From contig NZ_CP034593.1 in the NCBI RefSeq assembly GCF_003971195.1, positions 1,674,001 through 1,738,000 on the forward strand: 64,000 bases of DNA. The letters are read 5' to 3'. The translations under genes were made by a program, and so were the position numbers. Below are positions 1-64,000 of this stretch, piece by piece. Numbering within the stretch: the first letter of the stretch is position 1; every line of letters starts with the position of its first letter. Below the pieces are notes generated by a model, which had not been told where the DNA came from, ran no database searches, and saw nothing but the letters and a program-made list of their open reading frames with translations. This stretch comes from Flaviflexus ciconiae (GTDB lineage: Bacteria; Actinomycetota; Actinomycetes; Actinomycetales; Actinomycetaceae).

Positions 1-369
1 CCCGGGGCCGGCCTTGATGTCCTTGTACAGCGTGTACGACCGGGGCACGATGCAGCCGACAAGAGAAATAAAGAGAAGGATGTAGATCGCCGCAAACCAC
101 GGCGCGGTGAGGATATTGAAGAAGCCAAGAGCATCGAGGATGGTGCCCCAAATCCCGTTCTTCTCAATCCACTGCTCGGCCAGGACGGGGTCTTGGCGCT
201 TCTGCGGAATGATCGATGCGGGGATGAGCGCGATGACAAGAAGTAGCAGCATGATGATCGCGTTGCGCATCGATGTGAGCTGCCGCCACCCCCACCGGAG
301 CCAGCCCTTCCATCCGATCCCAACGGGAGCCGATGGCTGAGTGTCTCGATTAGACCTAACCGTTTCCAT
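1..369 (-). CDS. resB: ResB-type cytochrome c biogenesis protein, 5' part
   Basis: Only the first 123 residues are present; the gene leaves the window at the left edge. ResB (Ccs1) is the membrane protein that works with CcsA in system II cytochrome c maturation, bringing haem and apocytochrome together. Visible are a basic cytoplasmic N-terminus, a first membrane helix at about residues 36-54, the motif PQKRQDP right behind it (typical of ResB), and a second hydrophobic stretch at about 90-108. Its ATG shares one base with the ccdA stop (TGATG), so it is translated as part of the ccdA operon. The family call is firm; the rest of the protein cannot be judged. Confidence 0.85.
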   Translation of the reverse strand, partial: METVRSNRDTQPSAPVGIGWKGWLRWGWRQLTSMRNAIIMLLLLVIALIPASIIPQKRQDPVLAEQWIEKNGIWGTILDALGFFNILTAPWFAAIYILLFISLVGCIVPRSYTLYKDIKAGPG

Positions 370-1130
370 CACACCACCAGTTCCGTCTGACCCGAAAGAT
401 TCGCGACCCAGTTAATAATGTCGATCCACCAGCCGGTCACCATGAGCAGACCAACGAGGATCAGTGCGACACCACCAAAGATCTGAACTGTCCGGCTGTT
501 CCTGCGCAGCCAACCCAGGATCTTCGTTGAGCGATCAACGGTCAGGGCCGCAATGATGAACGGCAGGCCAAGACCAATGCAGTAGGCGACCGTCAGGATC
601 GTTCCGCGCTCAACGCTTCCACTCGAGAAAGACATTGAAAGTACTGCGGCAAGGGTGGGTCCAATGCACGGCGTCCACCCCAAACCAAACACGCCACCGA
701 GCAGGAAAGCTCCGAGCGGGCCGCCCCGCTTCTGAATATTCAACCTGGTCGTCCGCTGCAGGAACGGCAAACCGCCGATAAAGGCAATGCCCATGACAAT
801 GATGATGGCGCCCGCAATCATCATGACCGTGTCCTGATACTGCGTGAAGCGCGCACCCGCCGCGGAGAAAACGACGCCGAGGAGAACGAAGACGGCGGAG
901 AATCCCGCCACAAACAGCGCTACCGACCCCGCAAGTCGCCAGCTTTTCTGCCCCTCCGCCGTTGCCGGGGCGAGCGACGAAAAGTAGCCAAGGTAGCCCG
1001 GCAGGAGCGGCAAGACGCACGGGGAGGCGAAGGAGACAAGTCCAGCCACCAGCGCGGCCCCAAGCGCTAGGAGCATGGGTCCGCCGGTGACGGCACTAAC
1101 GAAGGAGTCGGCCAGGGACAGCGGCATCAT
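369..1130 (-). CDS. ccdA: CcdA-type thiol-disulfide interchange membrane protein
   Basis: 253 residues, the usual length of the short CcdA family. CcdA carries reducing equivalents across the membrane to the extracytoplasmic thioredoxin that keeps apocytochrome c cysteines reduced. The two signature cysteines are visible: FASPCVLPLLPGY near residue 38 in the first helix and GWTPCIGPTL near residue 155 in the fourth. About six hydrophobic helices follow the family pattern. It lies between the ResA-like lipoprotein (4-base overlap) and resB (1-base overlap), the standard actinobacterial order for cytochrome c maturation. An alternative start is the second ATG codon. Confidence 0.93.
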   Translation of the reverse strand: MMPLSLADSFVSAVTGGPMLLALGAALVAGLVSFASPCVLPLLPGYLGYFSSLAPATAEGQKSWRLAGSVALFVAGFSAVFVLLGVVFSAAGARFTQYQDTVMMIAGAIIIVMGIAFIGGLPFLQRTTRLNIQKRGGPLGAFLLGGVFGLGWTPCIGPTLAAVLSMSFSSGSVERGTILTVAYCIGLGLPFIIAALTVDRSTKILGWLRRNSRTVQIFGGVALILVGLLMVTGWWIDIINWVANLSGQTELVV

Positions 1131-1669
1131 AGAGCGTCGTCGATCATGCCCCGGACAATGTCGGGATCGATCTGGCCAATGTAGCGGGCCGCGGGCCTGC
1201 CCTCGGCATCAAGAATCAGTGTCGTGGGGACCGCCTGGAGCGGAACCGTGCCCTCAAGATCGGCCACAAACTGACCATCGGAACCATCGATTGATTCGTA
1301 GGGGGTTCCAAAAGACCGCTCGAAAGCCTGGGCCGTTGCCGCATTGTCGCGAACGTTCACGCCCAGGACAGTCACGTCATCGGCGTAGTCCTCGGCAATC
1401 GCATTGAGGTCTTCGGCTTCGGCCCGGCATGGCGGACAGGCCGCGTACCACGTGTTAATAACGACGACCTCACCGCGCAGGTCCTCCAGGCTGATCTCTT
1501 CGCCCTCGAAGGTCGTTCCCGAAGCGGAGACGGCGTCAGCTCGTTCGGCCTCTTCCCAGATCACCCAGTTGGCGTCGCCGCCCTCGTATTGCTGTCCTGC
1601 GTCGAGAGTTCCCGAACAGGCCGTCAGAACGGGGAGAAGAAGGAAGGGCAGGATCCTGGCTTTCCGCAC
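1127..1669 (-). CDS. resA: TlpA/ResA-like thiol-disulfide oxidoreductase lipoprotein
   Basis: 180 residues from a GTG start. A short hydrophobic signal ends in the lipobox LTAC (Cys18), so the protein is probably anchored on the outer face of the membrane. The thioredoxin-fold active site is WYAACPPC near residue 79, the CPPC variant common in TlpA relatives, and a cis-Pro region follows at QAVPTT. It would receive electrons from CcdA and reduce apocytochrome c haem-binding cysteines. The GTG shares one base with the stop of the upstream phosphatase and its end overlaps ccdA, indicating translational coupling. Confidence 0.88.
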   Translation of the reverse strand: MRKARILPFLLLPVLTACSGTLDAGQQYEGGDANWVIWEEAERADAVSASGTTFEGEEISLEDLRGEVVVINTWYAACPPCRAEAEDLNAIAEDYADDVTVLGVNVRDNAATAQAFERSFGTPYESIDGSDGQFVADLEGTVPLQAVPTTLILDAEGRPAARYIGQIDPDIVRGMIDDAL

Positions 1670-2339
1670 TACTCTCCCTTCGCCTCGGCAGCCACCGAGG
1701 TGCCGGGAACCATGTCGGCTGCTGACTTTAAGAGTTCAGCGGCGGGCTCCCAGTAGTCGAGCGACAGGAGCTGGGAATCGGCGAAGGTCAGCGACGTAAC
1801 CGATGCAAGTGCACACTGGCGATTGCGCGGATCGTGGGCAAGCGACTTCTTCTCAACGAAGCGCCTCATCGTCCATATCGGCAGCTGGTGGCTAAAGAGC
1901 ACACCCTCACCCCCGCGAGCAGCGTCAAGGGCGGTAGCGATGGCCCCGCTCATGCGACGCACAACGTTCGTGTAGGGCTCGCCCCAGGAGGGCTCAAAAG
2001 GATTCGTGTACCACGAGTAGTAGCGGGGGTGCGCAAGCACCCAGCGATTCTTATTAACTGCGAGACCCTCAAACTTGTTATCGGCCTCGATCAGGCGATC
2101 ATCGATCGCGATCTGCAGATCAAACGCATCGGCGGTCGGCTGGGCCGTTTCCTGGGCCCGTTCAAGGGCGAGGAGGCAACGTAGCGGACATCGTGTCCTT
2201 CGGAGAAGGCCTCTCCAACCTTTTCTCCCATGGCTTTGCCAAGTGCGGTGAGGTGGAATCCTGGCCTACGGCCGTAAAGAATACCGGTCGGGTTGTCCAC
2301 TTCGCCGTGGCGTACGAGGTGAATGGTCGTCAATTCCAT
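1669..2339 (-). CDS. Histidine phosphatase family protein (frameshifted in this sequence)
   Basis: The N-terminal reading frame (from 2339) carries the catalytic LVRHGEVDNP motif and then SSPL; the rest, from ERAQETA to GTSVAAEAKGE, lies one frame away (from about 2166 down to 1669). Restoring one base near 2161-2166 rejoins SSPL(K/Q)RAQETA, the conserved second motif of the phosphoglycerate-mutase-like histidine phosphatases. The corrected protein is about 223 residues. In actinobacteria such a phosphatase commonly precedes the ResA/CcdA/ResB genes, and here its stop shares a base with the resA start. The break is probably a sequencing error; a real pseudogene is the alternative. Substrate unknown. 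Confidence 0.8.
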
Positions 2340-2377
2340 AGGTCAACAGTGCCACACGTGTCTGGGAATGTGGAACG

Positions 2378-2848
2378 TCAGACCGCGGGAGTGGCCGGAT
2401 CGTCAAGAAGGGTCGCCATGATACGCCCAAGCTCGATCAGATCGTCGTGGCCGATCTTGTCAAGCAGGTGCTCGCGCACGGAAGCAACGTGGCTCGGTGC
2501 CAGCTTCTCAAGGAGCGCATACCCTTCATCCGTCATCCGGCAGATACGGCCGCGACCGTCCTTCGCGCAGGTCTCGCGAATAACAAAGCCCTCCTGCTCG
2601 AGGGAGGCAACGGTACGGGTGAGTCGGCTACGGGAGTGCACGAGATCGTCTGCGAGGTCGGACATTCTCATCGACCAGTCATCCGATTCGGACAGGCGCA
2701 CGAGAACCTCATACTTGTTAAGGGTGAGCCCGTGAGTCTCAAACAGGTCATGACCAATCTGCGCACTGAGGCGCGCGGAACCGCGCAGGTAATTGCGCCA
2801 AGCCGCCTGCTCATCGGCTTCCAGCCATTTTGTGCTTTGCTCTGACAT
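2378..2848 (-). CDS. MarR family transcriptional regulator
   Basis: 156 residues from the ATG at 2848, chosen because AGGAG lies five bases upstream; a longer reading from 2881 has no such site. The winged helix-turn-helix is seen at about residues 45-105 (YEVLVRLSES, SRLTRTVASLEQEGFVIRE), followed by the wing CAKDGRGRICRMTDEG, then C-terminal dimerisation helices. MarR proteins repress genes for stress response or efflux until a small ligand binds. The target and ligand are not evident: neighbours are the phosphatase/cytochrome set on one side and a glutaredoxin on the other, all on the same strand. Confidence 0.88.
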   Translation of the reverse strand: MSEQSTKWLEADEQAAWRNYLRGSARLSAQIGHDLFETHGLTLNKYEVLVRLSESDDWSMRMSDLADDLVHSRSRLTRTVASLEQEGFVIRETCAKDGRGRICRMTDEGYALLEKLAPSHVASVREHLLDKIGHDDLIELGRIMATLLDDPATPAV

Positions 2849-2883
2849 GCCTACTCCTCTATCCACTGGTAAGCATACCAAAA

Positions 2884-3153
2884 TTAGTTAAAATGTAAAC
2901 TACTTTTTATTCGAGACCACATACCGGGCTTCGTCGCCTTGTCGAGTGCAACCTTCGAAGACGTCAGTTTAGTTACTGCCCTGGGCCCATCAAGCAGCAC
3001 GGGCAGATCGTCCGAGTACTGAGCGAGTGCGGGATCATCATCATCGATATTAACCGCACGCCATTCAATACCCCGCTCCGACTCGATCTGCGCAAGCGAT
3101 TCCTCAGCCTGCTCGCACAGGTGGCAACCGGGACGCACAACGAGGGTGTACAT
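2884..3153 (-). CDS. Glutaredoxin-like protein
   Basis: 89 residues. The ATG at 3153 is chosen because GGAGG precedes it and the protein starts directly with the first beta strand (YTLVVRPGCHLCEQA). The CHLC motif is the redox-active CxxC of the short glutaredoxin/DUF836 family. A DLPVLLDG segment matches the conserved cis-Pro region. The C-terminal residues (KPGMWSRIKSSLHF) are basic. It likely reduces small thiols or mixed disulfides in the cytoplasm. It is followed within 40 bases by the MarR gene on the same strand, so the two may be co-transcribed. Confidence 0.8.
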   Translation of the reverse strand: MYTLVVRPGCHLCEQAEESLAQIESERGIEWRAVNIDDDDPALAQYSDDLPVLLDGPRAVTKLTSSKVALDKATKPGMWSRIKSSLHFN

Positions 3154-3312
3154 GTTTCCTCCAGTGGAATCGGGTTCAGGCATTGAATCAGTGGGTTCAG
3201 GGTCAACGTTTAGTTTCTGAACTGGTCGCGCTTCCGGTTTTCTGGACATACTTCCAGTTTCCTAGTAGCGCTTCCAATCGCTTTTTAGAAGCTCGACCAT
3301 TCGCTGGATACA

Positions 3313-3343
3313 GATGTGGGCCCGGACATACCGGACCCACATC
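3313..3343 (-). terminator. Hairpin behind the bS22 gene
   Basis: GATGTGGGCCCGG (3313-3325) pairs with CCGGACCCACATC (3331-3343) across a 5-base loop; the one non-Watson-Crick position becomes a G-U pair in RNA read from the minus strand. It starts four bases after the bS22 stop codon. There is no clear U run, so termination strength is uncertain. Confidence 0.55.
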
Positions 3344-3346
3344 GAG

Positions 3347-3445
3347 TCACTTCTTGTTGCGACGCTGGTGACGCGTCTTGCGAAGCAGCTTACGGTGCTT
3401 CTTCTTGGACATACGCTTGCGGCGCTTCTTAACTACGGAACCCAC
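3347..3445 (-). CDS. 30S ribosomal protein bS22 (AURKAIP1/COX24 domain)
   Basis: A 32-residue, extremely basic protein read from GTG at 3445: it begins GSVVKKRRKRMSKKKH and ends RHQRRNKK. This matches the tiny actinobacterial small-subunit protein bS22, which was found in mycobacterial ribosomes and has the AURKAIP1/COX24 domain. A strong ribosome-binding site GGAGGT lies five bases before the GTG. It is too short for default gene callers and easily missed. It sits next to the BldC-like gene, an arrangement seen in many actinobacteria. Confidence 0.9.
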   Translation of the reverse strand: MGSVVKKRRKRMSKKKHRKLLRKTRHQRRNKK

Positions 3446-3467
3446 GGGTTACCTCCAATGTCGGGAC

Positions 3468-3485
3468 GGCGAAGACTCCTTCGCC
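3468..3485. terminator. Small hairpin between bldC-like and bS22 genes
   Basis: GGCGAAG (3468-3474) and CTTCGCC (3479-3485) form a perfect 7-bp stem with the 4-base loop ACTC. It lies downstream of the BldC-like gene and upstream of bS22 (both minus strand), so it may end bldC transcription or act as part of the bS22 leader. No U tract is present. Confidence 0.4.
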
Positions 3486-3519
3486 AATGGTCACCCGGAG
3501 ATTCTACCGCTTCTTCTGC

Positions 3520-3729
3520 CTAAGCGTGTCTTTCGTCAGCGTCGTAGGCGGTTTTTGAGAGCAATTCGTCAACAGCCTCGGTGGGGACCCGGTAGGAGTT
3601 CCCGACGCGAACGGCCGGCAGGTCGCCGGAATGTACCATACGGTAGACGGTCATTCGAGACACACGTGCGAGCTCCGCGACTTCGGCAACCGTCATAAAT
3701 TGCGGCGCCGAGGGAGGTACCTGTGACAT
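3520..3729 (-). CDS. BldC-like helix-turn-helix protein
   Basis: 69 residues, almost entirely one MerR-like/excisionase-type helix-turn-helix: FMTVAEVAELARVSRMTVYR, then HSGDLPAVRVGNSYRVP. Length and motif order match BldC of Streptomyces and its orthologues in non-sporulating actinobacteria, a stand-alone DNA-binding domain that binds cooperatively to direct repeats. It lacks the effector domain of classical MerR proteins, so it is probably not ligand controlled. The family assignment is strong; whether it acts as BldC does in development is inference. Confidence 0.85.
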   Translation of the reverse strand: MSQVPPSAPQFMTVAEVAELARVSRMTVYRMVHSGDLPAVRVGNSYRVPTEAVDELLSKTAYDADERHA

Positions 3730-3919
3730 ACGTTTCCGTTCTTACGAGGAGAAGCCGTAACCTAACCGGTCGCGACTCCAGTGGAGTTATGCTCTTGATC
3801 ATCATAGGGGACGAATGGGCCAAATGCCGATTAATTGCTGGATGTCGGCTGGATCATCTCTCATTGGGGACGCATTGAGAGTACTCTTCAACATGGTCGG
3901 ACCAGCGTCAGGAGGTGTC

Positions 3920-5299
3920 GTGGCAGCCGATAAGCGTGACAAACCACACATGGCACGTGTGCGCAATTGGGTCGATAGGATCGCTCATGAGCGCCCTGCG
4001 CGGCTCGCTCTCATCGTTTTCGCTTCGATCATTGCCGTAGCCACCGTGCTCCTATTCCTTCCCATTGCCCGAACCGGGCCGGGCGGAGCCTCCTTCATTG
4101 ACGCCTTTTTTACCGCAACCTCGGCCGTATCCGTCACGGGACTATCCGTATTGGATACGGCATCGTCCTGGACCGGCTTCGGCCACGTTGTCATCATGGT
4201 GTCGATGATGATCGGCGGCCTGGGTGTTATGACCCTCGCCTCGATCCTCGGCAGGGCCGTCTCACACCGCATCGGCCTCACTCAGAAGCTTCTGGCCGCC
4301 TCGGAGACAAAGACTCGTCTTGGCGAGGTCGGCTCTCTCCTGACCGCCGTTCTCGTAGCCTCACTATCTGTTGAGGCCCTCCTGACGGTTGTTCTTCTCC
4401 CCTCCTTTTTAGGAATGGGAGAGCCCCTCCTGGAGGCTATCTGGCATTCGATGTTCATGGCGGTGTCGATCTTCAACAACGGCGGCTTTGTCATCGTTGA
4501 GGGCGGCCTATCCCCCATGGTTGGTGACTGGCTGTTCTGCATTCCGATCATTTTCGGCACCATGGTTGGTGCCATCGGCTTCCCCGTCATCCAGGATGTC
4601 TACGCGAACTGGCGCAAGCCCCGCTTCCTTTCCCTCCACTCCAAGCTAACGATCTCCACCTACCTGATTCTCTGGCTTGGCGGCACGATCGCGATCTTCT
4701 TCTTCGAATGGGGGAACCCGGCAAGCCTCGGCGGCCTCCAAGGCGACGACAAGATCCTTGCGGGACTCCTCCAGGGAACAACACCCCGATCATCGGGGCT
4801 TTCAACGTTGGACCTGGCGGAGATGAACAACTCGACCCTGCTGATCATGAACGCGCTCATGTTTGTCGGCGGCGGCTCCGCTTCGACCGCTGGCGGTATC
4901 AAGGTCGCCACCTTTGCCGTCCTTGTTCTCGCTATCGTTGCCGAGGCACGAGGCGACCGCGACATTGTTGCCTTCGGTAAGAGAATTCCCTCTTCCACGC
5001 TCCGCCTCGCGGTCTCCGCAGCATTCCTTGGGGCCACGCTGGTCGGCGTCGGCACCCTGGCTCTTATGCACGTCACGGACCTGTCCCTCCAGGTGGCACT
5101 CTTCGAGGTCATCTCTGCCTTTGCCACGTGCGGACTCTCCCTCGGCATCACCGCCAGCCTTCCCACGGCCGGCAAACTCATCCTCATCCTCCTCATGTTC
5201 TCGGGCCGTGTCGGCACCATGACCCTGGCCGCAGCACTTGCCATGAGAGAAACCCAGCGCCAGATCCGCTACACCGAGGAACGCCCCATTATTGGCTGA
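3920..5299 (+). CDS. ktrB: KtrB/TrkH-type potassium uptake membrane subunit
   Basis: 459 residues from GTG at 3920, selected because AGGAGG lies directly upstream; an earlier ATG at 3893 lacks a site. KtrB is the K+ (Na+-dependent) channel-like translocator made of four M1-P-M2 repeats. The four selectivity-filter loops are visible as TSAVSVTGLSVLD, FNNGGFVI, TPRSSGLSTLDL and FATCGLSLG, each keeping its glycine. It is followed by the regulatory subunit gene ktrA after 116 bases on the same strand. The window also contains a kup gene (50.4 kb), giving the cell two K+ uptake systems. Confidence 0.92.
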   Translation: MAADKRDKPHMARVRNWVDRIAHERPARLALIVFASIIAVATVLLFLPIARTGPGGASFIDAFFTATSAVSVTGLSVLDTASSWTGFGHVVIMVSMMIGGLGVMTLASILGRAVSHRIGLTQKLLAASETKTRLGEVGSLLTAVLVASLSVEALLTVVLLPSFLGMGEPLLEAIWHSMFMAVSIFNNGGFVIVEGGLSPMVGDWLFCIPIIFGTMVGAIGFPVIQDVYANWRKPRFLSLHSKLTISTYLILWLGGTIAIFFFEWGNPASLGGLQGDDKILAGLLQGTTPRSSGLSTLDLAEMNNSTLLIMNALMFVGGGSASTAGGIKVATFAVLVLAIVAEARGDRDIVAFGKRIPSSTLRLAVSAAFLGATLVGVGTLALMHVTDLSLQVALFEVISAFATCGLSLGITASLPTAGKLILILLMFSGRVGTMTLAAALAMRETQRQIRYTEERPIIG

Positions 5300-5415
5300 C
5301 GCCAGTCACACAGTTAACTGCCCAGCGCTCGGCTGTAACTCAGTCGCCCTGAGGCTCCCCGCACTCAGTCACTCCGACACTCGCTGGGGCGCATATGATG
5401 TTCATGGAGGTACGC

Positions 5416-6081
5416 ATGCGCAAATCACAGGATCCGCTTGGAGCCGTTCTCGTCATTGGACTGGGCCGCTTCGGCTCCGCTGTCGCGCTCACGTTGGCCG
5501 AGCAGGGCCGCGAGGTGCTCGCGGTAGAGAAGGACCCGCTTCTTGCCAACCAGTGGTCGCACCGGTTTACCGTGATCGAAGCCGATTCCACTTCAAAGGA
5601 CGCCCTCGAGCAACTTGGCGCCCGAGACTTCTCCGTTGCCGTTGTCGGCATTGGTTCCTCCTTGGAAGCTTCCGTTCTGACTGCCGCAAACCTGGTGGAG
5701 ATGGGGATCCCGGAGATCTGGGCGAAAGCCACCTCCCGTGACCACGGCAGGATCCTGGAAAAGATCGGTGCCCACAGGCGCGTTTTCCCCGAATACGATG
5801 CTGGCAGGCGCGTGGCCCACATGGTGGCTGGCCGCATGATTGATTACATCGAGATGGACGATAACTTCACCATCGTGAAGATGAGGCCGCCCCTCGAACT
5901 CCGTGGCTTCACCATCGGTGAGTCAAAGGTCCGCGAGCGCTATGGCGTCAACATCCTGGGCGTCAAAGCCCCGCACCAGCCATTCGAGTACGCAACCCCC
6001 GAGACTCGGATCGGCGAAGACGATCTCATCATTGTCTCCGGCAACGTTGAGCTCCTCGACGAGTTTGCGTCACGCCGGTAG
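5416..6081 (+). CDS. ktrA: KtrA/TrkA-type potassium channel regulatory subunit
   Basis: 221 residues from ATG at 5416, preceded by GGAGG with a five-base spacer; the upstream ATGs have no ribosome-binding site. An N-terminal RCK/Rossmann domain starts with VLVIGLGRFGSAVALTLAEQ (GxGxxG) and ends the first strand set with VEKD, the nucleotide ribose-binding acid. A C-terminal RCK_C domain begins about residue 140 (MRPPLELRGFTIGES). It forms a cytoplasmic ring gating KtrB in response to nucleotides and, in many Gram-positives, to c-di-AMP. Confidence 0.92.
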   Translation: MRKSQDPLGAVLVIGLGRFGSAVALTLAEQGREVLAVEKDPLLANQWSHRFTVIEADSTSKDALEQLGARDFSVAVVGIGSSLEASVLTAANLVEMGIPEIWAKATSRDHGRILEKIGAHRRVFPEYDAGRRVAHMVAGRMIDYIEMDDNFTIVKMRPPLELRGFTIGESKVRERYGVNILGVKAPHQPFEYATPETRIGEDDLIIVSGNVELLDEFASRR

Positions 6082-6124
6082 TTCCGTGACGCGATTCGCC
6101 ACTGTCCTTCGATAACCTCATCCC

Positions 6125-7476
6125 ATGGCAAAAACACGCACGTCATTCGTGTGCTCGGAATGTGGATGGGACACCTCGAAGTGGGTGGGCCGCTGCGCAC
6201 AGTGCGAGGCTTGGGGGACTATGGTGGAGAACCGTCCGGCCCCAACAACCACTGCCAAGGCACTCGCACCCACGTCCCCGGCCGTACCCATCACGGAGGT
6301 GAAGACAACCGCAAGCAAGCGTTCTTCCACCGGTGTCGGTGAGCTCGACCGGGTTCTTGGTGGCGGGCTTGTACCCGGTGCTGTGATCCTCCTGGCTGGC
6401 GAACCTGGCGTCGGTAAGTCCACGTTGCTTTTGGACGTGGCGGCCCAGATATCCCGGATCAACTCCGAGCCGGTCCTCTACATCTCCGGTGAGGAATCTG
6501 CCTCGCAGGTCCGTCTCCGCGCCGAGCGCATCGGCGCCCTCTCTCCCAGCCTGCACCTTGCCGCAGAAGCCGATCTGTCGACGATCATTGGGCACGTCGA
6601 ATCGGCTCGCCCTTCCATGCTTGTTGTCGACTCGGTTCAGACCATCATGGACACGTCCGTGGATGGTGCTGCCGGTGGCGTCTCCCAGGTACGTGCAGTA
6701 ACTGCCGGTCTCGTTCATCTTGCTAAGTCGAAGAACCTTCCGGTTCTCCTCGTTGGCCACGTGACGAAGGACGGCTCAATTGCGGGTCCCCGCGTTCTCG
6801 AGCACCTTGTCGATGTCGTGTGCCAGTTTGACGGAGACCGTCATTCCCGCCTTCGCATGGTGCGTGCTATCAAGAACCGGTACGGACCAACCGACGAAGT
6901 CGGCTGCTTCGAGCTGGTTGATGATGGGATTAACGAGCTTCCCGATCCGTCCGGTCTTTTTCTTTCCGACCGGGCACGCACCGTCCCGGGTACGTGCGTG
7001 ACGATCACGCTTGAGGGTCGGCGTCCCATGCCGGTGGAGATCCAGTCCCTGGCCGTGGCCCCGCGGGTCCCCCGCGGAGAACAACGTCGGGTGTTGATTC
7101 TTCGAGGGTTGCCATGACCGTCGCTGTTCTCCAGTCACGGCTCGGCGTCGATCTTGATCGTAAAGACATCTTCGTTTCCACGATCGGTGGCGCCCGAGCC
7201 TCCGAACCGTCAACGGACCTCGCGGCTGCCCTGTCCCTAGCTTCGGCCGTCGCTGACCTGCCACTCGCCCCCGGCGTCATTGCCCTCGGCGAAGTTGCAC
7301 TGACGGGTGAAGTCCGTCCCATCGTCGGACTCGAGCAGAGACTGGGCGAAGCAGTACGCCTCGGCTTCACTAAGGCACTGATCCCCGCAGGAACTGACGT
7401 CAAGGTTCCCAACGGAATGACGATCGCACCGGTGGCCGATGTGGCTGCGGCCGTGAAGGAAGTGCTTCCAGTCTAG
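6125..7476 (+). CDS. radA: DNA repair protein RadA (frameshifted in this sequence)
   Basis: RadA is a hexameric DnaB-like helicase that promotes branch migration during recombination. N-terminal zinc finger (CSECGWDTSKWVGRCAQC), Walker A GEPGVGKST, RadA signature KNRYGPTDEVG and a C-terminal Lon-protease-like domain (VFST IGG-type strand, SEPSTDLAAALSLASA) are all present. The frame breaks near 7069-7073: five Cs occur where six restore VPPRRTTSGVDSSRVAM, which is the conserved link into the Lon-like domain. The corrected protein is about 450 residues, normal for RadA. In many actinobacteria disA follows radA; here the next 98 bases hold no gene. Confidence 0.92.
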
Positions 7477-7574
7477 CCTCGCAGGCGACTGTGGGTTATC
7501 GCCATCTGCCTATGGCATTGAAAAGAATCGTGACCCCGAGGTAATCGCTTTCGACACCGGTGGAGCTTTCGCAC

Positions 7575-8720
7575 TCAGTCCTGAATGTGCTCGTGGTCCT
7601 CGGGGATATCTTCGTCAACGATGAACTCTTCGGTGGGGTCGTTTTCTTCATCAACGGCAGCGTCTTCGTTTGTTGTTTCCTCGGTCGGCTCTTCCGTGGT
7701 TTCTTCCTCGGTCGGCTCCTCAGCGGGAGCGGCACCTGAAGAGTCCGTGAGGACAAAGGACTGCCTTAGCTGCGGGAATTCGGTTCCGTCGACGGATCCC
7801 TGGACAACATAGGTGCCGGGGCGCGGTGCAGGTAAGCCACCTGTGCACTCAGCGTTGGATCTGTTGCCACCCCACTGAACATCAATCTGAGTGGAGACTC
7901 CGGGGCTAAACACGTATAGCTCAGACTCGTCTCCAGACACGCAGTGGTTCGAGGCCCAAATATTGTCATTACCGGACGTAACCTCAAGGACGAGATGATC
8001 CGATCCAGCATCCAGCGAACACGTCTGCTCCGAGGTATTCGTCATCGATACAGCAAACGTGATCGGATATCCCGCGACACTTCCAAAGCGGTTGATATCC
8101 ATCTCCAGCATGCTGGGGTCGCACGGGATAACGTCAAAGTTATCTTCCTCGGAACCCGCAACTATTTGTTCCTCGCGCTTGTTCAGCTGCGACTGCAGGA
8201 ATACGGCTGCACCGATCGCCAAAGCTGCGACGAGCACAGCAATGATTGCACCGATGATGAGACGCTTCTTCTTTTCCTTAGCCGCCTGTTCCTCTGCTGA
8301 CAGCGGCTTCGGCCGCGGCTTCCTTGTTGCGGTTGCGGAGGATTTCCCAATTTGGGATTGTTTCCGGCCGCTCGGTCGCCTACTTGGTGCACCCTTGGCG
8401 GGCTGCTGGGTGGCACGACCGGCTGTGCCTCGCGCACTCGTCCGAGAGGTTCCTTGCCGGGAGGCAGTGGTCGACGTGGAGCGACTGGTCCGCTTCGGTG
8501 TGCCGTCGGCTGCCGTGGGGCGCGGGCGTGGCTTACGCTCACTCGGGGTCCTCTTTGGACTACCGTCGCGCGGTAGCGTGCCGGGGATCGGCTTCGTTTC
8601 AGAAGGTCTGGGGCGCTTTGCGCCGCGCGCGGGCGTGCCCGACCGGCGAGCCTTACCGGGCTCGCCTCTTCCGGGGGTGTTGCCCTTGCGGGGCTTCCCC
8701 TGATCCTCAGAATCCTTCAC
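7575..8720 (-). CDS. Single-pass membrane protein with basic disordered N-terminus
   Basis: 381 residues, no family recognised. About 150 N-terminal residues are rich in Lys, Arg, Pro, Ser, Thr and Gly and look disordered. A membrane helix follows at about residues 154-176 (RLIIGAIIAVLVAALAIGAAVF). The outer part contains a roughly 130-residue beta-rich domain with four cysteines (ending RQSFVLTDSS), then an acidic Glu/Thr-rich tail (TEEETTEEPTEETT). The topology suggests a cytoplasmic basic arm, possibly binding nucleic acid or membrane lipids, and an exported domain. It is convergent with radA and divergent from mutY. The function is unknown. Confidence 0.75.
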   Translation of the reverse strand: MKDSEDQGKPRKGNTPGRGEPGKARRSGTPARGAKRPRPSETKPIPGTLPRDGSPKRTPSERKPRPRPTAADGTPKRTSRSTSTTASRQGTSRTSARGTAGRATQQPAKGAPSRRPSGRKQSQIGKSSATATRKPRPKPLSAEEQAAKEKKKRLIIGAIIAVLVAALAIGAAVFLQSQLNKREEQIVAGSEEDNFDVIPCDPSMLEMDINRFGSVAGYPITFAVSMTNTSEQTCSLDAGSDHLVLEVTSGNDNIWASNHCVSGDESELYVFSPGVSTQIDVQWGGNRSNAECTGGLPAPRPGTYVVQGSVDGTEFPQLRQSFVLTDSSGAAPAEEPTEEETTEEPTEETTNEDAAVDEENDPTEEFIVDEDIPEDHEHIQD

Positions 8721-8788
8721 GCTACTAACTTAGAGCCGTTGAGCATCGAAATGCTTGATCAGCGCGCCCCTGTGACACACTAAGAACG

Positions 8789-9652
8789 ATGTTTATCGAG
8801 ATTGCGGCGTGGTTCGACAAGCATGGGCGCGACCTCCCGTGGCGGGAGGATGGAACGCCGCCGTGGCATATTATGCTTTGCGAGGTTATGAGCCAGCAGA
8901 CTCCCGTCGCCCGAGTCCTTCCCGCATGGCTGGAGTGGACGGAACGCTGGCCAACTCCCGAGGCGCTCGCACAGGGCCGCACCGATGACGTTCTGCGCGC
9001 CTGGAAGTCACTTGGCTATCCAAGACGAGCACTGCGACTGCGCGAATGCGCGCAGGTCATTGTTGAAAGACACGGCGGCGAGGTCCCGCACAGCGAAGAG
9101 GAACTGCTTGCTCTTCCCGGGATTGGTTCTTATACGGCAGCGGCTGTCATGGCCTTTGGTTTCGGCAAGCGATCACTCGTTCTTGACACAAACATCCGGA
9201 GAGTTATTGCCCGGCTTCATGGAGAGGCTCTACCCCCACCCGCGCTAACGAAACCCGAGCGTGAACGTGCCGCAGGTATGCTCCCCGAGGATGTGGACGA
9301 GTCCGTGGTGTGGAATGCAGGAGTAATGGAGCTGGGTGCCCTCGTGTGCACGGCACGTTCCCCGATCTGCTCGCAGTGCCCGGTTGCCGAAGAGTGCGGA
9401 TGGCGGGAGCTGGGATATCCGGCAGATCTCCACGCACATCGGAGAAAGACTCAGCAGTGGGAGGGAACGATGCGTCAGGCCCGGGGAAACATCATGAGGG
9501 CGCTCCGCGACTCGGCTGACCCCATTCCGGTTGCCAGCATCCTTGAAGCAGATCCGAGCCGGGCAGAGGCAGCTCTCGAGGGGCTTCTCACTGATCGTTT
9601 GGTGGAGCGTTCAGGCGAACACGTGTTTCTTCCCGGTAGCCTAGATTCATGA
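8789..9652 (+). CDS. mutY: A/G-specific adenine glycosylase MutY
   Basis: 287 residues, the short actinobacterial form. MutY removes adenine mispaired with 8-oxoguanine. Visible are the N-terminal LPWR segment, the MSQQTPVARV helix, the helix-hairpin-helix LPGIGSYTAAAV followed by catalytic Asp in VLDTNIRR, and the iron-sulfur ligands in CTARSPICSQCPVAEEC. The C-terminal 8-oxoG recognition domain is short or diverged. Its stop overlaps the next gene by the ATGA arrangement. Confidence 0.93.
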   Translation: MFIEIAAWFDKHGRDLPWREDGTPPWHIMLCEVMSQQTPVARVLPAWLEWTERWPTPEALAQGRTDDVLRAWKSLGYPRRALRLRECAQVIVERHGGEVPHSEEELLALPGIGSYTAAAVMAFGFGKRSLVLDTNIRRVIARLHGEALPPPALTKPERERAAGMLPEDVDESVVWNAGVMELGALVCTARSPICSQCPVAEECGWRELGYPADLHAHRRKTQQWEGTMRQARGNIMRALRDSADPIPVASILEADPSRAEAALEGLLTDRLVERSGEHVFLPGSLDS

Positions 9653-10038
9653 GCCCCATGCCAAATCATCGCATTATCCTCTGGTCCACAGGACTCGTTA
9701 TCGTCGGACTGCTCCTGTCCGTCATCGGGCTCATCCTGTACGAGTTCACTCCGGCAACGGACCGAACCTGGGCTCCCGTTATCCCCTCAATCTCCACACT
9801 CGGTCTGACCCTTGGCGGCGTCCTTGTCATCTCTCGACAAAAGGACCCGGGTCTTCACGGCTTTGCCATCCGCATCTGGAAGATCGCTGCGATCGCGACA
9901 GCCATCGCCATTATTGTTGCCGCAGTCGCAGCAGCTGTCATGATCGATCCGATCACGTCTCTCATCATTGGGCTCGTAGCTATCCAGGGTCCGATCGCCG
10001 CCTGGTTCGTTTCCGGCCAACTGGAACGTCAACGCTAA
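9649..10038 (+). CDS. Small four-helix membrane protein
   Basis: 129 residues with four hydrophobic segments (about residues 10-30, 41-60, 74-96 and 99-120) separated by short charged loops. Its ATG overlaps the mutY stop (ATGA), so it is probably translated by coupling with mutY. A second ATG three codons later is possible. No family is recognised and no catalytic motif is visible. Confidence 0.7.
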   Translation: MSPMPNHRIILWSTGLVIVGLLLSVIGLILYEFTPATDRTWAPVIPSISTLGLTLGGVLVISRQKDPGLHGFAIRIWKIAAIATAIAIIVAAVAAAVMIDPITSLIIGLVAIQGPIAAWFVSGQLERQR

Positions 10039-10131
10039 TCGGTAAAGCCGACAAAGTCCGGTAGCTGTAGGAAAGCAACTTGACCGAGCTGGCTACGTAG
10101 CAATTCCCCAGTGGGGAGATCGGTCGGACAC

Positions 10132-10215
10132 GCCTCGATCCAACTCCGATTTGCCTCGATCAAACTCGTACCCGCCTCAAAACAACACGTGTCCGCCTCG
10201 ATGCGGCTAGGTGAG
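10132..10215. repeat. Four imperfect 21-bp tandem units
   Basis: Four consecutive 21-bp units begin at 10132, 10153, 10174 and 10195, each opening with GCCTC (GCCTCGATC in units 1 and 2, GCCTCAAAA in unit 3, GCCTCGATG in unit 4). They lie in the roughly 200-bp stretch 10039-10236 between the membrane-protein gene and the 3' end of the acetyltransferase gene. The period is a multiple of three in both strands, but no credible gene uses it. Nothing else was seen in this stretch. Confidence 0.6.
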
Positions 10216-10236
10216 GTCAACGTTAGGCCCGTCGAC

Positions 10237-10767
10237 TTAGCTTTGAAATCCACCTTCGCTGATGGGATTGTCCAGCTCCTTAAGCATCCGGGTGTTGCCG
10301 AGAGTGTTGGGCTTGACGCGCGCAAGCTCCAGGAATTCCGCCATACCGTCATCGTGGGAGCGGAGCATTTCGGCGTATACGTTTTCACCGACGGGAGTTC
10401 CCTGGATCTCTGTGAAGCCAAACTTACCGAAGAACGACGTTTCGAAGGTGAGGCAGAAGAGCCTGCGCAGCTCCAGCTCGTACGCTTTTGCTTCTAGTGC
10501 AAGGTAGAGATTGCCGCCAACACCCCGCCCTTGATAATCGGTGGAAACGGCGAGAGTACGAATCTCCGCGATGTCTTCCCAGAGGACGTGGAGTGCCCCG
10601 CATCCGACAACGCGATCGCCGTCGATCGCTACGTAAAACTCCTGGACGTCTTCAAAGTAGTCAATGAGGTCCTTGGAGATCAGGAGCCTCTGTGCAACCA
10701 TCGGCTCAATGAGCTCAGCGATGCCACGAACGTGTGCGGGAAGGGCGGGCATGATATTGATCATCAC
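10237..10767 (-). CDS. Amino-acid N-acetyltransferase (ArgA-like GNAT)
   Basis: A single GNAT domain of 176 residues. The acetyl-CoA pyrophosphate loop is DYQGRGVGGNLYLAL and the preceding strand is IAEIRTLAVS. The C-terminal LARVKPNTLGNTRMLKEL segment is characteristic of the short N-acetylglutamate synthases of actinobacteria (Rv2747 type), which start arginine synthesis without the amino-acid-kinase domain. Start is GTG at 10767 or the adjacent ATG. It lies just downstream of, and on the same strand as, a SorC regulator but appears unrelated to it. Confidence 0.8.
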   Translation of the reverse strand: MMINIMPALPAHVRGIAELIEPMVAQRLLISKDLIDYFEDVQEFYVAIDGDRVVGCGALHVLWEDIAEIRTLAVSTDYQGRGVGGNLYLALEAKAYELELRRLFCLTFETSFFGKFGFTEIQGTPVGENVYAEMLRSHDDGMAEFLELARVKPNTLGNTRMLKELDNPISEGGFQS

Positions 10768-10825
10768 GCCATTCTAGTCCCCGCTATGACACCCAGCTGC
10801 GAGCCGCGTCTGGCATACTCCAGAA

Positions 10826-11814
10826 TCAGTGGCCGTTTCGATCCTTGCGCTTACGCTGACCCGAAGCAAAATCCATGAGTTTCCAGGCCGCCCCTCATCA
10901 ATAATCAAGTCGGTGACGGCACCTGCAAGCAGTGCTCCGTGCAGTGGCAGAACCTTCGAGGCACCTGCAACAACGCAGATTCTGCGCGGGATCTTCTTCA
11001 GTTCCCCGGGGGTAGGGCCGGTGGCGCGTTTGTTGATCTCGATGTCCTCGTAGGAACCATCGGGGCGCAGGAGGACCGTGCAAATATCTCCGACAACACC
11101 CTCGGCGCGTAGAACAGAAATGTCCTGCGGTGACAGGTAGCCGCCCACATACACGTGGGAGGCCAGCGGAGAGTTGAAGGAGCCGACACCGAAAACGGCG
11201 ATATCGGTGGTCTGCTGGAGTTCGCGGACCGACGCGAGGGAGCGTTCCCGCCACATTGCTTCGCGGGTTTCTGCGAAGTCGAAGAAGGCAGGTACAGGGA
11301 AGTGCCGGATCGTGGCGCCGAAGGCCTTACCGAAGGAATCGATGATTTGGCCGGCGTAGGGGATGCCGGTCGTGGAGGAGTTCGCGGCGCCGTTCAGCTG
11401 AACGACAATCGATCCGGGCGCGGGACGCGGGGAGAGATGATCGGTGACGGCCGAAATGGTCGTACCCCAGGCGACGCCGATCGTGTGGCCGGGTTTCACA
11501 AGGTCGGAGATGATGGCACCTGCGACAGTGGCGACGGCGTCAAGCCTGCGCACATCTGTTGACGTTGGAGACACGGGGACCACGTGGGCATTGATTCCGA
11601 ACATCTCGGACAGCCGGGCGGCGAGCGAATCAGAGTTCTCGGTGGGCGGGTGAAGGCTGATACGAACGAGCCCCTCATCCCGGGCCAGCGATATCAACCT
11701 CGACACTGTCGAGCGGGAGACGCCGAGTCTGCGGGCGACCGTCTCCATGGTTTCACCCTGCACATAGTGCAGAACGGCTGCCTCGTAAGCAATTCTCCGA
11801 CGGTCCTCGGACAA
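10826..11814 (-). CDS. SorC/DeoR-type sugar-binding transcriptional regulator (3' frameshift)
   Basis: TTG at 11814 is taken as the start because GAGGAGA lies five bases upstream and the helix-turn-helix (ETMETVARRLGVSRSTVSRLI) then falls near residue 20; a longer reading to 11976 has no ribosome-binding site. The C-terminal sugar-phosphate-binding domain shows GVAWGTTISAVTDHL and GVGSF. Without correction the protein ends in an unrelated tail at 10774. Restoring one G in the CCCC run at 10891-10894 gives DEGAAWKLMDF and a stop at 10826, close to normal SorC length (329). It is divergent from glpK, its likely target. Confidence 0.82.
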
Positions 11815-11842
11815 CCTGACTCTCCTCGTTGTGCGGTCATGC

Positions 11843-11863
11843 CGTGACCATATGTATGTCACG
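11843..11863. promoter_or_regulatory. Palindromic operator candidate in the sorC-glpK intergenic region
   Basis: CGTGAC (11843-11848) and GTCACG (11858-11863) flank a nine-base AT-rich centre, about 30 bases upstream of the SorC start. It is well placed for autoregulation and, with the remaining 330 bases up to glpK, for control of the kinase gene. The same CGTGAC/GTCACG arms, with a four-base centre, recur at 33765-33780. Confidence 0.45.
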
Positions 11864-12199
11864 CTCTCTCTAGCATACTGTCTAGAATCCACTGCTCCGC
11901 GATGAGCATAGGATCCCGCCTTCTTGCCGCAAATTGACGGGATTAACACGTCGTTGCGGCGGGTCAGGTTCAGCATGCACGTACGTTCATACCTTATGCG
12001 ATCAAGTGCATGCCTGGCACACTTTTTTCAGTATGATGTGATTACACCCACCCGGGTGCTGGCCGCAACGTTGCGTCTCCAGTCCAACTGGCGCGAGCGA
12101 TCACCACTTACTACCTTTGAACACTGTGCCGGTGCAAACGCTTCGGCACGAAGGCAGACAGCGCGTCGGCCTCACCACCACGAAAGGAACTCGTCAAAG

Positions 12200-13725
12200 A
12201 TGACCGAGAAGAAGTACGTATTGGCAATTGACCAGGGAACCACCTCATCCCGCGCGATTATCTTCAACCACTCCGGTGAGATCGTCTCCGTTGGACAGAT
12301 GGAACACGAGCAGATTTTCCCGAGGCCAGGCTGGGTTGAGCACGACCCGATCGAGATCCGTGACAACGTTCGCGAGGTAATTGGTATGGCCCTGGGTAAG
12401 GCCGATATCAACCGCCACGAGATCGCCTCCGTCGGTATCACCAACCAGCGTGAGACGGCAGTTGTCTGGGACAAGAACACGGGCCAGCCGGTCTACAACG
12501 CCATCGTTTGGCAGGACACCCGTACCGACAAGATCGCACGCGAGCTTGGCGGGGACGAAGGCGCGGAGAAGTACAAGGAGCGCGTCGGTCTGCCGCTCGC
12601 CACCTACTTCTCGGGCCCGAAGATCAAGTGGATCCTCGACAACGTTGAGGGAGCACGCGAGAAGGCTGAAGCGGGCGACCTCCTGTTCGGCAACACCGAC
12701 GCATGGGTTCTCTGGAACCTGACCGGTGGTGTTGACGGCGGCGTCCACGCAACCGACGTCACCAACGCTTCGCGCACCATGCTCATGGATGTTCGCAAGC
12801 TCGAGTGGGATCCCGAGATCTGCGCCGACATGGGCATTCCCATGTCGATGCTCCCGAGATTAGGTCCTCCTCCGAGGTTTACGGCCACGGCGCCAAGAAC
12901 ACCCTCATCATCGACACCCCGATCGCGGGTATCCTCGGTGACCAGCAGGCAGCCACCTTCGGCCAGGCTTGCTTCGAGAAGGGCATGGCGAAGAACACCT
13001 ACGGCACCGGTAACTTCATGCTCATCAACACCGGTCAGGAAGCCGTTACCTCCAAGAACGGCCTGCTCACCACCGTCTGCTACAAGATCGGTGACGCTCC
13101 GGCCGTGTACGCACTCGAGGGCTCCATCGCTGTCACGGGCTCGCTCGTCCAGTGGCTGCGCGACAACCTCAACATGATCAACTCCGCACCGGAGATTGAG
13201 ACCCTTGCTGAGACCGTTGAGGACAACGGCGGTGTTTACGTCGTCCCCGCCTTCTCGGGCCTCTTCGCTCCGTACTGGAAGGACGATGCTCGCGGCGCGA
13301 TCGTCGGCCTCACCCGCTTCAACAACAAGGGCCACATTGCCCGCGCAGTCCTCGAGGCAACCGCCTTCCAGACTGCCGAGGTTCTCGAGGCAATGAACGC
13401 CGACTCCGGCGCCGACCTCACCGAGCTCCGCGTTGACGGCGGCATGATCGCCAACAAAGCTCTCATGCAGTTCCAGGCCGACATCCTCGGCGTGGACGTT
13501 GTTGCTCCCAAGGTTGCGGAGACCACCGCTCTCGGTGCCGCCTACGCGGCAGGCATCGCTGTCGACTTCTGGCAGGGCGAGCAGGACGTCATCAACAACT
13601 GGCAGGAAGGCTCCCGCTGGACGCCCGAAATGGACGAGAACGAGCGTGCACGTCAGATGCGTCTCTGGAAGAAGGCCGTTACCCGCACCTTCGACTGGGT
13701 CGACGAGGATGTCACCAACGCCTGA
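12200..13725 (+). CDS. glpK: Glycerol kinase (frameshifted in this sequence)
   Basis: GlpK makes sn-glycerol 3-phosphate from glycerol and ATP. Start is ATG at 12200 after AAAGGA; the open frame further upstream is non-coding. Classic features are [16 protein letters not shown] (phosphate-binding), [25 protein letters not shown] with the catalytic Asp, [15 protein letters not shown], and the FGGY-family helix [12 protein letters not shown]. The frame breaks at about 12853-12856: CCCGAGATT needs one more G to give [14 protein letters not shown]. Corrected length is about 508 residues, as expected. Other glycerol genes in the window are glpABC at 54.9 kb; no glpF was found. Confidence 0.93.
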
Positions 13726-13760
13726 TCACCTGATCAAGCCATTCGATAGTCAATAGTCGA

Positions 13761-13798
13761 CGGTAGGCCCGAACAGCTCAAACTGTTCGGGCCTACCG
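13761..13798 (+). terminator. Terminator of glpK
   Basis: A perfect 16-bp stem, CGGTAGGCCCGAACAG (13761-13776) with its complement at 13783-13798, and the loop CTCAAA. It lies 35 bases after the glpK stop and is followed by CTATCTATTT. The facing merR gene ends 165 bases further on, so it could serve both directions. Confidence 0.85.
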
Positions 13799-13962
13799 CT
13801 ATCTATTTCCGCAAATATTCCCGTTGAGAACATCCGCATTGATACCAACCTCGAGGAGCCGTCTTTTCCGCAAAGCGCTCGGCTTCCCAGGGTTTCGCTG
13901 ACAGCTCTCAAGCCTTGGGTTTAGCCCGCAGTCGTTGCGATAACCACTGCGGCAAAGTTCTA

Positions 13963-14763
13963 CTAGACCCATTCGGCAGTGTCGGGATCCACTCCATTTG
14001 CTCGGGCGTTAGCTTCGACGATGTCTCGCACCCACCGGGCAAGGCCCGGGGCGCGATCATCGTAGTGGGATTGGAAGCGCGGGTCTTCCGTGTACAGGCG
14101 TGCCATGAGCACCTGCTTCGAATGGGTTGTTTCGACCCACTCTCCCACCCAGCCGCGGTGTAGCTCGGCCAGTTCGTTGGCTCGTTCGGTGCCCGGTTCA
14201 ACACCTTCCTCGAAGGCCTCCGCCAGCTTCTCCTCGAGCACGTTAATGTTGCGTTTCGCTACCTTCCAATCATCCGCAGTCATGTTGCTCACGCGCTTGT
14301 TGGACTGTTTCCACGCGTCACTCTCACCCCAGCGTTCTTCCGCTTCGTCTTCCCACGCCGGATTCCAATCCGGCCCAAGAATCTCGGCCCGCTGTGCGGC
14401 GGTAAGTTTTCTTCCCATTCCTTTTTCCCTCAACAGTTGATCAACAGCAGAGATCTTCTGCTGAAGGTGGGAGATCCTGGCAACGAGAAGCTTTCTTTGC
14501 TGTTCCAGATGTTCGCGCTCACCGAGCGCAGGCTCACCCAGAACCTCAGCGATGATCGATAGTGGCATGCCGGTCTCGCGGTACACGAGGACCGTTTCGA
14601 TCCGGTGGACATCCGATTCGGAATAGAGCCGATAGTCGGCACTTGACCGTCCACTCGGCACCGCAAGACCAATCTCGTCCCAGTGGTGCAAGGTCCGCAC
14701 ACTCACTCCAACGAGCTCTGCAACCTGCCCCACCGTCATACCCGGTTCATCTCTCACGCTCAT
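13963..14763 (-). CDS. MerR family regulator with TipAS-like drug-binding domain
   Basis: 266 residues. N-terminal MerR helix-turn-helix (TVGQVAELVGVSVRTLHHWDEIGL, then YRLYSESDVHRIETVLVYRE), a long coiled helix (about residues 85-115), and a C-terminal alpha-helical domain with NPAWEDEAEERWG and WKQSN, typical of TipA/Mta/SkgA-type multidrug-recognition regulators. These activate their own promoter when a peptide antibiotic or other lipophilic ligand binds. A fitting operator is present upstream (14773-14794). No efflux gene is next to it. Start at 14763 or the ATG eight codons in. Confidence 0.88.
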   Translation of the reverse strand: MSVRDEPGMTVGQVAELVGVSVRTLHHWDEIGLAVPSGRSSADYRLYSESDVHRIETVLVYRETGMPLSIIAEVLGEPALGEREHLEQQRKLLVARISHLQQKISAVDQLLREKGMGRKLTAAQRAEILGPDWNPAWEDEAEERWGESDAWKQSNKRVSNMTADDWKVAKRNINVLEEKLAEAFEEGVEPGTERANELAELHRGWVGEWVETTHSKQVLMARLYTEDPRFQSHYDDRAPGLARWVRDIVEANARANGVDPDTAEWV

Positions 14764-14772
14764 AGCATCCAG

Positions 14773-14794
14773 CCTGACGTTGCGTCAGGGTCAA
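14773..14794 (-). promoter_or_regulatory. MerR-type autoregulatory promoter/operator
   Basis: Reading the minus strand, TTGACC (14794-14789) is a good -35 box and overlaps the perfect dyad CCTGACG-CAA-CGTCAGG (14789-14773). A dyad placed inside a long promoter spacer is the hallmark of MerR-family control, and this sequence class resembles tipA-type operators. The gene starts 10 bases downstream, so the transcript would be nearly leaderless. Confidence 0.65.
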
Positions 14795-14915
14795 GGCAAG
14801 CGGGATGGCGGTTTTGCCACCCAAAGTCAGGTCACGTGACCGAACGCCCGCGAGTCGGCCGTCTCTGCCCTGTAGTGAGAAGATGGTTGAGCAGACATGA
14901 CTTGAAGGAGCCGCA

Positions 14916-15712
14916 GTGAACCGTAGCCAGGACGCTTACATTTTCGATCTCGATGGAACCCTCACCCCGATCGGAGCTGACGCCGAGCAGGATGTTCTCG
15001 ATGCGTTGGCAGCTCTGTCAGCCACGGGAGCGACGATCATTGTCGCGACGGGCAGAACCCTCAATGCTGGAGTGGCGGTTCTCGAGGGAGCAAACATCCC
15101 CGGTTATGTCGTGGCGGCCAACGGCGGCGTGATTGCTCAGCAGCCCGGCACCGAAATCCTGCGTCGCTCGGTCATGGACGATTCTCTGATTTCCGAGCTT
15201 GTCGCTATCGGCCGCGAAGCAGGTGCGGACATTGCACTGTTCCGCACCCACGACCTGGTCATGGAACAGGACGGGATAGCGGCAGAACACACGAGAAACG
15301 GCAACTCGCAGGTGCCGATCAGCTTTGAACCCATCGACGATGCTGACTGGAGCGACGTCATCAAGGTCATGTACTGGGGACTGCCAGATCTTCTCGAGAA
15401 GCAGGTTCCTCTCATGAGAGCAAAGCAACCGAACATCGTTCAGTCCATGGATACCGTGGCGGAGATGTCGGCACCGGGTTCCGGCAAGGAGGGCGCACTG
15501 ACCTGGCTGGCGGAGCGCCTCGGCATTGATCTGAACAACTGCCTCGGTATCGGCGATTCCGGTAACGACCTGGACTGGTTGCCTCGCATGGCGCACTCGG
15601 TCGCACCCGACAACTCCTCCCCGAGGTCAAGACGGTTGTCGACGAGGTTATCGGCAGCCAGGAATCGGGCGCAGTCGTCCGCTACATCGAGGAGCTCGCA
15701 AAGAGCCGCTAG
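14916..15712 (+). CDS. Cof-type HAD phosphatase (3' frameshift)
   Basis: HAD-superfamily class IIB hydrolase with motif I FDLDGTLTP near residue 11, a threonine motif II (IIVATGRTL), and motif IV GIGDSGNDLDWL. Such enzymes dephosphorylate sugar phosphates or flavin/pyridoxal phosphates. The last 30 residues are in another frame: one C restored in the run at 15616-15617 gives NSLPEVKTVVDEV and a stop at 15712; the uncorrected frame ends at 15716. It is the first of four HAD phosphatases in the sugar island and lies convergent with araB (15.8 kb). Start is GTG at 14916, seven bases after GGAG. Confidence 0.85.
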
Positions 15713-15732
15713 GTAAGCTCAAGCCACACTAC

Positions 15733-15775
15733 TGATCGGGGCAAGCCCGGCATAACACCAAACCTGCCCCGATCA
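15733..15775. terminator. Bidirectional terminator between HAD gene and araB
   Basis: TGATCGGGGCA (15733-15743) pairs with TGCCCCGATCA (15765-15775). The loop is 21 bases. On the plus strand it is followed by ATAATCAG. The two flanking genes converge here. Confidence 0.6.
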
Positions 15776-15839
15776 ATAATCAGCTCCGACTTAGCCGCTT
15801 CATGGATAGTTGCTACTCCATTGCGCAGCCGCCGTTGTC

Positions 15840-17510
15840 CTAGCTGTTCTTGCGTTCATGGATGGAGCGCTGGATGCCCTTGAGGCGTGCCATGACATCA
15901 TTGGTTCCGCGACCGAAGTAGTCGTGGAGTGTCAGGTACTCCTCGTACAGAAGGTCGTACTTCTTGGCGGCGTCCTCGTTCGGCACGTAGGCGTGTTCGA
16001 TCTTGGAGCCCATAGCATTAGCTGCCTCGTACACGTTCGGGTAGGCACCCGCCGCAACTGCACCGTAGATCGCTGCGCCGAGGGAGCCTGCGAGGTTCGA
16101 TCCGGAGATTGAGAGCGGGATACGGGTGATGTCGGCGTAGATCTGCATGAGGAACTTGTTCTTCAGCAGGCCGCCGGCGGCCACGATCTCGTTGATCTCC
16201 ACTCCGTGCTGGAGGAAGTTCTCGATAATGACCCGCAAGCCAAAGCCGGTTGCTTCCAGGTAGGCGCGGTAGATCTCTTCGGGCCGGGTGTTGAGCGTCA
16301 TGCCGACCAGCGTGCCCGACAGGGCACCGTTGTTGAGGATCGAACGGTTTCCGTTGTGCCAGTCGAGAGCGATGAGACCATGCTCGCCGATCTCCTGCTC
16401 GGCACCCTTCTCTGTGAGGAGTTCGTGGACGGAGATTCCGCGGCGGTTGGCCTCGTTCTGGTATTCGCCGGGAACGATGTTGTCGACGATCCAGGCAAAG
16501 ATGTCACCCACACCGGTCTGTCCGCCCTCGTAGCCCCACAGCCCCGCGGAGATACCACCGTTGGCGATACCAAAGACACCGGGGATGTCGCGGGCAGTTT
16601 TACCGTTGACGATGTAAACATTCGAGGTCCCCATGATCGCCGTCATCTGACCAACTTCAATGGCCTTCGCGGCGGGCGCGGTCACGTGAGCATCAATCTG
16701 TCCGACGGCGACGGCAATGCCGGGGCGAAGCCCCAGATCATTCGCCATTTCCTCAGTCAGGTCACCGGCTCGATCACCAAGTTGGAGGACCGGGGCCTCA
16801 AACTTGTCGGCGATGAAGGTGCGGAACTGCGGGTTGAGCTCGGCGAAATACTCCTCGGAGGGGTACTGGTCGTTCTGACGCAACGACTTGTAGGCCGCCG
16901 GTGCCGCGGAGTGGATGAGGCGGCCACACAGCTGCCACACGATCCAGTCGACAGCTTCAACGTAGTAGTCCATCGCCGCGTAGACATCGGGTGCCTTCTC
17001 CAGGGTCTCAAGTGCCTTCGGAAGCACAATCTCGGAGGAAATGCGTCCGCCGTAGCGGCCGAGCCACATCTCGCCACGTGCCTCGGCGATCGCGATCGCG
17101 CGCTCAGCCTGCTCGGTGCCGCCGTGGTGCTTCCACATCTTCACGTAGGCATGCGGGTTGTTCTTGAATTCCTCCGACTCGCACAGCGGAACGCCGTTCT
17201 CGTCGGTGGGGAGAACCGAGGCCGACGTGAAGTCGGTTCCGATACCGATAATGTCGTCAGCATTCACCGCAGCATCGCGGATCGCTTCGGGAACAACCGC
17301 TTTAAGGACCTCAACGTAGTCGGCCGGAACTTGGAGTGCGTAGTCGGGAGGTAGCGTCTGACCATCACCGGCGGTGAGGGTGCGGTCCATGACACCGTGC
17401 GGGTACTCCATGACGGACGAGCCAAGCTCGCGTCCGTCCGAAACTCGCACGACCGTGGCGCGGCCGGAAAGCGTGCCAAAATCGACACCAATAACGTATT
17501 TTTCGCTCAT
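15840..17510 (-). CDS. araB: Ribulokinase (AraB-type FGGY kinase), copy 1
   Basis: 556 residues from ATG at 17510 (AAAGGTGA upstream). Ribulokinase phosphorylates L-ribulose and is known to accept D-ribulose, ribitol and L-arabitol. The AraB N-terminus GVDFGTLSGRATVVR replaces the usual FGGY phosphate loop; AVGQIDAHV carries the catalytic Asp; GYEGGQTGVGDIFAW is AraB-specific. It is last in an operon with a zinc dehydrogenase, a SorC regulator and deoC (20541 to 15840), but two hairpins separate it from deoC. Its paralogue lies at 38276-39946. No araA is present, so L-arabinose itself is an unlikely substrate source. Confidence 0.88.
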   Translation of the reverse strand: MSEKYVIGVDFGTLSGRATVVRVSDGRELGSSVMEYPHGVMDRTLTAGDGQTLPPDYALQVPADYVEVLKAVVPEAIRDAAVNADDIIGIGTDFTSASVLPTDENGVPLCESEEFKNNPHAYVKMWKHHGGTEQAERAIAIAEARGEMWLGRYGGRISSEIVLPKALETLEKAPDVYAAMDYYVEAVDWIVWQLCGRLIHSAAPAAYKSLRQNDQYPSEEYFAELNPQFRTFIADKFEAPVLQLGDRAGDLTEEMANDLGLRPGIAVAVGQIDAHVTAPAAKAIEVGQMTAIMGTSNVYIVNGKTARDIPGVFGIANGGISAGLWGYEGGQTGVGDIFAWIVDNIVPGEYQNEANRRGISVHELLTEKGAEQEIGEHGLIALDWHNGNRSILNNGALSGTLVGMTLNTRPEEIYRAYLEATGFGLRVIIENFLQHGVEINEIVAAGGLLKNKFLMQIYADITRIPLSISGSNLAGSLGAAIYGAVAAGAYPNVYEAANAMGSKIEHAYVPNEDAAKKYDLLYEEYLTLHDYFGRGTNDVMARLKGIQRSIHERKNS

Positions 17511-17671
17511 AAGATCACCTTTGATCGTTGGGTAGTAATGCCGTGCGTTTACGCGGCAACGGATCGGTATTCCGCAAGAATCTACGGTTGTTCGGTTGGG
17601 ATGTCGCACGTGGTCTGCGACAGTTCTTGGATGTTATGCCGAGAGAATTTCGGGATCTAAAAGGGGTAGAA

Positions 17672-17695
17672 ATTGCCGCGGCGCACCGCGGCAAT
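17672..17695. terminator. Hairpin in the deoC-araB gap
   Basis: ATTGCCGCGG (17672-17681) and CCGCGGCAAT (17686-17695) form a perfect 10-bp stem with loop CGCA in the 250-base gap between deoC and araB. Together with the next hairpin it could reduce transcription into araB. Confidence 0.55.
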
Positions 17696-17710
17696 GACTG
17701 GGTGTACTTG

Positions 17711-17754
17711 CTGAGGTATGCCGCGCCAAAGTTTGTTGACGCGGAATACCTCAG
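17711..17754 (-). terminator. Terminator-like hairpin behind deoC
   Basis: CTGAGGTATGCCGCG (17711-17725) pairs with CGCGGAATACCTCAG (17740-17754) with one mismatch and a 14-base loop. It starts six bases after the deoC stop on the minus strand. It suggests that araB downstream is expressed at a lower level or has its own promoter in the gap. Confidence 0.6.
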
Positions 17755-17760
17755 AACGGT

Positions 17761-18405
17761 TTAGAGGGTGTCAAGAACCTTCTGGGTACCCGACAGGCCA
17801 AGGCGGCTTGCGCCGGCTTCGATCAGTTCAGTCGCAAACTTGCCGTCACGAATACCGCCGGAGGCCTTGACGCCAATGTTCGGACCAACGGTCTCGCGCA
17901 TGAGCTTGATGGCAGAGACGGATGCTCCGCCAGCCTTGTGGTAGCCGGTCGACGTCTTCACGTAGTCGGCCTTCGCATCGACGGAAGCCTGGCAGGCGGC
18001 AACAATCTCGTCGTCGGTCAGGGCGGCCGACTCGATGATGACCTTGAGGAGAACATTCGGGGCTGCCTCGCGGACTGCGGCGATCTCGTTCTTGATGTAG
18101 TCGAAGTCGCCCTCCTTGGCCTTGCCGACGTTGATGACCATGTCGATCTCGTCAACCCCAGCATCGGCCAGTTCCTTCGCTTCGGCGGCCTTAACGGTCG
18201 CGGAGTGGGCGCCCGAGGGGAAACCGCAGACCGCGGCAACCTTCACGCTTGTCTCCCTCGGGAGCGGGATCTGGGTGGGTGAGACGCAGACCGAGAAGGT
18301 GCCCAGCGCCTCGGCATCGTCAAGGAGCTTAAGAACGTCTTCCTTCGTGGCCTCCGGGGCCAGCAGCGTGTGGTCAACAATGGATACAACATCCTGAGGA
18401 TTCAT
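17761..18405 (-). CDS. deoC: Deoxyribose-phosphate aldolase
   Basis: 214 residues. DeoC cleaves 2-deoxy-D-ribose 5-phosphate to glyceraldehyde 3-phosphate and acetaldehyde through a Schiff base. The catalytic residues are visible: DEIDMVINVG (Asp), LLKVIIESA, and the Schiff-base lysine in YVKTSTGYH, with VKASGGIRD closing the barrel. ATG at 18405 follows CGGAGA. It lies in the zinc-dehydrogenase/sorC/araB operon rather than next to nucleoside phosphorylase genes, which suggests a role for related sugar phosphates made here, though nucleoside breakdown cannot be excluded. Confidence 0.93.
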   Translation of the reverse strand: MNPQDVVSIVDHTLLAPEATKEDVLKLLDDAEALGTFSVCVSPTQIPLPRETSVKVAAVCGFPSGAHSATVKAAEAKELADAGVDEIDMVINVGKAKEGDFDYIKNEIAAVREAAPNVLLKVIIESAALTDDEIVAACQASVDAKADYVKTSTGYHKAGGASVSAIKLMRETVGPNIGVKASGGIRDGKFATELIEAGASRLGLSGTQKVLDTL

Positions 18406-18505
18406 ATTTTCTCCGGTTCTGGCGGCACGGTAGCCGCGGATCTTGTGGTGGTGTAGGCCGAAGCCATTACGTTAAAACTACAGTGGGTTAGCGTCGAGCA
18501 CCTTC

Positions 18506-19465
18506 TCAGCGGTCCTCGACACCGAGGACATTCTCAGCAATCTTGGATTCGGTGACGAGAACCGAGCAGATCCCGGCATAGAGAACAGCGCGGGTAATTC
18601 CGCTCTTCTCCTCCCCCACCGCAACTGCGATCGACTTCGGGATCTTAGCGAGGGAATCGATATCCAAGCCAATCGTCCGCTGGTCGAGCTCGAAGTCAAC
18701 AACCCGACCAAAGCGGTCAATGTAGTGCCCGAGAATATCCCCGATAGCACCGGCCTCTTGAAGACCCACGACCTCGTCGGCGGTGATGCAGTTGGTCTTC
18801 CGCAGCACCGAATGCGGTGAGAGGACACCAATCGAGAAGAGGCCAACTTCGGCCCTGGCGGCAAGCTCGAGTGTTTTCCCCACCTGAGGATCAGCCATGA
18901 GCCGCCGAGCAAGCTCCCGGTCCTGGACGATCGCGGATGCTGGAAGCAGCGCGGTCCTGGGATCGCGGGACTTGCTCGCAATCATCCGGATGATGCTTCC
19001 AGCATCCACCGTGTCCGTGAGGGAGTTGGCCCCACCATTCAGCTGCACAATCGTGGGTTCCCTGAGAATACCTTCGGGGAGCCGTTCCGCAATGGCGGCC
19101 ACGGTGTGCCCCCAGGAAACCCCAACGATCCCCGGCTGCGGCCGGAGCTCGACCAGATAGTCAGCGGCGGCCTGCGCCGCCAACGCCATCGTCCCCGCGT
19201 TCGTCGGTTGAGATTCGACGACAACGGCTTCGCCGCAGTCGAAGCGCTCCATGAGCTTCCGCTCGAGGTCGCGCCTCCTCGACTGAGGGTGATGGATCTT
19301 AATTTCGACAAGGCCCGAGGACCGGGCCTCCTCAAGGAGCCTTCCCACCTTCCAGCGGGACAGGCGAAGCTTGTCCGCAACCTCGGACTGGAGCAGTCCG
19401 TCGTTGTAGTACAGCTCCGCCGCTCTCACCATGGCGTGCTCGTGCTCGGTACTTCCGCTTTTCAT
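18506..19465 (-). CDS. SorC family sugar-binding transcriptional regulator
   Basis: 319 residues. Helix-turn-helix near the N-terminus (NDGLLQSEVADKLRLSRWKVGRLLEEA) followed by a sugar-phosphate isomerase-like effector domain (GVSWGHTVAAIAERL, FSIGVLSPHS). SorC proteins bind a phosphorylated sugar intermediate and control the operon that makes it. It lies between the zinc dehydrogenase and deoC in the same transcription unit, so it probably regulates that operon from the palindrome at 20652-20665. Confidence 0.9.
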   Translation of the reverse strand: MKSGSTEHEHAMVRAAELYYNDGLLQSEVADKLRLSRWKVGRLLEEARSSGLVEIKIHHPQSRRRDLERKLMERFDCGEAVVVESQPTNAGTMALAAQAAADYLVELRPQPGIVGVSWGHTVAAIAERLPEGILREPTIVQLNGGANSLTDTVDAGSIIRMIASKSRDPRTALLPASAIVQDRELARRLMADPQVGKTLELAARAEVGLFSIGVLSPHSVLRKTNCITADEVVGLQEAGAIGDILGHYIDRFGRVVDFELDQRTIGLDIDSLAKIPKSIAVAVGEEKSGITRAVLYAGICSVLVTESKIAENVLGVEDR

Positions 19466-19479
19466 AGTTGCCTGCCGGG

Positions 19480-20541
19480 CTAGTTGGTCGGCAGGTCCGT
19501 TCCGTTCGGAAGGAAAAGAACCTTCGAGGAATGGATCGTGCGCTCAGACATGTTGCGAATCGTCTCCGCTACCTTCTCGAGCGGCTCCTCGTGGGTGATC
19601 ATGAACTCCCACAGCAGGTTGCCGTTGGCCATGTGCTCGAGGGTGGTCGTCCACTCGGCACCCGGGAAGGGCGCACCGAAGGAGTTCCACGAACCGCAAA
19701 TATTGATCTCCAGGCGCATGAGGCGGGCCCAGTTCCCTGCCGAGATCTCCACCGGGGCGTTCGGAATGCCGATAAGGGTAACTTCGCCGTGGCGAGCAGC
19801 AATGCCAACCGACTGGTCAGCAACCGCCGGAACACCCGTCGTTTCAACAACGACGTCGAAACCGGATCCAACAATCTTCTCGAGTTCTTCGGTCGAGGAA
19901 ACCGCCGTGGTTGCCCCTGCCTCGAGTGCCAGCTTGGCCTTCTCCTCAGACACATCGACGGCAACGATGTCGGTGGCACCCATGATCCGGGCCCACTGGA
20001 CAGCGAACAGGCCAATCGGGCCGCCGCCACCCATGACGGCAACGCGGGAACCGGCGGTCAGCTTCGTCCGCCAAATCGCGTGCAGAGCAATAGCGGCCGG
20101 GTCAACCATCGCGGCGGCGCGAGCATCAAGACCGGCGGGAACCTTGAGAAGAAGGTTGGCGGGGCCGGCAACATACTCGGCGTAGGCGCCGTTACGACGG
20201 GAACCGTAGTAGTCGTAGTTCTCGCACAGCGAGAACTCGCCCTGAACACAGGGAGCGCACTCGAAGCAGGGAAGCATTGGGGGGACAGTGACAAGGTCGC
20301 CGACCTCAAAGCCCTCAACGCCCTCACCGAGCTCCTCAATGTAGCCGGAGAACTCGTGGCCTGTGACGAGCGGAAGCTTGTGGGGGCCCTTCTTGTACAT
20401 GCGGTCGAGATCGGAACCGCACACGCCGCAGGCCGCAATCTTCATGACGACCTCACCCGGACCAGCAACCGGCTTATCGATTTCTTCGAGACGAATATCG
20501 CCGACCGCATGCATGACAACGGCCTTCATTTTCTCTGACAT
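19480..20541 (-). CDS. Zinc-dependent polyol / polyol-phosphate dehydrogenase 1 (GatD-like)
   Basis: 353 residues from ATG at 20541, eight bases after GGAGG; an open frame further upstream is spurious. Medium-chain dehydrogenase: catalytic zinc ligands in CGVCGSD and GHEFSGY, structural zinc cysteines in PCFECAPC...C, and the Rossmann motif AVMGGGGPIGLFAV. The segment CGSWNSFGAPFPGAEW resembles the galactitol-1-phosphate/arabitol-phosphate dehydrogenases. First gene of the operon with sorC, deoC and araB. The substrate may therefore be an alditol phosphate or a free alditol; the sequence does not decide. Confidence 0.82.
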   Translation of the reverse strand: MSEKMKAVVMHAVGDIRLEEIDKPVAGPGEVVMKIAACGVCGSDLDRMYKKGPHKLPLVTGHEFSGYIEELGEGVEGFEVGDLVTVPPMLPCFECAPCVQGEFSLCENYDYYGSRRNGAYAEYVAGPANLLLKVPAGLDARAAAMVDPAAIALHAIWRTKLTAGSRVAVMGGGGPIGLFAVQWARIMGATDIVAVDVSEEKAKLALEAGATTAVSSTEELEKIVGSGFDVVVETTGVPAVADQSVGIAARHGEVTLIGIPNAPVEISAGNWARLMRLEINICGSWNSFGAPFPGAEWTTTLEHMANGNLLWEFMITHEEPLEKVAETIRNMSERTIHSSKVLFLPNGTDLPTN

Positions 20542-20651
20542 TTTTCCTCCTCCGGGCTGGCCCATTCCAGCCCACGACTTCCCCCAGAGTAGGCCCGAAC
20601 GCTCCACAAAATCAACGTAAATTGGTAATTCCGACATATGAGCGCCCAAGT

Positions 20652-20665
20652 TCAACTTTTGTTGA
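20652..20665. promoter_or_regulatory. Palindromic operator candidate, TCAAC-TTTT-GTTGA
   Basis: A perfect inverted repeat with 5-base arms and a 4-base T centre, 110 bases upstream of the dehydrogenase start and 47 bases upstream of the divergent HAD gene. It is the best operator candidate for the SorC protein encoded in the operon and could control both directions. Confidence 0.5.
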
Positions 20666-20711
20666 TTTTCCGCGCTTTGTCGAGCATTGGCTTGTCCTAT
20701 AAGGTCTTGGT

Positions 20712-21557
20712 ATGGCCGAACTCTTAGACGATTCCTTGCCCCCGAACATCGACGACATCGACGTCGCAGTCTTCGATGTCGACGGCACCCTGTCCCGCGA
20801 TGATGCAAGCGTTTCTGACCGAACAATCGACGCACTTCGGGACCTTACCGACACCGGTGTTCATGTCGTCCTAGCCTCGGGACGCATGGCTCCCGCGCTA
20901 CGCAAGCTCTTCACCCGCATGGAACGCTCCGGCTACGTGATCGCCTGCAATGGCGCGATCACTGTCCATACCGACCACGACGAGATCATTGGTCTCGGCC
21001 CGCTGAACGACAACTATTACCGGGAAGTTCTAGAGTTTGGTCGCGAGAACGATCTCGAGACCGTGATTTTTGGAACCGATTTCTTCTACACGGAAGTCGA
21101 TGGCTCCGGTCGCCAACTCCTCAAGGCACCCAATGAGGGTCTTGCCCCCGAACTTGTCGACCTTGACGAGCTCGATCGCAACAACAGACTCAAGGTGATG
21201 TACTACATCGACCCTGAGCGGACGGACGAGATGGTGGAACGTCTCCGCGAGCGCTTCCCCGAAACCGTGAAGACTCTCCCGGAGTTCTACGAACTCACGG
21301 AGGAAAACGTCAGCAAGTGGAGTGGTCTCACTCCGGTTCTTAATGACCTTGGGGCCACTCCCGAGAGGACGCTCGGAATTGGGGACTCGGAGAATGACCT
21401 CTCCTGGCTACCAAACGTCGGGATCGCGGTCGCCATGGGCAATGCCTACCCTCACGTCAAGGAATCGTGCCACTACGAGATCGGATTAAACGAGGATGAT
21501 GCGGTCGCAGATTTCCTCACCCGGTGGGCGGATCACCGGCGCAGTAGCGCCGCATAG
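20712..21557 (+). CDS. Cof-type HAD phosphatase 2
   Basis: 281 residues. Motif I VFDVDGTLSRDDA, motif II VVLASGR, a conserved Lys in the NRLKVMYYI segment, and motif IV GIGDSENDLSWLPN. The cap sequence is of the class IIB (Cof/YidA) type. Divergent from the polyol dehydrogenase operon and sharing its 170-bp control region, which suggests a role in clearing toxic sugar phosphates made by the neighbouring kinases. No frame problem. Confidence 0.88.
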   Translation: MAELLDDSLPPNIDDIDVAVFDVDGTLSRDDASVSDRTIDALRDLTDTGVHVVLASGRMAPALRKLFTRMERSGYVIACNGAITVHTDHDEIIGLGPLNDNYYREVLEFGRENDLETVIFGTDFFYTEVDGSGRQLLKAPNEGLAPELVDLDELDRNNRLKVMYYIDPERTDEMVERLRERFPETVKTLPEFYELTEENVSKWSGLTPVLNDLGATPERTLGIGDSENDLSWLPNVGIAVAMGNAYPHVKESCHYEIGLNEDDAVADFLTRWADHRRSSAA

Positions 21558-21601
21558 CGGAGGATCCTCCCCGCCGGGAGAAAACTGTTCATGAATATAG
21601 T

Positions 21602-21627
21602 GGGGCCGGTCTTGATCGACCGGCCCC
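21602..21627. terminator. Bidirectional terminator
   Basis: GGGGCCGGTC (21602-21611) and GACCGGCCCC (21618-21627), loop TTGATC, followed by TCTATTTG on the plus strand and by ACTATATTC on the minus strand. It separates the HAD gene from the facing gntR remnant. Confidence 0.8.
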
Positions 21628-21663
21628 TCTATTTGCGTCCACTTCGACCGCACACCAGCGGAT

Positions 21664-22303
21664 TCAGGATTCGAAATGGAACTCGAGCTTCATGCGATCT
21701 GAGCGCATCAGAAGGTTGGTGTATTCGTATCGTCGCCCGCGTTCATCACGCAACTGGTCAACCAGTTTCAGAAGTGGAGCCCCCGGTTCGGCGCCAAGTA
21801 GCCAGGCTTCTTTTTCCGACGCGAGGATCACCTCGAGACTCTCGTCGGTGTTCTTGACGTTCAGTGCAAATTCGGTGCTGAGGACTTCACAAAGCTGCCG
21901 TTCAACAACATCAAACCGATCGAGGCTCGGCGCCAGGTCGGCACTCACCCAGGAACGGTGGATCGTCACTGGCTTTCCTTCGAGGAAGCGCCTGCGAGAG
22001 ATCTGATAGACGGGCGATTTCTTCGGAATGCCGAAGAAATCCGCGATGGTATCAAGTGCCGCCACAAGATCAAAGGAAAGCAATTCGGTCTGGGTTGTGT
22101 AACCGCGATCCTCAAGTTGCTGCCTAATTCCCTGGTACGCAGGTGACGTTGTTGCAATCTTCGGTTCAGAAACGAACGCCCCCTTGCCGGGGACCCGGTG
22201 CAAGAGCCCTTCGTCGGCAAGTACGTTGAGTACTCCCCGCACAGTCATGCGGGATACGCCGAAACTGTCCTGAAGGACGGATTCCGATGGAATCCTCTGC
22301 CCC
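21664..22303 (-). pseudogene. GntR/HutC-type regulator lacking its 5' end
   Basis: The effector part is intact: end of the winged helix (QRIPSESVLQDSFGVSRMTV, then LADEGLLHRVPGKGAF) and a UTRA ligand-binding domain to the stop at 21664. The roughly 30 residues that should precede it (start codon and first helix) are missing. Instead, upstream sequence is the 3' end of dhaK on the opposite strand, joined at CCCC (22300-22303). Translation could begin only at an internal ATG (22248), giving 194 residues without a complete DNA-binding domain. It was probably the divergent regulator of dhaK. Confidence 0.8.
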
Positions 22304-22502
22304 GATTTCCGAGCAGTACCTCCTCTACGGCATCGCGCACCGCAAGCTCGAAGAGCGTGGCATCAAGGTGTGGCGTAGCTACGTCGGCGAATACTGTACT
22401 TCGCTGGAGATGGCGGGCGTCTCCCTCACCCTCTGCAAGGTTGATGCCAAGCTTAACGAGCTCTTCCTTGCACCGGCGGAGATCGCAATCCGTACCTTCT
22501 AA
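22302..22502 (+). pseudogene. dhaK: 3' remnant of dihydroxyacetone kinase subunit dhaK
   Basis: The last 66 codons of a DhaK-type protein in frame to TAA at 22500-22502. The KLEERGIKVWRSYVGEYCTS and LEMAGVSLTLCKVDAKL segments match the C-terminal strands of DhaK, where YxTSLxMxGxSLTL is highly conserved. The active-site histidine and the substrate-binding part are gone. The 5' side ends at CCCC (22300-22303), beyond which the opposite strand encodes the truncated gntR. No dhaL or dhaM follows. Confidence 0.8.
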
Positions 22503-22508
22503 CAAGTA

Positions 22509-22550
22509 GGTGCGGGGGCTGGCAGAACCTGTTCTGCCAGCCCCCGCACC
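22509..22550. terminator. Long perfect palindrome behind the dhaK remnant
   Basis: A 42-base perfect palindrome: GGTGCGGGGGCTGGCAGAAC (22509-22528), centre CT, then the complement 22531-22550. It begins six bases after the dhaK stop, so it looks like the original dhaK terminator, kept when the rest of the gene was lost. The stretch from here to 22715 shows no gene. Confidence 0.8.
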
Positions 22551-22715
22551 AATCTCGCTACATCAAGCTAAAGCGCCCCATGTCGCACAATTTCTCTCGT
22601 CCACGACTAAATTTACGCGGTTACCTCAGCGTCGGAAGGCACCCGGCAATCGTGGAGGAAGCAACGTCGCACAGACAGATCCTTTACCCGGCTGGTTGAT
22701 CCCCTTCCCGAATTC

Positions 22716-23495
22716 CTAGGAAACAGGCGTGCCAATCTTAACGTTCGCACTTCGGTTGCGCAGGGTTTCGACAATCTCATTGCTCGTACCAGCGTCAACA
22801 ACCACCGAGTCAAAGTCTGCTGTGTCAGCCACTCGGTAGAGTGCCTTACGCTCAAACTTCGAGTGCGTCACCGCGAGATGGGAATGGCTGGCTGCCTGAA
22901 GCATGAGCGCCTTGTAGTCGGCCACCGCAGCATATGGGTGGTACACGACCCCGTCGCTGATTGCGGCAGCCGAAATGATAGCGTGGTCGGCCCGGATCTC
23001 CCGGAGCATCTTCACTCCGGCAGGGCCATAGTTCGCGTCTAGGTGGCGATCATAGAATCCGCCGAGCGTAATGAGCTCCCAGTCTGGCACCGAGCCAGCA
23101 AGCTGAATAATCGACCAGTTGTTCGTGATGATCGTGAGCCCACCAACGGACGTATATTCCTTGAGAATCGAGAATACGGTTGATGAGTCGTCGCAGATGA
23201 TCGAGGATCCCCGGGTAAAGAGCGGGGCGAATACGGAAACCAGTGAGTTCTTGGCGTCTTCCTCCTGCGTGAGCCGATACTTCATCGACGTTTCGCTGAG
23301 CGATGTCGCAACGGCCGTGACCTCACCGCGGGAACGCACGATAACTCGATCGTTCTCCAGTTCTGACAGGTCCCGATAGATCGTCATCGGGGACGCGTCG
23401 ACGAGCTTAAGCAGGTCCTCAACGCGCACCGTCCCAAGGTTTAGGACATGCTCGGCGAGCATTTGCTGCCGATCGTTCTTGCTGAGCTGAGCCAC
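22716..23495 (-). CDS. DeoR family transcriptional regulator 1
   Basis: About 259 residues. The GTG at 23495 is preferred because GGAGG lies 11 bases upstream; the GTG at 23504 is almost on top of that site. DeoR helix-turn-helix: LLKLVDASPMTIYRDLSELENDRVIVRSRGEV, then the phosphosugar-binding domain with IICDDSSTVFSIL and TIITNN. It is the last gene of the operon that starts with the FGGY kinase at 27314, and is a clear paralogue of the DeoR at 41439-42230, which also sits inside a kinase operon. Confidence 0.9.
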   Translation of the reverse strand: MAQLSKNDRQQMLAEHVLNLGTVRVEDLLKLVDASPMTIYRDLSELENDRVIVRSRGEVTAVATSLSETSMKYRLTQEEDAKNSLVSVFAPLFTRGSSIICDDSSTVFSILKEYTSVGGLTIITNNWSIIQLAGSVPDWELITLGGFYDRHLDANYGPAGVKMLREIRADHAIISAAAISDGVVYHPYAAVADYKALMLQAASHSHLAVTHSKFERKALYRVADTADFDSVVVDAGTSNEIVETLRNRSANVKIGTPVS

Positions 23496-23628
23496 AGTGT
23501 TCACTTCCTCCCTACATCAAACTCTACTGCCACCCATCGAAGAAGAACGAAATGGGTGAAAGAAATAAGCAGCACAGCTCGTCGAGATAGGCGTGTCGGG
23601 GCCAGAGCCCCGACACACCACTCACGTG

Positions 23629-24663
23629 CTAGGGGCGCAGGATGTACTTCGATCCGTTGCCCTGAGACATGTCCTCAAGAGACTCAACAAGAGCCTCCAA
23701 GGGCCTGACCTCGGTGCAGAGGCTCATGCCATCAAACTTGCCGGTTGAGAGCAGTTCGACAGCTACCTTCACGTACCTGGGCTGATGGTGGTACACGCCC
23801 TTAAGCGTGTACTCCTTGTAGTGCATGTCGGAGGAGTTCACCGAGAACGGGGCGTTCTTCGGGGTTCCACCAAACAGCACCGCAGTTCCGCCGGGGCGGA
23901 GGCAGTGAACTGTCTGCTCCCATACCTGGGGCAGTCCCACAGCCTCCACGGCAACATCGGCGCCGCGTCCGCCCGGGGTGAGCTCGTTAATCTGTGCCGC
24001 ACACTCCTCGGGGCCCTCGAGTCCCGTCAGGTCGACGGTACGTGCACCGGCTTCCGCGGCCTGCGCAAGGCGGGATGCGGAACGGTCGGCGGCGATGACA
24101 CTGGCCCCGCGCAGTTGCGCAAGCTTGATGAACATCTGGCCAATCGGACCGGCACCGTTCACGGTCACCGTATCGCCAAGCTTGATGCCGGACTCGTAGA
24201 TTCCGTGGACCACTGTCGACAGGGGCTCGAGCGGGGCTGCCGCTTCGAAGGAGAGCGTGTCTGGAATATGGTACGTATTCCTTTCCACGATTGCCTTCGG
24301 GATGACAATCTGCTCCGCGAATGCCCCGTTGAGGTACTCGAGGTTATCGCACAGCGATTCGCGCCCGATGGTGCAGGCCCAGCAGTGCCCGCATGGTGCA
24401 GTGTTGGCGGCGACGACGCGGTCCCCGACCTTGAAGTCAGTTACCCCGTCACCCACCTCCGTAACAATGCCAGCGAACTCGTGACCAAACCTTGCTGGGA
24501 GGGTCGGAAACAGCGTGGGATGCCCGCGCCGATACGACTTGAGGTCGGTTCCGCAGGTTGCTGCGGCCTTGACCTCAACGGCTATCTCTCCGGGGCCGGG
24601 GACACCCGGCTCGACGTCTTCCAGGCGAAGATCGCCCGGACCATAGAACATATACGCGCGCAT
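23629..24663 (-). CDS. Zinc-dependent polyol dehydrogenase 2
   Basis: 344 residues. Sorbitol-dehydrogenase-like medium-chain reductase with zinc site CGTDLKSYRRGHP, GHEFAGIV, structural cysteines in PCGHCWACTIGRESLC, and cofactor motif VNGAGPIGQMFIKL. Lies in the order FGGY kinase, GpsA-like dehydrogenase, zinc dehydrogenase, DeoR (27314 to 22716), with gaps of 17 and 21 bases between the enzyme genes. It probably interconverts a free alditol and ketose. The start is uncertain: a short run of M residues near the N-terminus gives several choices. Confidence 0.85.
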   Translation of the reverse strand: MRAYMFYGPGDLRLEDVEPGVPGPGEIAVEVKAAATCGTDLKSYRRGHPTLFPTLPARFGHEFAGIVTEVGDGVTDFKVGDRVVAANTAPCGHCWACTIGRESLCDNLEYLNGAFAEQIVIPKAIVERNTYHIPDTLSFEAAAPLEPLSTVVHGIYESGIKLGDTVTVNGAGPIGQMFIKLAQLRGASVIAADRSASRLAQAAEAGARTVDLTGLEGPEECAAQINELTPGGRGADVAVEAVGLPQVWEQTVHCLRPGGTAVLFGGTPKNAPFSVNSSDMHYKEYTLKGVYHHQPRYVKVAVELLSTGKFDGMSLCTEVRPLEALVESLEDMSQGNGSKYILRP

Positions 24664-24684
24664 ATGCGTCGCACCTACTTTCTG

Positions 24685-25731
24685 TTAGGGACGGGGCGGC
24701 AGAACCGCCTGCGCCAAAACATCTGCGTAGTTGGGATCGTCTTCGTAGACGATCTGCTGAGCCGCGAACAGCAGCGGCATGCGCTCCTTAAGGGAAGCGT
24801 CGGTCTGCTCAACGAGGTTGACGGCGAGCGGGATAGCCGGAACGCCCTCAACGGTCTGCTCAAGCTCCTTCATCGTTTCGAGAGCAGTCTTGGCTCCCTC
24901 ACCGCGTCCGATCCTCGAGCCGTAGACCTTGTTGCGGCCGGACAGGCCGGTGACTTCGAGGTCACCAACGCCGGGCAGGCCGTAGGCCGTGGCTTCCTTG
25001 GCGCCGAGGGCAACCGAAAGGATCGACATCTCGCGCACAGCCTGGGCGAACGTGGCTGCCTTGAGGTTGTGGTGGGGATGTCCGGTCTTGTCCTGGAGGC
25101 CGTCGGCGATGCCGAGCATGATGGCGTAGACGTTCTTCATCGGGGCGCAGACTTCCACGCCTACCTCGTCATCCGAGGGTTCGATGGCGTAGTTATCGGA
25201 GCGTGCCTCGCGGGCGTACTTCACCGCTACGTCCTTGTCCTTGCATCCGAAGATCGTTGCGGTCGGCTCGTCGGCAGCGCACTCGTTCGCCTTGACCGGG
25301 CCCGCGATTGCGACGATCGGGGGAAGTTCGACGCCGGCCTCTTCTGCGATGGCGCGAACACCGGCGGGCAGGAGCTGAATGGTGCCGTCTTCCGCAGGAA
25401 GGAAGCCCTTCGTGGTCATCCACAGGGCCTGGGCCTTGGAGATACCGGGGAGTGCAAGTTCAACAACCTTTGGGACACCGGCGGAGGCAACCGAGAGTGC
25501 TACAACATCGACGCCGTCCATGGCCTTCGCCAGGTCATCGGAACGGAAGGTCGTGACCTTGCCGGAGATGACAACGTCGATGCGAGGGTGCGGTGAGCCT
25601 GCCTCGATGGCATCGATCAGGTGATCGTCCAGCCAGGTACCCCAAAGGTTCACCTCCCAGCCTGCGCGGACGAGAGCATTTGCGAGGCCAGAGCCCATGG
25701 CTCCGGCACCAAGAATGACAATTGATGGCAT
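24685..25731 (-). CDS. GpsA-like NAD(P)-dependent alditol-phosphate dehydrogenase 1
   Basis: 348 residues with the fold of glycerol-3-phosphate dehydrogenase GpsA: N-terminal VILGAGAMGSGLANAL, the TTKGF loop, the catalytic lysine in PMKNVYAIMLG, and GLPGVGDLEVTGLSGRN. It departs from GpsA where substrate is held: GPVKANECA replaces the usual GPSFAxE, and the N-terminal cofactor pocket is WGTWLDD. It follows the FGGY kinase 25749-27314 by 17 bases. A second kinase/GpsA-like pair lies at 34950-37535. The proposed role is oxidation of the polyol phosphate made by that kinase (inference). Confidence 0.75.
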   Translation of the reverse strand: MPSIVILGAGAMGSGLANALVRAGWEVNLWGTWLDDHLIDAIEAGSPHPRIDVVISGKVTTFRSDDLAKAMDGVDVVALSVASAGVPKVVELALPGISKAQALWMTTKGFLPAEDGTIQLLPAGVRAIAEEAGVELPPIVAIAGPVKANECAADEPTATIFGCKDKDVAVKYAREARSDNYAIEPSDDEVGVEVCAPMKNVYAIMLGIADGLQDKTGHPHHNLKAATFAQAVREMSILSVALGAKEATAYGLPGVGDLEVTGLSGRNKVYGSRIGRGEGAKTALETMKELEQTVEGVPAIPLAVNLVEQTDASLKERMPLLFAAQQIVYEDDPNYADVLAQAVLPPRP

Positions 25732-25748
25732 TGTTCGGCCCTTTCGAC

Positions 25749-27314
25749 CTAGTCGTCTTCGTTTGATACTTCGGCGTCCGGGTAGCGGCGCGCGAACTCG
25801 TGAAGCTGATCGTTGGTTTCCTTGAGATCAGAGTAGAGACGGCCCTGGATAGCACCGAGCTCCTGGTAGATCTTGTGGTTTTCCTCGTTGGGTTCGGTCG
25901 AGTCGGTGAACTGAGCCATGTTCTTGGCTGCGGTTGCGATCTCGGTGTCACCAAAGACGCCGGTCGAGGCCATGGCGACAACACCTGCACCCAGTGCGGA
26001 AATCTCGTCTTCCTTGCAGGCGGTGATCGGCAAGCCGATCGCATCGGTCATGATCTGACGCCAGAGCTTCGAGCGGACACCGCCACCCATGGCACGAACC
26101 GTCTGAAGCTTCACTCCCGTTGCTTCTTCCATGCCGCGTAGCGAACGAGCCATCTCCATCGAGATCGCTTCAAGAAGCGAGCGGTACATGGAGCCGGGTC
26201 CGTGCGTTCCACGCCAGCCGACAATTCCGCCGCGGGCAATCGGCTCCCAGTAGGGGCTCTGTACGGCGTTCCAGTAGGGCAGGGTGACAAGGCCACCCGA
26301 GCCGGGGGTACGTGCTGCCGCGAGCGCCTCAAGCTCCGGATCCGGGCCACCCTGCAGTGCCGGGTTGCCGAAGACACGACGGAACCACGTGGTAAGGAAT
26401 GCTCCCGAGGACTGAAGGATCTCGAGAACGTAGGTGTTGGGGACACCACCGGCGAGGGTGCGGAACACCTGGCCGTACTGGTAGTCGAGGGAGGTCACGC
26501 CCGCGTTAACGGCGGTTCCCATGTTGAGGTAGGCAACCTCGGGGTCAACGGCGGCGGCACCAATGCCGGCAGCCTGACCGTCGCCGAGGCCTGCGATAAC
26601 CGGGATCTCCTTCGAGATGTTCCAGGCGTCGCGAACTTCCTTCTTGACGTAGCCAAGGACCTCACCGGGCTGGTACAGGTCAGCCATCTGACCGCGGTCA
26701 ACACCCGCAATCTCCATGAGTGACTCGTCATAGTCGAGCTTCTCGATATCGAACAGTCCGAGCGAGTCAGCGGCTGCAACAGAGTCGCTCCACTTACCGG
26801 TCAGGCAGTAAACGAGATAGGCGTGGACATCGACGATCTTGTCGGCCTTGGACCAGATCTCCGGCTCGTGTTCCTTCACCCATGCCATCTTGTAAATGGC
26901 CGGGGTCACGTCAGCGGGCTTGCCCGACAGCTTGTGAATCTCGGGGGTGCCGTACTTCTTGATCTGATCCGCGGCGCGAATGTCGAGCCAGAGAATACCG
27001 TTGCGCAGCGGGGTGCCATCCTCCGTGAACGGAGCGAAGGTCTCGCGCTGGTGCGTCATACCGATAGCTTCGATGCGACCCCGGTCCTCCATCTTCAGCC
27101 GCGAGATTGCCTCAGCAATTGCGGCGTTCGTCGAGGTCCACCAGTGTGCGGGGTTGTGTTCTCCAAAGCCCTGCTGCGGGGTGCGGAGCGGGATCTCCCG
27201 CTTGCCGAGCGCAAGCACATTGCCCAGAGCATCGACAATGATCGCCTTCGACGAGGTCGTCGACGAGTCAACCGCAATAACGAGCGGACCATCAGCCGCA
27301 TTGATCTTGTTCAT
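25749..27314 (-). CDS. FGGY carbohydrate kinase A (paired with GpsA-like dehydrogenase)
   Basis: 521 residues from ATG at 27314 (AGGAGA upstream); the longer frame to 27404 lies over an operator region. The FGGY fold is complete: AVDSSTTSSKAIIVD, MTHQRETFAPF, GLGDGQAAGIGAAAV with catalytic Asp, LNMGTAVNAGV, and the helix SMYRSLLEAISMEM. Its paralogue at 36024-37535 shares these stretches nearly word for word (SGKPAD..PA.YK, LPYWNAVQSP). Neither is glycerol, ribulo- or classical xylulokinase. A tetritol or pentitol is plausible from the dehydrogenase partner, but the substrate is unknown. Confidence 0.82.
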   Translation of the reverse strand: MNKINAADGPLVIAVDSSTTSSKAIIVDALGNVLALGKREIPLRTPQQGFGEHNPAHWWTSTNAAIAEAISRLKMEDRGRIEAIGMTHQRETFAPFTEDGTPLRNGILWLDIRAADQIKKYGTPEIHKLSGKPADVTPAIYKMAWVKEHEPEIWSKADKIVDVHAYLVYCLTGKWSDSVAAADSLGLFDIEKLDYDESLMEIAGVDRGQMADLYQPGEVLGYVKKEVRDAWNISKEIPVIAGLGDGQAAGIGAAAVDPEVAYLNMGTAVNAGVTSLDYQYGQVFRTLAGGVPNTYVLEILQSSGAFLTTWFRRVFGNPALQGGPDPELEALAAARTPGSGGLVTLPYWNAVQSPYWEPIARGGIVGWRGTHGPGSMYRSLLEAISMEMARSLRGMEEATGVKLQTVRAMGGGVRSKLWRQIMTDAIGLPITACKEDEISALGAGVVAMASTGVFGDTEIATAAKNMAQFTDSTEPNEENHKIYQELGAIQGRLYSDLKETNDQLHEFARRYPDAEVSNEDD

Positions 27315-27369
27315 TTGTGTCTCCTGAATTCTTCTTTGAATCAGACTGGCCGAGTGAGAGCCAGCGTTA

Positions 27370-27394
27370 TTAACAGTATTAACAGTTAGAACTG
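27370..27394. promoter_or_regulatory. Operator cluster upstream of the kinase A operon
   Basis: Two adjacent 9-base direct repeats, TTAACAGTA (27370-27378) and TTAACAGTT (27379-27387), the second overlapping the inverted repeat CAGTT-AG-AACTG (27383-27394). It sits 56-80 bases before the kinase A start in an AT-rich pocket. The DeoR encoded at the end of the operon is the likely binder. Confidence 0.5.
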
Positions 27395-27679
27395 ATAAAT
27401 CCACCAGAATTTCATGATGGGAATACGTTCAACTACATTCAGTCATTCTCTCAGTGTTGAGGTGGGTGACTTTCGACCGATACGAGAAAGCGTCGGGCGT
27501 GGAATGCGAATGTCGGTGACCCGGCTTCTCTCCCCCAACCCGGCGTTCCTGCTCGGGCGGGAAGCGCGGGACGGTATGGAAAAACTCGGGCGCCGGACAC
27601 GTGACCGGCCCATTGGAGGAGCCCGCGACGGGTGATGACGATTAGCCCAGTTTCAAACCGGACCAGACCGGTAAGTGCC

Positions 27680-27718
27680 GCGCGGGGCAGAGAAGCTTTC
27701 AACTCCCCCACCCCGCGC
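27680..27718 (-). terminator. Weak terminator behind the FucA-like gene
   Basis: GCGCGGGG (27680-27687) pairs with CCCCGCGC (27711-27718); the 23-base loop contains AAGCTT. It starts 23 bases after the FucA-like stop on the minus strand. The rest of the 27405-27741 gap holds the leader of kinase A and no gene. Confidence 0.45.
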
Positions 27719-27741
27719 TCGTTGGACTCTTGCCGAAAGGC

Positions 27742-28394
27742 TTAGCCCTCGTCCCTTCCGGGCTGCTTGCCGTAGGTCGACATGCCAACGACGGCACTGT
27801 CGATCTGTTCCTGACTGAGGAGGGAAATCGGGGCTCCGGTTGCCATGGCCCTGAGCTGGATCTCGCAAATATATTCGAGGATGGGCAGGAGGTTCACGGC
27901 CTTCTTGAGGTTCGGGCCCAGGGTGATCGCGCCATGGTTCTTCATGAGTGCACCGCTACGACCTTCGAGTGCCTTGGCGACATTGATGGCGAGCTGATCC
28001 GTGCCGAACTCGGCATAGGGGGCCACGCGGATAATGCCACCAAGCATGCCCGAGTAGTAGTGCGAGGGCGGGATCTCATCAACAACGAGGCCAAGGGCCG
28101 TCGAAGCGTACGCGTGGTTGTGGGTCACCGCCTGGGCATCCGTCGATTCGTAGACGGCAATGTGGAGGGGCAGTTCGGAGGACGGCTTCAGCTTGCCCTC
28201 CACATGGTTGCCATCCATGTCGTATACGACAACGTCCTCGGCGACCATCGTGTCGTAGTCAACCCCGACGGGGAGATAACAACGTGGTCGCCAATTCGGA
28301 CGGATACGTTACCCGCAGTTCCAACAACGAGGTTTTCCTTCACCATGAACTGGCAGGTTTCAACAACCTCTTGGCGTTCCTTCTCGTACAGCAT
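27742..28394 (-). CDS. Class II aldolase, FucA-like (frameshifted in this sequence)
   Basis: Corrected length about 217 residues, matching L-fuculose-1-phosphate aldolase rather than the longer AraD. Motifs: GTAGNVSVR, SPSGVDYD, PSSELPLH, the metal-binding HNHAYASTA and NHGAITLG. The frame breaks at the CCCC run 28263-28266 (GGGG on the coding strand); one more G restores SPSGVDYDTMVAEDV. Such enzymes cleave a ketose 1-phosphate into DHAP and an aldehyde. It is last in the operon 33698-27742, six bases after the hydroxyacid dehydrogenase. Epimerase activity is an alternative. Confidence 0.83.
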
Positions 28395-28400
28395 TGATAT

Positions 28401-29426
28401 TCACTTTCTCTTGACGTCGGGATTGGCGAGATGGGTGGGTAGTTCCCCTCGCGCATACGCAGCAATATCGGCGGAGCCGATACGAGCAGCCACGCGCGAG
28501 GCTTCCTGGGAGGCTCCCGCAAGGTGAGGGGTGAAGGTAATGCGCGGGGTGCGTAGCAGGCGGTGGTCCGCCGGTAGCGGCTCCTCGGGCAGGCAGTCGA
28601 ACGCAGCGGCGTGGAGATGACCGGAGTCAATGGAGTCACAAACAGCGTCGTAGTCGACAAGAGGGCCGCGAGCGCAGTTGACGAGGATCGAACCCTTCTT
28701 CATCTTCGCGAGGCTATCGGCGTTAATCATGTGCCGATTCTCGTCGGTGACGCGTGCGTGGAGCGTCACGAAGTCGGACTCTGCGAGCAGCTGGTCGAGT
28801 CCAACGAACTCGATGGTGCCGTCGCTACCGGGCTCCTTGAACGGATCAAAGACGAGGACGCGTGCGCCGAATGCGGACATGATTGCCGCAACGCGGGCTC
28901 CGATAGCTCCGTAGCCGATGACGCCAACGGTGGAGGCTCCGACTTCCTGGCCGGTTTTCTCGAACAGGTAGTAATCGGTTGCCCACTCCCCGTTCACCAC
29001 TTCCATGTGCCGCTGGGCGATCTGCCTGGCTGCGGCGAGCAGCATGGCAACGGAGTGTTCAGCCGTGGCCCGAGCATTGCGTCCGGGCGCATAGGAGACC
29101 ATGACACCGTGCTTGGTGGCTGCGTCGATATTGACGTTGACGGGGCCGCCGCGACAGATCGTGATGAGCTTCAGGTCGGGGCTTGCCGCAATAACCTTCT
29201 CGGTGAACGGGAAGGTGTGGGAGATGACAACCTCGTTGCCCTGGAGGGCTTCGATCAGGGCGTCCTCGTCACCGAGTGCCTCCCGCACATCCCCAACATC
29301 ACCAAATGCTGGTGTGGGCCACGTCGAGGCAATGCGGGAGAGCTCAGCATCCGGGAGCTCGTTTTGGATAGCGGTGGTGAGGACATCATCGGTGAGGAAT
29401 CCGTCCGATGCGATGAGTATTTTCAT
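28401..29426 (-). CDS. D-isomer-specific 2-hydroxyacid dehydrogenase
   Basis: 341 residues of the PGDH/CtBP family. The NAD motif is VGVIGYGAIGARVAAIMSAFG, followed by VFDPF; the substrate-binding Arg is in VNCARGPLVDYD, and the catalytic Glu/His pair in CLPEEPLP and TFTPHLAG. It lies between an FGGY kinase and the FucA-like aldolase in the same operon, so the substrate is more likely a sugar acid or phosphorylated sugar acid than 3-phosphoglycerate. It might also remove a glycolaldehyde- or lactaldehyde-derived acid released by the aldolase. ATG at 29426 follows AGGAAGAG. Confidence 0.85.
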   Translation of the reverse strand: MKILIASDGFLTDDVLTTAIQNELPDAELSRIASTWPTPAFGDVGDVREALGDEDALIEALQGNEVVISHTFPFTEKVIAASPDLKLITICRGGPVNVNIDAATKHGVMVSYAPGRNARATAEHSVAMLLAAARQIAQRHMEVVNGEWATDYYLFEKTGQEVGASTVGVIGYGAIGARVAAIMSAFGARVLVFDPFKEPGSDGTIEFVGLDQLLAESDFVTLHARVTDENRHMINADSLAKMKKGSILVNCARGPLVDYDAVCDSIDSGHLHAAAFDCLPEEPLPADHRLLRTPRITFTPHLAGASQEASRVAARIGSADIAAYARGELPTHLANPDVKRK

Positions 29427-29432
29427 TTCTCT

Positions 29433-29474
29433 TCCTAGTTCGTCCTAGTTCGTCTGCTTCTTCGTCCTAGTTCG
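29433..29474. repeat. Three copies of TCCTAGTTCG around a kinase stop codon
   Basis: TCCTAGTTCG occurs at 29433-29442, 29443-29452 and 29465-29474. The third copy contains the TAG stop and the last codons of FGGY kinase B (29469-29467); the others lie in the short gap before the hydroxyacid dehydrogenase. It looks like replication-slippage duplication of the kinase 3' end. Confidence 0.7.
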
Positions 29475-30972
29475 TTTGCTTGCGGAGGTTCCTCATATCC
29501 GGCCACACCGGCCGCAGGGCCGCCCTGGTCTCCAGGAACAGGTCGTAGGCGGCGCGGTAGATGTCCCGGTTCTCGGCGTTCGGTTCAAACGTCTCGGTGG
29601 TGGCTCCGAGTGCCCTCGCTGCTTCTTCCACCGTGTCGTAGCGGCCCGCGGATACAAGGCCGAGCACGGCAGCACCGCGTGCTCCTGCCTCGGGAGCATC
29701 CTGACGCACAACGGTCAGGCCCGTCGCATCGGCAAGTATTTCGCAAAGCAGGTCGGAGCGGAAGCCGCCGCCGGATACCAGCAGGTCGTCCTGAACTTCC
29801 AGGGTTTCGATGCATTCGACCAGGGAGAAGGCCACACCTTCGTACACCGACCGGAGGATGTCTTCCCGCTCCGTCGTGAGCGACATGCCCTGCCAGGAAG
29901 CGGAGGCGTGCGGGTCGAGGAACGGTGCCCGTTCGCCGCCCGGGGACGCGTACGGCAGGTAGACAACGCCGTGGGATCCGGGGCCGGCCTTGCGGGCAAC
30001 AGCTTCGATGTCACCCCAGTTGGCTTCTTCAAGCCCGAGCATCTTCTTGATCCAGTCAAGGTTCGGGGTTCCCGTCATGGGAGCCATGAACTCAAGCACC
30101 TGCGCGTCGTTGCCGGTCGCAAGAACCATCGATAGGTCGGACTTGCGTTCGGACACGGACGGGAGAAGCGTTCCCACAAAACCGGTAGTGCCGAGGATGA
30201 GCCAGGTGTTGCCGTTCTCAACCATGCCCAGGCCCGCACCGGTGACGGCGACGTCGATCTGGCCCACGCCAACGGGGGTGCCTTCGGGGATACCGGTGAG
30301 TTCCGAAGCCTCGGCGGACAACGGGCTGGCCTTACCGGCGGGGTGGCGCACCTCGGGAAGAAGTGCCAGCGCATCGGTCATATTAAGCGAAGCTGCGAGT
30401 TGCTCGGAGTATCCCGAAGCATCGCGAACATCAAGGAAGGTACGGGAGGCTTCCGAATAGTCGGTGGCGCGCTCACCGGTGAGCTTAAAGCGGAGCCAGT
30501 CCTTGCAGTACAGCTGGGTAGCCGCGCGCGCAATGACGTCAGGTTCGTTCTCCCTGAGCTCCTCAAGGAGGACCGGAAAGAGACCGGAGAACAGGGACGT
30601 TCCGGTGACCTCTAGGACCTTCGCGTCCTTACCGTCAGCGGTCCAGGCGGCCACTCGGTCACCCGCACGACCATCCATCCAGTTCGCGGCGGGACGGACC
30701 GGCTCACCGACCTCGTCGACGAGCCACACGCCATCACCTTGTCCGGTGAGGCCAATGCCAACAATGTCGTGACCATCGAGCTGCTTCACAACCGAGCTCA
30801 GGCAGTCCGCGACTGCCTGCCAGATCAGATTCATGTCCTGCTCGGCCTCCCCACTGGGGCCGTAGTTAACGGGAACAGATTCGTGATGAGTTGCGTAAAT
30901 CTCGCCGTCAAGTGTGAACGCAACAGCCTTAACCGCGGTTGTGCCGCCGTCAACTCCAATAATGACTTCCAT
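29467..30972 (-). CDS. FGGY carbohydrate kinase B (EryA/LyxK-like)
   Basis: 501 residues, ATG at 30972 after AAGGAGGAG. N-terminal GVDGGTTAVKAVAFTLDG and especially GIGLTGQGDGVWLVD, a signature shared by erythritol kinase EryA and L-xylulose kinase LyxK. Catalytic Asp in GVGQIDVAVTGAG; LILGTTGFVG and LVSGGGFRSDLL complete the ATP site. A tetritol such as erythritol or a C5 ketose is the best guess. In the operon it lies between a zinc dehydrogenase and the hydroxyacid dehydrogenase. No eryB/eryC homologue is present, so an exact copy of the Brucella erythritol pathway is not encoded here. Confidence 0.82.
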   Translation of the reverse strand: MEVIIGVDGGTTAVKAVAFTLDGEIYATHHESVPVNYGPSGEAEQDMNLIWQAVADCLSSVVKQLDGHDIVGIGLTGQGDGVWLVDEVGEPVRPAANWMDGRAGDRVAAWTADGKDAKVLEVTGTSLFSGLFPVLLEELRENEPDVIARAATQLYCKDWLRFKLTGERATDYSEASRTFLDVRDASGYSEQLAASLNMTDALALLPEVRHPAGKASPLSAEASELTGIPEGTPVGVGQIDVAVTGAGLGMVENGNTWLILGTTGFVGTLLPSVSERKSDLSMVLATGNDAQVLEFMAPMTGTPNLDWIKKMLGLEEANWGDIEAVARKAGPGSHGVVYLPYASPGGERAPFLDPHASASWQGMSLTTEREDILRSVYEGVAFSLVECIETLEVQDDLLVSGGGFRSDLLCEILADATGLTVVRQDAPEAGARGAAVLGLVSAGRYDTVEEAARALGATTETFEPNAENRDIYRAAYDLFLETRAALRPVWPDMRNLRKQTN

Positions 30973-31064
30973 GGTTGCTCCTCCTTGAGCATTCCCCGGC
31001 GAAACTGCAGAGTCTTAGAGCCGGCGCAAGATCCGGGCACCTCCCGCGCCGACTCAGCTACGTC

Positions 31065-32105
31065 CTAGTTGGGGACGATCGCAACCTTGATACCTTCGCC
31101 CGTTTGGGCAAACTCAATCCCTTCGACAACGTCATCGAGAGGGAACGTGTGGGTGTGGAGCGCCTTCACATCAATGAGTCCTGCACCGATAAGGGCGAGG
31201 GCCTTTTCGTGGGAGGCACGACCAGCGTTCGATGCGCCCGTGACAACGAGCTCGCCGTAGTGGATGAGGTTCGGGTCGATCTCCGCGAGCGCTTCCTTCG
31301 AGAACCCAGCAAAGGCATTAACCCTGGCGCCCTTGCGTGCGGCCTGGAATGCCTGGTTGATGAGCTCGCCGCGGCCAATACAGATGACCACGACATCGGC
31401 ACCGCGCCCATCCGTCAGGTCCTTCACGAACTCTGTGAGATCCTGCTCAAGCGGATTAATCGTGTGGGTGGCTCCCATCGATTCCGCGATCTCCCGACGC
31501 GAGTCAGATGGGTCGGAAACGATGACCTTCTCAGCGCCGAGCAACCTGTTGAGCTGGGTGTGGAGCAGACCGATCGGGCCAGCGCCCTGGATCAGGACGG
31601 TGTCACCGACCTCGGTCTTGTAGTTATCGGCTCCGTTTAGAACGCAGCCGAGGGGTTCCGCGAGAGCCACCTCCGCCGGTGTAAGGTGCGGGGCCGCCTT
31701 GAAGACTCCCCCGCGCTTCATTGCCGATTCCGGGATCAGCACGTACTCGGCAAGACCGCCATTCACCCGGTACCCGAAGATGTCGGAGTCGATGCACAGG
31801 TGCTCGGCACCGCGAGCGCAGTAGTAGCACTCGAGGCACGGGATCGTGGGAAGAATCCCAACGAGGTCGCCGACCTCAAAGCCCTCAACGCCCGCACCAA
31901 TTTCTTCAACGTAGCCGGAGATCTCGTGGCCGAGGACAACCCCGACGTCGATTCCAGCGGACTTCTCTCCGCGAAGGATACGACCGTCGGTCCCGCATAC
32001 GGTGTTGGCACCGACCTTGAGGACAAGCTCTCCCCTGTTCGCCGTCGGCTTCTCAATATCTCGTAGTTCAAGCTTTCCCGGTCCTGCGAAAATTGCCGCT
32101 TTCAT
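31065..32105 (-). CDS. Zinc-dependent polyol dehydrogenase 3
   Basis: 346 residues from ATG at 32105 (GGGAGA upstream). Zinc site VCGTDGRILRGEK, GHEISGYVEEIGAGVEGFEV, structural cysteines PCLECYYCARGAEHLC, and IQGAGPIGLLHTQL for NAD(P). Close paralogue of 49146-50186, with many identical blocks (NTVCGTDGRILRGEK, EPLGCVLNG.DNY, IDPNLIHY.EL.VTG). In the operon it is between two FGGY kinases (33698-32220 and 30972-29467), which suggests that it makes the ketose phosphorylated by one of them. Confidence 0.86.
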   Translation of the reverse strand: MKAAIFAGPGKLELRDIEKPTANRGELVLKVGANTVCGTDGRILRGEKSAGIDVGVVLGHEISGYVEEIGAGVEGFEVGDLVGILPTIPCLECYYCARGAEHLCIDSDIFGYRVNGGLAEYVLIPESAMKRGGVFKAAPHLTPAEVALAEPLGCVLNGADNYKTEVGDTVLIQGAGPIGLLHTQLNRLLGAEKVIVSDPSDSRREIAESMGATHTINPLEQDLTEFVKDLTDGRGADVVVICIGRGELINQAFQAARKGARVNAFAGFSKEALAEIDPNLIHYGELVVTGASNAGRASHEKALALIGAGLIDVKALHTHTFPLDDVVEGIEFAQTGEGIKVAIVPN

Positions 32106-32219
32106 GCGTTCTCCCTCGTGAACATTCAATAGGTGGAGGAGCATTCGCCCCTCCGTTGGTTTAACGGGCAACGATGTGCGGAAGGCCAGGATTCCCTGTC
32201 CTCCCGCACACAGCTACTT

Positions 32220-33698
32220 CTAACGTGCCTGGATGTCTGCCAGCCTGTGGCTGACATCAGCCGTGGCCGGATAGAGATCCAGATAGATCTTGTACATCTC
32301 GCCGTAGATATCCAGGTTGTCCGGGTTGGGCTCAACCTCGCGCTCTGCAGAGTTCCATGTCGTGTTGACGTCAACAACGCCCGCAGCCATCGACGCTAGG
32401 AGAGCGTCGCCGTACGAGGCACCGATCGTAACCTTCGGGATGTACTGCTTAATGCCGATGATGTCGGACATGATCTGGGGCCACAGGCCACCTGTCGTGC
32501 CGCCGCCAACAGCCCAGTACTCGGATGCTGCACCACCTGAATCCTTGATCGAATCGAGGAGGTGGCGCGAGCCGTAGCCCGTTGCCTCCAGCGCAGAACG
32601 GTAAATATCTCCGTACGAGTGGGTCAGGTTCAGGCCGGCAAGCACGCCGCGAGCATTCGGGTCGGCAATCGGCGAACGCTCACCGGAGAAGTACGGAAGC
32701 ATAAGCAGGCCGCGTGCGCCCGGCGAGGACTCGCCAGCAAGCTGGGTGAGCTCGTCGTAGTTGCGTCCCGACAGTTCAGCAACCCACGTGGTCAGCGAGC
32801 CCGTGGTCGACATACCACCCGAAACATTCGACGTTCCCTCGAAGAGGCCAGCGTTCGACCACAGCGACGGAGCAATAAGTGGCTTGTCGGAGATTTGCAC
32901 GGCAACCATGGTCGAGCCGTACATGAGCATGACCTGGCCCGGCTGGCTCACGCCCACCGAGAGCGCTTCCGAGAAAGCGTCAATGGTGCCAACAGCAACC
33001 GGGGTACCCGGGCGCAGACCGGTGATTCGAGCAGCGTTGTCGGTGATGCGACCGGCAACCTCGTTCGACCACATAAGCCTCGGCATCGGCAGGTCACCGC
33101 AGATATCTTCAACCCACTCGTCAACCCAGTCGTTCGTGAACGGCGAGTACAGGGGCTCGCACATCGAAGCGGACAGGTGATCGAGCACGTATTCACCGGT
33201 CAGGTGGAAAATGCAGTAGGTGTGCGCCATCAAGAAACGCTTCGTACGCGCCCAAACATCGGGCTCGTTGCGGGTCAGCCACTCAATCTTCGGTCCCACC
33301 GACTGCGACGTCATGTGGTTACCGCAGACCTCGAGGATCTTATCCGAGCCGTAACGCTCCGTCAGCTCGTCAATTTCTTTAGCCGAACGAGTATCAACGC
33401 CATAAAGAATTGCGGGACGCAGGCCCTGCCCGCGTTCATCAGCAGCCAGGAAAACGGGGCCGATACCGGAGATGCAGAGACCTGCAACATCGCCCTTGGC
33501 GCGGGCCGTCAGCCTGCGACAGATCTCGACAACATCCTTCCACCACGTTTCGTCCGGATCGTGCTCCGCCCATCCCGGACGGGGGAACGAAGTTTCGTGG
33601 CGGACCACCTCACTATGGATTACATTTCCGTCAGTGTCCGACAGAACACCCTTCGTCGAGCCTGTGCCGATATCGATACCGATAACAAGATCTGACAT
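32220..33698 (-). CDS. FGGY carbohydrate kinase C (xylulokinase-like)
   Basis: 492 residues, ATG at 33698 after AAAGGAGAT. Features: GIDIGTGSTKGVLSD, FPRPGWAEHDP (shared with xylulo/glycerol kinases), AVGTIDAFSEALSVG with catalytic Asp, MYGSTMVAV, and LPYFSGERSPIADPNARG, typical of the xylulokinase branch. It is the first gene of the five-gene operon down to the FucA-like gene, behind a good promoter and a palindromic operator. D-xylulose would fit a xylitol or arabitol route via dehydrogenase 3, but this is inference. Confidence 0.83.
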   Translation of the reverse strand: MSDLVIGIDIGTGSTKGVLSDTDGNVIHSEVVRHETSFPRPGWAEHDPDETWWKDVVEICRRLTARAKGDVAGLCISGIGPVFLAADERGQGLRPAILYGVDTRSAKEIDELTERYGSDKILEVCGNHMTSQSVGPKIEWLTRNEPDVWARTKRFLMAHTYCIFHLTGEYVLDHLSASMCEPLYSPFTNDWVDEWVEDICGDLPMPRLMWSNEVAGRITDNAARITGLRPGTPVAVGTIDAFSEALSVGVSQPGQVMLMYGSTMVAVQISDKPLIAPSLWSNAGLFEGTSNVSGGMSTTGSLTTWVAELSGRNYDELTQLAGESSPGARGLLMLPYFSGERSPIADPNARGVLAGLNLTHSYGDIYRSALEATGYGSRHLLDSIKDSGGAASEYWAVGGGTTGGLWPQIMSDIIGIKQYIPKVTIGASYGDALLASMAAGVVDVNTTWNSAEREVEPNPDNLDIYGEMYKIYLDLYPATADVSHRLADIQAR

Positions 33699-33764
33699 CT
33701 CTCAATCTCCTTTGATTTGAGGTTTTGCCGGCCGCACTCACCCCGCGCGCACCAACATTTTCGA

Positions 33765-33780
33765 CGTGACAGCAGTCACG
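33765..33780. promoter_or_regulatory. Palindromic operator candidate CGTGAC-AGCA-GTCACG
   Basis: Perfect 6-base arms around AGCA, 11 bases downstream of the -10 box of the predicted promoter and 67 bases before the kinase C start. Its position would block transcription of the whole operon. The arms are the same hexamers as in the glpK/sorC control region (11843-11863). Confidence 0.5.
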
Positions 33781-33790
33781 CACGCCTTTA

Positions 33791-33819
33791 ATCATCCTTG
33801 ACCCATCCCTCAGTGTCAA
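33791..33819 (-). promoter_or_regulatory. Promoter of the kinase C operon
   Basis: On the minus strand TTGACA (33819-33814), a 17-base spacer and GATGAT (33796-33791). The -35 box is a perfect consensus. Upstream, 33820-33960 is AT-rich and contains GCTC-ATTC-GAGC near 33951-33962. Confidence 0.55.
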
Positions 33820-34189
33820 TGGAGTTTTCACTCTTGAACGTGCACCTTTTCTCAATGGAACACGGTAAATTCATCATGCTTTTATTAACTCGAACGATAA
33901 ATGAATAACTCATAGAATATGAAACCATGAGAAAAACGAGCGATGTCTTTGCTCATTCGAGCAGGTTCTTTATGTACCCAGGCCTCCTTTAGCTGGAACA
34001 CATCATCCAGTTAAAGGAAGAGTGCCGTACAAACGCCACGTCAAGAACATGGAGCACCTCATGCGGTACACGTACCCCAGAAAGGATGTCTTACCTAGCT
34101 GGGCGGACACGTGGTCTTGAATGCGAGCGCCTACGGATATCCCTTTAACCACTTAAACTAGGACAATAAAGGTTGACCAGTATCCAGGA

Positions 34190-34623
34190 TCAATCGCGCA
34201 CATACACCGTACAGACAGCAACGATAGCCGAGGCCGCAACTATGGCATCCTGAACATTTTTGCGGTTGCCGACTGGCGGTCATCACTAGGATACTCGGTC
34301 GCGTTACGCACTTGCCGCACCCAATCAAACTCCAAGAGTGCGGAACCATCAACAAACTATGCCGCCGCAATTTGCGTATTACGGTGCGCCCCTCCAACAG
34401 GACGCGCTCGCAATCCTTCAACTGCTAAGACGGCAGCCAGGGCTTTACGAGCCGCATCGTCAGCCGCGGTGAACGCCATGGTCCGGTCATCCATGCCAGC
34501 AAGAACTTGAGCCGTTTGCACATGCTTCTCGGCCATTTCAATAACCGTCAAAGCATGCGCACGATTCGCACTTACCCGTGCCAGCCTGCGGTTCAGCAAC
34601 ATCTGCGCGATAACATCAGACAT
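34190..34623 (-). pseudogene. HEPN-domain protein, disrupted
   Basis: The first 88 codons (34623-34357) give an alpha-helical protein with EMAEKHVQTAQVL and AADDAARKALAAVLAVEGL, the pattern of HEPN domains. After an in-frame TAG the same frame continues LEFDWVRQVRNATEYPSDD, the conserved second half. One base short in the T run 34257-34261 then shifts to DAIVAASAIVAVCTVYVRD and a stop at 34190. The RNxxxH-like site is RNATEY, so the RNase His is not kept. HEPN proteins often pair with MNT nucleotidyltransferase antitoxins; none is visible beside it. The surrounding 33820-34900 stretch has no other gene. Confidence 0.55.
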
Positions 34624-34901
34624 GAATATCCCCGGTCATGACGTTGACTTGTAGGAAGGATCAACAGTCGGCGTGCACTAAGTGGATAAATTGGCTAACA
34701 ACGTACCTGCCGACTTCGAAGGTCCCTCATTAGTTGCGTCCCAGTCTGAAAAAATGGGGTCGCGCTTACCTCGACCTGAAGATCCACTACGCCAAAGCGT
34801 GAATGCGGCTTCGGATTCGAGATACACCAAGGATTATCTTGCCGATTCGCAACTCATCGGGCTCGTTTCTTATTGGGTTAACTTCCGTAGCAACTTATGA
34901 T

Positions 34902-34931
34902 TCTGGGGCTCCCCTTTCGGAGAGCCCCAGA
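34902..34931. terminator. Terminator of the 45.8-35.0 kb minus-strand operon
   Basis: TCTGGGGCTC (34902-34911) and GAGCCCCAGA (34922-34931) with a 10-base loop. It begins 18 bases after the stop of the GpsA-like gene, on the minus strand, and closes a run of nine genes. Confidence 0.8.
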
Positions 34932-34949
34932 GTCGTTAGTCGCGATGTA

Positions 34950-36014
34950 CTAGGTCAGGTCCTGGAAGAACTTGTCCCACGGAATGTCGAGGGGAGCGTC
35001 TTCGGCAACGACTGAGTAAAGGAACCGGCACAGCGGGTACTCTTCGGGCTTGATGACGCCGCGTTCGGTGAGCGGGCCAAGTGCCTTACCGACGACCTTG
35101 ATAGCTGCGACGCCTTCGAGCGTCACGCCCTTCATGTGCTGGTCGCGGACTTCGGAGAAGGGAATGCCCTGTCCGACGAGCGTGCCGGCCTTGACATTGC
35201 GTCCACCCATGGAGGTCACGAACATGTCGCCGACGCCGCCCAGACCGTCTGCGGTGTCCGGGTTGCCACCCATGAGCTTGACGAAGGAGCGGAGCTCCCG
35301 CTGGCCCTGCGCGAAGATCGCGGCACCGAAGTTGTACATGACGTACTTGTCATTTTCCTTGCCCTGCTTGCGAAGAAGGCCCTCGGCAAAGCCGGCTGCG
35401 AAGGCGTAGATGTTCTTCGTGGCAGCACCGGTCTCGTGACCAATGAAGTCGGTCGAGGTCCACACATGGTAGTAGTCGGTGCGGAACAGGTCGGCCAGGT
35501 ACTCGAGGTCGTCCTTGTCGTGACCGCAGAAGACCACGGCGGTGTCGTGGTGGACGGCAAGCTCGCCAGCGATCGACGGGCCGGTAATGGCATTCCAGGA
35601 GATCTGTTCAGCCAGCTCGGGATCTAGGTATTCCTTGATCTTGTCCGGGAGGAGCTGCAGGTCGCCAGTCCCCTCATCGGCCCTCATGCCCTTCGTGATG
35701 CAGAGGAACTTCTGTCCCGGCTGAAGGAGGTCAGCCAGCTGTTCACCGATCCACTCAACCCCGAAGGAGTTGACGCCCGACATGACGACATCGGCACCCT
35801 CGAAGGCTTCCTTCGCCTGCTCGAGCTGGTAGGCGGTCACGCCGTCATTGACCTTGAGGCCAAGGTCGGGGTGAACACCGGTGGTCTGGATCGACTCGAC
35901 GATCTCCCGGTCAAGGAACGTTCCGACGAGGCGTACCTCGTGGCCGTTCTCCGACGCCGGGAACGACAGTGCCGTCCCCATGATTCCGGATCCGAGGATA
36001 ACGATTGTTGCCAT
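34950..36014 (-). CDS. GpsA-like NAD(P)-dependent alditol-phosphate dehydrogenase 2
   Basis: 354 residues. Rossmann start VILGSGIMGTALSFPASENG, CITKGMRADEG loop, GPSIAGELA (closer to the classical GPSFAxE than copy 1), catalytic lysine in ATKNIYAFAAG, and GLGGVGDMFVTSMGGRN. Ten bases separate it from the FGGY kinase 36024-37535 upstream, the same order as in the 25.7/27.3 kb pair. It could be the cell's own glycerol-3-phosphate dehydrogenase, but repeated pairing with an FGGY kinase and a substrate loop unlike true GpsA argue for an alditol phosphate. Confidence 0.75.
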   Translation of the reverse strand: MATIVILGSGIMGTALSFPASENGHEVRLVGTFLDREIVESIQTTGVHPDLGLKVNDGVTAYQLEQAKEAFEGADVVMSGVNSFGVEWIGEQLADLLQPGQKFLCITKGMRADEGTGDLQLLPDKIKEYLDPELAEQISWNAITGPSIAGELAVHHDTAVVFCGHDKDDLEYLADLFRTDYYHVWTSTDFIGHETGAATKNIYAFAAGFAEGLLRKQGKENDKYVMYNFGAAIFAQGQRELRSFVKLMGGNPDTADGLGGVGDMFVTSMGGRNVKAGTLVGQGIPFSEVRDQHMKGVTLEGVAAIKVVGKALGPLTERGVIKPEEYPLCRFLYSVVAEDAPLDIPWDKFFQDLT

Positions 36015-36023
36015 TGCTTATTC

Positions 36024-37535
36024 CTACTTCCGTTTCGTAACAGAGTTGATTCGAGTAAAGATATCGGCGAGTGCCGGGTAAATATCCTGCTGGATTGCGG
36101 CCCATTCGCCGTAAATCTCGTGCGCCTCGGGATCCGGGTCGGTGCGGTCAACGAAGCTAGCCATACCCTCGGAGGCCGACTGCACATCGGGGTACGCACC
36201 GATCGCTGCCATCGCCATCATTGCCGCGCCCTGGGCGCTGACTTCGTCAACGCCGGAGACAACGAGGGGGAGGCCGGTCGCGTCGGCGAAAATTCTGCGG
36301 TAGAGGGGATTGCGGGAACCGCCGCCCGTGCACCGCAGTTCGCGGAGCTTCCTGCCGGTCGATTCCTGGACGCGTTCCAAGTTGCCTCGTAGTTCGATTG
36401 CCATGCCCTCGATGATCGAGCGGTACATGTGGGCACGAGTGTGGGCGGAACCGAAGCCGAGCACAATGCCCTTTGCAAACGGATCCCAGTGCGGGGACTG
36501 CACGGCATTCCAGTACGGCACGGTCAGCAGGCCGTCGGTACCGGGTTCAAGTGCTTCGGCCGCAGCATCCAGCTCGGGGTCGAGCCCGCCATCGAGCGCG
36601 GGGTCGCCAAGTTCCTTGCGGAACCAGTTCGCGAGAACAGAACCTGAGTTCTGGACGATCTCAAGAACGTACGAGTCGGGGATACCACCAAGGAGAGTGC
36701 GGTAGGCCGGAGAGTACGCGTACTCGAAGGCGTGCACACCGGCGACCACCGAGGTTCCAATATTGACGTAGGCGACGTCCTCATCGATAGCGGAGGTGCC
36801 AAGGCCGGCGGCCTGACCATCCCCGACGCCAGCAACAAGAACAACGTCACCGGGAATACCCCACGAGTCCGTGAGTTCCTTCTTGATGGTGTCGATGATC
36901 GAGGCCGACGGGGCCAGCTCCGCCATCTGCTCCCTCGTGACGCCCGCGATGTCGAGAAGCTCATCCGAGTAGTCGACGTTCGCGATATCAAGAAGGTTGA
37001 GGGTATCGGCGGAGCCTACGGCCGAAACCCAGCGGCCCACCAGGTGGTGGGCGAGGTAGGCGTGGACATCAACAAGCTTGTGAGCCGAGGTGAGAACCTC
37101 GGGCTCGTGCTTTTTCAGCCACGCAATCTTGTAGAGCGCGGGGGTCGTGTCGGCGGGCTTGCCGGACAGTTCGTGGATGTGGTCGGAGCCGTGTTCCTTG
37201 ATCTCGTCACCCGCGCGGGAGTCGAGCCAGAGGATGGCGGGGCGAAGCGCCCCACCATCCTCGTCGACGAGCGCGAAAGATTCGCGCTGGTGAGTAATGC
37301 AGAGAGCCTTGATCCGCTGCCGATCAGCATCGCTGAGCGCCGCGCACGCCTGCGAGATTGCCGTTTCGGTCGACTCCCACCACTGGACGGGGTCGTGCTC
37401 GTACATGTCCATTCCCGGCGTCAGCAGATCAATGTCTGCCTTACCGGTGGAAAGGACCTGGCCTGACTTGTCGACGACAACGGCTTTGGTGGCTGACGTT
37501 GACGAGTCAACGGCTATAACTAACGGATCGGACAT
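36024..37535 (-). CDS. FGGY carbohydrate kinase D (paired with GpsA-like dehydrogenase)
   Basis: 503 residues, ATG at 37535 after GAGGAG. AVDSSTSATKAVVVD, CITHQRESFALVDEDG, GVGDGQAAGLGTSAI with catalytic Asp, VNIGTSVVAGV, and YRSIIEGMAIEL. Clear paralogue of kinase A, by eye about half of the residues identical. It follows araD and precedes GpsA-like copy 2, inside the nine-gene operon 45792-34950. Its substrate is not known. Confidence 0.82.
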   Translation of the reverse strand: MSDPLVIAVDSSTSATKAVVVDKSGQVLSTGKADIDLLTPGMDMYEHDPVQWWESTETAISQACAALSDADRQRIKALCITHQRESFALVDEDGGALRPAILWLDSRAGDEIKEHGSDHIHELSGKPADTTPALYKIAWLKKHEPEVLTSAHKLVDVHAYLAHHLVGRWVSAVGSADTLNLLDIANVDYSDELLDIAGVTREQMAELAPSASIIDTIKKELTDSWGIPGDVVLVAGVGDGQAAGLGTSAIDEDVAYVNIGTSVVAGVHAFEYAYSPAYRTLLGGIPDSYVLEIVQNSGSVLANWFRKELGDPALDGGLDPELDAAAEALEPGTDGLLTVPYWNAVQSPHWDPFAKGIVLGFGSAHTRAHMYRSIIEGMAIELRGNLERVQESTGRKLRELRCTGGGSRNPLYRRIFADATGLPLVVSGVDEVSAQGAAMMAMAAIGAYPDVQSASEGMASFVDRTDPDPEAHEIYGEWAAIQQDIYPALADIFTRINSVTKRK

Positions 37536-37577
37536 GGCTACTCCTCGTACTTCTCTACTGCTGCAGACGCTACTGAC

Positions 37578-38279
37578 CTATTTCTGTCCGTAAACGTTCT
37601 GGTATCGATCGTAGAGGGAGTCGATATGTTCCTGCGCAACAGGAACCGGTTCCCCGAGGGTCCTAGCGGCCGCGACGGTCCGCGCAACTTCCTCTACCAT
37701 GACGGCCGCCTTAACGGCCGCGGTTGCATCCTTACCGATCGTGAACGGGCCGTGGTTAGCCATCAGAACGGCGGGGGAACGCGAGTCCTTAAGCGTCTCA
37801 ACGATTCCCCGCCCAATCGAGTCGTCACCAATGATGGCGAAGGGGCCGACGGGAACTTCCCCGCCGAACTCGTCGCCCATCATGGTCAGGACGCAAGGAA
37901 TGGGCTGATGAACGGCAGCGAATGCCGTTGCGTAGGTGGAGTGGGTATGAACCACTCCACCAACCTCCGGCATGTGTCGATACACGTAGGCGTGGGCCGC
38001 CGTGTCCGAGGAGGGGGAAAGTCGCGCCGGTGTACCGTCCTCGATCTTCTCCCCATCCATCGTGCACACGACCATGACCTCGGCGCTCAGTTCGTCGTAC
38101 CGGACCCCGGAGGGCTTGATGACGAACAGGTCTGCGCCGGGAACGCGTTCAGACACGTTCCCCGCTGTCCACACGACGAGGTTGTTGGCCGGAAGCTCCG
38201 CATGGAGCTTCGCGACCTTCTCCCTCGTTGCAGCTACCGCATCTTGGATATCTTGCGAAAGCTCAGTCAGCTTGATCAT
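37578..38279 (-). CDS. araD: L-ribulose-5-phosphate 4-epimerase
   Basis: 233 residues. AraD converts L-ribulose 5-phosphate to D-xylulose 5-phosphate by a retro-aldol reaction. TAGNVSERV, IKPSGVRYD, SPSSDTAAH, the zinc histidines in HTHSTYATAF, catalytic Asp in MGDEFGG, and C-terminal Tyr in QNVYGQ are all present. ATG overlaps the araB stop (ATGA). With araB and the AraM-like dehydrogenase upstream it forms an arabinose-like set, but no arabinose isomerase gene is present. Confidence 0.92.
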   Translation of the reverse strand: MIKLTELSQDIQDAVAATREKVAKLHAELPANNLVVWTAGNVSERVPGADLFVIKPSGVRYDELSAEVMVVCTMDGEKIEDGTPARLSPSSDTAAHAYVYRHMPEVGGVVHTHSTYATAFAAVHQPIPCVLTMMGDEFGGEVPVGPFAIIGDDSIGRGIVETLKDSRSPAVLMANHGPFTIGKDATAAVKAAVMVEEVARTVAAARTLGEPVPVAQEHIDSLYDRYQNVYGQK

Positions 38280-39946
38280 TTGCTGCTCTCGTAGGCCTTT
38301 GCCTTGATGTCCTTCAGGCGATACATGGGCGAGTTCGGGTTCCGGCCGAACTGGTCATGCAGCTCCTTGTAGATCTCGAACAGAGCATCGTACTTGGCTG
38401 CGCGATCCTCGTTCGGAAGGTAGGCGTCCTTACGAACGTTCGCCATGGCCTCTGCGGCCTGGAAGACGTCCTCGTAAACACCGGCGGCGACTGCGGCGAA
38501 CACGGCGGAGCCGAGTGCACCGGTCTGCTCCGCTTCGGAGACTGAGATCGGGCGACGCGTAATGTCAGCCATGAGCTGCATGTAGAACGAGTTCTTGAGA
38601 AGACCGCCGGCCGCGACGATTTCCTCAACCTGGACGCCGTGCTCCTCGAAGTTCTCGATGATGACACGAGTGCCGAACAGCGTGGCCTCGAGCAGTGCCC
38701 GGTACGTGTCCTCGGGCGTCGTCGTCAGGGTCTGGCCGATGACCAGGCCGGACAGGCGTGCGTCAGCCAGGATCGAACGGTTGCCGTTGTGCCAGTCGAG
38801 CGCGATCAGGCCGTGCTCGCCAACTTCCTGGTCGGCTGCCTTCGCCACGAGGAAGTCGTGGAGCGAAATGCCCTTGCGGGCGGCCTTCTGCGCGTACTCC
38901 GCGGGAACGCAGTTGTCCGTGAACCAAGCGAAGATGTCGCCAACAGCGGTCTGTCCGCCCTCGAAGCCCCAGTAGCCGTCAACGGCGCCGCCATCGACGA
39001 TACCGAAGGTACCGGGAACGTTCTTGTAATCCTCACCGTTAATGACGTAGCAGGAGGACGTTCCGAGGATTGCGGTGAGCTGACCGGGGCGAACAGCGTT
39101 CGCGCCCGCAACGACGACGTGGGCGTCGATGTTGCCGGAGGCAACGGCGGTGCCGGCCTTGAGACCGGTCAGTTCGGCCATTTCCTCGGTCAGTCCGCCA
39201 ACCTTGGCGCCGAGCGGGAGGATTTCCTTGTTCATGCGGGTCTCGAAGACATCCTCGAAGCCCGGTGCAACGGACTTCAGGTAGTCCTTCGACGGGTATT
39301 CGCCGTCCTGCAGCATGCGCTTATAGCCGGAGTCGCCTGCCGCGTAGCTGAGCGTGCCGGTTAGCTTCCAGGTCACCCAGTCGAGAAGGTTGACGATCTC
39401 GGCCGTCTCTTCGTAGACCTCGGGTGCCTTCTCGAAGACCTCGAGGGCCTTCGGGAGGAGAAGCTCGGAGGAGAGGACTCCGCCGTAGCGCTCGAGCCAC
39501 TCTTCGCCACGCTCTTCGGCGGCGGCGACGAGACGGTCGGCCTGGTCCTGTGCACCGTGGTGCTTCCACAGCTTGATGTAGGCGTGCGGGTTGTTCTTGA
39601 ACTTCTCCTGCTCGCAGAGCACGTTGCCCTCGGCGTCGGTGAAGAACACGGTTGCGGATGTGGCATCAATGCCGATGCCGACGATGTCGGCGGGGTCCAC
39701 ACCAGCATCCTTCACCGCGTTAGGAACGGCAGTTCCAAGAACTTCGATGTAGTCGGCGGGAACCTGGAGAGCAAACTCCGGGGGCAGCTTCTGACCATCA
39801 CCGGCATCAAGCGTCCGGTCCATGACCGCGTGGCGGTACTCGGTTACGGCAGTTCCGAGCTGCTCGCCATTGGATGCTCGGACTACAACGGCACGGCCCG
39901 AAAGCGTTCCGAAGTCAATACCGACGATGTACTTGTCGTTCGACAT
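38276..39946 (-). CDS. araB: Ribulokinase (AraB-type FGGY kinase), copy 2
   Basis: 556 residues, ATG at 39946 after AAGGAG. GIDFGTLSGRAVVVRASNGE, GIGIDATSATVFFTD, catalytic Asp in SGNIDAHVVVAG, and GFEGGQTAVGDIFAW match AraB. Exactly as long as copy 1 (15840-17510) and closely similar. It is located between araD (overlapping) and the AraM-like dehydrogenase. Because araA is missing, its substrate is probably L-ribulose made elsewhere or a pentitol (ribitol or L-arabitol), which AraB is known to phosphorylate. Confidence 0.9.
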   Translation of the reverse strand: MSNDKYIVGIDFGTLSGRAVVVRASNGEQLGTAVTEYRHAVMDRTLDAGDGQKLPPEFALQVPADYIEVLGTAVPNAVKDAGVDPADIVGIGIDATSATVFFTDAEGNVLCEQEKFKNNPHAYIKLWKHHGAQDQADRLVAAAEERGEEWLERYGGVLSSELLLPKALEVFEKAPEVYEETAEIVNLLDWVTWKLTGTLSYAAGDSGYKRMLQDGEYPSKDYLKSVAPGFEDVFETRMNKEILPLGAKVGGLTEEMAELTGLKAGTAVASGNIDAHVVVAGANAVRPGQLTAILGTSSCYVINGEDYKNVPGTFGIVDGGAVDGYWGFEGGQTAVGDIFAWFTDNCVPAEYAQKAARKGISLHDFLVAKAADQEVGEHGLIALDWHNGNRSILADARLSGLVIGQTLTTTPEDTYRALLEATLFGTRVIIENFEEHGVQVEEIVAAGGLLKNSFYMQLMADITRRPISVSEAEQTGALGSAVFAAVAAGVYEDVFQAAEAMANVRKDAYLPNEDRAAKYDALFEIYKELHDQFGRNPNSPMYRLKDIKAKAYESSK

Positions 39947-39979
39947 GTGGTTTTACTCCTTCGTATGGATTCTGTGTGG

Positions 39980-41347
39980 TTACGCCTCGGGATGCTGGTG
40001 CTGGCCCCAGAAACCCTCGGGAGAGAACAGCTTTTCGACAACCTCGTCGAGGATGCCCAGGTCGGTCAGAATATCCAGCACCGTGTAACGGGGGCGGATC
40101 ATCTGAGCCTTGAAGTGGGTCTCGCGGAAACGATCCCAATCAACCTTGATGAGCTCGGGGTGGTGGGGGGCGCCCGCCGCCTTGAGCATGTCCATGGCCT
40201 CCTGCGCGGAGATCAGCTGCTTGGTGCAACGCTCCTTGATGGTCGGCCACTTTTCCTTGAGAAGCTCAATGCGCTCCACGAGGGCATCGCCTTCCATGCG
40301 CTTACCGAGCGAATGCTTGACTGCTTCGTCCTGGATCCGGGGGTCGAGGATCGCGCGAACGTCGGCCTCAACCTGCTCGGCGGACTTCACCTTCGACAGC
40401 GCCTTCTCAACATCGAAATCCTCGACATCCATGGAGAGGAAAACTTCCCACATGGCGCACGATGCGACGGTTCCAACGCCAACCTTGAATCCGTGGCTGA
40501 GCGGCGGCTCCCAGTCGAGGCCGTGCCCCTCCATCTCCCACGTGTGGGAGAACTGGTGGCCGGCACCCGAAGCAGGACGGGACGAAGAGTATGCCTGCAT
40601 GGCAAGACCCGACATGATCTGGCCTTCGCCGAGCTTAGCGATCGCGTCCTCGTCGCCGTTCGCGGTACCTTCCGGGTTGGCAAGGGATTCGCGCAGCGGG
40701 CCCTGGACGAGGCTCCACGTGTAGGGGTCAATGGATTCGATGCCGAGCTCGTCGGAGAGAATCCAGTCCGCGCCGGCGGGGATCTTCTCGATGAGGTCGC
40801 CGTAGCCGGTGGCGGTCAGGCGTGCCGGTGCGTTCACCATCGTGTCAACGTCGGCGATAAGGCCGACGGGGGCCGGGCATGAACGAGTGATCTTAAAACC
40901 GTCCTTGGCGATCGAAGCACCGAACGCCGCAAAGCCATCTACCGAGGCTGCGGTGCAGACGTTGATATAGGGACGTTCCAGTTCGCCGGAGGCGAGCTTA
41001 GCAATGTCGTTAAGCGTGCCCGCACCAAGGGAAACAACAACGGTGTTTTCGTAGGGACGGATGGCCTCGCGGAGAATTTCAACGTTCTCATATCCGCCGT
41101 ACAGGGTGGGGGTACCCGGAAAGATGTACGGTTCGTCAGCAAACTCAACGTTCGCGGCCTTCAGCGATGCAACAACATCGTCGCCGACGGCAGCGTACGT
41201 GTTTTCGTCGGCGACAACGAGGACCTTCGAACCCGGGAACTGCTCGGCAAACATCGGTCCGGTGTCTTTGTTAACGTCCTTGCCAAACGAGATAGCCTTC
41301 GTCTCCTCGGCAGTTTCAAGTGCCTTATTGATAAGTTCGGTCGACAT
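39980..41347 (-). CDS. AraM-like alditol (glycerol-1-)phosphate dehydrogenase
   Basis: 455 residues, about 60 longer than Bacillus AraM. Family features: VVSLGAGTLNDIAKLAS for NAD(P), TAASVDGFAAFGASI, ATGYGDLIEKIPAGADW with a metal-binding Asp, and the metal histidines in SRPASGAGHQFSHTWEM and LSHGFKVGVG. AraM in Bacillus subtilis is a metal-dependent sn-glycerol-1-phosphate dehydrogenase within the arabinose operon. Here it lies directly before araB and araD, which supports oxidation of L-arabitol 5-phosphate or ribitol 5-phosphate to L-ribulose 5-phosphate (inference). Confidence 0.85.
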   Translation of the reverse strand: MSTELINKALETAEETKAISFGKDVNKDTGPMFAEQFPGSKVLVVADENTYAAVGDDVVASLKAANVEFADEPYIFPGTPTLYGGYENVEILREAIRPYENTVVVSLGAGTLNDIAKLASGELERPYINVCTAASVDGFAAFGASIAKDGFKITRSCPAPVGLIADVDTMVNAPARLTATGYGDLIEKIPAGADWILSDELGIESIDPYTWSLVQGPLRESLANPEGTANGDEDAIAKLGEGQIMSGLAMQAYSSSRPASGAGHQFSHTWEMEGHGLDWEPPLSHGFKVGVGTVASCAMWEVFLSMDVEDFDVEKALSKVKSAEQVEADVRAILDPRIQDEAVKHSLGKRMEGDALVERIELLKEKWPTIKERCTKQLISAQEAMDMLKAAGAPHHPELIKVDWDRFRETHFKAQMIRPRYTVLDILTDLGILDEVVEKLFSPEGFWGQHQHPEA

Positions 41348-41438
41348 TATCTATTCCTCTCTAGACCTAACGATCATGAAGGACGATTCGATAGCCTCGA
41401 TGATCGTCCGGTTTCTAAACGACAAGTGGTCACCCAGT

Positions 41439-42230
41439 TTAGCGGGCAACTATGACGTGCGTCTCCCCTCTCAGTTCGGCCAGAGTTTCCTCATCGATGC
41501 CATCATCAGTGATGACGCAGTCAAAATCAGAGATTTCGGCCATTTTGTGGAGAGACGTGCGTTTAAACTTCGGTGCCGCAACAACGAGGACCGAGAATTC
41601 TGCCTGTGACATGGCAAGAGACTTGAACGACCCCACCTCCGCGTACGGGTGGTAGACAGCGAAATTCTGAACCGAAGCGGCTCCGACGACAACGGCGGAC
41701 GGGTTAAGGTTCGTTATCTCTTTGGTAGCTGTCGGGCCGAAAAAAGCGTCAAGCTGAGGATTATAGGTGCCGCCGAGCGAAATGAGTTTGCCCTGAACGG
41801 ATTGCGAGAGGGCCCGCGACACTGCGAGCGAATTCGTGATGTACGTCTTTTGCTGCACATCGGGCAACAGGTCGACTATCGCTAGTGCGGTCGTCGAATC
41901 ATCAAGGAAGATTGTGGAATAGTCGGCCAGGATCTCGGCCGCAACCTTAGCAATTTTGGCCTTGGCCGAGACATCCTGCACGAGACGGAAAGAGATAGGT
42001 GTTTCCGAGGTGGAGTTGGTGACCGCCGCGACCTCGCCACGGGAGCGGCGCACAAGGCGCTTCGACTCCAGCGTGGCGAGATCACGGTAAAGGGTCATAG
42101 GAGACACGTCGAAGAGCTCGATGAGTTCATCAGTTCTGATGGAACCGCGCTCGTAGATCAGCCGAGCAAGTTCATCCTGGCGCTGCTGCTTCGAGACGCT
42201 TACCGTCGCCCCCCGACTGGCCTCCGACAC
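41439..42230 (-). CDS. DeoR family transcriptional regulator 2
   Basis: 263 residues from GTG at 42230 (GGAG six bases before); frames reaching further upstream overlap the kinase gene and are rejected. Helix-turn-helix IRTDELIELFDVSPMTLYRDLATLE, then SRGEVAAVTNSTSETPISFRL shared with DeoR 1. The effector domain shows FLDDSTTALAIVDL and YITNSLA. It lies between FGGY kinase E (10-base gap) and the AraM-like gene in the operon, and is the likely repressor acting at the palindrome 46226-46242. Confidence 0.9.
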   Translation of the reverse strand: MSEASRGATVSVSKQQRQDELARLIYERGSIRTDELIELFDVSPMTLYRDLATLESKRLVRRSRGEVAAVTNSTSETPISFRLVQDVSAKAKIAKVAAEILADYSTIFLDDSTTALAIVDLLPDVQQKTYITNSLAVSRALSQSVQGKLISLGGTYNPQLDAFFGPTATKEITNLNPSAVVVGAASVQNFAVYHPYAEVGSFKSLAMSQAEFSVLVVAAPKFKRTSLHKMAEISDFDCVITDDGIDEETLAELRGETHVIVAR

Positions 42231-42240
42231 GTCTGCTCCG

Positions 42241-43833
42241 TTACGCGTTCTTGCGGAGGCTATCGACGTAGTCGACGGTCGTGTGGACGTGCTCCTGGAC
42301 AAGCGGGTACTGAGCAACGTACTGGTCCGCGAAGAACTTGTACTGCTCGTGCTTGGCCATGTCGGGCTCGATGTGCTCGCGCTCGTGCACCATGTTGTCG
42401 GCAGCGTCCTGCACCGAGTCGTACAGGCCGGCACCGGCGGCTGCGAGAATGCAGGAGCCGAGGGTCACAGCATCGCCGACCTCCGTGAGTGTGATCGGAA
42501 TACCGGTGACGTCGGAGTGCATCTGCATCCAGCTGCGCGACTTCGTGGAGCCACCGCAGGCAACGAACTGCTTGACCTCGAAGCCAGCGTCAGCAAGCTT
42601 GCGCATGTTGGCTTCGACGCCGTAGCAGACGGCTTCCTGGATGGCCTTGTACATGTGCTCACGGCTGTGCGAAAGCGACAGGCCGGTGATGACACCGCGG
42701 GCCTTCGAGTCGGAGTACGGGGTGCGGTTGCCCTGGAAGTACTCGTTGATGAGCAGACCGTCGCAACCGATCGGGATATCGGCGGAACGCTGGTTCATGA
42801 TGTCGTAGGTGTTGAGACCCGTCGACTGCGCGGCCGCCTCGATATCGGGGCAGAAGTTGTCCTTGAACCACTTGAGGACCGAACCGGAGGACACGAGCGA
42901 GGTCTCGACCGTGTACTGACCGGGAACAACACCGTCCGTGTAGCCGCCGAAGAAACCGGGGCCAGAAACGGGTTCCGGAGACTGGCCGGACATGACGTGC
43001 GAGGAGCCCGTCACGAGGGTCATCTTGCCCGGGCGCAGAACGTTGAGGCCGATCTGACCGTGCCAGGCGTCGCCGCCACCCTGCGCAACGGGGGTGCCGG
43101 GGATCAGGCCGAGCTGCTCGGCGGCGCGGTTAGCGAGGCCACCGACGGGAACACCGAGGTCGTTCACGGTCTCCGGAAGCTTCTCGAAAACGTCGCCCGC
43201 GCCGGCCTCCTCGTAGAGGTCGGTCGGCCAGCCACCGTTGTCACGGTCGTAGTACATGCGGTGAGCGGCGGTGTTGATGTTGAGTGTCCACTCGCCGGTC
43301 AGCTGGTAGGTGAGCCAGTCCGGAGCATCAACAATGCGGTAGGCGTTCCTGTAGGTGTCCGGCTCATTCTCGCGCAGCCAGGCAGCCTTGAAGGGGAACC
43401 ATTCGGCGGTGGGAGGAAGGGTGCCGTTGCCGGTGTAGCGACGGGCCGTCGACTTCGTCTCGGCAACGCGTGCGGCCTGCTCGGTTGCACGGACGTCCAT
43501 CCACATGATTGCTGGGCGCAGAGCCTCACCGGTCTTGTCGAGCGCCACGACGGTCATCGTCGTCGCATCGTAGGAAATGCCGGCAATCTGGTGCGGCTGG
43601 AGGCCAGCGCGCTCCATGACGCGGTGCGTCGAGGCGACGAGAGCGCCCCACCAGTCGATCGGGGACTGCTCGGCCCAGCCCGGCGCCGGGTGGGTCGTCT
43701 TGTAGGTCGTCGCAGCAAACGCAACGGGCGACCCGACAAGGTCGAAAATGCCGACACGGCACGACTCGGTGCCGAAGTCGATGCCCATGACGAAGGGTCC
43801 GTCAGGACGAGTATTCGTGTTGTGAGTTGTCAC
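42241..43833 (-). CDS. FGGY carbohydrate kinase E
   Basis: 530 residues. GTG at 43833 is preferred, six bases after AGGTGGAG; an ATG twelve bases earlier overlaps that site. N-terminal MGIDFGTESCRVGIFD resembles the ribulokinase-like branch; PAPGWAEQSPIDWW, GISYDATTMTVVALD, QGGGDAWHGQIGLN (catalytic Asp), TGSSHVMSGQ, and NEYFQGNRTPYSD follow. It is the most diverged of the five unassigned kinases and does not match xylulo-, glycerol- or classical ribulokinase. Third gene of the long operon, right behind the HAD-IIA phosphatase gene. Confidence 0.8.
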   Translation of the reverse strand: MTTHNTNTRPDGPFVMGIDFGTESCRVGIFDLVGSPVAFAATTYKTTHPAPGWAEQSPIDWWGALVASTHRVMERAGLQPHQIAGISYDATTMTVVALDKTGEALRPAIMWMDVRATEQAARVAETKSTARRYTGNGTLPPTAEWFPFKAAWLRENEPDTYRNAYRIVDAPDWLTYQLTGEWTLNINTAAHRMYYDRDNGGWPTDLYEEAGAGDVFEKLPETVNDLGVPVGGLANRAAEQLGLIPGTPVAQGGGDAWHGQIGLNVLRPGKMTLVTGSSHVMSGQSPEPVSGPGFFGGYTDGVVPGQYTVETSLVSSGSVLKWFKDNFCPDIEAAAQSTGLNTYDIMNQRSADIPIGCDGLLINEYFQGNRTPYSDSKARGVITGLSLSHSREHMYKAIQEAVCYGVEANMRKLADAGFEVKQFVACGGSTKSRSWMQMHSDVTGIPITLTEVGDAVTLGSCILAAAGAGLYDSVQDAADNMVHEREHIEPDMAKHEQYKFFADQYVAQYPLVQEHVHTTVDYVDSLRKNA

Positions 43834-43868
43834 AGTTATCTCCACCTAGATTCGTTCGTTAATCTCGT

Positions 43869-44713
43869 TTAGTCTTCGTCGGTCCAGCCCCAGTCGGAGC
43901 GAATGGACTCCGGAATGAGGTGGTCAACGCGTTCCAGGACATACGTCGGCTGGTGCTCTTCATCGAGCCCCTGCGCTTCGGCGTAGGTCGAGTCGCCGGT
44001 AAGGACCAGCGTTGACGCCATGCCCGTGTTCACTGCCATGCCGATGTCGGTTCCGAGGCGGTCGCCCACCATCATGCAGTTCTTCGGGTCAACATCGAGG
44101 TCGCCCAGTGCCGCCTCGAGCATGGCAGTCTCGGGCTTGCCCATGTTGGCCTTCAGTTTCGTTCCGGTTGTCGCCTCGATCGCGGCAACAATGCCTGCGG
44201 CGTCCGGTTCCCCTCTTCCCCGGGGAACGGGCAGTACTTGTCCGGATTCGTCGTAATAAGGAATGCCCGCTTGTGGAACCAGATGGCATCAAAAGCGATC
44301 TGGAGCTTGCGGTATTCAAAAGTTCTGTCGTAGGAGGCGATGACAATGTCGATCTCCTCCGGGTTTTCGCTCATCTTGATCCCGGCTTCAGCCAGTGCCT
44401 TCTTGAGCGGTTCTTCCGAGATGGGGAAGACGGTCGCGTCCGGGTGGTGCATCTTTAGCCAGCGCGTGGTGGTGACCACCGTGTTGGCGATCTCGGAGAC
44501 GGGGGTCGGGATCCCGAGCCGTTCGAGCTTTTCTACGTACAGCTCGGGGTCCTTCGTTGGGTTGTTCGAAAGGAAACGAACAGGTTTACCCAAGGAGCGC
44601 AGTCCCTCGATGAGACGCTTAGCTCCGGGGAGCAGATCCTCACCGAGATAAATGGTTCCGTCCATGTCGAATACATATGCATCAAATAGCTTGTCCGGCG
44701 AAGAGAGAATCAA
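43869..44713 (-). CDS. HAD-IIA (NagD/AraL-like) sugar phosphatase (frameshifted)
   Basis: TTG start at 44713 with AAGGAG seven bases before. Motif I FDMDGTIYLGEDLLPG, motif II FLSNNPTKD, and in the second frame GKPETAMLEAALG and motif IV MVGDRLGTDIGMA. The frame breaks at the CCCC run 44210-44213 (GGGG in the gene): one more G gives PGEEGEPDAAGIVAAIEATTG. Corrected length about 281 residues. AraL of the Bacillus arabinose operon belongs to this group and removes toxic sugar phosphates; the same role is likely here. Second gene of the nine-gene operon. Confidence 0.87.
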
Positions 44714-44773
44714 GACTGCGCTCCTTGGGTGTTTTGTTATGGGTGTTGAGTTGTTTCTGTAAGCCGTACTTGA

Positions 44774-45792
44774 CTATGCGAGGATCGCGGTCAGGACGTA
44801 CAGAACCGAGGTACCGATCCAGATGGCGAATGCCGGGGATCAATGTGGGTGTCGCCGTTGGCGTTGGTCATACGCGAGAGCGCCTCACCAAGGACACCGG
44901 CAAGGGCACCGAAGATACCGCCGATGATGACTGCAACGACGATCATGACGTCGCCATCCCATGCGGTGACATCGGACGTGCCAGCGAGGATCGGAGCGAA
45001 CTTGAGTGCTGCGATCGAAGCGACGATCGTCATGTGGTGCGTGACCGGGGTCTTCATGCCGAGCGACAGGAAGATCAGGGAGATAGCCGAGATGGCCCAG
45101 CCAACGAGCTGCGCGTGGTTAACAATGCCGGGGGCTGTCGGGAAGATGAAGACAACCAGCCAGATGGTGGCGAATGCCGACATGATGCCCGAGGTGAGAC
45201 CGTGCATCGCGGTGATGCCCCAGCCTTCCTGGTGCTCGACCCAGTGCTTGCCTTCGCCGACGGCGAGAAGAGCGTGATCCTTGGTCGAGAAGAGGCCGGT
45301 GGAACCCCAGATGAAGCGGACTGCGATGGAGACGATAACAATTGTCAGAGCGACGGTATCCGTCCAGCCGATGACTTCCGCACCGTAGTGCAGATCTGGG
45401 TCGCTGACCGAAAGGGCCGGGACCTCGGCGAGGAGGTTGTTGACAAGGTAGCCAACCATACCGAAGACACCACCGACGACGAGAACGTCCGAGCGCCCAA
45501 TGCCGGCCAGCGGTGTGACAATGTCACGGCCGTTGGCCCCGCCTGCCATCACACCCTTCTTAGCGGCGTAAGCGGCTGCTGCCGCGCCACCAAGGAAGGC
45601 GATGTGCGGGCCGAAGACCGGGCCGAACACGATCGAACCCATGAACCAACCCATGTCGACGCCACCGAGGTAACCGCCGAGGCCGATCATGTAGAGAATG
45701 CCGGTAAAGATAAAGGCGGTCTGTCCGCCGATTGCTGCGCCAAAGGCGCCGCCGCCGAAGGAGGCGACGAGCCATAAGAGATCAAATTCCAC
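44774..45792 (-). CDS. Unassigned polytopic membrane protein, transporter candidate (3' frameshift)
   Basis: GTG at 45792 follows AGAGGA with a seven-base spacer. Nine to ten hydrophobic, glycine-rich segments are visible, with GGGAFGAAIGGQTAFIFTGI, VFGPVFGPHIAFLGGAA, LAGIGRSDVLVVGG and MKTPVTHHMTIVASIAAL as striking blocks. The uncorrected frame ends in a polar tail; one G restored in the run 44835-44838 gives HIDPPAFAIWIG, a last helix and a stop at 44774 (339 residues). It is the first gene of the nine-gene kinase operon and the only polytopic protein of the island. It matches no transporter family that I recognise. Sugar-alcohol uptake is inference. Confidence 0.7.
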
Positions 45793-46225
45793 GTTGAAAT
45801 CCTCTTTTAGTTTGTGGGGCTGAGTGCGCCGTGCATCTCTGACAGGGAGATGCAGTCCCTTCCGCCAACGGTGGAGGAGGGGCGCTGCGGCGATTTTGTT
45901 TGGACAAACGTCCCAGATTCTGGGTCGCTTACTCCTGTTATATGACGGTGTCCCAGCTCACTGGCGCCGACGCTCCGTAAGGCAGGTACCTTGAAATCGA
46001 GATAGTTGGGCTTGTGAGCCCTCCCGATCGCTGTCTCCGTGCGGCCTTGAATCTCTTCAGGACTGCCGCAGACGTGTCGAGGGACGTCCAATCGACACGT
46101 CAAGCCGGCACTCAGATCATGAGTTTGATGGCTCATTCCGCGCATTTGAACCTCCCTTCCTGACATCTTTGCCAGGTGCTGGACCGTAACACCGATGTTC
46201 GCGGTCACACCGTCATCGTAGACAG

Positions 46226-46242
46226 TAACACTATTCGTGTTA
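46226..46242. promoter_or_regulatory. Palindromic operator TAACAC-TATTC-GTGTTA
   Basis: Perfect 6-base arms with a 5-base centre. It lies in the 582-base gap between the long minus-strand operon (start 45792) and the plus-strand HAD gene (start 46375), 133 bases before the latter. Apart from this site and general promoter-like AT pockets, 45793-46374 shows no gene. Confidence 0.55.
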
Positions 46243-46374
46243 ATTTCCCCATTGCTTTGGTTGATGTGCACCAATTCCCAAGGCGATCCTTACTTTGCGC
46301 AATCGATTGCACGCACGCGTCTCCCTGTGAGTCACGTTATTCTCCCCATCACGCCTGTCTACTAGAGTGAGGGC

Positions 46375-47237
46375 GTGATGAAGAGCGAAACTCCTGTCCT
46401 GGATCTTGATAATCTGCCCTGGCCCGCCGACCAGCCGAAACACTTCGTTTTCGACGTTGACGGCACCCTCACGGACGAGCATTCGATTACTCACCAGCCC
46501 ACGGTTGATGCCCTTCAAGCCGCACACGCCGCTGGTTACCCCATCACCGTTGCCACGGGACGCCTCCTCCAAGCAGGCGTCCGACTGCTTGAACGTGCAG
46601 GTATCGAAGGCTGGGTGATCGCAAACTGCGGCAGTATCGTCTGGGACGGACAGTCCATTGTTCACGCATACCCGATGCCAACGGAGCAGCTGGAGCGCTT
46701 CATCGAACTTGGTCGTAGCATCGGCGTCGTTCCCGCTGTCTACTTTGTCGACGACATTGTCATGGACATGGGCGACTTCGACATCGATGCCGGAGACATG
46801 AACCTGCTCAACGTGGCGCTTAACGCGAATGAGGGGCGCCCGATCCGCCAGCTCGACCTTGAAACCGCCGACCTCAGGCACGCGACAAAGGTCCAGTTCG
46901 GTGGCGATTCAAGAATCCTCGACCAGCATCAGGAACGGATCCTGGAGGAGTTCCCGGAAGCCGTCCGCGGCCATGCCTTCGCTCTGGAGCTCACCCCGAT
47001 GGCATCACGAAGTGGACCGGGATCGAAGCTACCCTGAAGGATCGCGGCCTGACCGCGGAGGGCGCACTCGGCGTTGGCGACTCCGGTAACGACGTTCCCT
47101 GGCTTCCCAAGGTCGGGATTTCTGTGGCAGCTCCGCATTCCACACCCGACGTCATCGACGTATGCGACGTCGTTCTACCCAACATTGACTTCCCCGTAGC
47201 TCAGCTCATCAACGCGATCGTGAGGAGAACATCATGA
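46375..47237 (+). CDS. Cof-type HAD phosphatase 3 (3' frameshift)
   Basis: HAD class IIB: FVFDVDGTLTDEHSIT, TVATGRLL, and in the corrected frame GVGDSGNDVPWLP. The break is at CCCC 46994-46997; a fifth C restores ELTPDGITKWTGIEATLKD and runs to TGA at 47235-47237. The corrected protein is about 287 residues. The next gene starts at 47234, so the two overlap by ATGA. It heads a three-gene plus-strand operon (HAD, SMP-30, P-loop kinase) divergent from the long kinase operon. Confidence 0.85.
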
Positions 47238-48072
47238 CACCCGAGCAGATCACCGATCCCGTCGCCGACCACGGCGAAGGCCCCTGCTGGCATCCCTCCT
47301 GGGGTGGCCTGCGCTGGGTCGACATGCTTGCTGGCGACCTCCTCACCTTGAACGGCGACGGCGACGTCGATCGCCTCCACGTCGGCAAGATTGCAGCCTT
47401 CGTTCGGCCCCGCTCCCGGGCGGCTACGTTGTCGGCCTCGAAAACACGATTGCCCTTGCCTCTTCGCCCTTCGGCGATCCGGTTGCCGAACCTGCCTTCT
47501 GGGACGACTCGAACCTTCGCTTCAACGAGGGCGGCTGCGATCCCTGGGGCAACCTCTACTGCGGGTCCATGGCATACGACCGTACGGAAGGGGCCGGCCA
47601 GCTCTTCCGGGTCAGCCCGAGCGGCGAAAAGACTGTCGTCCTCCCGCACGTCTCCACCTCGAACGGTATTGCATTCTCCCCCGACGGCACTCTCGCCTAC
47701 TACAACGATACGAAGCTTCGTCAGACCGATGTCTTTGACGTCATCGATAAGCGCCTCATCAACCGTAGGCCGTTCGCCTCGTCGGACGGCGCCAGCAACG
47801 ATGGTCTGACGGTCGACTCAGAGGGCAATATCTGGGTGGCAATGAACCGTCACGGCAAGGTGCGTCTCTACTCCCCCGACGCCGAGATTCTCACGGAGAT
47901 CCAGCTTCCTGTTCAGCTGGTCACGGCGTGCACACTGGGAGGACCGGACATGCGCACCCTGTTCATCACAACATCGCGCGAAAACCTTGAGGATCCGGAG
48001 CCGGAAGCAGGAGCGGTGTTCGCGGTCGAGGTAGACGTGCCGGGCATGCCCGTTGCCGAGTACGGCGGCTGA
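47234..48072 (+). CDS. SMP-30/gluconolactonase-like protein (frameshifted)
   Basis: Six-bladed propeller of the SMP-30 family, which hydrolyses sugar lactones with a bound divalent metal. ADHGEGPCWHP carries the first metal Glu, DDSNLRFNEGGCDPWGNLYCG the Asn/Asp pair, STSNGIAFSPDGTLAYYND the next Asn, and SNDGLTVDSEGNIWVAM the catalytic Asp. The frame breaks near 47415-47420; one more C or G gives a glycine-rich turn followed by GGYVVGLENTIALA. Corrected length about 279 residues. The ATG overlaps the HAD stop. It would open a lactone produced by sugar oxidation. Confidence 0.87.
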
Positions 48073-48090
48073 CGGACTATCATCGGTCAG

Positions 48091-48744
48091 GTGACGACGA
48101 ACCTCACCGGTGACGGTGCACTCTTTGATCTCCCGCCCGAGGAACGTGAGCCTCAGGCCCGGGTAATCCTCGTGACCGGCCCCTCCGGGTCCGGCAAGAC
48201 GAGGTTCACGGGCCGCACCGGCCTGCCCGTCGTCGCCCTTGACGATTTTTACTACGACGACACCCACCCGGGTCTCCCTCGTAAGCACGGGATCATCGAC
48301 TGGGACTCTCCCGCATGTTGGGACAGGCAGGGCGCCCTGGGCGCACTGATCAAGCTCGCCACGACTGGCGAAGCCACTCTTCCCATCTACGACATCCCCA
48401 CCAACTCGAAGGTGGCAGAACGTACCCTCGACCTCGAGGGCTCACCACTTTTTCTTGCCGAAGGGATCTTTGCGGCCGAGCTTGTTCACCTGTGCCGGAG
48501 GGAAGGCATCCTCGCGGACGCCTTCTGCATTTCCCGTCCCCGCCTCCAAACCTTCTGGTTCCGGCTCATGAGGGACCTTGACGAAGGCCGCAAGCCACCC
48601 ATCCCCCTTATCCGCCGCGGCATCTCCCACATGATTCACGAGCCCGAAATGTACCGGGATCTGGAACGCAAGGGAGCCCGCCGGGTCTCCATCGTCGAAG
48701 CCCACGAAGCCCTCACCCAAATGTTGGCGAAGGTCCGCCGATAA
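48091..48744 (+). CDS. P-loop uridine-kinase-like protein
   Basis: 217 residues from GTG at 48091. Walker A is VTGPSGSGKTRF near residue 29, followed by the uridine/phosphoribulokinase-type DDFYYDD and WDSPACWD motifs. It is a small-molecule kinase of the uridine kinase/pantothenate kinase-like group; the true substrate is open and, given the operon, might be a sugar or nucleoside. Last of the three-gene plus-strand operon. The 400-base region behind it holds only inverted repeats. Confidence 0.82.
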   Translation: MTTNLTGDGALFDLPPEEREPQARVILVTGPSGSGKTRFTGRTGLPVVALDDFYYDDTHPGLPRKHGIIDWDSPACWDRQGALGALIKLATTGEATLPIYDIPTNSKVAERTLDLEGSPLFLAEGIFAAELVHLCRREGILADAFCISRPRLQTFWFRLMRDLDEGRKPPIPLIRRGISHMIHEPEMYRDLERKGARRVSIVEAHEALTQMLAKVRR

Positions 48745-48960
48745 GGACGCACTCCAGGCAAACCATAAGCAACTTAGCCGGCAAACAACTTAGCAGGCAC
48801 AGTACCCGCCACCGATCCGCACGAGGGTAGCAAGCCACTCCTCTTATATAAATAGGACGGCCCCACAACCTGCAGTCTTTTGGGAACCGATTCCCTATAG
48901 GGAACTCTAAGGCCCTGAGATCGCCTTGCCAGCGGCTACCCCCACGTCAGCGCATCTGGC

Positions 48961-48976
48961 CACCAACAGGTTGGTG
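48961..48976. promoter_or_regulatory. Inverted repeat CACCAAC-AG-GTTGGTG
   Basis: Perfect 7-base arms with a 2-base centre in the gap 48745-49145, between convergent genes. GGGAACCGATTCCC with TATAGGGAA follows the same style near 48890. Purpose unknown; an operator of a lost gene is possible. Confidence 0.35.
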
Positions 48977-49015
48977 CAACGGCAGTACTAACACCGATTA
49001 CACGTTGGCATGTGC

Positions 49016-49055
49016 GAAGAAGGGGATCGGTTGCGATCTACCGATCCCCTTCTTC
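49016..49055. terminator. Strong bidirectional terminator
   Basis: GAAGAAGGGGATCGGT (49016-49031) pairs perfectly with 49040-49055; the loop is TGCGATCT. The A-rich and T-rich stem ends give U-rich tails in both directions. It serves the plus-strand P-loop kinase operon and the facing dehydrogenase gene. Confidence 0.85.
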
Positions 49056-49145
49056 ACGCTATGACCGCAGGCGATTTCTGGATTCGTGACTGAATCGAGC
49101 ACCGCCTAATAGATACGGCCGTCCAGTATCGACGGCCTGCTCCAC

Positions 49146-50186
49146 CTAGCTGGGCACAACTGCTGTCTTGATGCCCTTGCCTGCGCTGACGTGTTCGATA
49201 GCTGCGGCAGCATCCTCAAGCTTGAATGGCTCGGTGAGCAAAGCACCAACGTTGATTGTGCCGTCGCCGATAAGCTGGACGGCCTTGCGGTAGTTGTTCC
49301 GCCCCATGTTCGAGCCACCGGTGACGGTGAGCTCGTTGTAGTGGATGAGGTTCGGATCGATGCTCGCCATCTGCCCCTTCGGGAAGCCAGCAAATGCGTT
49401 GACACGTCCGCCATTGCGGACGGACAGGAGGGCGGTCTGGAAGAGGTCGAGGGCGCCGATGCACTGAACCGCAACATTGGCGCCGAGGCCGCCGGTGAGG
49501 TCCTTGACGAACTCCGGCACATTCACATCACCGGTGAGTGCGGTGTGGGTGGCGCCAACCTGCTTGGCGATCTCGAGGCGCTCCGGTGAACGGTTAACAA
49601 CAATGATCTGCGAGGCACCCTTCTGCTTCGCCACTATCGTGTGCAACAGACCAATCGGGCCCGCGCCAACGATAAGGACGGAGTCACCAATGTGCACCTG
49701 GTAGTTATCCACACCGTTCAGCACACATCCGAGGGGCTCCGCGAGCGCAATCTCGGCCGGGTTGCTACCGGGGAGTGCGGGAACGATGGCACCGCGCTGG
49801 ATTGCAGCGTCGTTGACGAGGACATATTCGGCTAGGCCACCGTCGATCCAGTAGCCGAAGAGCTTAGCGTCGACACACATGTGCTCAAGGTGGTTTTCGC
49901 AGTAGTAGCAGCGCAGGCAGGGCACGGTTGGCATGACGCCAACGAGCTGTCCCTCGTCGAAGCCTTCGACGCCGGCGCCGATCTCGTGGACGTAGCCGGA
50001 GAATTCGTGGCCCATGATGACACCGGGGCGTACGCCCGCGGTCTTTTCTCCGCGGAGGATCCTTCCGTCGGTTCCGCAGACGGTGTTAGCTGCGACCTTG
50101 AGGACCAGTTCACCGGGTCCCGCCTTTGGCGTGGGAACGTCCCTCATCTCGAGCTGACCGGGCCCGACAAGTACTGCAGCGCGCAT
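49146..50186 (-). CDS. Zinc-dependent polyol dehydrogenase 4
   Basis: 346 residues. VCGTDGRILRGEKTAG, GHEFSGYVHEIGAGVEGF, structural cysteines PCLRCYYCENHLEHMC, and LIVGAGPIGLLHTIVAK. Close paralogue of 31065-32105 and of the same length; the duplicated pair shares EPLGCVLNG and IDPNLIHYNEL blocks. Unlike the other three it stands alone, with its own operator-like palindrome upstream (50222-50237) and the terminator at 49016-49055. Substrate unknown, probably a pentitol or hexitol. Confidence 0.87.
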   Translation of the reverse strand: MRAAVLVGPGQLEMRDVPTPKAGPGELVLKVAANTVCGTDGRILRGEKTAGVRPGVIMGHEFSGYVHEIGAGVEGFDEGQLVGVMPTVPCLRCYYCENHLEHMCVDAKLFGYWIDGGLAEYVLVNDAAIQRGAIVPALPGSNPAEIALAEPLGCVLNGVDNYQVHIGDSVLIVGAGPIGLLHTIVAKQKGASQIIVVNRSPERLEIAKQVGATHTALTGDVNVPEFVKDLTGGLGANVAVQCIGALDLFQTALLSVRNGGRVNAFAGFPKGQMASIDPNLIHYNELTVTGGSNMGRNNYRKAVQLIGDGTINVGALLTEPFKLEDAAAAIEHVSAGKGIKTAVVPS

Positions 50187-50221
50187 GGAATCTCCTTGTA
50201 ATCCGCGTCGATTAAGTACCT

Positions 50222-50237
50222 TAACCGTACCCGGTTA
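50222..50237. promoter_or_regulatory. Palindrome TAACCG-TACC-CGGTTA
   Basis: Perfect 6-base arms with a 4-base centre, 36 bases upstream of the dehydrogenase 4 start. The preceding TTAA-GTACC-TTAA (50211-50224) overlaps it. Candidate operator for the solitary dehydrogenase gene. Confidence 0.45.
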
Positions 50238-50345
50238 CGCGCGATTCCTCGCCTCACGTTTTCGACGTAGTGCCGCGGCGGCGGGTGATCGAGGGCGCCC
50301 GCAAGGTCTCGCCCAGGTAAGCGCTGAGATTGGACCGCGTACGTG

Positions 50346-50389
50346 CTGTCGGGGCGAGCCCTTAGACACTGTTGCGATGACCCCGACAG
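50346..50389 (+). promoter_or_regulatory. Stem-loop in the kup leader
   Basis: CTGTCGGGG (50346-50354) and CCCCGACAG (50381-50389) close a 26-base loop, ending 16 bases before the kup start codon. The start has no good ribosome-binding site next to it, so the structure may influence translation. It does not match a riboswitch consensus that I know. Confidence 0.4.
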
Positions 50390-50405
50390 GCGTATATTTC
50401 CGTTC

Positions 50406-52274
50406 ATGAAAAATGTATTGCGGGTGGATTCACTCCTCGCAATCAGTGCTCTCGGTATTGTCTTTGGGGATATCGGGACATCCCCGCTTTACGCCATGCA
50501 TGCGCTGTTTTCGCATGCCCTTATCCCTCGCTCTACGGAGGCGATTACGGGGATTATCTCCCTCGTCATATGGGCTCTCTTAACGGTCGTCTCGATCAAG
50601 TACATCATTGTTCTCCTATCGGTCGACAATGATGGTGACGGCGGAATCATGGCGCTATCTGCTCTTGTCATGAGGTCGGTGAAGCAGTGGGTTCCCAAAT
50701 TTGCGATCGTTGCGGGGATTGTCGGTGCGGGCCTGTTCTACGGCGATGGCCTTATTACCCCAGCTATTTCAGTCATGTCAGCAACCGAGGGTCTCGCTGG
50801 GGTCAGCCCGTCCCTTGAGTCCTGGGCCGTTCCGTTTTCCATCCTTATCGTTCTTGGCCTCTTCTCCGTTCAGCATTTTGGGACCGGGAAGGTTGGGGCG
50901 CTATTTGGCCCGACGATGCTTGTCTGGTTCCTTGTTCTGGCACTCCTGGGCCTGCCCCAGATAGCTACCCACCCCGGTGTTCTTTTAGCGCTTCTCCCCC
51001 ATACCGGCCTGCTGTTCATCTTCAATTATCCGCTCGCCGCTTTCATTGCTCTTGGCACCATCGTCCTTGTTGTCACCGGAGCCGAGGCCCTTTACGCAGA
51101 CATGGGGCACTTTGGCCCCAACCCGATCAGGGTTGCATGGTTCGCGATCGCATTCCCCTGTCTCGCGATTAACTACCTGGGGCAGGGAGCTTTCCTTTTG
51201 GCCAACCCCACAGTGAGCGACAATCCGTTCTTTGCGATGGGGCCGTCGTGGTCAACGCTCCCACTTGGCCTGCTTGCTGCGTGCGCTGCTGTTGTAGCCT
51301 CCCAGTCGGTCATCTCCGGCGTATTCTCCCTCACCCGTCAGGCAGAACGCCTGGGCTGCCTGCCTTACGTCCGTGCCGTCCAAACGTCCGCACGTGCGCG
51401 CGGGCAGATCTACCTTCCACCAGTTAATGCTCTGCTCTGCATTGGCGTCATTGCCCTGATCGTGTTCTTCCAGTCGTCGACCGCCCTCGCGGGCGCCTAC
51501 GGATTAGCGGTCACATCAACATTTCTTCTCACTTCAGTCCTTCTTGTCGCCTACATGAGAGCAGTAAGACGCTGGAACCGGGTCCAAGTCGTCTCTTTCA
51601 TCATGACGGTTGGCGCCGCGGAGACCATCTTTTTCGTCTCTGGCCTCACCAAGATCGTGTCGGGCGGATGGATCCCTCTGACAATCTCGGTTGCTATGTG
51701 TGCCGTCATGGTGACGTGGCGCAAGGGCCGGTCTCTGCTCAGCACCCAACATCAACAGTTCATTGATGATCGGGACCATTTCCTCAGGACTCCGGGCCTG
51801 ACGGTCGTCCCCGGCACCGCCATCTACCATCATGTCGATCACCGCACGACACCGTCGGCACTTCTGTTATCAGCAATGGCATTCGGTGCCATCCACGACA
51901 GGATCATCGCGGTTTCGATAGTGACGATGCCGGTGCCTCACGTCCACGTCATGAAGAGGTACACGGTACATTCAACCTTCCGAACCATGTACCCATTGCG
52001 CTACGAGAACGTGACGATCAGGTTCGGGTTCAAGGACGACATCAACATTCCGGCCGCCCTCGAGGAAGCCGTCGCCCAGGGTCTCATGTCGCAGATCAAG
52101 AATCCCTTGTACATCACGACCGAAGCGCACTTCCCACCGGAAAATCCAGGGGTCCTGCCAAGATGGCAGAGAGCCCTTTTCTTGACCCTTTACCGGATCT
52201 CGTCCCGCCCAACTAGCCGATTCAGGCTCCCGGCAGACCGTTCACTCGTCATCGGCCTCAATGCCAGGATGTAA
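50406..52274 (+). CDS. kup: KUP-type potassium transporter
   Basis: 622 residues from ATG at 50406; this start gives the normal KUP N-terminus (ALGIVFGDIGTSPLYA), while the frame open upstream does not. Twelve helices are seen up to about residue 430, with LLSVDNDGDGGIMAL, GDGLITPAISVMSA and GAEALYADMGHFG as family signatures, then a cytoplasmic C-terminal domain ending RFRLPADRSLVIGLNARM. KUP is a proton-coupled K+ importer useful at low pH or low K+. It complements KtrAB at 3.9-6.1 kb. The ribosome-binding site is weak (see the leader hairpin). Confidence 0.93.
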   Translation: MKNVLRVDSLLAISALGIVFGDIGTSPLYAMHALFSHALIPRSTEAITGIISLVIWALLTVVSIKYIIVLLSVDNDGDGGIMALSALVMRSVKQWVPKFAIVAGIVGAGLFYGDGLITPAISVMSATEGLAGVSPSLESWAVPFSILIVLGLFSVQHFGTGKVGALFGPTMLVWFLVLALLGLPQIATHPGVLLALLPHTGLLFIFNYPLAAFIALGTIVLVVTGAEALYADMGHFGPNPIRVAWFAIAFPCLAINYLGQGAFLLANPTVSDNPFFAMGPSWSTLPLGLLAACAAVVASQSVISGVFSLTRQAERLGCLPYVRAVQTSARARGQIYLPPVNALLCIGVIALIVFFQSSTALAGAYGLAVTSTFLLTSVLLVAYMRAVRRWNRVQVVSFIMTVGAAETIFFVSGLTKIVSGGWIPLTISVAMCAVMVTWRKGRSLLSTQHQQFIDDRDHFLRTPGLTVVPGTAIYHHVDHRTTPSALLLSAMAFGAIHDRIIAVSIVTMPVPHVHVMKRYTVHSTFRTMYPLRYENVTIRFGFKDDINIPAALEEAVAQGLMSQIKNPLYITTEAHFPPENPGVLPRWQRALFLTLYRISSRPTSRFRLPADRSLVIGLNARM

Positions 52275-52579
52275 GTCCAACGAGGCAGGCCTCGACGACA
52301 CAGCAGTCGTGTTATCGCCCAGCAAATCCGAAGCTCCCGGAGGGCTTACCAAACTGGCACTGCATGCGCCCTGTCGATAAAGACCCACTATCGGCAGTAT
52401 CAGCATCCAAAAGAGAAGCCCCGGGGACCGGCCGAGTCATCGACGTAGCCCCCGGGCGCGTTCCACCACTGAGTTAGGCAATTGTTATTGCACGTGTTAC
52501 CACAGGCGATTGGAGTACGTGGTACACCGTTGCCACCACAGCAGCATCCGTTCCCTCGTCATCCCTACCGGTTGAAAGC

Positions 52580-54103
52580 TTAGCGGCGCCTGACGTACGG
52601 GAAGGCGATTGTCTCACGGATTCCGAGGCCGGTGATGGCCTGGAGGAGACGGTCGATTCCCATGCCCATGCCGCCCGCGGGCGGGAAGCCCTGTTCCATG
52701 GCCTGGATGAAGTCTTCATCGAGTTGCATGGCCTCCGGGTCGCCATCGGCTGCGGCCAGCGACTGGGCAACGAGGCGCTCGCGCTGAATAACCGGGTCGG
52801 CAAGCTCGGAGTAGGCGGTTCCCGTCTCGACGCCACGGATGTAGAGATCCCACTTTTCCGTCACGCCGGGCTTGGTGCGGTGCGGGCGGGTGAGCGGGGA
52901 GGTGTCTTCCGGGAAGTCCCGGACAAACGTGGGCGCCCACAGCTTGTCGCCAACGAGCTCCTCCCACAGGTCCTCGGCAATCTTCCCCGCAACGGCGTAG
53001 GGAGCAACACCAATGTCGTGCTGATCAGCGATCTTCTCAAGCTCATCGCGTGAGGTCTGGACGGTGACTTCCTGGCCGAGCGCCTCGGAGAGCGACTCGT
53101 AGAGGTCGAGCTCAGTCCATTCGCCACCGAGGTCATACTCGGTGCCGTCGGCAAGGGTGACGAGGGTCGTTCCAAGGGAATCCATCGCCGCGTTCTGGAT
53201 AAGGGCGCGGGTCAGTTCGGCCATCGTGTCGTACGTGCCGTAAGACTGGTAGACCTCGAGGGCCGTGAACTCGGGCGAGTGCGTTGAATCTGCACCCTCG
53301 TTGCGGAAGTTCTTGCCGATCTCAAAGACCTTGTCGATGCCGCCGACGACGGCACGCTTGAGGTAGAGCTCGGTTGCGATCCTCAGGTACAGGTCCTCGT
53401 CGTACGCGTTAATGTGGGTGGTGAATGGACGAGCGGCCGCACCGCCGTGGATCGGCTGCAGAGTCGGGGTTTCGATCTCGACATAACCGCGATTATCGAA
53501 GGTCGAACGGAGCGACTTCATGACATTGGCGCGCACCCGGATCATCTCGCGGGCAGCCGGACGCATGATGAGGTCAAGGTGCCTCATGCGGACGCGGTTC
53601 TCCTCGGAGAGGCCAGCTTCTTCGCCGTCTTCCTTCGTGTATGTCTTCGGAAGGGGGCGGAGTGCCTTCGATGCCATCTTCCACTCGTGAGCAAAGATCG
53701 AGAGCTCACCGCGGCGGGATGTGCCAACGTGGCCCTGAATGAAGATGTGGTCGCCCATATCAACATCGGCCTTGAAGCGGGCCATCTCGTCCTCGCCAAC
53801 GATCTTCTGCGACAGCATGACCTGGATCCGGTTGCCGGGCCCGTCCTGAAGGGTCGCAAAGAACAGCTTGCCGGAGGTCCGCATCAGCATGACACGGCCC
53901 GCAATGCCGACAACCGTGTCCTCAAGCTCGGTACCGGGTTCCAGACCCTCGTGCTCCTCGCGGACACCGGCGATTGTGGCGGTCACGGGAAGTTCGGCCG
54001 GGTACGGCTCAATGCCCGCGGCGATCATCTTCTCGCGCTTGGCTGCACGGATCGCCATCTGCTCCGACGATGTTGATTCAATCTGCTCGTTCTCAGTCAC
54101 CAC
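52580..54103 (-). CDS. lysS: Lysyl-tRNA synthetase, class II
   Basis: 507 residues, normal length. OB-fold anticodon-binding domain at about residues 60-165 (VVGIAGRVMLMRTSGKLFF), class II motif 1 around FDNRGYVEIETPTLQP, motif 2 FEIGKNFRNEGADSTHSPEFT, and motif 3 GMGMGIDRLLQAITG. It ends with IAFPYVRRR. The gap 52275-52579 behind it and kup contains short inverted repeats such as CGAGGC-AG-GCCTCG (52281-52294) but no gene. In many actinobacteria lysS is close to panC/panD; here glpABC lies between. Confidence 0.96.
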   Translation of the reverse strand: MVTENEQIESTSSEQMAIRAAKREKMIAAGIEPYPAELPVTATIAGVREEHEGLEPGTELEDTVVGIAGRVMLMRTSGKLFFATLQDGPGNRIQVMLSQKIVGEDEMARFKADVDMGDHIFIQGHVGTSRRGELSIFAHEWKMASKALRPLPKTYTKEDGEEAGLSEENRVRMRHLDLIMRPAAREMIRVRANVMKSLRSTFDNRGYVEIETPTLQPIHGGAAARPFTTHINAYDEDLYLRIATELYLKRAVVGGIDKVFEIGKNFRNEGADSTHSPEFTALEVYQSYGTYDTMAELTRALIQNAAMDSLGTTLVTLADGTEYDLGGEWTELDLYESLSEALGQEVTVQTSRDELEKIADQHDIGVAPYAVAGKIAEDLWEELVGDKLWAPTFVRDFPEDTSPLTRPHRTKPGVTEKWDLYIRGVETGTAYSELADPVIQRERLVAQSLAAADGDPEAMQLDEDFIQAMEQGFPPAGGMGMGIDRLLQAITGLGIRETIAFPYVRRR

Positions 54104-54380
54104 GCCATTCTACAAGCGGAGTCGCAGGAATGAACCGCAAGAAGGTGTGCGACTGCTCGCCATCAGCCCCATTCCACGCCCAATGCATCCGATTATCTAT
54201 GGCCACCACCAAGCCACACCTCCACCTGCACGCGGACTTCTCATCAGGAGAACATCCGCAAGCGCCCCAGAAGGACGTCAGTTCCGTAAAGCAACGCGGT
54301 CCCCACCGTCAAGAACCTGCCACTCACGCATAGGCAATAGGTCAATTCTCTACAAGGACTCCGCTATTTCCCGATAGCAT

Positions 54381-54596
54381 TCAGCGATTTTCCGCGCCCG
54401 GCCAATCCGCCCATACTGGGCAGTCACCGCTCCCGTCATCGGCGCAATTGGTTTTTACGCAAGCCCAGCCACGCTCCCCGGTGCGTCCTACAATGCCAGC
54501 ACCAACCCGCTCAATTTCAGCCGCCTCGACCGAGAAAGTCTCCGTCCCCTCCTCCACGCACGTGCTCGCCGTCACCGCCTCGATCAGTCCAAACAT
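54381..54596 (-). CDS. Possible small ORF or gene remnant
   Basis: 71 codons from ATG at 54596 with AGGG in front. The product contains four cysteines (one in the SSTCVEE-like N-terminus, then CVKTNC and DCPVW) and looks like a fragment of a secreted or zinc-binding protein rather than a full domain. It lies in the 54104-54930 gap between lysS and glpA, in which no other gene was seen. Weak call. Confidence 0.25.
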   Translation of the reverse strand: MFGLIEAVTASTCVEEGTETFSVEAAEIERVGAGIVGRTGERGWACVKTNCADDGSGDCPVWADWPGAENR

Positions 54597-54860
54597 CTTT
54601 TACCCTGGCCTAACGGCAGATGCTTCCCATGTTTACTTCCAGCCGACCCCATGCATTTGTAAGGTCTAAGTCGTTGACCCACTCAAGCATCAGAATCGTC
54701 GAATATCGAACCATTAGACTTGCGTAAATCGGCGGAATGGCGCGGTTTTCTGCACCTCGTTGCGAATGCTCGGAAATTTCTTGCACGTCGGAATCGTGGA
54801 ACCCATAAGTCCCATTTTTCTGTGTTCCGATCGGTACTCTGGAAACGTCACCAATGAGGA

Positions 54861-54902
54861 TGTTCACCATTGGCACCCAATGTTGTTGTTCACCATTGGC
54901 AC
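54861..54902. promoter_or_regulatory. Twin 16-bp direct repeats upstream of glpABC
   Basis: TGTTCACCATTGGCAC occurs at 54861-54876 and identically at 54887-54902, 26 bases apart; CACCAATG at 54849-54856 is a third, inverted half-site. The second copy ends 28 bases before the glpA ATG. Spacing near 2.5 helix turns suggests a regulator binding both sites, probably a GlpR/DeoR-type repressor, placed to block transcription. Confidence 0.65.
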
Positions 54903-54930
54903 TCTGAATTTTCGTTGAGGGAGCCCACAC

Positions 54931-56505
54931 ATGAAAAAGATGGAAACGGATGTCGTCGTTATCGGCGGCGGCGCTACGGGAGCGGGTGTTGTCCGTGACG
55001 TAGCGATGCGCGGGTACCGCACGATCCTCGTGGATCGCGCGGACCTGGGACAGGGCACCACGGGCCGCTACCACGGCCTCCTCCACTCGGGCGGACGCTA
55101 CGTCGTGTCCGACCCGCACTCGGCGACCGAGTGCGCGGAAGAGAACGCAATCGTCACTCGCATCAATGCCGATGCGGTGGAGACCACCGGCGGACTCTTC
55201 GTTATCGGCCCGGATGATCCGCTCGACTTTGGCGATGCTTGGCTGAAGGGAGCGCAGGAGACCGGAGTTCCCCACGAGGAGATCTCCGTTGCCGAGGCCC
55301 TGCGCCGCGAGCCACGACTCAACCCCGGAATCAAGCGGGCTTTTGCCGTTGAAGACGGCACGGTCGACGGCTGGCAAATGGTGTGGGGAGCCGCAAAGTC
55401 CGCCGAGGAGTATGGCGCACAGATCTTCACCTACCACGAGGTCACCGACATCGTTCGCGAGGGCGATCAGGTACGTGCCGTTCGGGCCATCGACCACAAG
55501 ACCGGCGAAGACATCGAGATCACCTGCAACTTCGTCATTAACGCGGGCGGCCCCTGGGCTGGCCAGATTGCGGACATGGCGGAATGCCCCGAGGTCAACG
55601 TCGTTCCGGGCCGCGGCATCATGATCGCCATGAACCACCGCCTCGTCAATCAGGTTGTGAACCGCTGCATCTACCCCTCGGACGGCGACATCCTTGTTCC
55701 CGTTCACACGGTCTGCATTATCGGCACAACCGACGTTAAGGTCGAGGATCCCGACAACCTGGCGATCCCCCGCAACGAGGTGCAGCAGATGCTGGACGCC
55801 GGCGAAGTCCTTATCCCGGGCTTCCGCAACTCCCGTGCCCTGCACGCCTGGTCGGGCGCTCGCCCGCTCGTCAAGGACAACCGCGTCTCCGCCGACGACA
55901 CGCGCCACATGTCCCGCGGCATGTCGATCATCGACCACCAGCATCGCGACGGCCTCAACGGCATGCTCACCATTGCTGGCGGTAAGCTCACGACCTACCG
56001 TCTCATGGCGAAGAACATCGTTGACGTCATGGTTGACCAGCTCGGCGATGATCGTCCGTGCACAACCGAGACCGAGGCGGTACCGGGATCGAAGGATCTC
56101 AAGACCTACCACGTCACCCACCGGCTCGAGGAGGCCGAGAAGAACCTCCGGAAGGAGCAGATCGTCTGCGAATGCGAGCTCATGAGCCGCAGGCAGCTTG
56201 AGGACCTCATCGAGGAGCAGCCCACCGCTTCCTTCGACGACCTGCGCCGCCAGCTCCGACTCGGCATGGGACCCTGCCAGGGCGGATTCTGCTCGATCCG
56301 CGCGGCGGGAATCATGCAGGAGACCGGCAAGGCCGACACCGAGCGCGTCACCGCGCTCCTCCGCAAGTTCCTGAAGAACAGGTGGATTGGCCTGTGGCCA
56401 ATCCTCTACGGGGACCAGGTCCGCCAGACCGCTCTTGATAATTGGATTTTCCAGGGCACGCTCGACATGGATCACCTGCCCGAGGCCGAGGAGGCTCACG
56501 TATGA
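54931..56505 (+). CDS. glpA: Anaerobic glycerol-3-phosphate dehydrogenase subunit A
   Basis: 524 residues, ATG after GAGGGAG. FAD-binding VVVIGGGATGAGVVRDVAMRG and DRADLGQGTTGRYHGLLHSG at the N-terminus, DAO-type core, and the BFD-like [2Fe-2S] domain with CECELMSRRQ and MGPCQGGFC near residues 410-455. GlpA oxidises sn-glycerol 3-phosphate to DHAP and passes electrons through GlpB and GlpC to menaquinone. First gene of a tightly overlapping glpABC operon. With glpK at 12.2 kb it completes glycerol dissimilation. Confidence 0.95.
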   Translation: MKKMETDVVVIGGGATGAGVVRDVAMRGYRTILVDRADLGQGTTGRYHGLLHSGGRYVVSDPHSATECAEENAIVTRINADAVETTGGLFVIGPDDPLDFGDAWLKGAQETGVPHEEISVAEALRREPRLNPGIKRAFAVEDGTVDGWQMVWGAAKSAEEYGAQIFTYHEVTDIVREGDQVRAVRAIDHKTGEDIEITCNFVINAGGPWAGQIADMAECPEVNVVPGRGIMIAMNHRLVNQVVNRCIYPSDGDILVPVHTVCIIGTTDVKVEDPDNLAIPRNEVQQMLDAGEVLIPGFRNSRALHAWSGARPLVKDNRVSADDTRHMSRGMSIIDHQHRDGLNGMLTIAGGKLTTYRLMAKNIVDVMVDQLGDDRPCTTETEAVPGSKDLKTYHVTHRLEEAEKNLRKEQIVCECELMSRRQLEDLIEEQPTASFDDLRRQLRLGMGPCQGGFCSIRAAGIMQETGKADTERVTALLRKFLKNRWIGLWPILYGDQVRQTALDNWIFQGTLDMDHLPEAEEAHV

Positions 56506-57752
56506 AAACCGTCGTCATCGGTGCCGGTATCACCGGACTTGTCACCGCAATCCGCCTCCGGCAGGCGGGACAGGACGTCACGCTCGTAACCAAGGGCATT
56601 GGCGGCCTCCAGCTCGGCCAGGGTACCCTCGACGTCTTCGGGTACAGCCCGGACCGCGTCGACAACCCCATCGCCGAAGTCGATAAGGTAGCGGCCTCCG
56701 ACCCCACTCACCCCTACGCCGCCATCGGCTCGGACAACGTCCGCAAGGGCCTCGAGTACACGGCAGGCCTGCTAGACGGCCTGGTTGAGGGCGATCCGGA
56801 GAAGAACGTCCTGCTGCCCACCGCGGTCGGCGCCATGCGCCCCACCGCCTACATTCAGCCGTCGATGGCCAACGGCGTCATCACCGCCGACTCGAAGTTC
56901 CTGATCGCGGGCCCCCGCCAGCTTAAGGACTTCTATCCGCAGCTCATTGCCGGCAACCTGGCCCGCACGGATCTTCCGGGTGGCGGCAGGGTCCAAGCCC
57001 GCCCCGGCTCGTTCTCGATCCCGGCGCGCGGCACCGAGGCGGATTCCTCTGGCCTCAACTACGCACGGGCCCTTGACCGTCCCGAGTACCGCAAGGAATT
57101 CGCGGCCCAGATCAAGCCCCTCGTGAAGGAAGGCGAGACGGTTGGCTTGCCCGCAATGCTGGGCCTGCGTGACCGGAACGCGTGGAGGGACCTGCAGGAC
57201 CTGATCGGCGCACCGATTTTTGAGATCCCGCTTCCGCCCCCGGGGGTTCCCGGCATGAGGCTCAACGAGCACCTGACCGACCTGGCCAAGGAGCTACGCG
57301 TCAAGATCATCCTTGGCTCCCCCGTCGTTTCCGGCACGGAAGAGAACGGTCGGGTCGTTTCCGTCACCGTTGCCTCGACCGGCCACGACATGGTGATCAA
57401 GGCCGACAACGTTGTACTGTGCACAGGCGGCTTCGAATCCGGTTCTCTCGAACTGGACTCCTACGGCGTCATGTCCGAGACGATCTTCGGTCTTCCGCTC
57501 GTTGGCACCGAAATTCCCGAACCCACCCACGGTCAGTACTGGGGTGACCCGCAGCCGATGTTCCGCGTGGGCGTCAAGGTTGGGGAAGATATGAGGGTGC
57601 TGGACGCGTCCGGTCAGCCCGTTTACGACAACCTGTACGCTGCCGGTGGCATTCTCGCCGGTTCGATCCGCTGGACCGAGAAGAACGGTGAAGGCGTCGC
57701 GGTTGGTTCCGCATATGCCGCTACCGAAGCAATCCTTGGAGGTAATTCATGA
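56502..57752 (+). CDS. glpB: Anaerobic glycerol-3-phosphate dehydrogenase subunit B
   Basis: 416 residues from ATG at 56502, overlapping the glpA stop by ATGA. N-terminal nucleotide-binding motif VVIGAGITGLVTAIRLRQAG, then GIGGLQLGQGTLDVFGY, a GlpB signature. A second FAD/NAD-type segment near the C-terminus (DNLYAAGGILAGSIRWTE). GlpB is the flavoprotein middle subunit between GlpA and the membrane-linked iron-sulfur subunit GlpC. The reading frame is intact. Confidence 0.94.
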   Translation: MKTVVIGAGITGLVTAIRLRQAGQDVTLVTKGIGGLQLGQGTLDVFGYSPDRVDNPIAEVDKVAASDPTHPYAAIGSDNVRKGLEYTAGLLDGLVEGDPEKNVLLPTAVGAMRPTAYIQPSMANGVITADSKFLIAGPRQLKDFYPQLIAGNLARTDLPGGGRVQARPGSFSIPARGTEADSSGLNYARALDRPEYRKEFAAQIKPLVKEGETVGLPAMLGLRDRNAWRDLQDLIGAPIFEIPLPPPGVPGMRLNEHLTDLAKELRVKIILGSPVVSGTEENGRVVSVTVASTGHDMVIKADNVVLCTGGFESGSLELDSYGVMSETIFGLPLVGTEIPEPTHGQYWGDPQPMFRVGVKVGEDMRVLDASGQPVYDNLYAAGGILAGSIRWTEKNGEGVAVGSAYAATEAILGGNS

Positions 57753-59041
57753 GCATCGACGCATTGGCAAGCACCCACGACAGCCCGCTGCAGTTCGCCG
57801 CCGATCAGGTTGCCAGAGCTTCCCTCGACCACTGTGTGAAGTGCACAATCTGTGAAACCCAGTGCCCCGTGGCACGGGTGACCGACCTGTTCCCCGGACC
57901 GAAGTACGTAGGCCCACAGGCGGAGCGCTACCGTCACGGCAGTCCCGTCGACGACTCGCTCGACTACTGTTCCTCCTGCGGCATCTGCACCTACGTGTGC
58001 CCGCAGGGCGTAAACATTGCCGAGCTGAACGGTCAGGCACGCGCCGTCATGAAGGCCGAGCCGGGCAAGATGCCGCTGAGGGACAAGCTCATCACCCAGA
58101 CGAACCTCATGGGCACGGTCATGACCCCCTTCGCTCCGATTGCCAACTGGGCTCTCGGACAGAAGCCCATCCGCGTCGCCGTTGAGAAGACGATCAAAAT
58201 TCACCGCGAGGCCCCGATGCCGGTGGCTACCTCGCAGTCCTTCATGGGCTGGTGGAAGAAGCGCCCGAAGAACACAAACGCCCCGCTGGGACCCGTTGTC
58301 TTCTTCCACGGTTGCGCCGGCGGCTACTTCGAGGTTGAGACCTCGAAGCGCACCGTTGAGGTCTTGGAGAAGATCGGTTACGAAGTCATCGTTCCCAAGC
58401 AGGGGTGCTGCGGCCTTGCCCAGCAGTCCAACGGTCTGTTCGACCAGGCGAAGAAGGCCGTCGTGAAGCTGTCGAACCAGCTCCGGTCTGCCGGCCGCGA
58501 CCTGCAGATCATCTCCTCCTCCGGTTCCTGTGCGGGCATGCTCAAGCACGAGGCACACGAGATCATGGGCGTGGAGGACCCTGCCCTTCTCGACGTCGCC
58601 ACCCGCATGCGCGAAACCTCCGAGTTCCTCCTCGAACAGGTTGAGCTCGGTCACCTCGACCCGAAGGACTTCCGCGACATCAACGACACGGTCACCTACC
58701 ACCAGCCGTGCCAGGTGAAGTCGCAGGGCATGGGCACCCCGTCGGTCACTCTTCTCGAGCTGATCCCGGGACTCACAATTAAGGAATCGGGCGAGAACTG
58801 CTGCGGCATTGCAGGCACCTACGGCCTCAAGGCCGAGAAGTACGACATCGCTCAGCTCGTTGGCCAGCCCCTGTTCGACAAGATCAAGGACTGGAGCCCT
58901 CGGCTTGCTGTCTGCGAGACAGAGACCTGCCGCTGGCAGATCCGCAAGGGCTCCGGCGCGAAGGTTGTCCACCCGGTCAACCTCATCCACCACGCCCTTG
59001 GCCTGTCCAGCGATCTCTACGATCCGAACACCAAGCACTGA
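57749..59041 (+). CDS. glpC: Anaerobic glycerol-3-phosphate dehydrogenase subunit C
   Basis: 430 residues, overlapping glpB by ATGA. Two [4Fe-4S] ferredoxin motifs at the N-terminus: CVKCTICETQCPV and CSSCGICTYVCPQG. Two CCG domains follow, with FFHGCAGGYFE/KQGCCGLAQQ and TYHQPCQVK/NCCGIAGTYG. GlpC anchors the GlpAB dimer to the membrane and feeds electrons to menaquinone. The terminator at 59113-59142 closes the operon. Confidence 0.95.
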   Translation: MSIDALASTHDSPLQFAADQVARASLDHCVKCTICETQCPVARVTDLFPGPKYVGPQAERYRHGSPVDDSLDYCSSCGICTYVCPQGVNIAELNGQARAVMKAEPGKMPLRDKLITQTNLMGTVMTPFAPIANWALGQKPIRVAVEKTIKIHREAPMPVATSQSFMGWWKKRPKNTNAPLGPVVFFHGCAGGYFEVETSKRTVEVLEKIGYEVIVPKQGCCGLAQQSNGLFDQAKKAVVKLSNQLRSAGRDLQIISSSGSCAGMLKHEAHEIMGVEDPALLDVATRMRETSEFLLEQVELGHLDPKDFRDINDTVTYHQPCQVKSQGMGTPSVTLLELIPGLTIKESGENCCGIAGTYGLKAEKYDIAQLVGQPLFDKIKDWSPRLAVCETETCRWQIRKGSGAKVVHPVNLIHHALGLSSDLYDPNTKH

Positions 59042-59112
59042 GCAGATCGTGAGCAGAGCATCCGCTCACCAATCCATGCTGATGATCTGACACTGCAAAC
59101 TAAATAGTTATC

Positions 59113-59142
59113 TCTTGCGGCGCTTTCTACGGCGCCGCAAGA
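59113..59142 (+). terminator. Terminator of glpABC
   Basis: TCTTGCGGCGC (59113-59123) and GCGCCGCAAGA (59132-59142), 8-base loop, 72 bases after the glpC stop and followed by CTATCTC. Confidence 0.8.
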
Positions 59143-59168
59143 CTATCTCGACCGTGGAGACCCAAAAG

Positions 59169-59195
59169 AGCGAGGGCCCTCGTGGGGCCCTCGCT
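59169..59195 (-). terminator. Terminator of the small membrane-protein gene
   Basis: AGCGAGGGCCC (59169-59179) and GGGCCCTCGCT (59185-59195), loop TCGTG, 48 bases after the stop at 59244 on the minus strand; CTTTTGGG follows in that direction. Confidence 0.75.
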
Positions 59196-59243
59196 AACGT
59201 TTATGGGGAGGCTGTAGCCGTCGCTCTTGGCCTCGGGTACGGG

Positions 59244-59471
59244 CTATTCGCTCTCGTACGGAAGTGTGAAGACTGCGGTAAAGACTGTCAGCACGGTGCA
59301 CAGACCGGCAAGGCTTGTCAGAAGCGGATTCGACAGTGCGACGCCGACAAAAGCGACCACGAGCATAAGAACCATGGTGGCGATGAGTGCAGGCAGCGCT
59401 GCGATGCGGCGAACGGGCTTCCGGTACGCGGACTCAGTCGGCGCGTATCCGTTCAGGGTCAGGGTCGACAT
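59244..59471 (-). CDS. Small two-helix membrane protein 1
   Basis: 75 residues from ATG at 59471, chosen for AAGGAG six bases upstream. A polar N-terminus (STLTLNGYAPTESAYRKP), a short basic stretch, then two hydrophobic helices (about residues 26-45 and 49-68) split by NPLLT. The layout is similar to that of the neighbouring 59630-59851 product (polar NxYA N-terminus, helix, short break, helix, acidic end), so the two look like diverged paralogues. Function unknown; a membrane-active peptide, signalling peptide or stress protein are all possible. Confidence 0.6.
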   Translation of the reverse strand: MSTLTLNGYAPTESAYRKPVRRIAALPALIATMVLMLVVAFVGVALSNPLLTSLAGLCTVLTVFTAVFTLPYESE

Positions 59472-59629
59472 GGCGTACTCCTTCACATGGACAGGCGGTC
59501 TTCGTGTTTTTGTCGATAGGCTCGACGGACCTTTTTATTCCGCACACCATTCCCTCTTATCGGGGAGGCCCTACGCTCTGCGAAATTCGCTGTGCGCTGG
59601 TGTGCCTCGTGGGCCGTAGCAACTACTGC

Positions 59630-59851
59630 TTAGTTGTCGCTATCGATCGCAGAGAGTGCGATAGCGGGGACTGCAACAGCGGTGATGAGGCCGGCGGCGA
59701 TCGTCACGATCGGAGCGGTGAAAACAACACCTGCGAGAGCAGCGATGGTCATGACAACCAGGAAAGCAACCAGGGCCGAGGAGTTGGTGATGGTGGCGTC
59801 AGATGCTTCGAAAGACTGGGCGTAGGCGTTTGCTTCGATGATGCTCGACAT
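59630..59851 (-). CDS. Small two-helix membrane protein 2
   Basis: 73 residues, ATG at 59851 after AAAGGATC. SSIIEANAYAQSFEASD forms a polar N-terminus, followed by two helices (about residues 25-45 and 48-68) and an acidic end DSDN. No cysteines, no double-glycine leader. Related in layout to the 59244-59471 product. The region upstream (59860-60120) is clearly more AT-rich than the rest of the window and holds the inverted pair AAGACAC (59958-59964) and GTGTCTT (59993-59999), possibly its control region. 60121-60420 shows no gene. Confidence 0.6.
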   Translation of the reverse strand: MSSIIEANAYAQSFEASDATITNSSALVAFLVVMTIAALAGVVFTAPIVTIAAGLITAVAVPAIALSAIDSDN

Positions 59852-60420
59852 AATTTTTGATCCTTTTCAAATTCGGTGCAGAGCTACGGATGGTTGCTCT
59901 GCACATCCGTGTGCTCGGCCCGTTTGGACCGGTTCCTTGTTGGAACACTTCAAGCATAAGACACATTTGTAAGGAGTGCAAGAGCCCTTTCAGTGTCTTG
60001 CATATATTTTTCATATCTCGATATCAAATTATCCGCAGAATTCAGCGCTAAATAGACTCTGCTATTTGTCCTAACAAATATACTTAATGAATATCGTACA
60101 GAGTCTTTACGTTTCGAATTAGTGACCGCTTATCCGGTTTTGTTGACCTCAAGCCAAAAGACTCCCACTGGCAAGCTTTGCAAGATATTCACCCTCGCTT
60201 TTGTCAAAGAAATGGTCAACGCAAGGCCGGGCATTTCCCTGAAACAGCATGCCTCCTTCCACGCGCCTTCCAAGGGCTTGGAGGTTCCCCGATCTGCCGC
60301 TCAGTGGCAAGGATCGACCGATTGCGGGTTCTCGTCTTAAGGCTCAAGAATTTCGTCGCTGCTCGAGAATTCTTAATTTCCGGCGCATGGTGCGGACTCG
60401 CCTTTGCAGGTTGCAGGCGC

Positions 60421-60449
60421 TGTGCCCGCACCGGATCGGTGCGGGCACA
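60421..60449 (-). terminator. Terminator of the panC-panD operon
   Basis: TGTGCCCGCACC (60421-60432) and GGTGCGGGCACA (60438-60449), loop GGATC, 28 bases after the panD stop on the minus strand. Confidence 0.8.
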
Positions 60450-60477
60450 GGAGTATTCTTAAGGCTTGCCGGGGCGG

Positions 60478-60951
60478 TTACTTGGTAGTTTCGCTCTCGG
60501 AGCTGTTGTATCCAGAGCGGTAGTCCGCAAAGGGCTGGCCGGAAGAGACGAGGCCGGTCGCGTTGTCCGGGACCTGGCCGGGCTCGTCCGAGGTCTCGAT
60601 AATGGCGTTATTTTCGTCGACGAAGACGACGTGCGGCGTGTAGGTGCGGGCATGAACATCATCCAGCTCGCCGTAGGCAATGAGGATGACGATGTCGCCC
60701 TTGTGGACGAGGTGGGCGGCCGCACCGTTGATCTGCAGTTCGCCGCTCCCCCGCTCAGCGGGGATCGTGTAGGTTGTGAGACGAGCACCGTTAGTGACGT
60801 CCACAATGTCGACGGCCTCGCCGGGCAGGATGTCGGCCGCGTCCAAGAGGTCTGCGTCGACCGTCACCGATCCGACGTAGTGGAGATCCGCACCCGTGAT
60901 CGTGGCGCGGTGAATCTTACCGGTCATCATCCGGCGCATCCGCTTAGCCAA
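60478..60951 (-). CDS. panD: Aspartate 1-decarboxylase proenzyme
   Basis: 157 residues. PanD makes beta-alanine for pantothenate and cleaves itself between Gly and Ser to form a pyruvoyl group; the site is [12 protein letters not shown] (Gly27-Ser28). [25 protein letters not shown] and [19 protein letters not shown] match the family. TTG at 60951 is used because GGAGGT, inside the last panC codons, lies five bases before it; the ATG four codons later is possible. The C-terminal 30 residues exceed the usual length, as often in actinobacteria. Overlaps panC by eight bases. Confidence 0.93.
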
Positions 60952-61801
60952 AGGTTACCTCCATGTTGTCGATGAGCCTGGTTGGTCCTACTCGCGCCGC
61001 GACGATACCCAGGCCCTGCTTCGCGTTAGAGGATACTCGTTGGAAGGTGTCCGGATTGACAATCGTGGCGTAGTCAACGGCAACACCTTCGGCGGCCTCC
61101 AGCGCTTCGGAGAGGACCTTCTCGGTCTCCTCGGGGCTGGCTCCTGCCGCGGCCGCTTCGCGTGCTGCGCGTAGCGATCCTACGAGGGCAAGGGCAAGGT
61201 TGCGCTCCTCAGTGCTCAAATAGGCATTGCGAGATGATAGTGCGAGGCCCGATTCTTCGCGGACGATCGGGACGGCGACGATGTTGGTACGCATATCCAG
61301 GTCCGCCACCATCGTGCGAACGAGGGCAAGTTGCTGAGCATCCTTCTGACCAAAGTAGGCCCGGTCCGGGCGAACAAGGTTAAGCACCTTCGCAACGACC
61401 TGAAGAACTCCGGCAAAATGCGTCGGGCGGGTCTTGCCTTCAAAGCGGGTGGCAACCTCACCCGGGTTCACGCGAACGAGCGGTTCACGCGGGTACATTT
61501 CCTCATCTGTGGGAGCAAAAACAATATCGACGTCTCCGAGAAGTTCGAGGTCCTGCGCCAGGTTCCTCGGGTACGTATCGAAATCCTCGCCGGGTGCGAA
61601 CTGGAGCGGGTTCACGTAGATCGAGACCACAACGGTCTCATTTTCCTTCCGGGCAGCATCAACGAGTTGTCGGTGTCCCGCATGCAACGCCCCCATGGTC
61701 ATGACCAGGCCAACGCTTCCCGTGAGGGGAAGAGCCTCGATCAGTTCCTTTTTTGTAGAAACAACATTAGTCACGGGCTTAAGCCTACGCCCCTCGACCA
61801 C
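60944..61801 (-). CDS. panC: Pantothenate synthetase
   Basis: PanC condenses pantoate and beta-alanine with ATP. Motifs: [18 protein letters not shown] (HxGH nucleotide site), [28 protein letters not shown], and SSRNAYLS in place of the KMSKS loop. GTG at 61801 or GTG at 61774 could be the start; the first has GGGGGA at a good distance, the second gives a more typical N-terminus. Operon order is PH protein, DUF2520 protein, panC, panD. Confidence 0.95.
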
Positions 61802-61856
61802 GCAGTCTCATCCCCCATGGTCCAACGGGTCCACGTTTCAGGGGTACCACGGGTAT

Positions 61857-62714
61857 TTAGTCGCCGAGGATCTTGCGGAGTTCTGCTGCCTTTGTTTCGC
61901 TGATTTTCATGCGGGCCAGGGCGCGCTCGGTGGTGGCTAGCGCGAGCGCGCGGTATGACTCTTGGGTTTGCGGATGGTCGGCAAGGACCTCGAGGTGCTT
62001 CTCGAGAGTAACGCCGTCCCCGCGTACGATTGGGCCGGTCAGGAGGGCTTCGCCCGACCGCAGTGCCCCATCGAGGCTGGCCGTTGCGAGCGGTGAGAGG
62101 AAGGTACCGGGATCGGTGATCCCCACGTCCTCGAGGAGCCGCATCGCCTGGGTGACAACGGTGACGAGGTGGTTGCCGCCATGAGCAAGTGCCGCGTGGT
62201 AGAGGCCCCTCTTGTCGTTATCGACCTCAACGGGAACCCCCTCCATCTCGCTCACGAGGGCATGCGCAATGGGGAGGATCGTTGCCGGACCGGATACCCC
62301 AAACGGACATCCCACCAGCCGTGCCAGATCAAGGGAGGTTCCGGTGAAGGTCATGGCGGGGTGGATGGCAAGGCCCAGTGCTCCGAGCGAGGTGGCGGGC
62401 TCGAGGACCTCGGTTCCGACGCTACCTGCGGTGTGAACGAGCAGCTGCCCGCTTTGCCATGCCTTCATCTTCGCCAGCCCGGAAACAATGCCGGGGAGCT
62501 CGCTGTCGGGCACCGCAAGGAGAACCAGTTCGCAGGTGCGGACGATCTCTTCCACGTCTTGGAGGGGAACTCCCGGGAGAAGCATTTCGGCCCGGTCAAT
62601 CGACTCTTCGGAACGCGCGTGGGCCGCGACCAGCGTGTGTCCGGCTCTGCCGAGCGCGGCCCCAAGGACAGCGCCGACTTTACCTGCGGAGATAATGCCG
62701 ATTCCGAGTTTCAC
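61857..62714 (-). CDS. Rossmann/DUF2520 dehydrogenase-like protein
   Basis: 285 residues from GTG at 62714, whose first bases overlap the upstream stop (GTGA). N-terminal IGIISAGKVGAVLGAALGRAGH is an NAD(P)-binding motif, followed by VLLAVPDSELPGIV; the C-terminal half is the helical DUF2520 domain (LYHAALAHGGNHLVTVV). The protein family resembles ketopantoate reductase and is repeatedly found next to panC in actinobacteria, suggesting a part in pantothenate synthesis, not proven here. Confidence 0.85.
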   Translation of the reverse strand: MKLGIGIISAGKVGAVLGAALGRAGHTLVAAHARSEESIDRAEMLLPGVPLQDVEEIVRTCELVLLAVPDSELPGIVSGLAKMKAWQSGQLLVHTAGSVGTEVLEPATSLGALGLAIHPAMTFTGTSLDLARLVGCPFGVSGPATILPIAHALVSEMEGVPVEVDNDKRGLYHAALAHGGNHLVTVVTQAMRLLEDVGITDPGTFLSPLATASLDGALRSGEALLTGPIVRGDGVTLEKHLEVLADHPQTQESYRALALATTERALARMKISETKAAELRKILGD

Positions 62715-64000
62715 GAAACTCCCACTCTTTCCGCCCACTGGTCAATTGATTCCCTGTCGTTGCGGGCGCGGGCTTCCAAGCCAATGTTGCGTTCTTCTTC
62801 AAGGAGGCCATGCACCTGCGTCAAACCAAAGTTCTTACCCTCCCAGTGGATCGTGCCGGACACGAGCGACAGCCGGCACGTTGCCAGGCCCAGCTTTCGC
62901 TGGATGGGGCCCTGGGTGGCTTTCAGTCCCTGCCAGTGGCCGTGGAACGCCACTGTCATGCTCCGGCTAGCCCAGCCGTCGCGAAGGACCGCCACGGTTC
63001 TCGTGAGGGCAATACCGTTCCGCTTACGACGAAGCGGATCTAGCCACCTCGATTTCCTGGGCGGCGCCACGAAGAAAGCAGACGGGCCCTTGCCGACGAG
63101 CGCATCGTCGAAAAACTCTTGCAGGTTGTCCACACCGATATCGGGAACGATCGTCCACAGCAGATCAAGGGCCTCGGCGCGTGTGCCCACGGGCATGATC
63201 ACGCTCCGCATGAGCATCGTACTTGCATTGTCGGAATCCTTGGAGATCGAGCCGGCGACCAGTACCTCCACCTGCCACCAGTCTTTCCCGCGCCACAGCA
63301 GGAACTGACTGACCTTAACGGCGTGGATCCGCCTGGGCGGGATTGTCTGCGTCGTTGTTGTGGTCAGGCCGCGTCTCACCCGGATCCCATCGGCTGTGAG
63401 GAACAGCTGGAGGCCGTGGTTGAGGTTGAACTGGCCCCATCCCACCGCCACGGCACCACCGAGGGCAACAATGATGCCGATGGAGAAGGACTCATCAAAG
63501 AGGAAAACGGGAATGAGGATGATGGCAATACCGCCGATGATGCCCAGAACTGTCCCGGACCGGAGCATCGAGCCGAGGAGCACCTTGGTGGGGAGCCGAT
63601 AGAACGGCTTCTCTCCCTGGTAAGCGTCGTCAGGGTCGTACAGGTTCGGCAGGTCGCGGTCCTCAACCTGGAACTCTTGCCCGGTTCGAGCTGCCGTGGC
63701 AATCCGCAGAATCTCCCCGCGTAGCCGCTGTATCTCGTTCATCTTCAGCAAGCCAAGGGAAAGATCGTCTCCGCTGGTGGAGGCGGAGTCGATGACGATT
63801 GCTCCGAGTCCAACAATCCGGGGAATGATTCCCTGCTTGATCTCCACGGACTGGATGCGATCCCACCGCACGTGGCGATGCGTGCCGGAGATAATGCCCG
63901 AACGATAGTGAATTCCTGAAGGGGCAAGAACGTAGCGCTGTTTGCGCCAGAAAACCCAGGCCACCAGAACAACAAGAAGCGATAGGCCAACGAGGACCGC
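62711..64000 (-). CDS. PH-domain (bPH2, YdbT-like) membrane protein, 3' part
   Basis: The start lies beyond the right edge; 429 residues are visible. Two bacterial PH domains are seen: YVLAPSGIHYRSGIISGTHRHVRWDRIQSVEI near the start and LTADGIRVRRGLTTTTTQTIPPRRIHAVKV in the middle. Hydrophobic pairs before (AVLVGLSLLVVLVAWVF) and between them are membrane helices. A third PH-like stretch may lie near the C-terminus (LGLATCRLSLVSGTIHW). YdbT-type proteins are membrane-linked and of poorly known function. The stop overlaps the DUF2520 start. Confidence 0.85.
   Translation of the reverse strand, partial: AVLVGLSLLVVLVAWVFWRKQRYVLAPSGIHYRSGIISGTHRHVRWDRIQSVEIKQGIIPRIVGLGAIVIDSASTSGDDLSLGLLKMNEIQRLRGEILRIATAARTGQEFQVEDRDLPNLYDPDDAYQGEKPFYRLPTKVLLGSMLRSGTVLGIIGGIAIILIPVFLFDESFSIGIIVALGGAVAVGWGQFNLNHGLQLFLTADGIRVRRGLTTTTTQTIPPRRIHAVKVSQFLLWRGKDWWQVEVLVAGSISKDSDNASTMLMRSVIMPVGTRAEALDLLWTIVPDIGVDNLQEFFDDALVGKGPSAFFVAPPRKSRWLDPLRRKRNGIALTRTVAVLRDGWASRSMTVAFHGHWQGLKATQGPIQRKLGLATCRLSLVSGTIHWEGKNFGLTQVHGLLEEERNIGLEARARNDRESIDQWAERVGVS

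Follow-up and report, generated by a model that had tools for sequence, protein, structure and literature searches.

A DUF7973 membrane protein as a candidate alditol uptake component in a kinase-rich operon of Flaviflexus

The DNA analysed here (the window, 64,000 nucleotides in full) comes from a Flaviflexus, a member of the family Actinomycetaceae. Positions 12200-50186 are rich in FGGY kinases, sugar oxidoreductases and aldolases, and the preliminary description saw no recognisable transporter among them, which raises the question of how the substrates of these enzymes enter the cell. It proposed a multi-substrate alditol system with unusual or remote uptake, and a putative system of this kind for alditols or ketoses fits the comparisons made here. 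The route need not be remote, however: the span contains a polytopic membrane protein, U333 (44791-45792), and this candidate carrier heads the kinase run.

All eight of the FGGY kinases originally counted are present, spread over 11924-43845. A genome-wide profile search finds FGGY_N in seven of them, and the eighth, AraB1, is recognised through its FGGY_C domain. Clustering is beyond chance, as 7 of the 11 genomic FGGY_N matches lie inside ~32 kb of a 2.83 Mb genome; this search, with the Pfam and NCBIfam matches, rules out a chance grouping or a miscount. The assignment to one glpK (frame-broken), two AraB and five unassigned kinases is also upheld. AraB1 and AraB2 pass the L-ribulokinase equivalog of NCBIfam (TIGR01234, 676 and 684.2 bits, cut-off 583.25). 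FGGY1-5 fall below every curated cut-off listed (xylulokinase, gluconokinase, glycerol kinase), scoring best with TIGR01312 (275-288.7 bits, cut-off 380.25) and lower with the remaining families. FGGY1 and FGGY4 are 50% identical, and each is adjoined by a GpsA. Pfam and NCBIfam bear out four zinc dehydrogenases, two GpsA-like proteins, one AraM/Fe-ADH_2-like protein, one 2-hydroxyacid dehydrogenase, DeoC, AraD and a FucA-like aldolase, which makes eleven oxidoreductases and aldolases where ten had been counted. L-arabinose isomerase has no match among the 50 ORFs of the window chosen for Pfam scanning.

Most of these genes form a run on the minus strand at 22.7-45.8 kb. Its first gene is U333 (44777..45792 with its shifted tail), followed by a NagD/AraL-type HAD phosphatase (43869..44713), whose Hydrolase_6 and Hydrolase_like domains fall in two ORFs separated by a frame break near 44210-44231; it is a single gene in two relatives, G007 and G008. 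The FGGY5 kinase (42241..43845, FGGY_N/C) forms the core of this conserved module and adjoins the DUF7973-NagD pair in most family loci. It precedes the regulator DeoR2 (41439..42190, HTH_DeoR and DeoRC; the start is a domain estimate in an ORF that opens at 42434). Then come an AraM-like protein resembling glycerol-1-phosphate dehydrogenase (39980..41347, Fe-ADH_2; top PDB match G1P dehydrogenase, E 4e-35), AraB2 of the L-ribulokinase family (38276..39946, above the TIGR01234 and NF003154 cut-offs) and AraD of the L-ribulose-5-phosphate 4-epimerase subfamily (37578..38279; NF005123, 370.9 bits, cut-off 251). FGGY4 (36024..37535) is followed by GpsA2, which is glycerol-3-phosphate dehydrogenase-like (34950..36014; top PDB match 1txg, F. 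massiliensis 93% identical), FGGY3 (32220..33698), the zinc dehydrogenase ADH3 (31065..32171), FGGY2 (29467..30972), a protein of the D-2-hydroxyacid dehydrogenase family (28401..29426) and the FucA-like class II aldolase (27742..28394, frame break near 28260-28272). The run closes with FGGY1 (25749..27404), GpsA1 (24685..25731), the zinc dehydrogenase ADH2 (23629..24663) and the regulator DeoR1 (22716..23504).

The remainder of the island is less uniform. Beyond DeoR1 lies the remnant of a DhaK-type kinase on the plus strand (22293..22499, the last ~66 residues by tblastn), the same tail ending a 343-aa ORF in G008. A separate minus-strand unit (15840..20527) comprises ADH1 (19480-20527), SorC2 (18506-19465), DeoC (17761-18405) and AraB1 (15840-17609). 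GlpK is on the plus strand (11924..13725) in two frames, 11924-13177 and 12805-13725, with SorC1 (10774-11976) beside it. On the other side, a flank kept in relatives (46375..50186) holds HAD3, an SGL lactonase-like gene and the weakly uridine-kinase-like U217 on the plus strand and ADH4 on the minus strand. The order of the run, with U333 first, is kept in four further Flaviflexus genomes: G005, G007, G008 and, to the extent that its sequence was fetched, G006. The span as a whole is not conserved as a single unit: 22.7-50.2 kb is collinear in the Flaviflexus relatives read, but G005, G007 and G008 showed no AraB1-DeoC-SorC2-ADH1 part at the corresponding position. TPI- and DAK-like genes, judged by eye, also occur in Flaviflexus relatives.

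The stated absence of ABC and MFS genes holds, as no ABC_tran, BPD_transp_1, BPD_transp_2 or MFS_1 match falls in the window. For the same families no transporter operon is seen just outside it, a find that by the preliminary description would have counted against its proposal; the nearest listed match is a weak ABC_tran ~39 kb beyond the window, and the next is at ~47 kb. Pfam scans of the 50 chosen ORFs and the membrane-helix survey give no SSS, TRAP or PTS gene. U333 has seven hydrophobic segments. In a six-frame survey no other frame of the span exceeds two predicted membrane segments; with translations of the gaps, this survey also disposes of a transporter concealed in a frameshifted gap of the span. 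Outside the span, a five-segment ORF occupies 372-1208. In G005 a single MFS-like gene, on the opposite strand, separates GpsA2 from FGGY3; the corresponding gap in the window (1.25 kb) lacks such a gene.

U333 has no match in the local copies of Pfam (where the PF25928 model is absent) or NCBIfam. Judged by the labels of its homologues and by profiles A1 and A2, it is a member of the uncharacterised family PF25928/DUF7973. All 120 homologues listed, out of 1649, have this label precomputed; among them is P0001, the protein encoded in the window itself. Three motifs are largely invariant in alignment A1 (GPxxGPH, PVTHHMT and HxDPPA). U333 has the first two in frame, and HIDP of the third; the rest of the third motif lies in a tail that shifts frame after about 44836 and runs on to 44777. 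Upstream of the gene, TATAAC and AAGAGGA are kept in four of four aligned genomes. Two AlphaFold models of DUF7973 proteins (mean pLDDT 95.6 each) show a weak predicted likeness to channels, with urea channels top and Amt/Rh next among hits spanning the greater part of the model. For the model of the Vibrio member, the top VIA-align score (Z 10.0) belongs to a TRIC channel, in an alignment limited to 103 residues within one half; further TRIC entries appear here and there lower in the list. Searches of PDB sequences with profile A1, of a viral structure library and with Foldseek returned nothing useful. An internal repeat reaches an hhalign E of about 0.01-0.03 yet a probability of 1-2%, and is therefore not claimed.

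The neighbourhoods of DUF7973 beyond Flaviflexus tie it to FGGY kinases. Among 29 Actinomycetaceae loci, such a kinase lies within 10 kb in 27 and within 2.5 kb in 26 (same strand in 23 of those). A NagD-like HAD is within 400 bp in 27/29 and AraM within 5 kb in 25/29, always on the same strand, and an RpiB-like gene (at least 68% identity) is nearby in 19. The GlpK column of the proximity table was left unused because of cross-hits. In other Actinomycetota, at least 13 of 21 loci are no more than 10 kb from an FGGY kinase, compared with 0.85 expected (P 4e-14, a value that ignores descent among related genomes). This count was made by hand, and no more than one additional locus could prove positive. 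The 21 loci derive from 27 rows, after removal of the window's own locus, merging of three split genes and dropping of G101 and the second place in G048 as weak partial rows. Glycerol kinase is adjacent to DUF7973 or one gene away in Rubrobacter-type genomes (glpK/dhaK/dhaL), a Microbacterium plasmid (glpK/glpD) and one haloarchaeon, Natribaculum longum. In the last, profile A1 recognises the protein of the gene that directly follows GlpK (E 5e-60). PVTHH and DPPA occur in this protein; the pattern of the first motif fails to match. A Haladaptatus plasmid shows no GlpK up to 8 kb from DUF7973.

The run at 22.7-45.8 kb is probably an enlarged Actinomycetaceae alditol operon, in which DUF7973 would provide uptake and the FGGY kinases trapping. 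From the observed gene content and order, conservation, kinase co-occurrence and predicted membrane segments we infer transport, a channel mechanism, the substrates and the following order of steps. U333 would admit an unphosphorylated alditol or ketose, probably as an uncoupled channel or facilitator, and the kinases would trap it as a phosphate. The AraM-like (glycerol-1-phosphate type) and GpsA-like (glycerol-3-phosphate type) dehydrogenases could then oxidise alditol phosphates of opposite handedness, and the zinc dehydrogenases may oxidise free alditols before a kinase acts. Through AraD and the aldolase, the products would enter glycolysis or the pentose-phosphate pathway. The likely substrates are C4-C5 sugar alcohols. 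DUF7973 is a concrete candidate for the apparently missing polyol uptake step, and the pairing of dehydrogenases would place two enzyme families in a likely alditol-phosphate context.

Several known systems bear comparison. As in GlpF-GlpK, an unphosphorylated polyol would enter and then be trapped by an FGGY kinase; here, however, the candidate carrier is from another family, U333 and the whole Flaviflexus genome having no match to MIP (PF00230). In Bacillus subtilis, araBDLM brings together AraB, AraD, AraL (a NagD-type HAD) and AraM. The window groups the same four types, but without L-arabinose isomerase among the ORFs scanned or an AraNPQ-type ABC transporter, and instead has several more kinases and polyol-phosphate-type dehydrogenases. 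Erythritol and threitol pathways employ EryABC-TpiB-RpiB or DAK-type erythrulose kinases. They share FGGY or DAK kinases and RpiB/TPI-type isomerases with the family loci (RpiB-like) and with Flaviflexus relatives (TPI- and DAK-like), whereas the dehydrogenases of the window are AraM and GpsA and the run has no ABC transporter. Literature listings for Flaviflexus, for FGGY kinases acting on alditols and for the transport of polyols yielded nothing relevant. A further precedent is haloarchaeal: Anderson et al. 2011 (PMC3102087) predict a membrane protein adjacent to glpK (rrnAC0550) to be a glycerol transporter, with bacterial homologues near glycerol or propanediol genes. No experimental test of this prediction was found in the literature searched. 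The likeness, a membrane protein beside glycerol kinase, is drawn through the Natribaculum longum homologue. The difference is that glycerol is predicted there, while U333 heads a kinase run with AraB, AraD and AraM.

That precedent and the GlpK, DhaK and DhaL neighbours in Rubrobacter-type genomes favour a facilitator of glycerol or dihydroxyacetone only, with larger alditols entering by another route or slow diffusion. We consider this rather unlikely, as DUF7973 in Actinomycetaceae accompanies AraB/AraD/AraM and RpiB-like genes, and GlpK or GlpD labels occur within six genes in just 4 of the 29 loci (L094, L108, L111, L112), with DhaK/DhaL in one more (L093). DUF7973 might also do another job, such as export, sensing or membrane support of the kinases, while a remote ABC, MFS or PTS system imports the substrates. 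In the genome BPD_transp_1 is matched 29 times and MFS_1 38 times, a further FGGY kinase, at 167 kb, has two ABC sets no more than ~10 kb away, a GpsA2 homologue in Acidipropionibacterium is near an apparent galactitol-type PTS EIIC (family by eye), and 20 of the 29 family loci contain another polytopic ORF. According to PMC11962113, putative MFS transporters are often found in archaeal glycerol kinase neighbourhoods, which is another route. However, the empty ~39 kb beside the window, for the four families searched, and the recurrence of DUF7973 rather than any single known transporter as partner of the kinase genes make this reading unlikely.

Frame breaks in GlpK, NagD, the U333 tail, HAD3, SGL and FucA, and the DhaK remnant, could instead point to a decaying island of relics that has lost its own transporter. 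Against this, a database protein (P0002) that is 100% identical to U333 over 96% has an unbroken tail, invariant Asp positions are common to the seven kinases that sit in one frame, and the picked ORFs with at least three segments in G007 and G008 (60 kb read) likewise include no known sugar transporter. Decay is thus highly improbable, and the frame breaks are perhaps assembly errors. (Kup, in G008, is the one known transporter among these ORFs.) The glycerol-only alternative overlaps in part with the alditol operon reading, so the likelihoods given here do not add up to a whole.

More broadly, and tentatively, DUF7973 could be a further polyol channel family that is unrelated to MIP, has a urea-channel-like fold and acts together with FGGY kinases in members of the Actinomycetota, in haloarchaea and perhaps in certain gammaproteobacteria. 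Among the Actinomycetaceae, it may have broadened from glycerol to C4-C5 alditols and be able to replace GlpF. The nameless family PF25928 is now tied to the 2011 prediction, and, if true, the annotation of polyol and glycerol uptake would change for Actinomycetota and haloarchaea without GlpF. A strict substitution for GlpF is too strong, since Rubrobacter-type genomes and 12 of 33 DUF7973-positive family genomes have both. MIP is present in 61 of 88 DUF7973-negative family genomes (Fisher P 0.0016, likewise ignoring descent, and assuming that both searches drew the same 121 genomes, as the listed handles agree). Within Flaviflexus, five DUF7973-positive genomes are without MIP/GlpF, and one DUF7973-negative genome has MIP beside GlpK.

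The kinase run consists of minus-strand genes from DeoR1 to U333 (22.7–45.8 kb). Its first gene, U333 (44777–45792), encodes a polytopic membrane protein; in a six-frame hydrophobicity survey no other frame of the island span exceeded two membrane segments. The preliminary description of the island as having no recognisable transporter holds for the ABC and MFS families, as whole-genome searches gave zero matches in the window to ABC_tran, BPD_transp_1, BPD_transp_2 or MFS_1; it does not hold for U333, a candidate carrier at the head of the run. The GlpF/aquaglyceroporin family (MIP) has zero matches anywhere in the genome. U333 itself has no match in the local copies of Pfam or NCBIfam. A search of 5.8 billion proteins identified at least 1649 homologues among 8000 candidates scored; 120 listed members of the 1649 carry the PF25928 label, and several are named DUF7973. 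A second homologue search added members in Vibrio, Photobacterium, Aliagarivorans and Thioclava.

DUF7973 is present in 33 of 121 Actinomycetaceae genomes, and its neighbourhood was counted at all 29 places outside Flaviflexus. An FGGY kinase lies within 10 kb at 27 of these loci and within 2.5 kb at 26, on the same strand in 23 of the latter. A NagD-like HAD phosphatase is found no more than 400 bp away at 27/29 and AraM (glycerol-1-phosphate dehydrogenase-like) within 5 kb at 25/29, always on the same strand. Two exceptions (L089 and L099) are missing the kinase, HAD and AraM partners alike. An RpiB-like gene occurs at 68% identity or more in 19/29, with two weaker matches besides, and was not found in the window or in the stretches from three other Flaviflexus genomes (G005, G007 and G008). 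Unlabelled reading frames of varied kinds with at least five membrane segments are present at 20 loci and absent from nine, so that other carriers may accompany the module at those 20. By eye, genes resembling a lactate permease and a lactate-utilisation set were seen near the module at two loci (L098 and L102).

Of 396 Actinomycetota genomes drawn more widely, 17, including that of the window, have DUF7973 matches. At least 13 of the 21 loci kept have an FGGY kinase no more than 10 kb away, against 0.85 expected. Rubrobacter-type genomes have the order GlpK-DhaK-DUF7973 followed by DhaL, and a Microbacterium plasmid carries DUF7973-glpK-glpD. On a Rubrobacter radiotolerans plasmid the gene accompanies DeoR, ADH, transketolase, HAD, two FGGY kinases, a 2-hydroxyacid dehydrogenase and a DHA kinase, with no annotated transporter in the 24.6 kb shown, for which the gene table is incomplete. 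However, the pattern is not universal. A Haladaptatus plasmid has no kinase found within 8 kb of DUF7973, and a Rhodococcus plasmid copy (L087, 8866–9765) lies amid alcohol, aldehyde and acyl-CoA genes (NDMA-dependent alcohol dehydrogenase, aldehyde dehydrogenase, acryloyl-CoA reductase), a context that suggests a diol substrate.

Five Flaviflexus genomes have DUF7973 and lack MIP. The sixth (G009) lacks both DUF7973 and GpsA2, and there MIP adjoins GlpK. Across Actinomycetaceae, MIP occurs in 12/33 DUF7973-positive versus 61/88 negative genomes (Fisher P 0.0016, genomes treated as independent of descent), a distribution that fits partial replacement rather than exclusion. The idea of a transporter is not new for glycerol, because excerpts of Anderson et al. 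2011 (PMC3102087) predict this role for a haloarchaeal membrane protein adjoining glpK, a prediction that PMC3402447, also in excerpt, repeats for Natrinema. One haloarchaeon, Natribaculum longum, has a full-length DUF7973 homologue directly after GlpK. No published experimental test of the prediction was found in searches of literature with limited coverage of subscription papers. The name 'DUF7973' was likewise not found in the literature searched, nor were the PF25928 tie, the recurring alditol-type operon or the fold hint.

The island recurs in related Flaviflexus in part. The DeoR1-to-LysS stretch is collinear in G005, G007 and G008, except that G005 is missing GpsA1 and FGGY1, and G007 is missing Kup at its place and has a divergent DeoR at that of DeoR2; the 60 kb read from each of the three showed no AraB1-DeoC-SorC2-ADH1 part. 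In G006 (loci L002 and L083) gene order is identical to the window as far as read. For G005, G007 and G008, the best FGGY_N match is probably GlpK and sits to the same side as in the window, but 27–35 kb from DeoR1 versus ~10 kb there. In G007 and G005 this interval contains, by eye, DAK-type kinase, TPI-like, class II aldolase and 2-oxoacid dehydrogenase genes, together with an additional FGGY kinase and ADH. The window retains a DhaK-type remnant of ~66 residues (22293–22499), of which G008 has a longer copy on this side of the cluster. Gaps within the run are 6–124 bp with one 4-bp overlap (some starts estimated), apart from 1251 bp before FGGY3 and 337 bp before FGGY1, and the run may therefore comprise more than one transcript. 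The GpsA2-FGGY3 gap (33699–34949; GC low, 50.7%) exceeds its counterparts in G007 and G008 by 0.8–0.9 kb. An MFS-like gene occupies this point in G005, as if the site were an insertion hot spot.

The window spans 1674001–1738000 of one 2.83-Mb contig. Pfam and NCBIfam bear out the enzymes first listed: eight FGGY kinases, four Zn-ADHs, two GpsA-like, one AraM-like and one 2-hydroxyacid dehydrogenase, DeoC, AraD and a FucA-like aldolase. AraB1 and AraB2 exceed the NCBIfam ribulokinase cut-offs, and none of FGGY1–5 reaches any listed cut-off. The seven single-frame kinases share invariant Asp residues, including one near the domain N terminus and one mid-chain. Their pairwise identity is 20–29%, except for FGGY1/FGGY4 (50%) and AraB1/AraB2 (57%), and from these comparisons they look like distinct enzymes rather than recent copies. 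A further FGGY kinase of this genome (G000:C1, 2779796–2781276) is apparently split over two overlapping frames. The island also includes a MerR regulator with a TipAS antibiotic-recognition domain (13963–14763), and three genes with domains of anaerobic glycerol-3-phosphate dehydrogenase (glpABC-like) lie nearby (54931–59041).

GpsA2 is 93% identical to its counterpart in Flaviflexus massiliensis and 87% to that in F. huanghaiensis, both species being assigned to the same genus as the window. Its homologue stands beside AraB-AraD in Propionimicrobium and, in Acidipropionibacterium, near an apparent galactitol-type PTS EIIC (recognised by eye). Since a PTS would supply polyol phosphate, GpsA2 plausibly oxidises such compounds. 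In Flaviflexus, FGGY1-GpsA1 and FGGY4-GpsA2 would then be kinase-dehydrogenase pairs for polyol-phosphate oxidation after unphosphorylated uptake, with AraM serving the opposite configuration. The substrates would most likely be C4–C5 alditols.

Frame changes occur in GlpK (12805–13177), FucA (28260–28272), NagD (44210–44231), the tail of U333 (44836), HAD3 (46995) and SGL (47419–47470). The tail is whole in P0002, a database homologue identical over 96% of U333, and relatives hold unbroken versions of those broken genes that were compared; sequencing or assembly error would thus be the simplest reason. Whether the breaks are real or erroneous, the kinase count is unaffected.
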